Origin: Plumapathes pennacea
Lineage: Eukaryota; Cnidaria; Anthozoa; Antipatharia; Myriopathidae
Length of the DNA: 64,000 bases
Assembly: GCA_964036295.1 (NCBI GenBank)
Contig: OZ038466.1
Location: 17,434,597-17,498,596 of the forward strand
Reading direction: 5' to 3'
The translations under genes were made by a program, and so were the position numbers. Shown here piece after piece: positions 1 to 64,000 of this stretch. The notes beneath the pieces were generated by a model, which did no database searches, was not told the origin of the DNA, and saw only the letters and a program-made list of their open reading frames with translations. Position 1 is the first letter of the stretch. Each line of letters begins with the position of its first letter.

Positions 1-149
1 GCCCAAAATACAGCCTGCTTTTTGTGGTGTTATGTTTAAATTGTGAATATCAATCAACCATGGGAGCAGCTTGCCAAACTTGGTGCATGCACTATTCGAT
101 GGAGCTTATTTTTTAGAAGTGGTAATTTTCTTGACTTTAATTTTTTTGT

Positions 150-183
<34 letters not shown>

Positions 184-383
184 AGTTGTATACAGCAAGT
201 GGAGAGCATTTTAGACGCGCAAGGTTTCTATGGCCGCAAACAAACATTTTTTACAGTTCTGTGTTGTGTTTGCGTGACTCCGCGTCGCCTTCTGTGAAGA
301 CTGGGTTCCCTGTGGGTGGGGCCAGGGTTTGTTTTTGTCCGTATCCAAATCATAATGCCTTGCGCTCGCGAGTTCCGTCAGTA
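1..383. other. Upstream/5' flank of the DOCK gene
   Basis: No gene is recognised here. The stretch contains a run of about 30 A between 151 and 180. From about 270 it becomes more GC-rich up to the ATG at 384, as expected of a 5' untranslated region or promoter. The short open frames across it have no recognisable protein content. Confidence 0.4.
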
Positions 384-3300
384 ATGGCGGCTCAAGGTGG
401 ATCAGCCACTAGGGCTTTCGCCCAGAACCTGAGCAAGTAAGAGAAACCTGATACACACGTATTTCAGGGAAACAACGACGAGGATTAGTGAAACTTCATT
501 CCTTGATTTGGTGTCTTTGTGCAGGTTTCAGCCGCCCGCAGAAGCCCGCCGGAAAGTCTTTCACTCGATGTCGACAGGGTCGACATCATCGGCTTCGTCA
601 GCGAACTCCTTCCTACAGTTCGCCACTGGAACGGTAAACATTGTAATTTAAGGGATTATACCAACTATAGCACCCTACAGTTCCTCCAGATCTCAAGACA
701 TGCCATTACATTCATGTGTTAAATTTTTAAGCGGTTCGGTGAGGCGTAATTGGATAATTGCGACAACATACTTCGGTCGATGCCTGTGTTGATACCATAT
801 TTGTTCAAACTATCGCCCTAACTGTAAGCGATCTGTGACAATGTTTTGGTGTTTTGTCCTGCTGAAATTGGGGGCGATCGCGAGACAAAAACACACGAAT
901 ATTTTCATTTCCGCCACCAGTTGATGAAGATCACCCCTCTTAGTCTGGATTATAAAGTGCCAAAGGAAAACAGATCGGTTTACTTGACAGTTGTTGTGTT
1001 CACACATTTTGACTAATTTTTGTTATTTGGTTTATGAAGGTTTTGACAAAAACTAATTCCTTTGTCCAAGCACACACCCCAGACATCTTTATCCAGAAAA
1101 TTCTGGTTCTGGTCTTTTCCCCACCACTATAAAACCAGAAAAAAATTGAGGATATGGCGTGCTCTTCGATGATATTTTGATTCCTTTTGAGTGGTTTTTG
1201 ATTCTCGATTATCTCAGGCATGTATATGAATCATCTGTTTTATTACTTTGATTGGTTGTCACATCAGTGGTCAATTCTTGGCCTTCATCTACTTGTCAAG
1301 CTAAATTTACAAATTATACTTTGGCTTCTGGTTGGTCGAATTAAAATCAATGTGTGCATTTTCACAACTTACTGTTAGTAGAAGTGTAATGGCTTATTAT
1401 TATTTTTGGATTTACAATTTATTCATTTTCATAAATTCTCTGTCCAATTTTCACGCATCTTTTTCCTATACCTGAATGTGCCTGACTCAACTCCTCTTTG
1501 TATGCATGTTTAGAAGAAAGCTTTGCTGAAGTTAGACATTAGCCTGTGAAAATAGTTATACCTCATACACCATCCTGCACTTTGGCAGCATCCGGTTGCC
1601 CATTGTGTGATGACTGATTTTTGCCATGTATACCAACTTCAGGGATGGTATGCAGCACTAATTTGCAATATTGATCTTAAACTTTCTGTTTTAGATAAAC
1701 AATTTTGTCAGAGTGCAGGATTATATTGTCTGCCATAGTTTTATGAGTTTATGTACAGCTGATCAGCACCTGATATGCTGACTTGATATATAGGATTTGA
1801 CAGCTGATTGCACACCACACGTTTGCAGGAAGTAATTTGAATCAGGCCCGCCAGCTCAAACATCCTCCTGCCTCCCCACTTTCCTGTGTACAGTATTCTA
1901 TTCCAAGCCAAAAATGGCTATTCACAGGCTACTAGTAATTTAATACATTAATTTGGGGATTCAAATACAGCTGAAGCTCCCATTAGCAGATACCTTTTGG
2001 AATTAGCAGAATAAATGTCCCTAATTGGAACTGTCAACTTGCAAGAATGTTCAAAAACAGAGTTTGACTAAGCTAGAGTTTAAACAGGGCTCGCAGAGGC
2101 ATATCTGTACGTAGGAGCTGTCTACTTACAAGAGTGTCTGCCTAGAGAGCTTCGACTGTACAACATGTAGTTCAAATATTTAGGGTACAGTTTTCCTTCT
2201 AAAGCATTTCTTTGATGCACATGCTGATCAATGCATAATTTATACTGATCAATGCATATTTTGTATGACTTCAGATCCCTTTGAATGAAGTTGTGAATCC
2301 CCCGGAGTTTGAGGACTTTGTCCTGCAGAACCAACCTCTGAATGAAAATGACCCTGACAGCAAGATGCTGGAATTTCCAGATGATGACATTGAAGTCACC
2401 ACCATTCCACGACACTGCAGAACTGTTGAACCATGCATTCCCAAGGACTTAGGGTATGAAACCATGTTTAGAACCTCCATCCAGGAAGTCTGTGTGTCTG
2501 CCCATCCAGTGGTGGACACTCAGGAGTGAATGAATGTAAAAATGTTGGCCTCTTATACCAACCACTGTTCTTTTGATGTCGATCAATCAGCGATTGACCG
2601 AGTCAAGTATGGCCAAGCAGACCACTGTTCTTTTCAAAATCAGAAATTAGTTTAGAAAGAGAATTTCAGCTATCAGATGACTGGATATTGGGCTGATGCT
2701 GTGGCATGTTTGAAAATGGGGAGATTTTGATGAAGATTGATAGGCGATTTGTTGAGTCAAGTGGTACATGCACTACATACAATAGAGGTTTGTACTTTGA
2801 CACTGTAAACTGCATTCAAGATGCTCGAAATGGACTTCAAAAAGGAAAAAGGAATGAAAGAAAAAAATTAGAAAAAAAAAAAAAGAAAATCTGATCACTA
2901 TATTTTATGGAAGTCCTGCTAGTATTACTATTGTTACAGGGCATGTAATTATTTCAGTGTTCTTTTTCTTTTTCACTTTTAAACACGGCTGAGTAAACGG
3001 ATTAAGAAATAGCTTGAATGTGCAATGTAGATGTACATGATTGGCTAACACACTCTTACCATAGTTTTGACCTGCATGGCTGCTACTTTTTATTTTCTTC
3101 AGAAGTGACAGTGACGCACACTTAAAGGACTGCATTCGCTGTTACATTGGTGACTGGGCTATTGTGAATCGCAGGTGAGAGATTTTTCTTATATTTTCTC
3201 ATTACATGAGATGTGAAAACACATTCAGTGAATACAGTATTCATTGGGGAGCTTCAGGACAGGCGATCAGGGTGTCATTCACTGTAGTGTAGTTCTCTTG

Positions 3301-6300
3301 GGGTCAGGAGTCAGTAAACTAGAATTTAGAGCTGAATGTGACTAATTTGCTGGGGCAAAAGGGTTGCTTTTTATACCTTTATTCCATGTGAACGATTACA
3401 TGTACATGTACTGTATCTAATGAAAGAAAAGAAGATATAAAATAAAAAAAGATATTCCAACGAGCTTTTTTCAAGTAGGCGATTGTGTGGGTTTGTGGTA
3501 GACGAGAGTTTGTTGGACAACAATTTCTGGAGTGATCTGACTTAATTGCATTTGCCAAAATAAATTAGGGATACAAGACAATTGAAATTGAAACCAAGTT
3601 GTTTTTTTTAGGTACCAGTTCAGGTGTGATGAAGAGGCGAAACCAGACTCCCGTCGCAAATTGACACGAGATGCAAGTTTCATAGGCACACTGCCAAAAC
3701 AGGTTTATGAGGTAGACGAGAAGGGCAAACAGGATGATCAGGTTTGTGTCTAGTTATTGTGGACTCATTTCAGAGTGTGGCACTGCACCTTAGGACATTG
3801 AAAAGAAAGGAAGAAACATCCTTGTTTACTAAACTGTTACAGTATTTCCAGTTTTAGAGTAAGTTGGTGTGGAGCTACAGTGTGGGATAAAAGTAGTTGA
3901 AACACTTTTAAAACTTACTGTACGACTGAAGCCTTTCTAAGGTTTTAAAAGCCTTCCCTTTCTCCTTGGCAAGGCTGGATTATTGCAAATCACACTGCAT
4001 CTAATTTAAATACGATATCTAAATGACATCTATTGGTGGAGTGAAGGGGAAAGAGAAAGGCAACCATTTTGATGAGAATAATCTGGTTGTTTAAAGCACG
4101 ATTAAACTAACCTAGAATTAACCAAATGCTTTCTCTCAACCCCTTGGTCAACAAAATGCTTTGATCAAAGGGTAACCAAAAAGTCTGTACACTAACACAG
4201 CTGTAAGACTGAAAGCTTCTCATTTTTAGGTTTAAAGTGACAGCAAAGTCTAGACCTCTCCAGGATTAGTGTAATCGTGCTTTGAGCAACTTTTAGGTTT
4301 TGTTTCCTTCAAACTTGGACGAAGTTCTCATATTGCACTGCAGGAGAAGACCGATACACAGCCCAGGCCTCAATCTCTTGGGAGTGTTATGGAAGATCTG
4401 CCACGAGGGAGCTGGGCTTCTAGGTATTCAAGTTAATGAGTTCTGAGTGTTTAACGATACAGAAGCTAAGACGACGAGGGCAGCAGGAGGAGAAGTAGAA
4501 TTGATCCCCATATTTCGTTTATCTTTGTAAACCTTACCTCTTGTTTGTATAACTTTGATCGACCGAGGGTCAATGTGTGAAAGCTGGACACCGTGAAAGA
4601 TTTGAAGCTGACGTTTCGAGCGCTAGCCCTTCCTCTGAGCAACAGGCACGCGCTCGAAACGTCAGCTTCAAATTCTTTCATCGCGTCCAGCTTTCACATT
4701 GACCCTTAGTCGATCCAAGTTATATGTATTTCTCCACGCCGACGCAGTCAATCTAGTTCTCTTTAGAGCTGGTTTTCCATTGTTACCTCTTCTTTGGTCG
4801 TGCAGTTTTTTTCTGGATTCAGTGAGGTTCTGTTGCGTTCATCGTTTCTTACTGATCTACAGTTTACACTACCCATCGTTTCATTCACGTTCTGACATCG
4901 ACATTAAAATGAAGCATTGAAGGCGCACTCAAAAGATATGGGGTATAGTGTTTGTCAGAACTCATTTGCGGTGATCACCATTTTCGTTAATTCAATATTT
5001 CATTTTGCCTGCAGCATTTTTGACCTGCAGTCTTGTCAGCCTGACCCTCTCCTCCCGTCACTGTTGGATCGCACACCGCCAGAGGATGTGGACAAGACAA
5101 ACAAGAATCAGCGTAGTTTGCAGCGCATCCACTCTCTCGTGTCGGTCTACCCTTTTCAACAGGTAATTATCAAACATCAGTCTTCGTACGCTTCTTATTT
5201 GCGGGCGGAGCATTCCCAAAAATTACGTAAAAAGAGTTAAGAAAGAGGGGGAAAAAAAGGAAAAAAAAAAAAAAGGAAAAAAGAAAAAAAAAAAACGAAG
5301 ACGTCTAGCGTATGTTCTGGGCAATTCTGTGCTTGTAATGTTTGGTAATGTCTTTAACTTGTTTTGGAAGTCAAGGTACAAGAGGACGTTTCAAGATACT
5401 TAAACGCGTGCGCATTTGAAGGGGGGGGGGGTGGGGGGCTGTATTTGTCTTTTTCACAAGTGTGTTGCTTTGATCTAAAAGAATTTCCGATGAACTTCAA
5501 TTCGTCCGTCGGTCCATCGGGCACCGTCGAGTCCTGTAGACACGATACTTTAAATATTTTTACCCACTATATCTCCATCGGTCTGTGGGACACCATTTGA
5601 CTCCCTACTTGTCCATCGGGCTCAAATGGGGTGTATTGGACAACTCCAAAGTGAATTATTCACGCAGAGTTCTGTGACATTTTACTCTTCAACATTACCT
5701 GTAGAATCGCTGTAGATCATGCAGAACTCGTACGTTTTTTCTGCACTGATAAATAACTGACAAACAAACAAACAAACAAAAAACACAAAACAAACCAACT
5801 AAAACACTGAAACTGTGAAAGTGGACAAATTGTGTTTAAAATGTTCCGACTTTTCTAATCTGTCTACAGGAAGAAGGAATAGAAAAGCGTGTCCCTGCGA
5901 CCATACCAACAGATCACTTTGGACAGCGGATACACGTCAGGTGTCTAACGCTCAAGTAAGTGGAAACATCAAACTGTAGCTCGGTCTCTTTGTACTTGGG
6001 ACACGCTCTCTTGGGACTACAGAGGAACCCCGTTAATACGGCCACCATCGGGACATAAAAATTTGTCTGTATTAACAGGGTTTTCAGATAAGAGAAAGAC
6101 TGGGCGTTTGTTCCGCGGGACAAAAGATGGTGGCCGTAATAACGAGGAGGCCGTAATAACGAGGAGGACGTAATAACGGGGTGGCCGTAAGGCGGACTTC
6201 AAGTGTATTCCGTCTAGAGGGGAGGGGGGCTTATAAGAGCATTTGCGGTATGTGTATTAGAATGTGAATGTATCTGTGTATCAGTAAACTTGAAAGACGT

Positions 6301-9300
6301 TCACAACTATAACCACGTTGCAAATATATGATAAGTCAACTAAATGTTGATACGAGAATTCTGAACGAAGTTTTAAGCTGATGTTTTGGGCGTTGCATTT
6401 CTTTGGAGCAAGTTACATTGTAAATACTAAAGTTAAATAATGAGGAACTATTGTATAAAACAAGAGTAATCACAAAGGATTAGGAGCAGTGAAGCATGTG
6501 ACTATAAGCCAGGGTGACTCTTGTTATGACACTTATTGCAGACTTGATCTTGAGGTGGAGCCGTTTTTTGCTACTATGGCCCTGTATGATGGCAGACTAA
6601 AGAAAAAGGTTTGTTTGAGTAGCAATAGTTGCCTGAAGTCTCTAATCGTGTTTACATGTTTACCTGTACAAGTTCTCTTACTTTTAATACCTTTTATACC
6701 ATGGTTCCTCCCTTACTCTTTAATCGCGTGTTCACGTGTCTCTCTGTATAGTATTAAGTTTGGAATTTTAGGTCACCTCTCATCTGCCGTAGTATACGTC
6801 ATGGTCCCTCTCTTATACCCTGTTCACACCAACTAAACCAGTTTATAATTAAACCAAGTTTACAAGACTGCGTTTTCTAAATCCTGTTTTGTGTCAATTA
6901 CACAACATTTTACACCACCTCGCACAGGTTGTTTAGTTGGACGGGTTTTAAACCAGTTTAGTTTTGCCGCACTCGCATTGTGAGCGGCCGACCTAACTAA
7001 ACAAGTTTTATTAAACACCTTTTAAACATGTTTAAGTATTGGTGTGAACGAGGTATTAGTCTTTATTGTATGTTTACGTGTCTACCTGTACGGTATTAAG
7101 TTTGGTATATCGTAGTTTACACATTTCTCTCATTCTCCAGTAATATGCCTCGTGGTCACCCTCTCTGTCTCTAGTCGCATGTTTACGTGTTTATCTGTTT
7201 GTCCTTCTGCTGCAGATATCGGAGAACTTTTACCTCGACATGAACCCCGAGTGGTGCAAAAAGCTGGTGCGTGAAAACAACCCAAAGTGCGACATCTCCA
7301 CACTGAGTCGCGCTGCCATCTTTTCCATCACGTATCCCTCAACGGACGTGTTCCTGGTGATCAAACTGGAAAAAGTCCTGCAGCAGGGAGACATCAGCGA
7401 CTGCGCAGAGCCTTACATGAAGGACGCAGAAAAGGTGAGAACTTTGACGTCACTTCCGTTGGTCAGCGTTTCTGGTCATTACTATGTAACTTTGTCTAAC
7501 TCGAGGTGAAGTTCACCTCGTGTGCAAGCCCCGCTCCTCGAGTCCACAATTTTTGTCATAGAAAATGTATCAAAATAACTTATAGTTAAGTATCGATTCC
7601 TGGTATTATTTTCAATGCAAGTTTTGTAGATTCTTTTTCTTTTTTACCGTTCTGAGTCAGAATCCGAGTCAGATGTCTCGGGTTTTCGGTTTAGACCTGC
7701 CTTTACTAACGCTCTCTTCGCTGTTTTAGGTGAAAAATTGCGTTGACTTGCATGCAGTCGATGCAAGTCCGTGCAAGTGGGGAGCCAAACGAAACGCAAG
7801 TTCCCGCAAGTTTGAAAACTTGCATCGATTTGCTTCCACTTGCATCTCGTTTTGCCAGGGCTTTGCATTGAAGTACAGAGACTACAGATCAATAGTTTCT
7901 GGATTCGTCTAATTTAGGGTATTCAGGGTCGTTTACAAACGTTTATACTGCATGAGTAATTCGGATTTTTAGTGTCCGGATACAATATTTCCATTTTAGA
8001 TTCGGGGTTCGTGTAAACGGCAAAATGAATCCGGGACCAAAACGTGCCGCTTCGTCACGAATCCGGACACTTTTGCTCTGTAAACGTCGTCAGAATCTGC
8101 GCTCGAATCCACCAATGAAAATAAACTAAAACTGGCATATATTATCTTGGTATCCAGCTTAAAGACAAGCTTCGCCCTGCTGTGGTGGCTAACTGTGAGC
8201 GTCTGGGAAAGTACCGCATGCCTTTTGCCTGGACCGCTATTCATCTGATTGACATTATCAGTGGAGTGTCGACTGCTAATGTGGACACCGGAAGTGGGTC
8301 GGTCGAGAAGGATGCTTGCGCTGCTGGCGGGGGGGCGCGCCGGGTATGTTGCGCTCTGATCAACTTCAGTCTTCTCATTTAGTCTCTCACCCAAGATATG
8401 TATAAACACTGTTAGGAGAATTTTGTTGTAAGATAATTTGCTCAGATGAACGCTGATTTAACTATGAATTCTCTGTACATCACTCATACAGTTTCTTCTT
8501 GAATGGTTAGGAGAACATTAATTATGAGTTAAGGCATCGATCTTTGTCTGTCTGTCGAACGTATGGGGTGTGTAGGCCCTGGACTAATACAACACTTTGC
8601 AAAAAGAATGAAAACAAGAAGGTTTCGAAGTGCTTAAGCAGAAACCTACATTTGTAAGCTCTAGTCAAGTGTTTGCTTTACTATCTTCAGTCATAAAACA
8701 TCTTTCAGAGTTTAGTGTGACTCTATGTAAAGCACTGGGAATGGTGGGAAGGAATGGGTTTTCAGGCGTTTGGCGAGAGATTTTTTGTTGTTACCAAACT
8801 AGTGGGGAGAGATGGGGGCTAAAATTTGAAGGTTGCGATTAAGCCAATTATGTTTACCGCTGCGTTGACCATCATTTACTGCTGTGTAGACAAGTGCGGA
8901 CACGGCGACCCCAATTCAGAGAGCATCCAAGCGGAAGGACGGGGAAGCTACACCAAATCGCTCGAGCGAGATACGCAAGTCGTTTCATGGCAGCAACGTG
9001 CTTGATGTGATGGACTACGAGCCAACGCCAGACCTGACGAACTTCAGGGGCGTCACACTCACTGTCAGCAGCTTCTTTAAACAGGTAACAATACAGGAAA
9101 GACATACACACAAGACACTCACAAACACCTAACACATGATACAAACGCACAACACATCAACAGGCTCACGGCATACAAACATTCATACATTTACAGGACA
9201 GGCTCACAACTGTAATAAGACAGGAGAGACACATCAGACACTCACAAACGTAACACATGATACAAACGCATAACACATCAACAGGCTCACGGCATACAAA

Positions 9301-12300
9301 CATTCATACATTTACAGGACAGGCTCACAATCACTGTAACAATACAGGAGAGACACATCAGACACTCACAAACACGTAACACATGATACAAACGCATAAC
9401 ACATCAACAGGCTCACGGCATACAAACATTCATACATTCACAGGACAGGCTCACAATAACTGTAATAAGACAGGAGGACACATCAGACACTCACAAACGT
9501 AACACATGATACAAACGCATAACACATCAACAGGCTCACGGCATACAAACATTCATACATTTACAGGACAGGCTCACAATCACTGTAACAATACAGGAGA
9601 GACACATCAGACACTCACAAACACGTAACACATGATACAAACGCATAACACATCAACAGGCTCACGGCATACAAAACATTCATACATTCACAGGACAGGC
9701 TCACAAACACAGTGTACTCAAACCACCAAAACACTGCATACTTACACTAACAACACGTTTGCAAACACACAGCAGGCTCAAAGACACATTTTGACTGGCC
9801 TTTGTATCTGTGTGTCGCATTTACGTTCTTGTCTTTACAGGAATCAGACAGACTCAAAGATGAAGACCTGTACAAGTTTCTGGCCGATATAAGACGGCCC
9901 TCAGTATTGAAACGTCTAAAGTGCATTCCAGGTACCTGATCTGATGATATTTCTGAACCATATCAAGGGAGCACTGGGGGAATGGTGTGAATGCGCATGC
10001 ATGTTCACATTTCAACTTAGGAGTTCGTAGATATTTTAGTTGATGTTTTTCCCGTAGATTGTTGTGTTCTTTACAGGAATGTGGAATGTTCTTGTTTGAT
10101 CGGCAGGTACATTAAAACTTGACATTGCACCGCCTGGGGAAAAACAGCAATATGTACTGACGCCAGAATTACACATGGTAGAGTATGACATCTGTGTTAT
10201 TTTGGCATTGTTTGGGGAAGGGGGGGTTTCAACACGACTTTATTCTTGGTTTTAACGTTGGACAATTTTTGCAAAGGACAGGTCGATAACCCTGGTTCAT
10301 GTCCAGTCTCGTTCAAATCTTTATTATAGCTAGATACTGCCAGAATATTTTCACCTCGAATCATGTTTCTGGGCCCATTTGTACTTGGATTAGCTCTAAA
10401 CTTTGCTACAGTTTTTAACCTAAAAATGAGGAGGTTTCGCACACAACACGACTATCTTGATGTTTTGCATTACAGCTATCTTTTTTGTTGGCTGAGAAAT
10501 TGAGAGAAAGAATGTGTTAAACCTGAGGTTAAACAATTTCCAGTTGGTTTTTGAGAAAAACAAAAAACAAAGAAACAAAAAACAAAACAAAACAAACAAA
10601 ACAAAACAAGTAAGCCAAATAAAACAAAACAAACAATCAAACAAACAAACAAAAGACTTGGCATTTTGTTTACCAAGAGAATGGTATAATTTTGCTAAAT
10701 ACATATTAACTGTGAGTATAACAGAGCGTGAGTATAACAAATTTGTTTTGTTTACGTTGGGGTTGTTTTGTTGTTTACATTTGGTTTGTTTTGTTGTTTA
10801 CGTTGGATTTGTTTACATGTTTGTTTAGGTTCATCCGTACCCTGATAAACAAACAAGGCCCACGAAGGAGATCGAGGAGTTTGCTCCCAAGGAAGTGTTT
10901 GCGCCATTTCTCACGTACAAGTGAGTAAACCAACATAATGAGATGCAGTGGACTGCAAGTATCTAGAGCTTACATTTGAGACCGTAGAACACTTAGTTGT
11001 TTTCAATACTTTATTCAACACATTTCACTTGAAACCTCACTCAAGTTTACAGACCCTATTCAATGTGTATCAAAGGAAGCTTGACCACACCCCTCTATTA
11101 AGCGGCCACCTGTATTAAGCGGCTTCAAATCCATTCTCCGATTGTGACCGCTTAGTACAGGTTCGTTTGAAAATCTTTCTAGTTGCTTGAGAGTGTTTTC
11201 TTATTGCCTCTGTGATCGTAGGCTCAGTCCCCATCCATCGGGTGTTTTGGCGCCCGCGATCCTCACCCTACTGTCTGGTTTCGAAAGTCACCGAGAAACC
11301 AATTTGTGAACACCGCGGAAATACGTTCTGCAGCCGTGCGGTCACCCTGGTTTTGAGTCAGCGGTTATTTGCACAAAACCGTGGAATTTAATTGCATATT
11401 TTGTAGTTAAATGTGACGCTCGTAAAACCTCAAGACTTAGCCAATAAACGCAATACTAGGACTCGATACTAAAACACAAGTTAGTTCAATGCATTTTCTA
11501 TAACATAAGTAGTGCACAAGGAAAAACGAGGCTTGCATACGATGTGAAAATTTACCTCGAATTATGAGAAGTTAGATAGCCATGGCGACAAACGCTGACC
11601 AAGTGACGTCGAGAACGTGTTTCCGCGTTGTCCACTTTGTGTGTTTTCACTGCACATCTAACTTAGATTGTTTGTCAGGAACCTGCTGTACGTCTACCCT
11701 TTGAGTGCAAATTTCACCAGCCGCGCAGGCTCAGCCAGGAACATTGCTGTCAGGGTGCAGTTCATGGCGAACGAAGACCTCACTGGGGCGTTGGAGGTAA
11801 CTATTTGCCATCATGCCAAAGCTGGTGAACATTAAAGTACTGGCTCTTGTGTGGTGTTTCATCAGATTAGATAAAACATGCGAACCCGTAGATCAATAGT
11901 AATAGTCAAATAAGACATTTTATGGTTGTGGCCATTTGCATGTCGTTTCACTGCTGAAAAGTTAATTTAGCAAGTTACAGTATGATGTTGTCCGAGACTG
12001 TACGTTTGTTTGCTCAACAGTGCATCTTCGGCAAGTCTAGCTGTGCAGCCATGTCATCAGAGGCTTGGACTGCAGTCACTTACCACAATAAGTGAGTACT
12101 GCGCGTCATACATTAAGAACCAACATCTAACAACCTTTCCACTCACTACCTACGTATATATCTACATGCCAAGCTGCCCCTCTGACTATCAACCAACCTA
12201 CATAGTTACCTGCATTCAGACATGCATTGTTACGTATAGAACAGTTCTCGAATGACTGTCGATTGTAAGCGTGTCTTTGCTTCGTTTTTGCGTTTGCTGC

Positions 12301-15300
12301 GCTTTTGAATTGGTCTAAACAAATGTATCAGCCAATCTCGGCCAATCAGGAACAAGAGTAAAACCTTATCGCGATCTCACGCAAACAAGCACGTGTCCTT
12401 GCACTGCTGATTGGTTGTTTTCTTAAAAGTAAAACGAAACGCGAGTTACTTTGGCTCTGATTGGTTGGAGTCGTCTTCTTACAGCCTCTGTGATTGGCAG
12501 TGTGTATTTTACGATAGTCATCTGAAAACCTACAACATGCCTCACAAAGAGATCTTGAGAAATTTGTCACAAGTCAGTGCTCGACATTAAGGTTTTAGGT
12601 TGGTTGCCCTTCAGACTGTAGATTGACTTCAAGCAATAGAAAGTTTCATAATTTCTAGTTGCCCGGCCCAGAATTTACCTTGCCCGACCAAAAGTTTTGG
12701 TTGCCCCGGGCAAGCGGGCAACCGTTAATGTCGAGCGCTGTCAATTAAATACTTGTAGTTTAGTGTTTTGCTAATTATTGTATTTCATTGTACTTGTAAT
12801 TTTTATCTCGATAATTCAGTGTATGTTAGCTAACACTGCAAAAACGTTTCAATAAACAGTCATTATAATCATATACTAGCAGGCCCACCTGCCTGCCATT
12901 GTACACTTGTTCTCTTTCTCGCTGCCGAGCTGCAGCTGCAGTTGTAGTAGTACCTATGCTTACTGATACTATTATGATAGGTTGTACTATGTTTGCTATA
13001 TTTCTCTAATTCTTAAATGTTGATCGTACTCTGCGCGTTTGCCAGGTGTCCTGACTTTTATGAGGAGATAAAGTTGAAGCTGCCAGCCCACTTGACAGAC
13101 AAGCATCACATCCTGTTCACGTTCTACCACATCAGCTGCTCACCAGGGAAGAAGCCAGATGAGAAAGGGCCCGTGGAGATTCCGATTGGATACACGGTGA
13201 GTGAAACATTAAGTGTAGTTTTACAAAGTGGTCCCAGCTACATCTAGAACTCTTGTACACTTGCGTGATTATCAATAGAGAAAAAGGCTAAAACTAGCGC
13301 ATTCCCTCAGCCTTCACTTGACTCTGAAGATGACTTTCGGTCAGGTAGTCCAAACGCCAGTCGCCAATGCCAGTCTTCCTGGAGACTCCTCTCACTCGGA
13401 CGATCACTGACAACCAACATACAACCTCTTTAGTTCTTGTTTGTGCTCATTGTCAGTCGTCTCTTGTTAACAGTGGATCCCGGCTCTCAAGGATGGACGT
13501 CTAGCCTTGGGAGAGTTTAATTTGCCGGTGTCGTTGGAGAAACCACCGCCCAGCTACAGCATGCTGTCCCCTGAGGTTAGTCGAGTGGGTGTGTCCAAAC
13601 ACGTGACCTGTACCGTACTTCACCTTTGTTGGTTTTCTTTCTTATTCAAGGGTGTTTTTCGGCAGATCTGCGACTCCTTAAGCCTTGTTGAGTAATTAGG
13701 GAATTTTAGCAAACATGTCGTGGACGAATTTAGTAAAACAACTACTTTAATCATGGAAGAGAAAGAGTGCATAAATATTTGAAATGGAGCTGAAATTTTG
13801 TGCCACAGGTTCTCGTGTTTTCCATTTTCACGCTTTCTTCGGATGCGGGTGACATCTCAGGAATCAGCGTTTTTTCTTTTTTTTTTTCGAACGAAACGTT
13901 GCTGGTACAGTGTAACTGCAGTTCGACAAAAACAAAACAAGGAGAATAAACGCTCACTAAAACACAAGGATTTTGGTGCTTCCTTGCCTTAGCTTAGAGT
14001 TGTGATGTCGTTGGACTCAGTGAACTATAGAACTCCGGCTTTTTATCAGATGACTGAACATTCTTCAGAGGGATGCTGCGAGGACGGGTAGTTTTGTAAA
14101 TCTGGCTGACAGGTTGGTAAAACTCTGTTCCTTCTCGGGTTTCAGGTTCAGTTGCCAGGCATGAAGTGGGTCGAGGGCCACAAAGGCGTCTTCCATGTCG
14201 CTGTAAGGACAGTGTCGTCGATTCACACCCAGGTACGGCATTGTGACCAACTTTTATGACCCCACATACAAACCTTCACATGAAAAGGGCGTATTTCATA
14301 TCCAGCAGTGAGAGAGGCTGTGATCATATTTAGATTGCTACTTCTTCTTTCGTTCACTCCAACTACTGACTGCTTACAAGTCTCAAATCGGATGGAAATT
14401 TCATAATGCCTTGCTTAGTATAAAAACCACAGTTAATTGTGATTGATAGCGAAAGCAATAACGACGGCGACGAGGACTGCAACGGCAGCGACGACGACAA
14501 CGACAAAGTTGACGACGACGATAATGATGACGAAAACATGGTTAACGCCGACAGCACCTCAACGACAACGACAACGGTATTGGCGACAGTGATAGTTGCA
14601 ATGACAATGATATTGACGGTAACTGTGACAGTGGAAGTAGCAGTATTAGTGATAGCCTGCGCAACAGACCCTTGTATTTGTCCGCGCGGCCTGTTGTCCG
14701 CGTGACTCGAAGTCTGGTACGCCTTCCCATTCGCGCGCGCTCCACGTAAAGAAAAGCGCATGTTGTGCAGGCTATATTAGTGACGGTATTCAACTATTGA
14801 TGCAATACTTCGGAGTGGTGTATACAGCGATAAATTGTTTTGTGTTGTTTAACATTCCAGGACTCGCACATTCACAAGTTTCTGAGGATGTGTCACCAGA
14901 TTGAAGGACGAGTGACGTCTCCCACACGGAACGTCGAAGGGAACCTTGAGACCGCGCTGCGGAAGAGCATCGTTGACTTGTCTAAAGCTCGGGAGGAACC
15001 TCTGGTGCGGTTTCTGCACCCGCTGCTGGATAAACTTATCCTGTTGTTGGTTAGACCGCCCATTATTTCGGGCACTGTTGGTGAGTTCCCACTTCCCCAC
15101 CCCCACCCCCATGCTCTTGTTCCGCAGTCTCTCCTGTGCCATTGCATCACGTTAGATCTGCGCTCTAAAGCTTTACTGATCTCGCAGTCTGTCATTGTAT
15201 TTTCTTTGGTCGTCGATCAACGCTCTGAAGCTGTGTATTATCTTTCTGGTCTCAGTCCATCGTTGTATCAGTGTAGATCAGAGTTCTAAGCTTGAACGTG

Positions 15301-18300
15301 TTGTGTGTTAAATTTGGATCAGTGCTCAAAAGCTGTTTATTTGACTTTCTAGTTTCTCAGTCCATCATTGTATCAGTTTGTATCGGCAGCGTTGTAAGCC
15401 TGTGTTTTGTGTTTAATTGTTGATCGGTGCTATAAAGCTGTGTATTTTCTTTATGTTCCTACATGTCGTTGTTGTATTACTGCAGCACAGCGCTCTAAAG
15501 TTGTGTTTTATGTTCGATTCTAAAGCTTTTTATTTCTTTTCTGTTCCCGCATTTATTGTTGCATCACTGGAGCTCAGGCCTTTGAAAATGTGTGTTTTGT
15601 ATTTTCTCCCCTACTCTATCACTGTTGACTGCGTTTTTGTGTGTGTGTGTGTGTTTGATCCTGCAGTCAATATTAGTCAGAGCGCGTTTGAGTCCTTGTC
15701 TCAGATCGTACATCGACTCCACCAGCTGCTGGAGAACAATCAGGATGATCACGGGCGGAACCAACTGCTCGCGTCCTACGTCACTTACGTGTTTTCGGCA
15801 CCGTTTACTTCGTCCCCGACTTCTACACCAAACATCTACGCAGGTAAGAAGTTTGACTGTGTTCAAGTATGTCATCTTCTTCATACCCGACTTCTACACC
15901 AGACATTTAGGCAGGTAAGACGTTTTACTGTGTTCAAGTCTGTAGTTGTCTTCATACCCGACTTCTACACCAGACAAATACGCAGGTAAGAAGGTTTGAA
16001 TGTGTTCAGTCTGTAATTTACGTCGTGCCTGACTACTACACCAGGCACTTCAGCGGGCAAGAAGTTTTATTTTGTTCATTAGTCTGATATTTTTAAAAAA
16101 CGAGGGCGAACGAAATCACAGTGGCCTCTGTCCTTTGATATTTGTTCATTTTGTTTACCGATTAGAGACGTTTTCACAAGGTGTATATTTCGTTATTCTT
16201 CTGCTAAAGTGGTCGAACTATTTGTTTTTGTGTGCCACAGATGAAAGTAGCCATTCTTCGGCACAGAACTCGAACTTACGGAGGACATCGCTGAGTAACA
16301 GCAACCCACAGTTGAGCAAGAGTGAGGACTCTGGACTTGGTTCGTTATCCAGTCGCGTGATGAAATGGCAGGGAGATGCGGAGCGCGTGCAGGGAGACGT
16401 CGGAGGCAAGTTGGAAGTTGGTAATGTGGCGGGAAACAGGAGCAGTATGGCGGAGAGTCGAGAAAGGTCGATTAATGTACCTGGCCTGATGAGACCCAAC
16501 AGCAACAGAAAGGTGAAAGACATTGACCTGATAAAAACTAACGGCGTCAGAATTTAAGTAAAGCTGGTTGGAAAGGGAATTTTGGTATTGTAATAGCCAG
16601 TCACAGCTACAAAACACGCTACAGGTGGACAACCGCGGAAATACGTTTTTCAGCCGTGCGGTCACCTTGCTTTTGAGCCAGCGGTTATTGCACAAAACCG
16701 TGGATCCAAGCCCATATCATGTAGTTAAATGTAACGTTCGTAAAACGTCAAGACTTAGTAAACTCAATACTAGAAGTCGATACTCAAATATAATTAGTTT
16801 AATAACATAAAGTTGTGCAAAAGAAAAACGAAGCTTGCACACGATGTGAATTTTTACCTCGAATTATGAGAAGTTAGGTAGCCATGGCAACGAACGCTGA
16901 CCAACGGAAGTGACGTCAAGAACGTGTGTCCGCGGTGTTCTACAGGTGTTGAACACACTTGTTATGCTTCTCGATACGACTGCTGGGTTGCGTCGCGTCG
17001 TAAATATTCTTGCCACGTCACGGTCGAATCACGTTTCGTCACGCACGTCACGAAGAGTAATCAGCATTTACAAAAGAGTAATAGCATTTGATATGTGTCT
17101 GATTTTCTTTCACTGACCTAATGTTCTGGCACTTGGTTCCTTCGCGTTAGTTGGTCCACGAGGAGCTGGTGCTGCAGTGGTGCGTGGCCAGTGGACCAGT
17201 CAAACAATTGGCCATGAAGCATGCGTGGTTCTTATTTGAAATCATGGTGAGTGTTACGTGTTAGACTACTATCGTACTCCCACATGCATCGCGTGCATCC
17301 AAACCCAAACCAGCCTATCCCCCAGGCCCTCAGAGGCACACTCCACAGCTCAGCACGTAAAGTGGTCTACACATATATTTTTTAACCGAAATGTACACCG
17401 CACAATGTTCTCAAAGTAATGGAGTCAGCTGGGAACCGAAAGAGAAATCGACAATTCAGGGTTATTCCTTCAAGTTCCTAGTCTTGAGGGTTTTTCGGGA
17501 TGAAAGTGTGGTAATTGTTCAATCTTCTTTTATCTTAAGCCTGGTTCACACTGACGGCATAACGACATAAGGATGACATAAAGATAAGGGCCGGTAACGT
17601 GTCGTTATGTTCCAGTGTGGACCACAGAAACAAAAGAACATACTGTAGAGAAAAGATCGATCTTTGCTTTATGTCGGTTAGTTTTTATGATTTAGTGGTT
17701 CACACTGGAATATAATGACGTATCGGTCCTTATCTTTATGCTGTCCTTTTGAAGTTATGTCGCCATTGGTGAACCAGGCTTGTCCAACTTCTCTAACTGC
17801 AAGTTCAATTTATTCCATAATTATGGTATCGGATTAGTCTGAAACTGTGTTGAAATCGACACTGATTAAATGTCATGTACGGGACGGTGGTTATGGACAT
17901 GATGCAATATTTTTGGTGAAAGAGACAAACTGCTCAATCAATTTAATTGCCTACATGTACTTTTACGTGCTTTCAGGTGAAAAGCATGGCCCAGCATTTG
18001 GACAACACTGACAAGTTCTTCTGGCCACGCAAAAACAGATTTCCAGAACGTTTCCTGGACGATGTTCAAGCACTGGTGCTGTCGGCAGTCACTGACATCG
18101 TCAAGAAAAATGCGGTAATCCTTTTTTTCCCCTGGGAATCTTTTATCTATAACCTTCGTGCTGTATTAGGTACTTTAAGCAAAAAGCCGTAGTCGACGAT
18201 GGTAACGTGGACAAAACAAGTTGAATAATTGCAGAAGACGGGACATGTGGATTTGTCATTTAAGCTGAGTCTTTGTTCAGTCGTGTTTTGGTGTGCGACC

Positions 18301-21300
18301 TTTTGAGAAAACGTGAAACGTGATTGAAAAGGCGCTATCAGCCAATGTAAATGTTTTTTGTTCACCTCTGGAAATGATTTTGGTTTGTAGCACGACAAAA
18401 AGACAAAAAATAATAGCACCAAACGAGTCGGATGAAAATGGATTGCGCTTTCTCTTATTTTTGAGGGTCTTGAAATTGGATGATCAAATATTTTAGTTTG
18501 CAAAGAATTGTCATTTAGTGAGGTGCCAAAACCTGAATCCCGGAAATGGAGTAAGGGGTGACTGTCATTGGTAACCATGGCAACTTTTGAACCTTTCTTT
18601 GCTCACGCAAGGCGTTTTTTGTTGATTTTGCAGGAGTTCGTGTCAGTTCAACAGCTCAATTCCAGCTTGGGATTCTTCCTGTACGACTTGTTGTCGTTGT
18701 TGGACAGAGGCTTTGTTCTTGAGCTCATCAAGATCTACTGTACACAAGTAAGTGAAAACGAGAAAAAGACTACCAGTCAAAAGAACAACAACAACAACAA
18801 CAAACAAACAAACAAACAAAAAAACGTAAGAGGATTCCCAGCACATTTTCGAGTATTGGTCACTGTAAACGAATACAAATCTTGTGCTAGGATATTTTAG
18901 TTGTTATTAGAGACGTTTTGCCATTTCCTGGAGATCCTTTTGCCGGCCATTTTTCATTGTGACACTGAAATACTTGCAAAACCTTCAAATTGCAAAACAG
19001 GAAGACGAATGCTCTTTTTATTTCTCTGATAATTGTGAGCACACTAGCACATTTTGAACTAGCAAACAAGAACCCTCAAGTATCCTTTTACGCGAGTGAC
19101 GCACTGTTCTATGGATAACTCTGAAATTATTATCTTTCACAGTCAAACAAGAACATAAATTACCTTAACAGTGTTTTTTGTTCTGGTACATATCTACTTC
19201 ATAAATTCTCGACTTTACAGCGGAAAACCTCCGGTCAGTCAAGCAAAACCATTCATTTGCTCCTTCACAATCTGTGTTTGTTACGTCTCGTCTCTTCAGA
19301 TGTTGTTGCATTCCAAAGAGGAGCCCGCTTTATCGCAGCTGCGACTGGAGTTGCTACGAATCGTCTGCAGTCACGAGCATTACGTCACGTTGAACCTGCC
19401 GTTCCCCACTGCCCTGTACCCCAGTCCCCCCTCCTCACCGACACCGTCATTGTCTTCGCTGAGTTCAGAATCATCGTGCGCGACGGTCACCCCAGAGAAC
19501 AGCATGGCGGAATTATCGATTCCTTTCAGACAGCAACATTTCCTGGCTGGATTGCTGCTGAGTGAGTTAGCACTTGCGCTTGCTGGAGGGTAAGACTTAA
19601 ATCCCTTTTCTAGATTGTTATATTGACTTTCTATATCATGGGCCAATTCAACAAGACATTTACAAGCGTATTTTACAAATCAGACTGATTTTTCAAAGTT
19701 CAACAGGTTCACTTCCTTCAAATAAACTTTGAAAACTAGTTTTTCATAAAGAGCATTGAAGGGTAAAACTGAAGCATTTTGTCTTGAATCATTAGTGATC
19801 CAAACCTCCAATGTCAAGCCATTGATTGCATCAGGGACCTTATAACGTGCCACGACCTGGACACACGTTATGATGACCCCGTGTGTCGGTCCCGAGTTGC
19901 TGCGCTGTACCTGCCGCTGATCAGTATCGTGATTGAAGCGCTGCCTCAGCTTTACGGTTATGGCGTCGAAGAAACTTCCGGTTTCACTCCAGATGTGGCG
20001 ATTGCCATTGCATCGTCTGGCATCGCTGGCATGGAGGAACACAATCTGTCTCTGCAGGTGACTTGATCCCACGCCACACACACAGTATTTTTGTTGATTT
20101 GTCTGTCTCGACTGGTAGGTGGGCTTTTGTTTTGTCGTCTTTTAATCATTGTTTGGTGTAAAATAACTTTTGTGGCAAATCGTTCCGTAGACATTGTTAT
20201 TTTCTGCTTTGCAATGCTTTGTCAGCTTTTTGCTGTATGATGGTTTCATGTTGTTAGTTTTTTGTTTGTTTCTTTGTTTTCTTGCTTGTTTTTTGTGTGC
20301 GTGTTTCTTAGAAAGCTAATTGTTTCTTCTTATTGCTGTCTTTGGGGTTATTTGTATTCTTGCCCTGGTGTTTTTCTTGACTTTTCTTGGAAAGCTAATC
20401 TTTTCATACGATCGTTAGTTGTCATTTTTTTCTTGGAACACTGGCAATATTTTTTTATTGAAGGTTGTCATTGTGTTTTTCTTCTATTCGAGAAAACTGA
20501 CAGTTTCATATTATCGTTTTCTTTGTGTTTGTTTGTTTGTTTGTTGTTGTTTTTTTCTCTCTCTCTCTCTCTCTTCATGGAAAGGCAGTTTCTATACTTA
20601 TCATTACTTTTCTTTGTGATTATTTTCCTTTCGGTTTTAAGCTGACAGTGTAGACTTCCATTATCGTTAGTCCCTATTTTTCTTGTGAAGCTGACAAAAA
20701 AGGCTTACCCGAGTTAACCCTTTCACTGCCAATAGTGATCCACTTCGATTTTCTCCTTCAGTTTCTCACCAGAAACATATGATACAGTAGGGAGAACTTG
20801 GCTTTTGATACCTTGCTCAGATGAAAGCTGATTAAACTATCAATTCTCACTACATTACTCATACATGTTACTCTTAAATGGTTGGGAGAATCTGCTTGGG
20901 AGTGAAAGGGTTAAATCTGCGAACGACAAGGAATTGTTGGCGGCCTAAAACTGACGTTAGTCTCTTGCTGTCCACAGAGAAACAAACCTCAGCAGCTAAA
21001 CCCGGATTCCACAAAGAACTTGTTGTTGTGTTTTCTGTGGGTCCTGAAAAACATGGATGACACGGTGCTGAAAGCATGTTGGGCGAACCTGCAGCCTGCA
21101 CGGTGAGCAGTCATGTACAATGAATAGGCCATTTCCGAGTTTAGGGTTCCAGCGATCAGAGATAAGACGGACTTACCCACACGTTCATTTTTATGCATTT
21201 GAGCTCAAACTCAAATTCCAGGTTTTGCGTTAAGCCTACATTTCAGAGAGCGAGTTCGGACACGGTCTGTTGCGTTTTAACCCTTTTACTCACAAGAGGG

Positions 21301-24300
21301 ATCAACTTCAATTTTCTCCTGCAGTCTCTTACCAGAAGTGTACCATACCGTATGGAGAAGTTGACTTTTGTTAAACTTGCTCAGATGAAACCTGATTGAA
21401 GTATTAATTCTCGCTTCATCTCTCATACATATTTTGCACATAAGCTTAGGGGAATCTGCATTTTGAGCTTGGGAGTGAAACTTAAAAGTTTTTAGATTCA
21501 TAACCCAGTCCGTAATTTGGCGCAGTGTTACTATAATTGTACACTAGGAAAAACAAAATACCAGTTTGAGAAAAGTGGCCAAATGTACTAAAGGAGACAG
21601 CAAACCGTGTAATGCTCCACAAAATAAATCAAGAAGGGCAAAGCTAGAAGAAGACAAGACGACGCGACACGCACACACACAATTGCGTACATGTGTCTAG
21701 TGTGAGGTGGTTGAATCAAAGTCTTATCATCGACGTTTTGTTACAGCATTTTGTTCATTCTAATGAGCAGTTGCGACGACTGCGTCAGAGGGGTGTTCCC
21801 TGTGATTGCTCACAAGCAGTTACGACGAGCAGTTATCGATTTGATCGATTTCTTATCGATAACTTAACACGGTTTTAGATTATATCGTGGTGTCTACATG
21901 CGCAGTAAAACAGAAAAACCACGGTAAAAGAAAGAATGGAAAAGAAAAAAAGAGTATGAAATGAAAGCGACTTCAAATGGAACCCTAGCTACATCTTGTT
22001 TGTATGTCTTTTTCAACCGTTGCTTTCTTCCTTTGATGTTTTTCAGCCTTGGCTTGTTTCTGGACGCCATACATCTCTGCATCAGCTTGTTTGAGTACAA
22101 AGGCAAAAAGCATCTCTTTAAGTACACTAATCCCCAGGCTCCCGCGGCGCCACGCTCCAACAATACTCAAGACATTAAGGCCAGACTAGAAGAAGCGTTA
22201 CTAGGCAACAAGAGTGCCGCAAAGGATATGATGCAGAGACACAGCAAGCATCTAACGGGAACATTTGGGATAGGTAAGTGATATCAGAATAAAATCTCTT
22301 TCCATCTTCCTTTCCCGTTCCCCTCCCTTTTCTTTCCCTCACTTCTCCATCCTTCCCTCCCTTCCCCTTCTCTGCTTTTACAACCATCCCTTTCCTTTTT
22401 TAGTTCTACTTGGCTTTCCTCCCCTCTCCTCTTTTCTCTGTTTTCTTTTTCCATCCTCTACCCTTGTCTCTCCTTTCTTACCTCCATTTGTATTTTCTTT
22501 CCCCTCCGTTCCGTTCTCTTCATTTTCTCCTTCGCTTGATTTTCCTTGCATTCCTCCCTCCCTCCCCTTTCATTTATTTTTCGCGTCCCTGCTCCTTTTC
22601 CCTTTAGGCATTTTGCAGCTAAAGGTCATGTTGGTAAGGTCATCATAACAAGCTTTCGCATGCAAATCTTAATATTTCTGCGCTTTAAAATGTCACCGAC
22701 TTTAATGTTTTGATTCTACGGACCTGCACGCCACCTTTTTTTGAGACGCTCTTTTCACTTGTGGTCCTTAAGGGGAGATATCCTTTGTATTGTGTCTTGG
22801 ACGCTTTTAGATATTTCCCACTCTGCTTGTATAGGCAACTACAGCATATTAGCAATTAGTGGAGTGAACATGGATAAAGAAGAGTTAAAATGTCAGAGGT
22901 GATGAATTTTCAGTCATGTGGTGAATTTGGTTCTGTGACTTTAGCTGCAAAAGGCTTATTACCCCTTCGTTCTCGTGAACCGTGTTTACCATGTTTCCCT
23001 TGTTCTTGTTTCCCCAGACAAGAGCCCTGCAACTGAACAGAAGCTGCGATGGCGCAAAGATCAAACTCAGTGGAAACAGGCAGCGGAGCAGCAGGATAAG
23101 TATGACCCAGTCTTCCACGTTTACTCCCAACCAACCGCTGCCAACATACTTGTAGATAGCGTAAAAGCTCTAATAAGCCCCCCTCTCTTTTGAAAGATCA
23201 ATGGTATTTGCACGTGACAAATATTTAGAAAACATTTTCAATAGCTAATGTGAAATTGAGATGGGCAACATGCTTATCCTTGAACCCAACTCATGGCTAC
23301 CTTCAGCAGTATGTTAGGATAAATATTTAATAGAAACATCTAAAACAGATGTCTTCGTTGCTGGTTCACTTCTACTGAGCTTAGAAGATACCCTACAATG
23401 AACTACATCATGTCTACGAAACCCTTCTCCTAACATTCATTGCAATTCAACAGAACTGTAGTTTTTTTCCTGTTCTTTTTCACCGTATTCCAATTTTTAT
23501 GTAAGTCCCGTCCAAAACAAGGAAATGTTAAAATCTGGGACAGGAGAAGCACTAGATTTTTACTTATCCTGTCAGTAATTACGTATATGTAAATAATAAT
23601 AATCTGACCGTCAATCTGCGCACTACAATATAATATTGTGTTGTTGTTGTTGTTTCTGAAAGACTGCGTCCGGAGATGGAAGTCCGTGCTCACGTAGAAG
23701 GCTCCTTGGCTGCCGAGATAAACATGATTGTGTTGGATTCACTGGAACTCCTCATACAAGTAAGGTTTATCAAGAAGTTACTGAGACTATACTAAAATAC
23801 CAACTTCTAGTGCAGTTTGTGGCATTCACATCTACTGTTCTTGTATTTTAAACTATTTCACTCCCACATTTCCCAACGCATAACTACACCGTTGCGAGAC
23901 AAGTTGCAAAAGAAATTTTGCGCGTGCGACACCATGCACCTCTTTGTGACTTGCAACGCAACAAAAATTTGCGACACAAATTGCAAAAACGTTGAACAGT
24001 CTTCTACTATTCGTAACGTTACGTGGTCTTGTTGCACCGTGTGACCTGTTCTTTGGAACTTGTCTCACAATGCCGTCGTCGGCGTTGCGAGACAAGTTGC
24101 AGGGAAAATTGCCTCGTGTGACACGCTCCTTTGCTTTGATTTTCTCTTGCAGACGGTGTCTTCGTCAGACTCCCTGCGTGTGATTCTAAGCGGGATACTG
24201 CGAGTGTTGCATCATTGCCTCAGTTGTAGTCAGAGTGAGAGAGTTCTTCAGAACGTGTTTGGTACGCAGAGGTCCATAGTGTATAAGGTATGCGCATAGC

Positions 24301-26154
24301 TGAAGTATTGACTTATGAAACTAATTTGTTCCTTACTGATGATGATGATGATGATGATATTGATTATGGTGATAATAATGATGATGATGACGACGATGAT
24401 GATAATAATGCCAATGATGACAGTGATGATATTTATTATGGTGATAATGATAATGATGATGACGACGATGATGATAATAATGACAATGATGACAGTGATG
24501 ATATTTATTATGCCAATGATGAGGACGAGGACGACAACGACGACTACAATAATGATACCGATAATGATAGTAATAGTGATAATGATGATGATAATGACAA
24601 TGATGTTGATAACGATAATGATAGTAATAGTGATAATGATGATGATGATGACAATGATGTTGATAACGATAATGATAGTAATAGTGATAATGATGATGAT
24701 GATGACAATGATGATGATAATGATAATGACAATGATAATGATGATGATAACGATGATGATAATGACAATGATGATGATAATGATGATGATAATGACAATG
24801 ATGATAATGATGATGATGATGATGATGATGATGATAATGACAATGATGATAATGATGATGATGATGATGATGATGATGATAATGGCAATGATAATGACAA
24901 TGATGATGACGATGATGGTGATGATGGTGGTGATGGTGATGATGTGATAAAAATAATTATGATGAATATGGTTGTAGTGGTAATTATGCTTATGATGATA
25001 GTGGTAATTATTATGATCATATGTTGATGATGATGATGATAATCATGATGATGACAACGAAGTTGGTGACGATGGAGTTGAAGTTGAAGTTTTATCGTTT
25101 TTCCTTTAGTTTCCAGAGTTGTTGTTCGAGGAAGACACGGAGCTGTGTGCAGACCTCTGCTCCAGGCTCCTCAACCACTGCAAGTCGTCCATCAGCAGCA
25201 TTCGGGCCCAGGCCAGCGCGTCCCTGTACCTTCTCATGCGGCAAAACTTTGAGATCGGAAATGTAAGCACATTGAGTTTCCTTTGATCCGTCTTGTGTGA
25301 GAAAGTCACTTGGTCATGCATTGCTATAGACTCTACAGTACCAAAACAGCTACGATCTAAGAGTTTTTTTAGGTCACTGCTCTGCTATGGTATAGGAAGC
25401 AGAATGCTACTGTAGTAGCTTTAGAAGCAGTAGCAGTAGCAGTAGTCATAGCAGTAATGATAGGTAGTATTAGCAGCAGCAGCAATAGTCGTGCTAGGAT
25501 AGTTTGTACAGTCCCCCCCCCTCTAAGAAGGACACCTGGCTGGAACGGTCCCTGCTGTTTTTTTTTTTTTTTTTTTTTTTGTTCATTTACTCTAACTAAA
25601 CTCTTTCTAAGCCAGACACCTCTGTAAAACGGACAGTTGGACCTGGTCCCGAGGGTGTCCATCTAAGAGGGAGTTGACTGTATTAGTCTATTACTTAATA
25701 CGTTGTTTCTTCTCCTCAGAATTTTGCCCGTGTGAAGATGCAGGTCACTATGTCCTTGTCAAGTCTGGTTGCACTCTCACAAGTAAGACGAACGTGATAC
25801 AGAGAGCTTTGCGACTGACTTATTCCCTTACATGACTTGACAGTGCGCTGTATGTTTGAGTTTGTTCCTTCTGTTTTGCAGGATTTCAACGAAGACTACC
25901 TTAGAAGGTCGCTGAAGACAATCATCACATACGCAGAGTCTGACAGCGAGCTCAGAAACACCACTTTTCCGGACCAGGTATGTCAAGCGTCGAGTAACTT
26001 ATCCAATTTTTACACCCTATGTATCATTCGAATAAATGAAGAAATGTTTAACAATGTCACATGTCACCAACAGTAAACTTGCTCAACCAATGAAAACGTC
26101 CTGAACAGACCCTACACTCAAAAAAACAATTCTATTTTTCACCATCACACACAC

Positions 26155-26202
<48 letters not shown>

Positions 26203-29200
26203 ACACACACACCCCTTCTTTGAGCACACTGCTTCAACATTATATAGGGAGGGGGCGGGAAGGATCAAAGTGTCATAATTTTCAGATAAAAGGCTAAGTG
26301 TCCCAACACTTTTGACTGGGATTGTATGTTTGTCAGTCAGTAACTCAAACAAATTACATAAAATTGCTGGTAATAAGTTATTTTTCCATGAGAATGCAAA
26401 GTATGGAATTTAACTGAATAGTAAATTTGACTAAGTGTCAGAAAAAGGTATTATTCTTAGCAGCTTTTTTCAGAAGTCTAGAGATAAGTTTCAGGTAAGA
26501 TGGATATGTGTGACCCCAGGTCTCAATAGCGAAGATCAAGATGACATAAGTTACTGACATGTGAAGGCTTCTCAGCTTTATCTGGTTAGAGTTCTTAGGA
26601 CACGTTTAATTTCGCAGGTACGCGAGCTCGTGTTCAACTTGCACATGATCCTGTCCGACACAGTAAAGATGAAGGAATACAGCGAGGTTTGTGATTTGTA
26701 TTGATCTTTTCACTCTGAAGCCACAAACTAATGCGCCGCAGAAAAGAGTTGAGACAGAACAGAGAAGGTGTGCACGATTGTTCAAAGGTTCAGGTTTTAG
26801 TTCGTGAGATGAGCTTCGCTAAATGAAACGTGTACGAGTTTCCGTGCAGCATCTTTTTCGCGCTACTGATACTTTTGTTTTCTACCTCAGGACCCGGAGA
26901 TGCTTATGGATCTCATGTACAGAATTGCCAAAGGGTACGTCATATATTGAGATCAATCTTCCTTTTTTAGTTTTCGGCTTGAAGTATGGATAAATTTATC
27001 ATTTGATAGCTTGCTTGGTGAAATTTAGTGAATGATCAATTCTCACTACACTTTACTAGTTCATTTTTTTATTGAATGGTTGGAAGAATTTCTGCTCAAA
27101 CCTCTGCCCGAGAGTTTCTGGACAGAATATGCAATATGCTGTTGTTCATTTTAGGTACCAAAACTCTCCAGACCTTCGGCTTACCTGGCTTCACAACATG
27201 GCGACAAAGCACAAACCAGTAAGAATGACTTGATTGCTTTATTTCCTTGTATGTATATTGTTTTACAATCATTGTTGTGAAAATTGGAAACGTCTCAACC
27301 ACAGTCCTTTGCGCGCCAACGTCCTTTCTCGGGATCCCCAAAAATCGAAAGCATTTGTCAATTCATCTCAGTCTATATGTCAAGTTCTACTTACCTATTT
27401 TGCCATCAAATTTACTATGTTTTTAAGCTATTCTTCCACATAGTGGGAAGCCGAGTTATAGCAGTGTCCGCAGTCCCTGCGTCCATGTGTCCGTCCCTAC
27501 TTCTGTGTCAACATTGAACTTCCAAGTTTGGCCTCGTTCTCTCCAATTTCCTCGCTTTTATATTAAATTTGAGACAGCTGGAACACTGGAAAGACTGCTT
27601 AAAGAAACGTAATTTGAGTTTCTTTAGGGTGCTTCTTGGTAAAGTTCGATGGATCTTATTGGTGAAAGCTTCAGTCGGTTTGACATTCTCTCTCATAGGA
27701 TGTTTAGAAAATCTCCCCTCGATGTGGATTTGTTTTGTTGATCGCAAGTGTTCTTTGTCCACAGTTAAAAAACTACACAGAGGCCGCCATGTGTTATGTG
27801 CACGCAGCGGGACTGGTGTCTGAATACCTCAGCATGTTGGAGGACAAGCGTTACCTTCCAGTCGGCTGTGTGTCATTTGAGAAAATCTCTCCAAATGTGC
27901 TGGAGGAGAGTGCTGTTTCGGACGATGTTGTTTCTCCGGTGAGTGCTTCTACCCTTGTACCTGAAAATGGCGATATTTCTAGTTTTATTTGCGCAGTAAC
28001 ACTTTCTATTGAATTAAAGTGATCGCAGGGTCGACAGTTGGCGTAACTCCAGGTTACATACAGTACGCATCTTTGTGGATCCGCCAGGCAGGCTATACTA
28101 GGTTTTGGTTTGCACTTCATGCTAACTCCAGCTACATGTTGCTCTTTTTGCTAGCAGTTCTAATCTTTTTCCTTTCTGGACTCCTCTACACTCTTCTGTT
28201 GCAAGCTAAAATCCTTATGTGTAGAGCTTCATTCGCTATATTTTTCAGTTTTCTGTTAATCCTTGTGTAGGATGAAGAGGGCATCTGCACCGGCAAGTCG
28301 TTCACTGAAAATGGATTGGTGAGTCTGCTGGAGCAGTCTGCGAGCCTTTTCTCCACTGGACATATGTTCGAATGTGTGAACGAAGTGTACAAGTTGCTCA
28401 TTCCTATGCTGGAGAGCCGCAGGAGTTACTGGAAGTTGTCACAGGTTCACCTAAAGCTCAGCGAAACCTTCAAAAGGATTGTAGAAACGGTGCGTACGTT
28501 GATGTGTTGTATGACTTAACACCTAACGGAATGAAATTGAAAGTGATCTTCTCAATTATGAAGCAACTTGTAAAGCAGTTACAAAGGTAGCCCTGAAAAA
28601 TTGTTATCATTCTCGTCATGTGACTTCACACAATGAACTCCCTCAAAGCGGACACCACCGCAAGGCGGACATGGTTGCGTGGTCCCGGCTGAATTTACTT
28701 GTGTTTTCTGTACCTAAACTCTCTTTGAGGTGGACCCGGGACAGCGGGCACTTCTTCAGGAAAATTGTGGTTAAAAACACCCCTCAGAATGGATACTAGG
28801 AACGCAAACTTTCATTCTCGGAATGAGTACTGCTAACGGCATGCGACATGCGAATGTTACACATATACAGACAGATCAAAGAAGAACCTTACAGGGACCG
28901 TACATGCAGTGGAACTGATTGTTACGTTTGGCTTAACTTTTGGTTTCATGCTGCAGGAAGGCAAGCGGATGATGGGGACGTATTTCCGCGTGGGATTCTA
29001 CGGCCCCTGTTTTGGAGATATGGATGGTGAGGAGTACATTTACAAGGAGCCTGCCATCACCAAGCTGCCAGAAATCGCGCACCGACTCCAGGTTTGAACT
29101 TTCACTTTTTAAAATTTCTGAGAAGTGTCTGAGAAGTGTGTGGTTGACGTTCGTGATTACGTGTGCTCGTGTTTATGCCCACTGGCCGTATTTGCTTGTG

Positions 29201-31615
29201 GTCACGTGTCTACATCTATATTTACCAAAATACTCCGTAATAGCCTGTTCAGCAAAATGACGGAGGCACCGTTGACTTGGTAAAAAGGTTAAAAAGTTAC
29301 ACAATGCTTTTTTTTTCTTTTTCTTTTTTGTTCAATTTGTTTTGTGGGGTATGTGTTATATTAAGACTAACGCGCCGTTCATTTTCCTGCGCAGGATTTC
29401 TACGAAAAGAAGTTTGGTGCGGAAAATGTGGTGATGATCAAGGATTCAAACGTGGTAGAGCGGGACAAGCTCGACTCAGGAAAAGCGTACATTCAGCCAA
29501 CTTACGTGGAGCCCTACTTTGACGAGTATGAAATGAAGGACCGCATCACTTACTTTGACAAGAACTACAACCTCAGTAAGTAGTTGCACCAATATTCTAT
29601 GGTGCTACCGGTTTTCTCCCGTGTAGACTTCCCGATACTCTTCTTATCCAGTATGTCTCGTTCTTGTTGTTGTACAGGGCGGTTCGTGTACGAGACTCCG
29701 TTCACGCCCAGTGGAAAGGCGCACGGAGACCTGTCCAACCAATACAAGAGGAAGACTATCCTGACGGTCGCTAACGCGTTCCCTTACGTGAAGAGAAGAA
29801 TTAGTGTGGTGCACAGAGAACAGGTCAGTGTGTGTGTGTGTGTCTGTTTATGTGAAGAGAGAAACTGACAGACAGACAGTGAGACAGAGTGCATTCAAGA
29901 CTTGTTTCACAAAATCGTTTGCACTCTGAGCAGGTTCCTTTAGCGACGTTCCGCGAGTCCGAGTCTCATCACGTACAATCTTCTGCAGATCGTACTGAGT
30001 CCCATCGAAGTCGCTATTGAGGACATGGAACTCAGAACCAAAGACCTGGTTAACGCGGTGGAGCAGGATCCACCGGACCTCAAAATGCTGCAGATGGTTC
30101 TGCAGGGCTCAATTGGTACTACAGTCAATCAGGTGAGGTTTGGCACGTGTTCATACGAGGTTCAGCGTGTGGTCACGTAACGTTATCACGTGTTCAGGTG
30201 AGGTTTGGCACGTGTTCATACGAGGTTCAGCGTGTGGTCACGTAACGTTCACCACGGGTTCATGTCATGTTTAGCATGTGCAACGTGTTCATGCGAGGAT
30301 TAGTACGCGTTTATGCGAGAATTAGTACGTGTTCGTGTGACGTTCGTTACGTGTTCATGTGAGGTTTAGCACGTGTTTGGGTGAGGTCTAATTCTTGTTC
30401 TTTCAGGTGTTCTTAACGTGAGATTTGATACATGATTCGGGTGACGTTTCAGTTACACGTGTCTTGTACCATACTAAGTCTATATCATTGCATTCTAAAT
30501 GCGTTTTATTTGATTGATATCTTACTGTCATTTAACGTGGCCTTCTCTAACTACAGGGACCTCTGGAGATAGCTGTGGTCTTCTTGTCGCCGTTTTTTAA
30601 TCTTGCCTCGGCGGAAGATGAGGATGAACCCCCGAACGTCAGCCGACAGCATCATAAACTGCGGCTTTGTTTTAAGGAATTTATCAACAGGTGATTTTTT
30701 TAGTTACATCATGAGATGATTTTTCTCAGAAGCGATCCTTAAAAGCCTGATTCCTAGCATCTGTAGGAAGTTTGTTTCTTGGAAGCATATCTTAGAAGGT
30801 TGTTTCTTATTTCTTGGAAGCATTTTGGGAAGATTTGTTTTCATACTGTCTGGAACTGTACATTCCTGTTTCATGGTTTACAGGTGTAAAGATGCATTGC
30901 ACAAGAACAAACACCTAATCTCACCAGAGCAGCGGGCATACCAAAAGGAACTGGAAAGAAACTATGCCAAGCTAAATGAGGAGCTGGAGCCCTTGCTTCA
31001 CAATAAGTTTGGGACTCTGCGAGGGTCCTTCAGAAAGAAGTAAGTTGCATCAAAAGTTGGGGTCAGAGTATTGTGGGAACTTGTGTACATGCACACATAG
31101 TTTCATACACTGCATAATTTTAAAGTTCTGTTGCTACTCCCCCACCCCCCCCCCCCCCCCCCCCCCAACCTCTCTCTCTCATTTTCACGTATGCACATAA
31201 GGTCTCCATCTGTCGCTTCACATGCTTCCACCCACCAATACCCCTCAAATCTTGGAACATGTAGCATAACAGTGTAATGCTTGGCAGCTGCTTCCAGTGA
31301 TAAACTTAGTTTGTTAACAAGTTCTTTATTTCCTTTCTAAGACAAGGTACAGTACGCAAAAAAATAGTGCAAGTTTCATTTCAGGTGAATGTGTGCATAC
31401 TGTGTTGACTTGGAGCCAGGGGGGGTGGACTCCCACATAAAAATGATGGGGATGCTCACACCTTATCTTGTTGGATTGAATTTGTTTGGTGCTGTTTTTG
31501 TTGTTTCAAATGAACATTTATTTATTTTGCATTTATTTTTTGCTCCTGCAGGCAAGGCCATGCCTTACTAAGGAAAATATCTATGAGTTTCAACACTGGC
31601 CACAGCATGGCATGA
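384..31615 (+). CDS. DOCK7: DOCK-C family guanine-nucleotide exchange factor (DOCK6/7/8 counterpart), 48 coding exons
   Basis: Atypical Rho-GEF of the DOCK family that would activate Rac/Cdc42-type GTPases for cytoskeletal and cell-polarity control. I assembled 48 exons by splice sites and similarity to vertebrate DOCK7. Every junction keeps frame, and the total of 6,384 nt gives 2,127 residues, against about 2,140 for human DOCK7. The start at 384 (ATGGCGGCTC) is followed by a RAFAQ motif near residue 10 that matches the DOCK7 N-terminus. The DHR-1 (C2-like, lipid-binding) domain is about residues 592-760. A serine-rich linker around 902-990 contains LSNSNP. The DHR-2 catalytic domain is about 1656-2100. 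All DOCK-C landmarks are present, with no frameshift or internal stop. A single DOCK-C gene is expected outside vertebrates, so it may be equally related to DOCK6, 7 and 8. Exon coordinates are given in the four segment entries below. Confidence 0.95.
4548..4724. mobile_element. Hairpin MITE in DOCK intron 6
   Basis: Long inverted repeat: the left arm (TATAACTTTGATCGAC..GAAGCTGACGTTTCGAGCGC) pairs with the right arm (GCGCTCGAAACGTCAGCTTC..GTCGATCCAAGTTATA), with arms of about 75 bp and a loop of about 25 bp. Confidence 0.75.
6020..6205. mobile_element. Tc1/mariner-pogo-like MITE
   Basis: Flanked by TA dinucleotides. The left end is CAGAGGAACCCCGTTAATAC. Internal GTGGCCGTAATAACG repeats lie near the right end. 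Confidence 0.55.
6816..7056. mobile_element. MITE with GTTCACACCAA ends
   Basis: TACCCTGTTCACACCAACTA at the left pairs with TTGGTGTGAACGAGGTA at the right. The interior is rich in GTTTAA and has no coding capacity. It lies in DOCK intron 9. Confidence 0.6.
9091..9720. repeat. About 123-bp tandem repeat in DOCK intron 12
   Basis: Five units are anchored by AACACATCAACAGGCTCACG at 9,151, 9,272, 9,398, 9,521 and 9,647. The spacings alternate (121, 126, 123, 126). Units 2-3 and 4-5 repeat at 249 bp, a dimeric higher-order array. Confidence 0.85.
10545..10830. repeat. AAAC/GTTT simple repeats, DOCK intron 14
   Basis: An AAAC-rich tract at 10,545-10,660 is followed by GTTTTGTTGTTTACNTTGG repeats at 10,735-10,815, just before exon 15. 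Confidence 0.7.
11309..11633. mobile_element. hAT-like MITE, copy 1
   Basis: Ends ACCGCGGAAATACGTTC and GAACGTGTTTCCGCG are inverted. It is flanked by an imperfect 8-bp direct repeat (AATTTGTG / ACTTTGTG). Similar over its length to 16,628-16,939. Confidence 0.65.
12575..12740. mobile_element. MITE with CAGTGCTCGACATTAA ends
   Basis: 16-bp inverted ends (CAGTGCTCGACATTAA and TTAATGTCGAGCGCTG). The interior carries repeats of GTTGCCCG. It lies in DOCK intron 17. Confidence 0.65.
14440..14665. repeat. Degenerate GAC/GAT trinucleotide tract
   Basis: A purine-pyrimidine trinucleotide repeat in DOCK intron 20, open in several frames only because of its composition. Confidence 0.6.
15120..15600. 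repeat. Diverged 75-90 bp tandem repeats in DOCK intron 21
   Basis: GATC-GTGCTC-AAAGCTGTGTATTTTC followed by CAGTCCATCATTGTATCAG recurs about five times with strong divergence. Confidence 0.55.
15800..16065. repeat. 71-bp tandem repeat that includes the exon 22 splice donor
   Basis: The end of exon 22 and its donor (CTTCTACACCA..CGCAG|GTAAGA, junction at 15,843) recur with junction-equivalent points at 15,914, 15,985 and 16,056. The first two copies keep GTAAGA; the last has decayed to GGCAAG. Confidence 0.85.
16628..16939. mobile_element. hAT-like MITE, copy 2
   Basis: Same family as 11,309-11,633. It is flanked by the perfect 9-bp direct repeat CTACAGGTG at 16,619-16,627 and 16,940-16,948. 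An 8-9 bp target duplication suits hAT. Confidence 0.7.
17537..17781. mobile_element. MITE with AAGCCTGGTTCAC ends
   Basis: Perfect 13-bp inverted ends (AAGCCTGGTTCAC / GTGAACCAGGCTT), 245 bp, non-coding, in DOCK intron 24. Confidence 0.75.
20718..20910. mobile_element. piggyBac-like MITE, copy 1
   Basis: CCCTTTCACTGCC at the left and GGGAGTGAAAGGG at the right are inverted ends, flanked on both sides by TTAA (20,714-20,717 and 20,911-20,914), the piggyBac target duplication. Confidence 0.75.
21281..21481. mobile_element. piggyBac-like MITE, copy 2
   Basis: Same family as 20,718, also flanked by TTAA (21,277-21,280 and 21,482-21,485). The right end has mutated to GTGAAAC. Confidence 0.65.
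24338..25045. repeat. GAT/AAT trinucleotide microsatellite in DOCK intron 33
   Basis: About 600 bp of GATGATAAT-type repeats, with a short further GAT tract at 25,023-25,045. A 42-bp sub-unit (GATAATGATAGTAATAGTGA) is itself repeated near 24,560-24,690. It creates long open frames on both strands that are not genes. Confidence 0.9.
25509..25680. mobile_element. Tc1/mariner-pogo-like MITE
   Basis: Ends CAGTCCCCCCCCCTCTAAG and CTAAGAGGGAGTTGACTG, with TA on both sides, in DOCK intron 34. It contains a T22 run. A degenerate relative lies at about 28,632-28,770. Confidence 0.7.
26156..26212. repeat. Poly(C) then (CA)n
   Basis: A run of 33 C at 26,156-26,188 is followed by a CA repeat to 26,212. 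Such runs are prone to length errors. Confidence 0.85.
26891..31615 (+). other. DOCK7: DOCK exons 38-48: DHR-2 catalytic GEF domain and C-terminus
   Basis: Coding exons: 26891-26934, 27155-27218, 27765-27938, 28271-28489, 28957-29091, 29395-29575, 29678-29823, 29989-30132, 30557-30690, 30884-31039, 31552-31615. They encode residues 1642-2127. The domain shows [61 protein letters not shown] and the nucleotide-sensor segment [15 protein letters not shown]. The last splice is inferred: exon 47 ends AA|GTAAGT and a strong pyrimidine-rich acceptor lies before 31,552, which adds 21 residues ending FNTGHSMA. If this intron is retained, translation stops at 31,041-31,043 after RKK. Confidence 0.9.
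30131..30400. repeat. 65-bp tandem repeat that includes the exon 45 splice donor
   Basis: CAG|GTGAGGTTTGGCACG occurs at the true junction (30,132) and again exactly 65 bp later (30,197). Diverged CACGTGTTCATG units follow to about 30,400. Confidence 0.85.
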
Positions 31616-32068
31616 GCACAAGTCATTTTGTTTAATGGAACAAATAGAGATGCTTGAGTCAAAGAGCTGCAAGTTACGAAACCAAAAACGATTATTACTT
31701 TTGGCATGCACTCTCAAAGTACCAAGGAAACTTTGTTTGAGCACCTATATTGTTTAGTGTTTTAGATTGTGTGCAGCTAAATGAACTAAGGCTTACCTGC
31801 TGCATAGAAAAAAGAAAGTTACATTCAGAGATCACATACAGTCTAAGGTGCAGACAGCTAAAGCAACTAAGGCTGTTGGACATCCCATGTTTGATCACAT
31901 TCTGTTATTTGTAGTAGGTTAAGTATTACTATTAACAACAATGTTAGGTTTTCAATATTATACAAAAAAATATGCTTTTGTGTACATAGGTTAAGTCTTG
32001 ATTTCATATATAGTTTGTATTTTGTAAAATGACAACTTAGAGAAAGTTTTGTCTGAAAACTTAAAAGA

Positions 32069-32074
32069 AATAAA
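32069..32074 (+). terminator. Poly(A) signal of the DOCK gene
   Basis: AATAAA lies about 450 bp downstream of the inferred stop at 31,615, in AT-rich 3' UTR-like sequence. It is the first canonical hexamer I noticed in this stretch. The convergent LSM4 transcript probably ends nearby, since TTTATT on this strand (AATAAA on the other) occurs at 32,197-32,202. Confidence 0.55.
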
Positions 32075-32573
32075 TCAAAATTCAGAGTAAAGTTTGTATC
32101 ATTTTAGCTATTCCTATTCCGGAATATGGCCAATAGAATGCACCCTTACACTATTTTGTCAAGTAAGATAACTTTGAAATGGTTGTGTGCAATCATTTTA
32201 TTTGGTTATTTTTCATACATCAATGACTTGATACAGTTTATTAAAAAAGGGGATCAGTTTCCAGATTGGAATATAGGACACAATACATACTTCTCAAGAT
32301 GTCTGTAGACACACTAATCTGGTATTACTAGATACAGCAGGAGAATAAAAAAAGGAGAATTGTTTCCCAGATTTTCAGAGTGACGACTTAATGGACTTGT
32401 ATCTCCATCCTTCATGTACACTAGATCTTGGGACTTATGAAATGAATGAAGAAGCGGCAAAAATAGAAGAATGAAAGATGTACACAGAGGCAAAGTGGAC
32501 AAAACAGTCCAGAAGCACACATGAGTGCGATGAGTTTGTGGCCGTAAGCGGGAGACTGTTAAGTGTTGCCTGT

Positions 32574-34075
32574 CTATTTGCCCACATTGTCATCACGATT
32601 CTTTCTCTTGTTTCCTCCCCCTCCTCTGCCTCCTCCGCGTCCACTAAAACCACCACCTCGTCCACCGCCCCCGCCACGACCTCCACGACCTGAGAAAGAA
32701 CAAAGAACTTGATTCTTCACCTATAAAACTACACACTCGTGGGGATTGAGCTGCACAACAGAATAGTGTGTTGTGGCTGTTATACTGCATGTACTACCGC
32801 AGCTGAACACTACAACCGTTCCACTGCCATGCACCTGTCTAGATAGAAACTTCAGAGTGCAAAAAAATAAACAACAACAAAAACAAAGAAACAAAGGAAA
32901 TGAAACATGTAAACTTCGAATGAACATGGAAGGCACAAGCTTTGTTTGTGTTCTCCGTTTGGTTATATGTACTGTACATTAGTTCAGGAGTTGGATGTTA
33001 AAACTCCACTATGGACAGGGCATTCTATTATAACACTGTGTTTGACATGGAACTGAAAATAAGCTACATGTAGCACAGAGACTTGGACTTCTCACCTCCT
33101 CCCCTGCCTCCTCCTCTGCCCCTGCTTTGCTTCATCACGTCCTCCTTCACCATGTCGATTACCTGAATAAGAAGTAAATATTACTTAAAATAACTAACAG
33201 TTACACTCTACAATACTTCTAACAGTACTGTACATGTTGTTAATCATATTGCAGTCACTCTGGTAGTGGTGGTGGTAGCAATAGTGGTAATTTAGTTTAG
33301 TAGTAGGAAATGTGGGGTGGGGGATGGTTAGAACTTTGACAGTACTGTACCTCATCTGGTATTCTCAGATACTTGATGTTACTGCCACGCACATAACACT
33401 CAGGAATCCTCCAGAACCGATCCCCATCCTAAGACATGAACACAACATGTCAGGCCACTATTTGACAATATCTTTTTCGCCTTCCATTTCTAAGCAAAGT
33501 AATTGAAACGAGTGCAGGCTGAGGGAATGAGAAGACTGGACTGAACTCAATTTATGTACAATGTACACAGTATAGCCAACTAAATGTATTCTGATTCGCT
33601 GGCATTGAAACACCAGAGGGATTCTTTTTGCACGCATGCTGGCAATAGTTCATGTTTATAACACGTCGTATGACTTACAATCTGGTGCAGTAAACATAGG
33701 AACTCACCCTCGAGGTACAGATAACTTCTCTCAAGTTAATGTTCATCCAGTTGTCGCAGCTAACCAAATGTCCGTTATATGTTTCCCCATTTTTTAACTC
33801 CACGAGCTGCAAGATTTGTCAAAAGGTTCAGCTACAAAAGGCTTACAACAGCATTTGGCTATACATTACCGTTCAGCTGAAATGGTCAATTGCTTGCCAA
33901 TCAAAACGTTCGAAAGTACCGTTGTTTTTTACTTACCATGGGATGGTTTTGCGCCGTTCTTAGAAGCGAAAGTGGGAGCTGCATACAAGTGAGAACATAA
34001 CATAACATCAGTGAAATAACATCAAAGGAACGGAACTGAAGATAACCAAAAAACGAAACAAATACGTACCACCAT
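32574..34075 (-). CDS. LSM4: U6 snRNA-associated Sm-like protein LSm4
   Basis: Subunit of the LSm2-8 ring that binds the U6 snRNA 3' end in the nucleus and of LSm1-7 in mRNA decay. Six exons in transcription order: 34070-34075, 33937-33978, 33708-33806, 33351-33428, 33096-33162, 32574-32689. All phases agree and give 408 nt, 135 residues (human 139). The protein begins [16 protein letters not shown]. The Sm1 motif surrounds [15 protein letters not shown], and Sm2 contains [15 protein letters not shown]. The tail, about residues 90-125, is an RGG-rich stretch and ends KNRDDNVGK. The first exon codes only Met-Val: the donor at 34,069 (GTACGT) is preferred over one right after the ATG. It is head-to-head with OGFOD1 and convergent with the DOCK gene. 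Confidence 0.95.
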
Positions 34076-34161
34076 TTTGACCAAGCTGACAATTGCTTTG
34101 TGGCCACTCCTGCATGGGCTTGGCAACCGCGCGACTTAAACCACGTGCCAAAACAGACAAG
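34076..34161. promoter_or_regulatory. Bidirectional LSM4/OGFOD1 promoter
   Basis: Only 86 bp separate the two divergent start codons, so both 5' UTRs and the core promoter must overlap here or extend into the first exons and introns. A CACGTG E-box lies at 34,142-34,147. AAGATGGCGG, the YY1-type motif common at housekeeping starts, spans the OGFOD1 ATG at 34,159-34,168. No TATA box is seen. Shared use is inferred from spacing. Confidence 0.7.
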
Positions 34162-37100
34162 ATGGCGGACGGAGGCAAAAGAAAAGCAGCTAATGGAACT
34201 AGTGGCAAACACAGCTCATCGAAGGCAAAAGTACACAAACCGGGACAAGAGAGCAGTTTTCTTAGTCCTTACCTACATAAAGAAGATTTTAAGGCCAGAT
34301 TCACGGATGCTTTTCGGTAAGAATCCACCTGTGCAGCCAAGCTGTCTGTCATGAACGTACTACGTTACGTTTGCGTTGCCCTCTGTTGCTGGCAGATGTT
34401 TCTGACATAATAACCGAACTCGTTGTTAACTCAGTGTAACCCTTGATCTACACATCACGCCAGCCAGTGTCCTTTATTTTGATCGTATTCTAATATTTAG
34501 TGCATGCCTGCCTAAAAACATTTCAGGTTTTTAGTGTGCATTGTGTACTGCAGCTCCAGAAATTTCTGCTTGTAACATTTTTTTTTTGTTATTATTATTA
34601 TTTTTTGCATTGCAGGAAACAACAGGCATTTAATGGTAAGAGACAGTTGGCGATCCGCAGTAGCCATCATCAAGCAGAACTATCGTGTGAAAACATTGTT
34701 CAGTCTGTATTCGAGTCAGATCGAATAGAATTCAAGGTTTTTCAAAACTTGTAAGCAGATCATTAGCAAGGACAGAAGGATTGATGATAATTATGATACT
34801 TAATGGAGTGTTTTGTTCTTCAGATTTGTTGGCCCTTGTATGGTGTACTGATTTAATGCCAAAACTTGATGTTTTAACTTCTCACAGAAAATGGGACAGT
34901 GGTGTACACCAAACCCTTTGAGTGCTGCTATCTACCAAATTTCATTGCCGATGAGCAGTTTCTGGAAAGTCTAAAACAAGAATTGGAGCACCTTGAGTTT
35001 TATGAAAAGTCCAATGATTTGTACAAGTTTCACCAGGTAATTGTTCATGTATATGCATGTACAGGTACAGACCCCTTCACGGTATTGACTGCATCATGGG
35101 TAATCAGGGCAAGAACAAACAAACAATGTGAGGGCGTGTGTGAGAAGTCTCGGTATAGTAAAATTGGTCACAATCAGAACCACTGAATACTTGCAAATGG
35201 AAATTATTTGGAGTGTTTCGAAGTTTCACCAGAAATTTTCCATCAGGAAAACAAAGTAATGTATGTGCAGATTACCCATTATGCATTCAATACTGTGAAG
35301 GGGTTTATTACATAATTTTATATTGATTGTAGATAGACCTGTGTTATGCATACTTTCCACATGTACAGTAAAAGGTTTAATGACCTTCAAAATCATTTAC
35401 CATCAGAGTGATGACTTGCGGAAATCCTCAAGACACTGCATAAGCTCTTTAAGGTAATTTGCCTTCTTCCACTGATGGTACAGCAGTGCCTGAAATTCAT
35501 GTTTATTAGAGGTGTACACACAAGCTCTACACAGCGTAGACATTTACAGCAGGTGCCCTCTGAAGCACAAATTGCACTGAACTTCATAATACTGCATGGT
35601 GCTTAAATTCTTGCAGGGCCATTTTGTACCAGGAATTCCGCTCATGGCTTGAAGAAATATCTGGAATGACTTTAGCAGAACAAGTGGACATGTCTTGTGC
35701 AAAGTACCAGTATACTGGTATATAATTATACAAGTTCATATACATGTATTGCATCATAATTAATCTGCATGTATAATGCATTCCCCCCCCCCCCCCCCTC
35801 TCCTCCTTGACCATGACATGCCTTGACCAAACAAGGAGATTATTGAGGTACTCTACATGTATTACCTAGTTAAATATCTGCAAACATATGGTCTGAAGCA
35901 GCATTAGCAATTTTAATTAATCCCTCAAGAGCTTGTGATCCACAGTAGAGGGAACTTCCTGTTAGTTAATACTGACAGTAAATCACTATACTCTTTGAGG
36001 AGAAAATAGTTGGTGACCTCTTGCTTGACTAACAATATTAACCCTAAACACTCTACTTGTACAGCTTTTGCAGGGATGGTTGGATAGATGGATAGATGCT
36101 TTTAATTTATAATTATAATAATTATAGAATAACTACATGTATGATACTGCGTACCCCCTGACTGGCTAAATAAGCGTGTAATATGAGAGTGTATTACATG
36201 CTGATGCGATATGTGATGTATTTTAATTGACTAATTTATTTTACAAAAGAAAATATATAACACATTCCCATGTAATATAGCTTCATCTAAACACTTAGGA
36301 AGTTGGGAGAACACTCGAGTAGCACCGGAAACCATTTGGCGGCCTCATGATTTTCTTATGCTACTCTTGTGTTCTCCCAACTTCCTGCATGTTTAGATGA
36401 TGCTATATTACACAGTTATGCATTATATATTTCTTAAATAATAAAGAGATAATACAAAACTACAGTACACATTATTTTCATTTCAGATGTGCTACTGTGT
36501 CATGATGATGAGTTAGAAGATCGAAAAATTGCATATATTCTATACCTTGTGCCTCCCTGGACCAAAGAGGATGGAGGTTAGTTTTGTACATATACAATAC
36601 ATACAGTAGTTTGCTCAATTATCTTGAGTTTTGAAACCTGACTGAGTTCTGGTACAATTTTTTATTAGCCTTCCAGTATGAACTTTTCACAATTGACTTA
36701 CTTTTACTTTTCCTTTTGCTTTTCTTTTGTTTTCAGGGACACTGGACTTGTTTTCAGTTGATGGTAATGTTTTGCAGCACTAAGTGTACAAATTATCATG
36801 TTTAAATTATAGTCTTCCTGAAAGAGCTAATGAGGGTATCCAAGATAAACTTTATGCATAATTTGCAGAAAATGGCCAGCCAGACAAGATCACAGAGTCT
36901 CTTGTTCCCATGTGGAATTCTTTGGTTTTCTTTGAGGTGACACCAGTCTCGTTCCATCAGGTTTGTATTTTCTCTATTCCCTGATTACGCCATTGACACC
37001 ACTATTCATTACAACAAACTACAGGATTTATTACCAAAATAAAGTGCTCTTGCAGTTGTACAGTAGACCATACTTTACTGTTTGTTTATATCAGGTTTCT

Positions 37101-40100
37101 GAGGTACTGTCAGCTGACAAAACACGGCTGTCAATCAGTGGCTGGTTTCATGGAGAGACACTTGAAAGACCTTTACCGTATGAAGAGCCACTGCGTGACA
37201 CCATACCACCTCAACCACTTGAGGTACAACAAGCAGCAGTTAGTCAGGGATCAACTACTGTAATCGTAAATTAGTCAGCAAGTCAGCTATCGAGTCAGTC
37301 TGTTAGTCATGCAGTCTGCCAGTTGTCTAGGTATCTCTGTACATGAGTCAACTATCCATTCAGTCCATTTCTCAGCCAATCCGTCCAGTTGTCTAACTAG
37401 TCAGCTATCCAGTCAGTCCGATACTCAGCCAGTCCGTCATTCTTCTAGCTTGCCAGCTACCTGTCCATCCGTTAGTGCTCCTGTTTCACTTATAGCGACC
37501 CTCTTTCCCTTGTCCAAGCTAGTTAGTTATCCAGCCAGTCAATCCCGTAGTCAGTCGTCTACCTTTGAGTTGCAATAGACGACTTGTGACATTTGTAAAT
37601 TGGGTATCAATAAACATAATGTTAAGAAAAAGTGAAACCCCCTTTTGCTATGTGCCAGTGCCGAACGTGAAATACTGGACAGAAACTTGCCTGAAATCCG
37701 CGAAAATTTGTTCCCAACAGTAAAATCTGAAAATAAATCCAAATTCGCGAAAATTTCTTCCCGCGAAACGCAAAAATCAGCAATCTGCGAAATTAAACTC
37801 CCGCGAAAATTTCATGCAACACAGTATATCGGACAGACTGGGTAGCTGTCTGGCTGACTGATTGACTGGGTAGCTGTCTGGCTGACTGATTGACTGGGTA
37901 GATGTGTGGCTGACTGATTGACTGGGTAGCTGTCTGGCTGACTGATTGACTGGGTAGATGTGTGGCTGACTGATGGATTGACTGGCCGAACGACCACTGA
38001 CGGATTGGTTGACTAGTTGTCTTGTTGAATAACGGGCTGACTGGATAGTGCGCCGGACTAGCTGGCACTAAAGTGAGCGAGTAAGTAACTACTCGGTCGC
38101 CCAGTCAGTCAGTGGATCGATCAGGCGTTTGTCTTTTCAGTCGGTTTAATCTTATAACTAGAATACGAGTAAGCATACCGTTAAGCCAGACTCGACTGCA
38201 TTTAGCCGCGTAGTGGTTGTAATGATTTGACATCACAGTGCAAGTTACCTAGAACATCACACTTTGCTTTACAGGATGACGCTCTTGTTGAATGGGTCAA
38301 TCCGCTGTACTTAGATGAAGAGACTGTGGCGCAGATCAGGGAGAGATTCGAGGAAGAGTCGGAGATTCAGCTGGATTCATTTCTGTTGGTACTGTACATT
38401 ATATTGACAACAACTGCATTGAAACTTGCTAGTAGTAAGTGAACTGTGTACTTTCAACTGCTCGTGTAAAGAGAGAAATTCGACTTTGATCATAGTTTGG
38501 CTCGAAATTATTGATAGATAGCACGATCATTGATCCCCTTCTACGCCTCGCGTTTTTTTTTTTTCGTGGTCAAGCTTCAAGAAATGTTCCAGTGTGATAG
38601 CGTGGAGAACTCCTTTTTTCTCGTGATCGACTGCGTGTATATAATTAAGCTCGTTATTTTGTGCAGTCAGGCGAATTTGACAGCATCGAAAGAAGAAAAT
38701 AAATAGAAACAGTTGTTTCTAGACTCCAAGACATCTAATTTGTAGAACATCTTACAAAGAAGAATGGAATCCCTTGAATTATTTTTTGTTTATCTTTTAA
38801 TTATTTCTTTATTTCAGGAGGAGAAATACCTGGAGATCTTACGAGTTCTTAGCAGTGAGGGGGTTAAATGGGAGGATAAAGGACCAGCCAATAAGAGGTA
38901 CTGTACTGCATTAGACAAATCTTGGTGTCTATTTTTCTGCTTTTCGCGTTGCCTTCACAGGTTGCATGACCCAAAATACTCCACATGCTTGACAATTTAT
39001 CATTTCAGTTTGTCTTGTTATAGAAACATTGAAACGCGTAGCACCGAAAAATATTTCTATTAAGACGATATTTTTTTTGCGTAGCGCGCGATCGAATACG
39101 TACATATGATCCTTGGTGCTCAGGTTTGTTGGGTATATGTTTGACACAAGGCTACTTTCTCCCTGTGAAGGTGTCTAAAGTGCGCCCACCTGCCTTCCGC
39201 CCCCGCCATTCTAACACAATTGATGAAACTGCTTCAGTCCCAGCCAATGTTCAAGTTGCTGAGAATGTTAACGGGACTGGACCTTGCTGATCTACCACTT
39301 ACGGACGAAGAGCATGAAAACGAGGTATGTGTCAGGTGCCTATTTTTAATATACATGTACGTAGTAATTAGCAGCTTGATTTTGAGAGCTCCCGGCACAC
39401 CACTTTTGGAAATATTCTCCAAAGTGGAAAGAAACATCGCGGAAGTACGTTCTTGACACCAGCCTTGTATTTTCTTATGCACAATTTATGCTATGGAAAA
39501 TGCGTTGAACGATACTTTACAGCTGGGTATACAGTCAGAGTAGAGTCACATTATTGAACTTATTAAAATTTCGTGGCTAAGTCTTGAGGTTTTACGACCG
39601 TTCTACTGAACTACATACAAAACCTGCACTTGAATCAACAGTGAAGTGATCGCATAGTATAAACACGACCAAAACATAGTATAAACACGACCAAAACATG
39701 TGTTTCCGCGGTGTCGTGAAACCTTATGGATGCTCACATTCATTGAAAGTGAACTTGTTTAAAATGATTGGTCATGTGACCTCACCCCCGGTCAACTTAC
39801 GTTTGAGTGTCCAGAGGATGGTGGAACTGAAATTTTTGCTTTGTTTTTCCATTTTTCTTGAAATATGGACACGTGCAAAGATTAATGGATCTTGTGAAAA
39901 CGATCATGTGGACGCCATACTTTCAGTCCGTTTTAAGTGACTAAGGTAAAAACATACGGGCGAAACCTTAGTTACACTTTGTCTCTGATTTTAGGGGGCA
40001 TCTGAGAAGACAGTACAGCGCAATCCGCGTTCCTATGGAGACGTCCGCCATTTTACACACGGCTGCTACACGCTCGTGCACGATTCGCGCGCGGAAGGCG

Positions 40101-43100
40101 AGGAGTACGCGCTTGATGCTATGCTAACGTTTGGAGGAGAAGGTAAGTTGGAAGACCACAAACGTTTCGCAAGGCAGCAGTGCTAAACGAAGCTTTATTA
40201 TATGCCTCTCATACAGTACATGAAGTAAATAGTTGGTTAATTTGACTGACAAAAACCCTAAACCATTTCACTTCCGAGAACGATAAACTTTTCTCCCCCA
40301 GTTTCTCACCAGAGATAGGTCATACGGTAGTTTGCTCAGAAAACTTATTGGACAATCAATTTCCACTACATCACTAATGCATTTTATTCTTGAATGGTTA
40401 AGAGAGTTTGTATTTTGAGGTCGAGAGCGAAGGGATTAATAACACAACAACAATAAACATTTTACGAGTCACGTGGACTGCACACTTAACTATCGATAAT
40501 GTTGGAAGACTTCAAACCTCAGTGACATCTGCCAGATCGTATTACCTTATCTCTTTTTCTATCGAGTGATCAACTTAAAGTTTTTCCTTTAATTTCTTAC
40601 CACGCACGTCAAATATCCTGTCGTTACTGATTGTATCGTGCAATGGTTACACAATTGGCAGTGTTCCGGAGTTTCAGAAGTTTGTGAGTTTATCCACATT
40701 TCACTTGTTAGAATTTCACAGCCTTGTGTATTCTTGAAGTAAACGGGTCGAGCTGTTCCTTTTCGAGTACGTTAGAAACACAGCAGACAAAATAAATCCC
40801 AGCATAACTAGTAAATTGGCCACTATGACCAACCAAACAATGGCGCCGGTGGAGTCGCTTGTTATGAACCTCAGTGCTGCAAATGAGTTTAACAAGACTG
40901 CGAGAACTACAGCCTCGAGGGTATTCTCAAAAGGGAAGCGATTGCTGGCAGACTTATAAGGCTTTAGAAGATGATGCACTGCAAGAGAAACCGTCAGGAC
41001 AGAGCAAATAAGCACAGTCTGCCAGGAAGGGTACGTCTTGAGAAACGACAAAGCAGATGCAAGCAGGAGACGACGGCTGAGAAGAACTATCTCGCAGAAA
41101 TATCGGCATGGTTTGTAACTGGAGCATAGAGGTTCTAGCCATGACTGTAACTCTGGATCGTCTGCAGTGCTGTCTTCTTGGATTATTTTACGATGCCTGA
41201 GCAATAGAGGTAGAAATACGAAGTATGGAACGCTGATGACGTACACGGCTAAAGACGCCCAACCCAAGGAACGGAGGATGCTATGAATTCTACTCGGACA
41301 TTCCACCCAGGGTACGCTTGGCATATATGATATACCGCTGTCCTCTTCACAGGGAGTCAACGCAGAAATTGTGGCCGTCACAATCGGAAAGTATGTGAAG
41401 TTAAGAATCGTGATGGTGATTCGGCGACACGTGAACGTCAGGCCTGTCCGATCTTCACTGCGTTTTCTTAACTTTTGATAAACCAGTTTGGCTGCGCAGT
41501 AGAGCCAGGTTAGCGTAATGCAGGCTATAGGAAGAAGTAAGGTAGAAAGGAGTTTGCCAACCGGGGTGAAGAGTATCGTGAAGTCGCAGGATAAGTCTGT
41601 GAAATGCAAGTTCCACAAGCCGCTGAAGTAGTGCTGCGTTGAGAGGACTTCCTCGGGCCACACATTCGGCGCAAAAGATATCATAGAATCCAGAAGCTGG
41701 AAGTAAAACATGGCGATTTTTATCAGCGAATGCAGTTCGTCTCTCTTACTGTAAATGACCGACACAAAGACGAACAGAGAGAAGCCAAACACCCAGCCAG
41801 GAACGACTCCAAGGATCACCAGGATCAGCATCAACAATTCTTGAGTAACTAAAGCAGCGTAAGCTATCAGTCGATGAAAGTTTGAATTAGAAAATGCCCA
41901 CCACAATATTGGAATGCTGACGACCACAGCAAGCACGGAAATGTAAAGCTTCGGTCTGTCCTTGGCACATTCGAAGCAGATTTGGCCGCTTTTATAGAAT
42001 CCATCCAGACAACGAGAACAGAAGCGACCGGTGTTGCCATAGGAACAAAGGCAACTGCTGTTACAATGTGTCAGCGGCTGGTTTGGCTGCGTCAACGTTC
42101 CGTTTGTAGATTCCAGCCAGCAAGAACAATCACCAGAGGGATTGCAAACCTTCGGCGAGAAACACTGGCCCAGATGGGAGACATTATTCGGTATGGGCTG
42201 CGGCCAAAAGCCCTTGTTTATTATCATGAAGCTTTTGTTCAAATCCTGCCAATCCTTGACTTCCGGTTTCTCACAGACAGCTCCGCTCATGCACTCGTGA
42301 CAAACACCGCTGGTGCCATAGTGGCCCTCATCGCAGACGCAATATCTGTAACCATAGTAACTTGGATCGAGATGAACATGCCCGTCGTTGAACGTGAACC
42401 GGACCTGGGGACAAGTGAAGTTATCGCTGTTTTCCACTTTTAGCATGTTCTGGAAATCAGGTCTCAAAAATTTCGGATTCATTGCATTTTTCGCTCCTCC
42501 TCCATCGGACATTTCTGGATTGCCAGTAATGTTGAAGTATTGCAGAGTTGTTGCGCTGTAAAGGGATTGTGGCACTGAACCTGTGAGGTTGTTGTTTGAG
42601 AGGTCAAGGTACGTGAGAGGGACGTTGTCCGGCCCATTTATCTCTGGTATAGTCCCATAGAACTGGTTGTTGCCCAGATCGAGTGTAAGAAGGCTGGTGG
42701 AAAACCACCACAGTCCTGATAGCTTTCCTCGGATTCCGCAATTGTTTAAATTTAAAGTTTGTATATCGTGAAAATTTCCCAACACATAATCGTCAAAACT
42801 CTCGAAGTCCAAAGAAATATTCCGATTCCCAGCTAAAGAAAGGAATTCGAGAAGAATACTTATATTCCCCTCTGGCTTCAATTTCGTGCCGTTGTTAAGA
42901 GACGTAAAACGGTTCCCTGAAAAATCTGCCTGTACCAAATTATGGGAGGTGAAGAACATTCTTGGAATGTCGCCACTCAGCAGGTTATTGCTCAAGATAA
43001 GTTTATGTAAGTTTGCGCCATCAAGTCTGCATTTGAAACTTGATGGAAGTTTGCCTCTGATGCCATTTCCTGGTAGTACTACTCGCGATAATAAACAAGA

Positions 43101-46100
43101 CAAACGATCTGGTAAAGAGCCCTTAAGTGTCGTCCCAGAAATGAAAATATACGATAGAGATTTGAGAGATAGTAACTCATGCACGTCCCCTGACAACTGT
43201 CCTTGGGTATTTTGCAACTCTATATAGTACAGTTTCGAAAGCCTACTTATACTCCTGGGTATAGATCCTGTGAATTTGTTTCCCCCAATACCCAATAATC
43301 TGAGCTCTGCCATATTCCCAAGATCTTCAGGCAAAGCACCATATAACTTTTCGCCAACCATGTCGCAAGCTAACAAGGTCTGCAAATTAACCAGCTTGGT
43401 AACTTGGGGTGGGATTATTCCGCTGTAGCTTGTTCGTCGTATGGAGAGTGTCAGAAGCTTGGACATATTTGCGTGGAGAAAATCCTTGAATTGTCCACTT
43501 AGAGCTGGGTTGTCGCTTGGACAAAGTGCCAATAGGTTACGTAGTTTCCACAGGTCGTCGGTTAGAAATCCGTTCAAGTTGTTGGAAGCTAGCTGAATGC
43601 TCTTGACGTAAGGCGCATCTTTATAACACGTGATGCCATACCACGAGCAGTGATGCATGCTAGAATTCAACCAACCAGTGTTGTTGCACCAATGATGGCC
43701 GCCTGTAGCGTTGTAGAGTTTGATCAAAACCTGCTTTTCTTCATCTGGTGAGAAGGATACGTCTAAAGTGATGTTTGGCATGTCGGTAACACGTTTGAGA
43801 CAATCGTAACCTTCAACCGCAATGAATTGCTCAAAACCTGTAGAAATTATTATAAGCGGAAAAGCTTCGTTTTAGTTAGTGACATTGTAGATCAGCGCAT
43901 CATGCACATTCGGACAGTCGGGGAAAGGTGGAGGGGGGATTTCTGATATAGAAATATGATATTCGCAGATATCCCCTCGTTACCTCCCTCCCTCGACCCA
44001 GCCCTCCCGCGCGCCCGCCCCAGTCCATCGCGCCTTTTCTCTGGGCCTTTTTCCAGTATCTGAGAACCTGGAACAGGCTAGTTTACGCTATACTAGGAGA
44101 TAAATGAAAGAAAATTATATAAATAATACAATGAAATATATGAAATAGAGTTATGTAATATATAGAGGATATTACACGGCGGCTTGAAGATATGGATTTT
44201 ATTTTCGAGTGGTAAAAACAATATTTTACGAACGAGCGCATCGCAAGTGAGTAAAATATTGTTTTTACCACGAGAAAATAAAATCCATATCTTCAAGCCG
44301 CCGTGTAATTTTCTTTTTATTATATTAGACACGAGTGTTTTACGAGAAATTGCACAAACAATCGTGCAAAAGCGGGAAATGATGCTAACGATATCCTCAC
44401 TAGTGAGGATATGGAAAATACGCCACTCGGGTCCCGGATGTAGTTTTGTATGAATTTTACGCACGGTATATTTTCCAGTAAAACACTCGTGCCTATATAA
44501 TAAAAATAGGTTATTACACGGGAAGGAGTGCAATACGGCGGAGTATTTTTACGAGTCGGTTTTATTTTTTCGAGCCTGCTTCAGCCGAGAAAAAATAAAA
44601 CTGACGAGTAAAAATACAGCCGTATTGCACTACTTTTCGTGTAATAAATTGTTTATTATACGACAAACGAAGCAGGGCAAACGTTCTCGCCGCGCGCAAA
44701 ATGGAACAAAAAATGACGCGTTCGTAAACTTTGCTTGCGAAAATTGATCACGTAAGTTAATAAACCAGTTGATCTGGTTCCTGACGAGTGCAATACGTTC
44801 CCATATTTCTCTCGTTCTGGCCCATATTTGCACTCGAAAATGTGAAGTCGTGTAATAAAAATCTAAATTGTAAAACTCACTTGGGTAGGTTACAATGCAG
44901 ACAAAAACTACTGCAGGGTGTCAGGGGCGGGAGTTAATGGGATATTGTTCCATGTTACTATAGTGCCAGGTTAGAAAGTCATCGAAAACATGTTTCAAGG
45001 CCGAATACCGATATAAATGTTATTGTTACACTGGAGTAGGGGAGTGAAAACTTGATAAGACGTGACCATTTACAACATACTATGGCGTTCCGTTACGGAC
45101 AAAATTCCAAACTCGAAGTCGAAAACTCTTCATTTGAAGTCGAATTCTCATGAATCGAAGTCGAAAACTCTTCAATTAAAGTCGAACTCTCGTGAATCGA
45201 AGTCGAAAACTCTTCAATTGAAGTCGAACTCTCGTGAATCGAAGTCGAAAACTCTTTATTTGAAGTCGAATTCTCATGAATCGAAGTCGAAAGGAAACGG
45301 AAATGCATACCAGACATGTCACGCTGTGTCACGAAAGGGACAGGTTTATCTGTCACTCCTTTTGCAGTCCGCTTCACAACCAACAACATGTCAGACTGTG
45401 AAGGTGAAGTTCAGGATCTAAGCCGGATAGTCCGTGCTGTCGTAACAAATTTGCAGAGCCTTCCAAATGCAGATGGCAACCTTCAGAACTTACGGACTGT
45501 TTCAGCTCAGGAGCAACTGCTGAAGCAGGCACATCGGCCGTCACAACTGAACATGAAGAGCTGCGAAAAAGTTTTTATTGCATTCCGTGTTGCCGACAGC
45601 GACAGCCACATATCGTCAACTGCACGGCTAACCAGTACAGCAACTCCAGGAACTACAGTGCCAGCCAGACAGCAAAAGGCAAGGGAAAACAGCCGCTGTG
45701 ATCGGCCGGTGCCCGCTTCACGGGTTTCGAGGAAGCAGTATTAGTAAAACAGCCACCAGCCGATCGCAGCGGCTGTTTTCCCTTGCCTTTTGCTGTCTGG
45801 CTGGCACTGTAGTTCCTGGAGTTGCTGCACTGGTTAGCCATGTAGTTGACGAGATGTGGCTGCCGCTAATGCAATAAAAACTTCTTCGCAGCTCTTGTTC
45901 AGTTGTGACGGCCGATGTACCTGCTTCAGCAGTTGCTCCTGGGCTGAAATTCCGTAAGTTCTGAAGGTTGCCATCTGCATGTGGAAAGCTCTGCAAATTT
46001 GTTATGAGAGATCCTGGACTTCACCTTCACTGCGAATGGAGTGACAAATGAACCACGTGGTTTATCTGTCACTTTCGCGACACATGCAGCGTGACATGTC

Positions 46101-49100
46101 TGGTAGGCATTTCCGTTTCCTTTCGACTTCGATTCATGACAATTCGACTTCAATTGAAGAGTTTTCGACTTCGATTCACGAGAGTTCGACTTTAATTGAG
46201 GAGTTTTCGACTTCGATTCACGAGAGTTTTCGACTTCGATTCATGAGAATTCGACTTCAAATGAAGAGTTTTGACTTCGAGTGTTGAATTTCAATATGAT
46301 ATTTTTGTCCGTAACGGAACGCCATACATAGCGAAAGGGACGAAGGATTATATTATTGGTGATTTCAAGATGGTAGTAGATGTTTTGATTTCAAGCAGGT
46401 GTTTTTCATCAAACACGAAAGGCGGAAGTGCTAACCGCTTTGTCACTGCCGTGCTCTCGTAATTTGCATCAGTAAAAAAGGGTTAGACTAAAATAGAAGT
46501 TGAATATAATGGAGGTTATCAATCGAAAGTAGGAAAACCTTCTTGGATTAACATGTGCCGTAGCACAAACTTTAGTGGAGGATTGTATGGCCGTCGTTTT
46601 AACTTTGGGCTGGTGATCACTAAGACACAGTTACTGGTTACCAAAAGTAAATTAAATCAGACGTGGACTTACGATGTGTTACACGGGTTGATTTGCAACG
46701 ACGATTTTATTTTCTATATTTCTTGCCTAGTAATCGTCTAAACTATCAATTAATAGGAATCTTTGCACAAAAAAATGCCTTTGGCGAAGGTTCGCCATGA
46801 TTTTGGAGTAAAACCAAAGCGCTAGCTACAACATTATAGATGTTGCGCGACAAATCGTCGTTAAATATCGTCTCGTGTAACATCACCTTTAAGGCTTGGT
46901 TCAAACATCTAACTTGTCAACTCGTATGCCAAACTAATACTGCACTACTATGCATAAAGCGCTCGGCTTAGAGTGAATTAATTGAATGCGAATGTTTTGC
47001 AAGCAGTTAAAAAAGAAAGCGTCAAACGTCTCACGCACCAAATCTGTTGTATAAATGATATATGTCAGCGGTTAGGTCTATTTGTGGCGATTCATATGAT
47101 TTACTGTCAATTTGTTGTTAATTAACCACATTAATTCTACTTATAGATCGAATTACATAATGTAGATTGACTTTTGAAATACGCCTTAAAAGTTTGGAAC
47201 TTATCAGAACTTACCATTTTTAACAATGTAGCCGTCACACTCGAATCCGTTGGTGACTAGAGAGTGTTGAAACAATAGAAGCATGATTACTAAGAACTTG
47301 GATGCAGTCATTTTCCCGTGACTTTCTTCTGTCGGGTCCGTGTTTTCAAGCTCTTCTCCCCATGCGGAAATGAGGTTTTACATACTCGAGGTTTCTGATT
47401 TTGACAAAGAAACAGTATCGAAAGTAATAAAATTAACTATGACGTCTAGGCTCGTAAATAGTCTTTTGTTTGCCTCCACCAATCACTGAATTAAGCTGAA
47501 CTGTATTTAAGAAAAGTAGTTAATTACGTATTCAGTTGCTCAATAGGCAAAAGAACAGTTTGAAAGTTAAACTCTAAACGCATCATACTTATTAGAGTCC
47601 CAATTGATTTAGTCGATGATGTACAGCACGTGATTCCAAGAATGATCGACGAAGTCCTTTTAGTCGTCACGTTTGATGTGGTCTAATCAATTATAATCAG
47701 CGATTCCCACGGTGGTTATACAAATTTGCGTTTGCTCTATTTAAAATGTACATTCAACAAATCTGGTGAAGTTTAAATAAAGTCAGCAACTTTCAACTGA
47801 AAAAATCATTACTGTTTTCGTTACTTTTGAAACTGATGACTACCTGTTCTTTTTTTTTTTTTATGACCAAACCAACCTTTTGGAGAGCTATGCATCTATT
47901 GTGCATCTAACTTTCGACTCAGCCATGTTGATAAAAGGAAGTCTAACTTTGATTAGGGCCCACTGGTTTTGTCTGATGACATAGTCAATCACCAGTTGAT
48001 GTGGCACTTGGAGGTGTAAGGAGACTTGGTGTACTCATTGTATATTATAGGGGTACATGATTGTACCAAAGTTTTCAGCTGCTGGTATAGTTTCCTTCGC
48101 TTACTAACTGGGGAGGGGGTGGGGGGAGCGGAATATAATGGAAGTTATAAAAATCGAAAGTAGCGAAAACTTCGACCAAGGCTTGGATTTAACATGTCCC
48201 CGAAGTACAAACGAGGACTGTACGATCGTTGTTTCAAAGTTTCCTTCCCTTACTAACTGGGGAGGGGGGGGGGGGGGGGGGGGGGGTAGGTGGGGGGAGC
48301 GGAATGCAATGGAAGTTATAAAAATCGAAAGTAACGAAAACTTCGACCTTCGCCCCCGAAATACAAACGAGGACTGTACGGTCGTTGTTTCAACTTTGAG
48401 CTCATGAACACTACAAATCAGTTATTAATTGCGAAGAGTAAACTGAATCCGTCAACTGGTTGAAACATCGAACTTCTTTGTCAGCTCATATGCCGAGCCT
48501 AATGCTACGCTGTTAAGTGCACAAAAGGCTTCGCTTGCGATGAATCAATTGAGTGTGAATGTTCTAGAAGCATTTATATTCGATTAAGAGTTTGACAGAA
48601 CTTACCATTCAAAGCACATAAAATCTTTTCCTGACTGAATTCAACTTAAAGAAGCGTGGTGTCGGACTAAATACGAACACAAATTTATTCAGGAAAGAAG
48701 GACTGAAATGTTTTTTTAAATTGGTGTCTGGAAGACTCCACTAATCTGACTAAGCTCTAGCCTTTTGGGGGAAAAACAACAATTACTTCCAAAACTGGCC
48801 TCTATAGAAACGTGTGACTGTTTGGTGTTATTTTTTGCTTGTTTAGGTTGGGCCAACTTACTTGGCGAGCGTCTAAATCTATTTTTACTTACAATATATG
48901 TTAGTAGGTTTACTGCAGCAATCACATTGTGCTTCCCGTGCCGTAAAATACAGTATCACTGTTTTAAATAGACCCGTTATCTGTTCTTTGAAGCGGTCTC
49001 AAAATATAGAAGATTTGCTACTTTAAGAGACCTGAGATTGCGCAATTTTCCAGGGGAGCACGCTTCCGTACTCCCCCCCCCCACCTAGAGTGTCGCGCCT

Positions 49101-52100
49101 ACGCGCTAGCTATATATTTCTAATCTGCTGGCTCTACTTCTGCAGTGTTAACTTCGAACTTACAATCCTGAGCTTTCAATTTAACCTTAGGAGGTGTCAC
49201 TGTTCAAACAGAAAGCTCGCTGATGAATCCATCGGAAGGAATTGATATGAAACTTATGATAGTATATAAAGTGGGTCGGCAGTGTTTCTGAGTTTATCCA
49301 CATTTCATCTGTTAGAATTTCAGAGCCTTGTGTATTCTTGATGTAAACGGGTCGAATTGTTCCTTTTCGAGTACATTAGAAACACAGCAGACAAAATAAA
49401 TCCCAGCATAACTAGTGAATTGGCCACCATGACCAACCAAACAATGGCGCCGGTAGAGTCACTTGTTATGAACCTCAGTGCTGCAAATGAGTTTAACAAG
49501 ACTGCGAGAACTACAGCCTCGAGGGTATTCTCAAAAGGGAAGCGATTGCTGGCAGACTTATAAGGCTTTAGAAGAAGATGTACTGCAAGAGAAACCGTCA
49601 GGACAGAGCAAATAAGCACAGTCTGCCAGGAAGGGTACATCTTGAGAAACGACAAAGCAGATGCAAGCAGGAGACGACGGCTGAGAAGAACTATCTCGCA
49701 GAAATATCGGCATGGTTTGTAACTGGAGCAAAGAGGTTCTAGCCATGACTGTAACTCTGGATCGTCTGCAGTGCTGTCTTCTTGGATTATTTTACGATGC
49801 CTGAGCAATAGAGGTAGAAATACGAAGTATGGAACGCTGATGACGTACACGGCTAAAGACGCCCAACCCAAGGAACGGAGGATGCTATGAATTCTACTCG
49901 GACATTCCACCCAGGGTACGCTTGGCATATATGATATACCGCTGTCCTCTTCACAGGGAGTCAACGCAGAAATTGTGGCCGTCACAATCGGAAAGTATGT
50001 GAAGTTAAGAATCGTGATGGTGATTCGTCGACACGTGAACGTCAGGCCTGTCCGATCTTCACTGCGTTTTCTTAACTTTTGATAAACCAGTTTGGCTGCG
50101 CAGTAGAGCCAGGTTAGCGTAATGCAGGCTATAGGAAGAAGTAAGGTAGAAAGGAGTTTGCCAACTGGGGTGAAGAGTATCGTGAAGTCGCAGGATAAGT
50201 CTGTGAAATGCAAGTTCCACAAGCCGCTGAAGTAGCGCTGCGTTGAGAGGACTTCCTCAGGCCACACATTCGCGAAAGATATCATGGAATCCAGAAGCTG
50301 GAAGTAAAACATGGCGATTTTTATCAGCGAATGTAGTTCGTCTCTCTTACTGTAAATTACCGACACAGAGACGAACAGAGATAAGCCAAACACCCAGCCA
50401 GGAACAACTCCAAGGATCACCAGGATCAGCATCAACAATTCTTGAGTAACTAAAGCAGCGTAAGCTATCAGTCGATGGAAGTTTGAATTAGAAAATGACC
50501 ACCACAATATTGGAATGCTGACGACGACAGCAAGCACGGAAATGTAAAGCTTCGGTCTGTCCTTGGCACATTCGAAGCAGATTTGGCCGCTTTTATAGAA
50601 TCCATCCAGACAACGAGAACAGAAGCGACCGGTGTTGCCATAGGAACAAAGGCAACTGCTGTTACAATGTGTCAGCGGCTGATTTGGTTGCGTCAACGTT
50701 CCGTTTGTAGATTCCAGCCAGCAAGAACAATCACCAAAGGGATTGCAAGCCTTCGGCGAGAAACACTGGCCCAGATGGGAGACATTATTCGATATGGGTT
50801 GCGGCCAAAAGCCCTTGTTCATTATCATGACGCTTTTGTTCAAATCCTGCCAATCCTTGACTTCCGGTTTCTCACAGACAGCTCCGCTCATGCACTCGTG
50901 ACAAACACCACTGGTGCCATAGTGACCCTCATCGCAGACGCAATATCTGTAACCATAGTAACTTGGATCGAGATAAACATGCCCGTCGTTGAACGTGAAC
51001 CGGACCTGGGGACAAGTGAAGTTATCGCTGTTTTTCACTTTTAGCATGTTCTGGAAATCAGGTCTCAAAAATTTCGGATTCATTGCATTTTTCGCTCCTC
51101 CTCCGCCGTACATTTCTGGATTGCCAGTGATGTTGAAATATTGCAGAGTTGTTGCGCTGTAAAGGGATTGTGGCACTGAACCTGTGAGGTTGTTGTTTGA
51201 GAGGTCAAGGGACGTGAGCGGGACGTTGTCCGGCCCATTTATCTCTGGTATAGTCCCATAGAACTGGTTGTTGCCCAGATCGAGTGTAAGCAGTCTGGTG
51301 GAAAACCACCACAGTCCTGATAGCTTTCCTCGGATTCCGCAATTGTTTAAATTTAAAGTTTGTATATCGTGAAAATGTCGCAACATATAATCGTCAAAAC
51401 TCTCGAAGTCCAAAGAGATATTCCGATTCCCAGCTAAGGAAAGGAATTTGAGAGGAATACTTAGATTCCCCTCTGGCTTCAATTTCGTGCCGTTGTTAAG
51501 GGACGTAAAACGGTTCCCTGAAAAATCTGCTTGTTCCAAACTATGGGAGGTGAAGAACATTCTTGGAATGTCGCCACTCAACAGGTTATTGCTCAAGATA
51601 AGTGTAAGTAAGTTTGCGGCACCAGGTTTGCATTTGAAACTTGATGGAAGTTTGCCTCTGATGCCATTTCCTGGTAATACTACTCTGTATAATAAACAAG
51701 ACAAAGGATCTGGTAAAGAGCCATTAAGTGTCGTCCCAGAAATGAAAATATACGACAGAGATTTGAGAGACAGTAACTCGTGCAAGTCCCCTTTCAATAG
51801 TCCTTGGGTATTTTGCAACTCTATGTAGTACAGTTTTGAAAGTCTGCTTATACTCTTGGGTATAGATCCTGTGAATTTGTTTCCCCCAATACCTAAGAAT
51901 CTCAGCTCTTTGATATTCCCAAGATCTTCGGGTAAAGGACCATATAACTTTTCGCCAACCATGTCGCAAGCTAACAAGTTCTGCAAATTAACCAGCTTAG
52001 TTATTTGTGGTGGGATTATTCCGCTGTAGCTTGTTCGTCGTATGGAGAGTGTCAGAAGCTTGGACATATTTGCGTGGAGAAACTCTTCCAATTGTCCACT

Positions 52101-55100
52101 TAGAGCTGGGTTGTCGCTTGGACAAAGTGCCAATAGGTTACGTAGTTTCCAGAGGTCGTCGGTTAGAAATCCGTTCAAGTTGTTGGAAGCTAGCTGAATG
52201 CTCTTGACGTAAGGTGTATCTTTGTAACACGTGATGCCATACCACGAGCAGTGATGCATGCTGGAATTCAACCAACCAGTGTTGTTGCACCAATGATGGC
52301 CGCCTGTAGCGTTGTAGAGTTTGATCAAAACCTGCTTTTCTTCCTCTGGTGAGAAGGATACGTCTAAAGTGATGTTTGGCATGTCGCTAACACGTTTGAG
52401 ACAATCGTAACCTTCATCCGCAATGAATTGCTCCAAACCTGTGGAAATTATTATAAGCGGAAAAGCTTCGTTTGAGTTGGTAACATCGTGGATCAGCACT
52501 TCATGCACGTTCGAACAGTCGGGGAAAAGTGGAGGGGGATTTCTGATATAGAAATACGATATTCGCAGATATTCTCTCGTCCTGCAAAAGGGATAGGTAC
52601 AGTTTTTTCGATCAAATATATTTTTCTGTTAAATTAAAGAAGATTCCTTTAGGAAATATATTTACTTTAGGTTAAGTATTCTAAATTGGCATTGTCTCAT
52701 GTGATTGCGTAGTTGTTTCGTTACTATCCGGCTGCTGCTCAGTAATATGTGGATCGTAATTAACTCTTTCAAACCCAAACTCAAAATACAGATTCTCCCA
52801 ACCTTTCAAGAAACTATGAGTGATATAGCGAGAATTGATATTTCAATCAGCTTTCATCTGAGAGAGTTATCAAAAGCCAATATCTGCTTTCTGTATGATA
52901 TATTTCTGGTGAGAAACTGAAGGAGAAAATTGAAGTTGATCACTCTTGAGAGTGAAAGGGTTTATAACAACCACAACGCGGCACAGTTTTCTTCGAAAGA
53001 TGTCGCATGTTCAAGGCTCCGCGGAAAATAGATCTGATAAACCTAGGTCCACCCACTTAGTTTACCAGCGCGCCGACGCGGACCAAAGCTAGTTGTCATG
53101 GAAATCAGATGATGTGCTCTCTCAACCACAATCCTTTGCGCGCCTAAGTCCTCAATCCACCATTTTTATGGCTTCTAAAACCGCAATTGCCAACCATTTC
53201 CATCCGACTTGTTTGACAAAATTAATTTCGTTTCGCCTAAAATGAAATTTAGTGACGTACTCATTGATTTACTCGACGCGGGAACCAAAAGGCAACCTTT
53301 GGTTTATATTGATACATAGTTCTTATTAATCGAGGGGGAGGTCCGCTGCATAAAGGAATGTTTTGCCCGAGGTCTTTGAACCGACCGAGGCGCTTCGCCA
53401 AGTTCGGTTTATAAGGAGTTTATTAAATTACAACATTTATAACGGAAACGAAAATGAAACTTCGAAGAAAACCACTTTCACGCGCGGCTGTCAAATTTGA
53501 TGAGCATTTGACGTTTGCAGCCAAGGCGAATTCTTCTTCGAATGCGAATTCGTCGAATTCTTCGCTCTTTTTATAGTGAGGGTCCTTGTTTAACCAAAGT
53601 TCCGAAAGAACTGCTCGATATTTATTTATTTTTTCTTTTCTCACAAAATGCAGATTTCTCAAGCATAGGTTTATAGCCAAAATATTAGGGAAGGAAACTG
53701 AACTGATTGTTACGTTATTCCTGTGTGTTTTCGACATTCACAGTATCACACGGCGGCCATGTTTGATTGAAGCGTCCACTTGCGAAAAAGTTTAATCGAA
53801 ACTACAGGTTGTCACTGTTTCAAAACGAAGCCATGCAAAACTTGCGTTCATTTTCATGCAAAACTTTAAACGCATTATACACAGTAAGAAGCCCGACCAT
53901 TTAGTCATGATGCGATTTGATGTGATTTTAGAAAAGCAGCGGTTCCCACGGTGATTTTTCTAATTTGTGTTTGCTGCGGTCGATCGGGTTTTCGGTTTCT
54001 TGCATGGAAATCTGTTTGTTATCTTGGAATGAATGACTTATTTATACATTATATATAATTAGCAATTAAACTGAAAAATCTTTAGTGTCTTCATTCTTTT
54101 TTACACTTATGACTACCAATTTCTTTAATCCTTTGTGATGTTAGAATATGATACTCCTAAAATCAGTTTACACTATACTAGGAGATAAATAAAAGAAAAA
54201 TATATAAATAATACAGTGAGATAGAGATATGTATTATAAATCTAAAATTGCAAAACTTAGCTTGGGCAGGAGCCCATTACCCTGGCTTGGGTAGGTTACA
54301 ATGCAGGCATAGCAGAAATTTTAAAACTACTGCAGTGTGCCAGGGACGGGAGTTAATGGGACATTGTTCCAAGTTACTATAGTTCCAGGTTAGAAAGTCA
54401 TCGAAAACATGTTTCAAAACCAAGTTTTCATGTTTCAAGGCCGAATATAGAGGGCCACACGTTTATTAACTCTGCTATTATGTGCTACCCTCGTTAAATA
54501 AAGACATTACTTACTTACTTACTAATACCATTATAAATGTTATTGTTACACTGGAGTAGGCGAGTGAACACTTGATATGACGTGACATTTACAACATAGC
54601 GAAAGGGACGAGGGGTTATCTTATTGGCGATTTGAAGATGGTAGTAGATGTTTTGCTTTTAAGCAGGCGTTTTCCATCAAACACGAAAGGCAGAAGTGCT
54701 AACCGCTTCGTCACCGCCGTGCTCTCGTAATTTGCATGAGTACAAAAGGGTTAGACTAAAATAGAAGTTGAATATAATGGAGGTTATCAATCGAAAGTAG
54801 GAAAACCTTCTACTTGGATTAACATGTGCCGTAGCTCAAACTTTAGTGGAGGATTGTATGGCCGTTGTTTTAACTTTGGGCTGGTGATCACTAAGACACA
54901 GTTACTGGTTACCAAAAGTAAATTAAATCAGGCGTCGACTTAAGATGTGTTACACGGGTCGATTTGCAACGACGATTTTATTTTCTATATTCTTGCCTAG
55001 TGCATTTCTTGCCTAGTAATCACAAACTGCCTAGTAAGCACAAACTTTAGTGGAGGATTGTATGGCCGTTGTTTTAAGCTTTGGGCTGGTGATCACTACT

Positions 55101-56307
55101 GGTTGCCAAAAGTAAATTAAATCTGACGCTGACTTAAGATGTGTTACACGGGTCGATTTGCAACGACGATTCTATTTTCTATATTTCTTGCCTAGTAATC
55201 GTCTAAACTATCAATTAATAGGAATCTTTGCACAAAAAATGCCTTTGGCGAAGGTTTGCCATGATTTTGGAGTAAAACCAAAGCGCTAGCTACAACATTA
55301 TAGATGTTGCGCGACAAATCGTCGTTAAATATCGTCTCGTGTAACATCACCTTTAAGGCTTGGTTCAAACATCTAACTTGTTAACTCGTATGCCAAACTA
55401 ATACTGCACTACTAAGCATAAAGCGCTCGGCTTAGAGTGAATTAATTAAATGCGAATGTTCTGCAAGCAGTTAAAAAAGAAAGCGTCAAACGTCTCACGC
55501 ACCAAATCTGTTGTATAAATGATATATGTCAGCGGTTAGGTCTATTTGTGGCGATTCATATGATTTACTGTCAATTTGTTGTTAATTAACCACATTAATT
55601 CTACTTATAGATCGAATTACATAATGTAGATTGACTTTTGAAATACGCCTTAAAAGTTTGGAACTTATCAGAACTTACCATTTTTAACAATGTAGCCGTC
55701 ACACTCGAATCCGTTGGTGACTAGAGAGTGTTGAAACAATAGAAGCATGATTACTAAGAACTTGGATGCAGTCATTTTCCCGTGACTTTCTTCTGTCGGG
55801 TCCGTGTTTTCAAGCTCTTCTCCCCATGCGGAAATGAGGTTTTATATACTCGAGGTTTCTGATTTTGACAAAGAAACAGTATCGAAAGTAATAAAATTAA
55901 CTATGACGTCTAGGCTCGTAAATAGTCTTTTGTTTGCCTCCACCAATCACTGCATTAAGCTGAACTGTATTTAAGAAAAGTAGTTAATTACGTATTCAGT
56001 TGCTCACTAGGCAAAAGAACAGTTTGAAAGTTAAACTCTAAACGCATCATACTTATTAGAGTCCCAATTGATTTAGTCGATGATGTGCAGCATGTGATTC
56101 CATGAATGATCGACGAAGTCCTTTGAGTCGTCACGTTTGATGTGGTCTAATCAATTATAATCAGCGATTCCCACGGTGATTATACTAATTTGCGTTTGCT
56201 CTGTTTATACTTAATGTACATTCAGCAAATCTGGTGAAAATTAAATAAATTTCTTTCAACTGAAAAACCATTACTGTTTTCGTTACTTTTGAAACTGATG
56301 ACTACCT

Positions 56308-56339
<32 letters not shown>

Positions 56340-59300
56340 TTTCTCTAATTTTGTGATGACCAAACCAACCTTTTGGGGAATTATGCATCTATTGTGCGTC
56401 TAACGTTCGACTCAGCCATGACGATAAAACGAAGTCTAACTTTAATTAGGGCCCACTGGTTTGTCTGATAACATAAGCAATGACACTTGGAGGTGTAAGG
56501 AGACTTGGTGTACTCTATGTATATTATAGGGGTACATGATTGTACCAAAGTTTTCAGCTGCTGGAAAAGTTTCCTTCGCTTACTAACTGGGGAGGGGGTG
56601 GGGGGTGGGTGGGGGGAGCGGAATGCAATGGAAGTTATAAAAATCGAAAGTAACGAAAACTTCGACCAAGGCTTGGATTTAACATGCCCCCGAAATACAA
56701 CCGAGGACTGTACGGTCGTTGTTTCAACTTTGAGCTCATGAACACTACAAATCAGTTATTAATTGCGAAGAGTAAACTGAATCCGTCAACTGGTTGAAAC
56801 ATCGAACTTCTCTGTCGGCTCATATGCCGAGCCTAATGCTACGCTGTTAAGTGCACAAAAGGCTTGGCTTACGATGAATCAATTGAGTGTGAATGTTCTA
56901 GAAGCATTTATATTCGATTAAGAGTTTGACAGAACTTACCATTCAAAGCACATAAAATCTTTTCCTGACTGAATTCAACTTAAAGAAGCGTGGTGTCGGA
57001 CTAAATACGAACACAAATTTATTCAGGAAAGAAGGACTGAAATGTTGTTTTAAATTGGTGTCTGGAAGACTCCACTAATCTGACTTAGCTCTAGCCTTTT
57101 GGGGGAAACCAACAATTACTTCCAAAACTGGCCTCTATAGAAACGTGTGACTGTTTGGTGTTATTTTTTGCTTGTTTAGGTTGGGCCAACTTACTTGGCG
57201 AGCGTCTAAATCTATTTTTACTTACAATATATGTTAGTAGGTTTACTGCAGCAATCACATTGTGCTTCCCGTGTCGTAAAATACAGTATAACTGTTTTAA
57301 ATAGACCCGTTATCTGTTCTTTGAAGCGGTCTCAAAATATAGAAGATTTGCTACTTTAAGAGACCTGAGATTGCGCAATTTTCCAGGGGAGCACGCTTCC
57401 GTACTCCCCCCCCCCCCCCCCCCCCCCCCCCCACCTAGAGGGTCGCGCCTACGCGCTAGCTATATATTTCTAATCTGCTGGCTCTACTTCTGCAGTGTTA
57501 ACTTCGAACTTACAATCCTGAGCTTTCAATTTAACCTTAAGAGGTGTCACTGTTCAAACAGAAAGCTCGCTGATGAATCCATCGGAAGGAATTGATATGA
57601 AACTTATGATAGTATATAAAGTGGGTCGGCAGTGTTTCTGAGTTTATCCACATTTCATCTGTTAGAATTTCAGAGCCTTGTGTATTCTTGATGTAAACGG
57701 GTCGAATTGTTCCTTTTCGAGTACATTAGAAACACAGCAGACAAAATAAATCCCAGCATAACTAGTGAATTGGCCACCATGACCAACCAAACAATGGCGC
57801 CGGTAGAGTCACTTGTTATGAACCTCAGTGCTGCAAATGAGTTTAACAAGACTGCGAGAACTACAGCCTCGAGGGTATTCTCAAAAGGGAAGCGATTGCT
57901 GGCAGACTTATAAGGCTTTAGAAGAAGATGTACTGCAAGAGAAACCGTCAGGACAGAGCAAATAAGCACAGTCTGCCAGGAAGGGTACATCTTGAGAAAC
58001 GACAAAGCAGATGCAAGCAGAAGACGACGGCTGAGAAGAACTATCTCGCAGAAATATCGGCATGGTTTGTAACTGGAGCACAGAGGTTCTAGCCATGACT
58101 GTAATTCTGGATCGTCTGCAGTGCTGTCTTCTTGGATTATTTTACGATGCCTGAGCAATAGAGGTAGAAATACGAAGTATGGAACGCTGATGACGTACAC
58201 GGCTAAAGACGCCCAACCCAAGGAACGGAGGATGCTATGAATTCTACTCGGACATTCCACCCAGGGTACGCTTGGCATATATGATATACCGCTGTCCTCT
58301 TCACAGGGAGTCAACGCAGAAATTGTGGCCGTCACAATTGGAAAATATGTGAAGTTAAGAATCGTGATGGTGATTCGTCGACACGTGAATGTCAGGCCTG
58401 TCCGATCTTCACTGCGTTTTCTTAACTTCTGATAAACCAGTTTGGCTGCGCAGTAGAGCCAGGTTAGCGTAATGCAGGCGATTGGAAGAAGTAAGGTAGA
58501 AAGGAGTTTGCCAACTGGGGTGAAGAGTATCGTGAAGTCGCAGGATAAGTCTGTGAAATGCAAGTTCCACAAGCCGCTGAAGTAGTGCTGCGTTGAGAGG
58601 ACTTCCTCGGGCCACACATTCGGCGCAAAAGATATCATAGAATCCAGAAGCTGGACGTAAAACATGTTGATTTTTATCAGCGAATGCAGTTCGTCTCTCT
58701 TACTGTAAATGACCGACACAAAGACGAACAGAGAGAAGCCAAACACCCAGCCAGGAACAACTCCAAGGATCACCAGGATCAGCATCAACAATTCTTGAGT
58801 AACTAAAGCAGCGTAAGCTATCCGTCGATGAAAGTTTGAATTAGAAAATGACCACCACAATATTAAAATGCTGACGACGACAGCAAGCACGGAAATGTAA
58901 AGCTTCGGTCTGTCCTTGGCACATTCGAAGCAGATTTGGCCGCTTTTATAGAATCCATCCAGACAACGAGAACAGAAGCGACCGGTGTTGCCATAGGAAC
59001 AAAGGCAACTGCTGTTACAATATGTCAGCGGCTGGTTTGGTTGCGTCAACGTTCCGTTTGTAGATTCCAGCCAGCAAGAACAATCACCAGAGGGATTGCA
59101 AGCCTTCGGCGAGAAACACTGGCCCAGATGGGATACATTATTCGGTATGGGCTGCGGCCAAAAGCCCTTATTCATTATCATGAAGCTTTTGTTCAAATCC
59201 TGCCAATCCTTGACTTCCGGTTTCTCACAGACAGCTCCGCTCATGCACTCGTGACAAACACCGCTGGTGCCATAGTGGTCCTCATCGCAGACGCAATATC

Positions 59301-62300
59301 TGTAACCATAGTAGCTTGGATCGAGATAAACATGCCCGTCGTTGAACGTGAACCGGACCTGTGGACAAGTGAAGTTATCGCTGTTTTTCACTTTTAGCAT
59401 GTTCTGGAAATCAGGTCTCAAAAATTTCGGATTCATTGCATTTTTCGCTCCTTCTCCGTCGGACATTTCTGGATTGCCAGTGATGTTGAAATATTGCAGA
59501 GTTGTTGCGCTGTAAAGGGATTGTGGCACTGAACCTTTGAGGTTGTTGTTTGAGAGGTCAAGGTACGTGAGCGGGACGTTGTCTGGCCCATTTATCTCTG
59601 GTATAGTCCCGTAGAACTGGTTGTTACCCAGATCGAGTGTAAGCAGTCTGGTGGAAAACCACCACAGTCCTGATAGCTCTCCTCGGATTCCGCAATTGTT
59701 TAAATTTAAAGTTTGTATACCGTGAAAATTTTGAGAAGCATACTTGTCAAAACTCTCGAAGTCCAAAGAGATATTCCGGTTCCCAGCTAAAGAAAGGAAT
59801 TTGAGAGGAATACTTATATTCCCCTCTGGCTTCAATTTCGTGCCGTTATTGAGAGACGTAAAACGGTTCCTTGAAAAATCAACCTGTGCCAAACTTTTGG
59901 TAGTGAAGAAAATTCTTGGAATGTCGCCACTCAGCAGGTTATTGCTCAAGTTAATGTTTTTTAAGTTTGCGGCACCAGGTCTGCATTTGAAACTTGATGG
60001 AAGTTTGCCTTTGATGTTATTTCCTGGTAGTACTACTCTTGATAGTAAACAAGACAAAGGATCTGGTAAAGAGCCCTTAAGTGTCAGCCCAGAAATGAAA
60101 ATAAACGATAGAGATTTGAGAGACAGTAACTCATGCAAGTCCCCTTTCAGTAGTCCTTGGGTATTTTGCAACTCTATGTAGTACAGTTTTGAAAGTCTGC
60201 TTATACTCCTGGGTATAGATCCTGTGAATTTGTTTCCCCCAATGCCCAATAATCTGAGCTTTGCCATATTCCCAAGATCTTCCGGTAAAGCACCAGATAG
60301 CTTTTCGCCAACCATATTGCAAGCTAGCAAGGTCTGCAAATTAGCCAGCTTGGTAATTTGGGGTGGGATTATTCCGCTGTAGCTTGTTCGTGTTATGGAG
60401 AGGGTCAGAAGCTTGGACATATTCGCGTGGAGAAACTCTTTGAATTGTCCACCTAGAGCTGGGTTGTCGTTTGGACAAAGTGCTAATAGGTTACGTAGTT
60501 TCCACAGGTCATCGGTTAGAAATCCGTTCAAGTTGTTGAAAGCTAGCTGAATGCTCTTGACGTAAGGCGCATCTTTGTAACACGTGATGCCATACCACAA
60601 GCAGTGATGCATGCTAGAATTCAACCAACCAGTGTTGTTGCACCAATGATGGCCGCTTGTAGCATGGTAAAGTTTGATCAAGACCTGCTTTTCTTCCTCT
60701 GGTGAGAAGGATTCGTCTAAAGTGATGTTTGGCATGTCGCTAACACGTTTGAGACAGTCGTAACCTTCATTTCCGATGAATACCTCAAAACCTGTGGAAT
60801 TTAATATAGATGAATAAGCTTCGTTTAAACCTATAAATCAAAACATGAACATCGACCTTGTATTGATTGAATGTGCAGTTTACCACCGCGCCGAGCTCTC
60901 AACCAGTCCTTTGCGCACCGAGGTCCCCCATGCCTCAAAAATCGTCGCCCCAAAAATCGAACGCACTTTTATCCGATTTGTTTGAGAAGATTAGTTTCGT
61001 TTGGCCTTTAGTGGAATTTGGTGGCGTACTTTGTCATCGATTTTCCAAAAAGCAACCTTTAGGTTTAGATTCTCTAGCATAAAAGTTCCTTTAGTCGTCA
61101 CGTTTGATGTGATTGGTAGCGGTTTCCACGGTGATTATTATAAATGTACAAACTTGTGTTTGCTGCGGTCGATCGGATTTTCAGTTTCTTTGGGAAAGTG
61201 TTTATTGCCTTGATATGAATGATATGTTTATACATGTATGCAACCAGCAAAACTAGTGGTACTTTAAAGTAGGAACTAATTTAACTGAAAAATCATTGTC
61301 TTCGTTCCTTTTGACACCTATGACTAGTACCGATTTCTCCTCAGACGGTTTTGATTTCAAGCAGGCGTTTTTTCATCAAGGACGAAATGCAAAAGCGCCA
61401 ACCTTTTCGTCACGGCTGTGCTCTCGTAATTTGCATCGGTACAAAAGGGTTAGACAAATACAATGGAGGCTTTGAATCAAATCGAAAGTATGGAAAACTT
61501 CCACTTGGATTTAACATGTGCCGAAGTACAAACTTAACTAATTTTCGCTAGGACTGTATGGCCGCGCTGTTTGAACTTTGGGACTGATGCTTGGTTCAAA
61601 CATCGAACTTGTCAACCCCTAGTTCACTATTGAGTGCATCAAATGTTCGGTTTATATTAAACCAATTGAATGCGAATGTTCTGCAAGTCATGCAGAGTCG
61701 GCGGCCGACCTAACAAAACGGTTTAAGCTTGACTCCGATTCATACGCCAAACATCCCATGTGCCGAGTATATTAGTGATATATGTGAGCGATTAGGGTAA
61801 TTTGTGGTTGTTCACATGACTTAACTGTCACTTTATTGCTAATCGACCACATTAATTCTACTTTTTGATCGAATTGAATAATGTTGATTGACTTTTAATA
61901 TACGCCTCATAAGTTTGGAACTTATCAAAACTTACCATTTGGAACAGTGTGGCCGTTACACTCAAATCCGTTGATAACTGGAGAGTGTTGAACCAAAAGA
62001 AGCGTCATCACCCAGATCCTGGACGCAGTCATTCTCCTGTGTTTTGTGGGCGTTACCGCTGTCTTCTTCTGCAGAGAGCGTCTGTGTTCTCAAGCTCTTC
62101 TTCCAGCGAAAATGAGATTGGATATACTCGAGGATTCTGATTTTGACAGAATATCGAAAGTAAATTATCTTTGACGTCACGGCTCGTGAACAGTCCTTTG
62201 TTTGGCTCCACCAATCACTACAAGCTGAACATTATTTGAGAAAAGCAGTTTATTACATATTCACATGGTTACTCGATAAACAGTTAGTTATTCTGTCTTT

Positions 62301-63750
62301 AGTTTTCAACTTGCTGAAGTATGGAGCTTTAGACACATCGCCGTCAGAGTCAACTTATCAGCCATGATGAAATCAGTCTTAACTTTGATTAGACTATAAG
62401 ATATCGGCCCACTGGTTTTGTTTTGTATACATCTTTCCTGATGCGGAAATAATCTGGAGGCGATGTTCTCATGATTGTACTGACGTTTTTAGCTGCTGGT
62501 AGAGTTTCCTTTGCTTACTAACTTAGTAAATTCATATGTTTATATTTTTAGCCGGCTTCACGAAGCATGAAACTAAGGTGGATTAGTTATCATACGTCAC
62601 CACGTGTGTCTCATACTTTGCAGTTAAAAATAGATTCATACATCACGTCCCTGGGAACCGATTAAAAAAAAGAAGCGGAAAACAATGGAAGTTATGAAGA
62701 TCGAAAGTAGGAAACCTTCGACTTGGATTTAACATGCCCGCGGAAGTACAAACGAAGACTGTACGCTTTCGGTTGATGAACAACTAATGTTTGAACCAGT
62801 TGACGGTTTTTGGTTACTTTACTCTTCGCAATCAGTAAGCGTTTCTTATGATAAGGAATGGTTACTGATTGCGAAGAGTAAAGTAACCAAATCCGTCGAC
62901 TGGTTCAAACATCGAAATTCTCAGTTCTTATGCCAAGTCTATAAAATGCTCGGCTTACAATGAATCAATTGAGTGCGAATGTTCTACAAGCAATAACTAT
63001 AATCGATTAGGAGTTTTGACGGAACTTATTAGAACTTACCATTCAAAGCACTCAAATCCGTTTGTGAATGGAGAGTGTAATATACACACGTGCGCCAGTT
63101 GAAAGTCAATCAATCAGCAAAGCATCATGGATGATAATGACGTACAAGGAACATCCAATAACAGAGTATTGAACTAAAAGAAGCGTGGTATCTGACTGTA
63201 TACGAACACATATTTATCAGGAAAGAAGAACTGCAACTTTGCTAAATTTATGTCTGGAAGACTCCACTAATCTGACCAAGCTCTAACCTCTTGGGGGAAA
63301 ACCACAATTAGCATATGTAATAAATAGGACTACATACTGTCCAATTTGGAATAATTGGATGAGAAAAATTCCTAGGACTGCCAAAATGTTTTAGTCAGAG
63401 GAATTTTTCGAATTTAATTATTTCCAAATTGGACAGCAATTAGTCTTGTTAAATGTGTTAATTATATTGTACACACGAGGAAATAAAAAAAATGCTGTTA
63501 TTTGTGTAGACATTTATTGTATATAACGATAACTGCAAACTGTCCAATCAATTCCTAATTAGAAAGTTTGAAAAATTAAGAAGTAATACAGTGGTTGCTT
63601 GTGTGGGATTTCGAGTGTACAATATAATTATTCCCAAAACCGGCCTCTATAGAAACGTGTGACTGTCAGGTGTGTTTTTTTGCTTGTTTAGGTTGGACTA
63701 ACGAGTACGGAGGGTTTACAACTTACCTGGCGAGCGGAGAAGATGAAGAA
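34162..63750 (+). CDS. OGFOD1: Prolyl 3-hydroxylase OGFOD1 (partial, C-terminus beyond the window)
   Basis: 2-oxoglutarate/Fe(II) dioxygenase that hydroxylates a proline in ribosomal protein uS12 (RPS23) and affects translation and stress granules. Exons: 34162-34316, 34616-34635, 34888-35036, 35407-35453, 35617-35717, 36487-36576, 36737-36763, 36869-36960, 37095-37223, 38275-38388, 38818-38897, 39171-39324, 39995-40142, 63692-63750. All phases fit and give 455 residues; the human protein has about 542, so roughly 60 residues should follow. The iron ligands are H163 and D165 (in CHDDE) and H226 (in SFHQ); the 2-oxoglutarate arginine is R238 (in TRLSISGW). The second dioxygenase-like domain starts about residue 260. 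Exon 2 is a 20-nt microexon, chosen because its donor GGTAAGAG restores frame. Intron 13 is 23,549 bp and contains three genes on the other strand. Confidence 0.93.
36251..36432. mobile_element. Hairpin MITE in OGFOD1 intron 5
   Basis: AAATATATAA..TGTAATATAGC..AGGAAGTTGGGAGAACAC at the left is the reverse complement of the right arm ending TATATATTT. The loop is about 40 bp. Confidence 0.75.
37836..37980. repeat. 28-bp tandem repeat in OGFOD1 intron 9
   Basis: The unit GACTGGGTAGCTGTCTGGCT plus GACTGATT is repeated about five times. The surrounding intron (37,270-38,120) is rich in degenerate CAGTCAGTC/TCAGCTA text. Confidence 0.85.
39433..39715. mobile_element. hAT-like MITE, copy 3 (reverse orientation, diverged)
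   Basis: CGCGGAAGTACGTTC and TGTTTCCGCGGTGTC ends, with GTCTTGAGGTTTTACG inside in the opposite orientation to the copies at 11,309 and 16,628. It contains a 22-bp direct duplication (ATAGTATAAACACGACCAAA). Confidence 0.6.
40258..40435. mobile_element. piggyBac-like MITE, copy 3 (diverged)
   Basis: Matches the copy at 20,718 in TTTCTCACCAGA, TTTGCTCAGA and TCTTGAATGGTTA. The right side GAAGGGATTAA is retained and the left end is eroded. It lies between OGFOD1 exon 13 and the stop of receptor copy A. Confidence 0.6.
40716..47311 (-). CDS. LRR / Cys-rich / multi-pass membrane receptor-like protein, copy A
   Basis: Two coding exons: 47215-47311, then 40716-43837 (intron 43838-47214), total 1,072 residues. 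Exon 1 encodes [22 protein letters not shown], a signal peptide. The mature protein starts near GFECDGY. An LRR N-cap with WxNxTGW and CSWYGITC is about residues 66-104. LRRs of the plant type (LxLxNNxLxGxIP) fill about 105-475, for example [13 protein letters not shown] near 442. A cysteine-rich EGF-like stalk is about 505-660. About ten hydrophobic helices span 661-1057, and a basic tail of about 18 residues follows. No kinase, TIR or death domain is present. Function is unknown; a surface recognition receptor is an inference. The longer open frame from the ATG at 43,781 is only the second exon. Both large mobile insertions lie in its intron. Confidence 0.88.
44171..44856. mobile_element. 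Multi-hairpin MITE
   Basis: Ends ATTACACG and CGTGTAAT. It contains successive hairpins: 44,171-44,309 (TTACACGGCGGCTTGAAG and complement), 44,327-44,494 (ACACGAGTGTTTTAC and complement) with a perfect palindrome at about 44,391-44,413, and 44,511-44,646 (TTACACG..GTGTAATA). The aligned position in copy B near 54,230 lacks it. It may be several nested copies of one family. Confidence 0.7.
45080..46327. mobile_element. Foldback (FB-like) element with subterminal repeats
   Basis: A near-complete inverted repeat of about 1.25 kb. The ends are TATGGCGTTCCGTTACGGAC and its reverse complement, the arms are roughly 600 bp each, and the centre is about 45,710-45,755. Inside each arm is a 42-bp tandem unit containing TCGAAGTCGAAAACTCTTC. 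Copy B at 54,591-54,600 has the uninterrupted site ACAACATAGCG, so the target duplication is ATA or CATA. The open frames inside encode no recognisable transposase. Confidence 0.85.
48600..48660 (-). pseudogene. Decayed receptor first exon (unit A)
   Basis: The motif ACTTACCATTCAAAGCACA matches 63,034 and, more weakly, the active exon-1 donor regions. Downstream it has lost the signal-peptide coding text. An equivalent lies at 56,936-56,990 in unit B. Confidence 0.5.
48847..48880 (+). pseudogene. Decayed copy of OGFOD1 exon 14 (unit A)
   Basis: TTGTTTAG|GTTGGGCCAACTTACTTGGCGAGCG matches the acceptor and both ends of the exon at 63,692. About 20 nt of the middle (ACGAGTACGGAGGG region) are lost, and the 3' end and donor are gone. 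The upstream flank (CTGGCCTCTATAGAAACG near 48,795) is also shared with 63,637. Confidence 0.8.
49320..55775 (-). CDS. LRR / Cys-rich / multi-pass membrane receptor-like protein, copy B
   Basis: Exons 55679-55775 and 49320-52438, total 1,071 residues, same layout as copy A. Exon 1 is identical to copy A over all 97 nt, while the 3' half and 3' flank are closer to copy C. One residue is deleted in the loop after the fourth transmembrane segment ([10 protein letters not shown] against [11 protein letters not shown]). The frame stays open upstream of the acceptor at 52,439-52,440 to an ATG at 52,508. I reject that start because the splice joins the same G codon as in A and C and supplies the signal peptide. 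Confidence 0.88.
52764..52960. mobile_element. piggyBac-like MITE, copy 4 (reverse orientation)
   Basis: Left TTAA at 52,760-52,763, right end GAGAGTGAAAGGG. The interior is the reverse complement of copy 1 (TTTCTGGTGAGAAACTGAAG). It sits in the intron of receptor copy B. Another copy begins at about 63,966 and runs off the window. Confidence 0.65.
55841..55848 (-). promoter_or_regulatory. TATA box of copy B
   Basis: On the minus strand the sequence reads GAGTATATAAAACC, a canonical TATA box ending about 66 bp upstream of the ATG at 55,775. The aligned site in copy A (47,377-47,384) reads TATGTAAA, and in copy C (around 62,120) it reads GAGTATATCC. Confidence 0.5.
56936..56990 (-). pseudogene. 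Decayed receptor first exon (unit B)
   Basis: Near-identical to the remnant at 48,600, with a donor-like CTTACCATTC and no remaining signal peptide. Confidence 0.5.
57180..57213 (+). pseudogene. Decayed copy of OGFOD1 exon 14 (unit B)
   Basis: It has the same truncated sequence as the fossil at 48,847, 8,333 bp away, with the acceptor still intact and the middle and donor missing. The deletion therefore predates the duplication that made these two units. Confidence 0.8.
57670..62032 (-). CDS. LRR / Cys-rich / multi-pass membrane receptor-like protein, copy C
   Basis: Exons 61936-62032 and 57670-60791 (intron 1,144 bp), total 1,072 residues. Exon 1 has diverged ([22 protein letters not shown]) but keeps a signal peptide and the same phase. 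The LRR region has the most substitutions of the three copies, clustered about residues 270-340 of the full protein (for example [35 protein letters not shown]). The transmembrane part is almost identical to copy B. Intact open frames in all three genes argue that they are functional. Confidence 0.88.
62787..62912. repeat. Inverted duplication in unit C spacer
   Basis: ATGTTTGAACCAGTTGACGG..CTTCGCAATCAGTAA pairs with TTACTGATTGCGAAG..GGTTCAAACAT, arms of about 50 bp. Units A and B have only one arm (48,418-48,475; 56,752-56,810). Confidence 0.75.
63030..63080 (-). pseudogene. Decayed receptor first exon (unit C)
   Basis: On the minus strand CACTCTCCATTCACAAACGG ATTTGAGTGC and a donor GTAAGTTC resemble the end of exon 1 of the receptor genes (HSP..NGFEC). 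No ATG or signal peptide precedes it, and the phase is shifted by one base, so it cannot serve as a first exon for the known main exons. Confidence 0.6.
63338..63436. repeat. Inverted repeat upstream of OGFOD1 exon 14
   Basis: CTGTCCAATTTGGAATAATT and AATTATTTCCAAATTGGACAG flank a loop with GAAAAATTCCT / AGGAATTTTTC arms, about 100 bp, MITE-like. Confidence 0.65.
63692..63750 (+). other. OGFOD1: OGFOD1 exon 14, separated from exon 13 by 23.5 kb
   Basis: The acceptor TTGTTTAG precedes an exon whose phase (2 nt completing the G left at 40,142) matches exon 13. It encodes [20 protein letters not shown], which closely matches the [20 protein letters not shown] segment of human OGFOD1, and ends at donor GTAAGA at 63,751. 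This is the evidence that OGFOD1 continues across the receptor cluster. Confidence 0.92.
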
Positions 63751-64000
63751 GTAAGAAGAACCTTTGCTCGTTAGACTGTTTTTAAGTCAGCGGTTGTTGC
63801 GCTAGATTTCGACCGACAGTAAATTCGAGTTCTATTTTTGTAGTCTATGTAGCCGTGCACTTACAGTAGAACGTCATGGTAGGAAACTGGAAACTTAGTA
63901 ATCGAGTATACCTCAGTACAATGGATTTTCTGTCGCATAAGTTGTGTACAATAGAAACGGGACTCGCACTCAAAAATACAGGTTCTCCCAACCTTTTAAG

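What the first reader, a model, noticed from the sequence alone, without database searches (positions are those of the whole stretch)
40143..63691. Three membrane-receptor genes nested antisense inside one 23.5-kb OGFOD1 intron
OGFOD1 exon 13 ends in phase 1 at 40,142. The next exon, with matching phase and clear OGFOD1 homology (EYGGFT..GEDEE), is at 63,692. Everything between is a tandem cluster of opposite-strand receptor genes. A housekeeping dioxygenase must therefore be transcribed through, and spliced over, a variable receptor array, which could couple or interfere with its expression.
Basis: partly seen in the sequence, partly recalled or inferred. Interest (0 to 1): 0.8.

Follow-up and report, generated by a model that had tools for sequence, protein, structure and literature searches.

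The report
Receptor array nested inside OGFOD1 intron
Three closely similar receptor genes sit backwards inside one huge intron of a ribosome-modifying enzyme gene, and decayed copies of that gene's own exon between them hint at how the cluster grew; genes within genes are common in animals, so this is a clear example rather than a new kind of system.

Summary
OGFOD1 (modelled as 15 exons, 508 aa, intact) has exon 13 ending at 40,142 and exon 14 starting at 63,692 in matching phase; exon 15 lies 1.0 kb past the window and completes the gene. The 23,549-nt intron 13 holds three intact, opposite-strand, two-exon genes for LRR/multi-pass membrane proteins (93-94% identical). It is about 18 times longer than the next longest intron.

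Two truncated relics of OGFOD1 exon 14 lie between the receptors, each followed by sequence otherwise found 1.25 kb downstream of the OGFOD1 stop. The simplest account: one receptor already nested in intron 13; a tandem duplication of receptor plus OGFOD1 exons 14-15 plus downstream DNA; deletion of the end of proximal exon 14 and of exon 15; then unequal crossing-over, giving three receptors (B is an A/C mosaic). OGFOD1 now has to splice over the whole array. That is inferred; no RNA was available.

Nested opposite-strand gene clusters are known (CENPP, MED12L hosts). The host-exon relics are the unusual part. Coupling or interference remains untested.

The parts
34162..40142 (+). OGFOD1 exons 1-13 (34162-34316, 34616-34635, 34888-35036, 35407-35453, 35617-35717, 36487-36576, 36737-36763, 36869-36960, 37095-37223, 38275-38388, 38818-38897, 39171-39324, 39995-40142)
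   Evidence: GT/AG boundaries, phases and open frame; human OGFOD1 4nhx E=8e-149
40143..63691 (+). OGFOD1 intron 13, 23,549 nt, host of the array
   Evidence: phase-1 exons either side; other 13 introns 105-1,282 nt
63692..63750 (+). OGFOD1 exon 14 (intact); exon 15 and stop lie beyond the window at C5:17499629-17499790 (65,033-65,194)
40716..43837 (-). receptor A, exon 2
   Evidence: Pfam LRR
47215..47311 (-). receptor A, exon 1 (start codon, hydrophobic N-terminus)
49320..52438 (-). receptor B, exon 2
   Evidence: Pfam LRR
55679..55775 (-). receptor B, exon 1
57670..60791 (-). receptor C, exon 2
   Evidence: Pfam LRR
61936..62032 (-). receptor C, exon 1
48781..48871 (+). relic 1 of OGFOD1 exon 14: intron flank and acceptor kept, 25 nt of exon left (48847-48871), 20-nt internal deletion, last 14 nt and donor missing
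   Evidence: E=1.6e-15 in the own-genome search; alignments
57114..57204 (+). relic 2 of OGFOD1 exon 14, same lesions as relic 1 (exon part 57180-57204)
   Evidence: E=1.6e-15 in the own-genome search; alignments
48872..49286 (.). J' junction 1: its two ends are homologous to C5:17501039-17501262 (66,443-66,666), downstream of the OGFOD1 stop, with about 195 nt of unmatched DNA between; ends where homology to the left flank of receptor A begins
57205..57636 (.). J' junction 2: copy of junction 1
40143..40679 (.). left part of intron 13 not shared with the other units; homology to them begins at about 40,680 (left breakpoint of the first duplication)

Best explanation
A receptor gene on the opposite strand was nested in OGFOD1 intron 13. 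A tandem duplication with breakpoints at about 40,680 (intron 13) and 66,666 (1.47 kb past the OGFOD1 stop) copied receptor + exon 14 + exon 15 + downstream DNA. The proximal host exons, now redundant, were lost by a deletion from within exon 14 to the downstream J sequence plus a 20-nt deletion, leaving a relic with an acceptor but no donor. Unequal crossing-over between receptor exons then copied the receptor-relic-J' block, giving three receptors. OGFOD1 keeps only its distal exons 14-15, so it must be transcribed through and spliced over about 23.5 kb, while the receptors use their own minus-strand promoters. Shown: anatomy, relics, junction homology, mosaic copy B. Inferred: order of events, splicing, independent receptor transcription.
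For: Complete in-phase OGFOD1 across the intron. Relics match exon 14 at E=1.6e-15 each and the own-genome search returned no match outside this locus. The sequence after each relic matches DNA 1.25-1.47 kb downstream of the OGFOD1 stop, and that homology ends at 49,286, where homology with the left flank of A starts at 49,284, as a duplication joint predicts. Among the matches scored, J positions 1-171 match nowhere but at the array junctions. Divergence falls in two tiers: A/B spacer blocks 98-100% identical; A or B versus C 83-87% in exon 1 and upstream, 90% at the exon-14 flank; J' versus J 80-90%. B is a mosaic: 12 of 12 variable sites in the 3'-most 250 bp match C, and 23 of 36 in the two 5'-most bins match A. 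All three receptors are open, dN/dS 0.31-0.36.
Against: No RNA evidence for the 40,142-63,692 splice. No related genome could be searched, so the empty or single-receptor ancestral state was not seen. The 5' (LRR) part of exon 2 of A and B is 94.2% identical (LRR dS 0.11), less than the spacer blocks measured (98-100%), and 53 of 205 variable sites group A with C against B, so at least one further exchange with another donor is needed. About 195 nt inside J' have no counterpart in J, and the last about 60 nt of J belong to a dispersed repeat. No relic of exon 15 was seen in the array. Whether another, divergent OGFOD1 exists is unknown: that protein search did not complete.
Confidence: 0.82

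Rival explanations
1. Convergent-first: the receptor originally lay tail-to-tail downstream of OGFOD1 next to J, and became nested only when a duplication copied exons 14-15 to its far side and the proximal copies were deleted.
For: J' adjoins the 3' end of both receptors B and C.
Against: Needs complete loss of exon 14, exon 15 and J left of A and loss of a receptor right of J. It also does not explain why J homology stops (49,286) where homology with the left flank of A starts (49,284).
Confidence: 0.1
2. OGFOD1 is functionally truncated: transcripts end in intron 13 or use a relic acceptor as a terminal exon, and exons 14-15 are unused.
For: Relic acceptors are intact; read as terminal exons they would add 41 codons to a stop, with AATAAA 548 and 565 nt after the relic exon start. 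Nested genes were linked to exonization in human hosts (PMC3192792, passages).
Against: Exons 14-15 are intact, in phase and conserved with human OGFOD1, and they fall in the C-terminal domain (PMC4396695 passages), whereas the proximal copies decayed.
Confidence: 0.05
3. The array is an assembly artefact or retained haplotypes.
For: Copies are 93-94% identical in protein; not checked against reads.
Against: No N in the stretch. Two divergence tiers, long unmatched stretches in the introns of A and B, exon 14 in one intact copy and relics that differ from it are not what a haplotype duplicate gives.
Confidence: 0.03
4. The nesting is maintained because antisense receptor transcription regulates OGFOD1.
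For: Opposite orientation; nested genes can interfere with their hosts (PMC3192792, passages; the minigene case there is same-orientation).
Against: Ordinary duplication explains the structure without selection for nesting. A 2026 study found nested genes no more likely than unnested ones to diverge in expression in Drosophila or mammals, though shifts were larger in Drosophila when they occurred (PMC13343718, abstract).
Confidence: 0.08

Closest known systems
Nested opposite-strand clusters in vertebrates: CENPP hosting ECM2, ASPN, OMD, OGN; MED12L hosting P2RY12, P2RY13 (PMC3933685 Table 1, seen in passages)
   Same: Several genes for LRR proteins or membrane receptors, listed as different-strand genes nested in one unrelated host.
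   Different: Here the copies are closely similar, and decayed copies of the host's own exon lie between the guests. Whether those vertebrate loci carry host-exon relics was not examined here.
LRRTM genes nested in alpha-catenin introns (PMC3933685, abstract and passages)
   Same: LRR membrane genes with one or two exons nested antisense in one large intron of a conserved host; three host/guest pairs.
   Different: One guest per host, with host and guest presumably duplicated together by genome duplication, not a tandem array within one intron.
Nested intronic genes of animals generally (PMC8527503: 2,357 nested genes in 1,654 hosts in Hormiphora, passages)
   Same: Gene wholly inside a single intron of another.
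   Different: No general difference; this locus is one more example with a readable history.

Membership tests
Nested intronic gene (opposite strand) | guest gene lies wholly between two exons of a host | tested here: met
Nested intronic gene (opposite strand) | guest on the opposite strand and intact | tested here: met
   3 of 3 receptors open, two exons each
Nested intronic gene (opposite strand) | host transcript spliced across guest; guest independently transcribed | not testable with these tools
   no RNA data
OGFOD1/Ofd1/Tpa1 uS12 prolyl hydroxylases | catalytic 2OG-Fe(II) oxygenase domain plus Ofd1 C-terminal domain | tested here: met
   PF13661 149.2 bits and PF10637 127.6 bits, cut-offs 27; 4nhx E=8e-149
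OGFOD1/Ofd1/Tpa1 uS12 prolyl hydroxylases | uS12 hydroxylase activity | not testable with these tools
   needs an enzyme assay
LRR proteins (plant receptor-kinase-like ectodomain) | LRR repeats above cut-off | tested here: met
   PF00560 44.2-50.1 bits, cut-off 20.6; best PDB hits of receptor C are GSO1 and FLS2 ectodomains
LRR receptor kinases of plants | intracellular kinase domain | tested here: not met
   no kinase family at E up to 0.001 in 3 of 3 proteins
TRP (PF06011) membrane domain | score above the curated cut-off 28.5 | tested here: not met
   20.6, 25.3, 24.7 bits: resemblance only

The most novel reading that the evidence does not exclude
The relics are not inert. The mRNAs of receptors B and C may carry, in their 3' UTRs, an antisense copy of OGFOD1's intron 13/exon 14 acceptor: the first AATAAA or ATTAAA after their stop codons (48,684 and 57,018) lies beyond the relics, and relic and real acceptor share perfect stretches of 25 and 21 nt (68 of 77 identical). 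The sense relics are also decoy acceptors inside the OGFOD1 pre-mRNA. Receptor expression could therefore mask the true acceptor in trans and lower or redirect OGFOD1 splicing, tying a ribosomal hydroxylase to a receptor cluster.
Probability: 0.06. Interest if true: 0.8.

Novelty: new variant of a known kind. Interest (0 to 1): 0.4.

Why it matters
It is a readable case of how a nested gene cluster can grow at its host's expense: the duplication takes the host's last exons along, the near copies die, and the host is left to splice over an ever longer intron. The host-exon relics mark each unit and give an order of events. They also predict decoy splice acceptors that RNA data can check directly.

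Tried and rejected
Considered and rejected: an intact exon 14 near exon 13 (only truncated relics); receptor genes continuing downstream of OGFOD1 (no tblastn match in the 40 kb after the window, of which 2.5 kb reads N); J as a plain dispersed repeat (true only for its last about 60 nt among the matches scored); a known structured RNA behind that repeat (0 Rfam gathering-threshold matches in window + L004 and in five repeat loci); filing the receptors as TRP channels (below cut-off). Paralogues on C2 (two) and C12 (one) show no obvious nesting, judged by eye from flanking open frames. My first exon models had wrong boundaries and were corrected. Two calls used a wrong frame. Literature: eight searches were made. 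Of these, some bear on nested genes; none of the titles and abstract starts listed reports host terminal-exon relics between nested genes, but one search listed only 20 of 2,246 papers, one search found none, and the library lacks most subscription journals.

Led nowhere: the own-genome search with the OGFOD1 protein did not complete (16 calls). The structure prediction of the receptors was never accepted because the queue was full (7 calls). So neither OGFOD1 copy number by protein nor the receptor fold is known. The exon-14 DNA search speaks only against a recent copy.

Full report
What is there. The window is G000:C5:17,434,597-17,498,596 of a 290-Mb, 24-contig genome. OGFOD1 on the plus strand was modelled as 15 exons with GT/AG splice sites and continuous phase, 508 codons and a stop. 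The last exon lies outside the window, at extended coordinate 65,033-65,194. The product matches human OGFOD1 with E = 8e-149, including the stretch that crosses the 13/14 join, and has both Ofd1-family domains above cut-off. Intron 13 is 23,549 nt; the other 13 introns are 105-1,282 nt.

The guests. Intron 13 holds three minus-strand genes. Each has a 97-nt first exon encoding a hydrophobic start and a second exon of about 3.1 kb, joined in the same phase. Proteins A, B and C are 1072, 1071 and 1072 aa. They have plant-type leucine-rich repeats (Pfam LRR; plant receptor-kinase ectodomains as best solved relatives of receptor C), a cysteine-rich stretch and a hydrophobic C-terminal half (both read by eye) that resembles the TRP family below its cut-off. 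No kinase family was found. dN/dS between copies is 0.31-0.36, so they look constrained (simple Nei-Gojobori, three sequences). In the own genome, exon 2 of receptor C finds 7 matches at E up to 1e-10: the three here, two on C2 (50% identical), one on C12 (38%) and one weak partial match on C4.

The exon-14 relics. The own-genome search with exon 14 and its left flank returned 3 matches, all at this locus: the real exon, and two places 61 nt long and 90% identical. These lie between A and B (48,781-48,871) and between B and C (57,114-57,204). Both keep the acceptor. Of the 59-nt exon they keep 11 nt, lack the next 20, keep 14 (with three substitutions over the kept part), and then stop matching; the donor is gone. 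From about 48,872 on, the sequence matches DNA at 66,443-66,504 and, after about 195 unmatched nt, at 66,508-66,666, that is 1.25-1.47 kb downstream of the OGFOD1 stop. That homology ends at 49,286, and homology to the left flank of receptor A begins at 49,284. A joint between the right end (66,666) and left end (40,680) of one tandemly duplicated unit predicts this. In the own-genome search J gave 43 matches: itself, four pieces at the two array junctions, and 38 covering only its last 48-65 nt, a dispersed repeat (its first look had 105 candidates, 40 scored, so counts are lower bounds). No relic of exon 15 turned up in the array.

Order of events (inferred). (1) One receptor nested in intron 13. 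(2) Tandem duplication of receptor, exon 14, exon 15 and J. (3) Deletion from within proximal exon 14 to J, removing proximal exon 15; a 20-nt deletion in what remained. (4) A second event copied receptor-relic-J'. Two tiers of identity fit this: A and B spacer blocks 98-100%; A or B against C 83-87% in exon 1 and upstream blocks and 90% in the exon-14 flank; J' against J 80-90%. Some A/B stretches score lower than that in BLAST: two pieces (46,326-46,731 and 46,562-48,237 of A, spanning part of intron 1, exon 1 and upstream DNA) are 94% and 92% identical with gaps counted. B is a mosaic: all 12 variable sites in the 3'-most 250 bp match C, while exon 1 and upstream match A at 99.6% and C at 82.8%. 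That is the mark of unequal crossing-over inside exon 2. It is not the whole story: the 5' part of exon 2 (LRR) of A and B is 94.2% identical, and 53 of 205 variable sites group A with C, so further gene conversion or a lost donor is needed.

How it most likely works. OGFOD1 is transcribed through the array and spliced over it, because its only intact exons 14-15 are distal. Those exons fall in the non-catalytic C-terminal domain (Pfam Ofd1_CTDD, residues 271-503 here; CTD 270-542 of human OGFOD1, PMC4396695, passages; which strands fall in exons 14-15 was not mapped). The receptors presumably use their own promoters; none was tested. Whether the two interfere is open. In human hosts, nested genes were linked to exonization and intron retention upstream of them; the minigene tested there had a same-orientation guest (PMC3192792, passages). 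A recent comparison found nested genes no more prone to expression divergence than unnested ones in Drosophila or mammals, with larger shifts in Drosophila when divergence occurred (PMC13343718, abstract).

Compared with what is known. Nested intronic genes are widespread in animals (PMC8527503, passages). The guest is most commonly in the opposite orientation, and in 12 of 19 nested pairs lost in frog or chicken it encodes an LRR protein (PMC3933685, passages). That paper's table lists several guests in one host: ECM2/ASPN/OMD/OGN in CENPP and P2RY12/P2RY13 in MED12L. So the arrangement is a known kind. The host-exon relics make this a variant in which the growth mechanism is written in the sequence. 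Six searches of an open-access library bearing on nested genes listed no report of such relics; one listed only 20 of 2,246 papers, so this is weak evidence of absence.

Bold reading. The first AATAAA or ATTAAA after the stops of B and C lies past the relics (636 and 652 nt), so their 3' UTRs could be antisense to the OGFOD1 exon-14 acceptor, with perfect runs of 25 and 21 nt. Receptor A has nearer signals (128 nt ATTAAA, 333 nt AATAAA) and no relic downstream. Other poly(A) signals were not scanned. I give this 0.06.

Limits. The OGFOD1 protein search and the receptor structure prediction did not complete or accepted (see Tried and rejected).

Noticed in passing
63,035-63,095 (and about 48,600-48,625, 56,935-56,960): Each unit carries upstream of its receptor, near exon 14 or its relic, a second decayed exon-1-like fragment with a donor (antisense; seen by eye), suggesting an older lost receptor copy.
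   Followed up: partly
C5:17501211-17501275 (66,615-66,679), end of J, beyond the window: The last about 60 nt of J belong to a dispersed repeat with at least 38 other copies, some in clusters spaced about 350 bp on C1 (30,497,409-30,500,418) and C2 (10,954,643-10,956,810); no Rfam match in five loci fetched.
   Followed up: partly
45,081-46,326: Large imperfect inverted repeat (about 78% identical to its own reverse complement), foldback-element-like, in intron 1 of receptor A; the flanking DNA continues without it in B.
   Followed up: no
40,716-60,791, receptor exon 2: Between copies the LRR half is more diverged, in synonymous sites too, than the membrane half, suggesting homogenisation of the membrane half by gene conversion.
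   Followed up: partly
32,560-34,161: A minus-strand gene whose product looks like LSM4 (named from memory, read by eye) starts about 90 bp from the OGFOD1 start: a possible shared bidirectional promoter. A DOCK-like plus-strand gene (from memory) lies upstream.
   Followed up: no
receptors A, B, C: Plant-type LRR ectodomain joined to a hydrophobic membrane half; best solved relatives of the ectodomain of receptor C are plant receptor kinases such as GSO1 and FLS2.
   Followed up: partly
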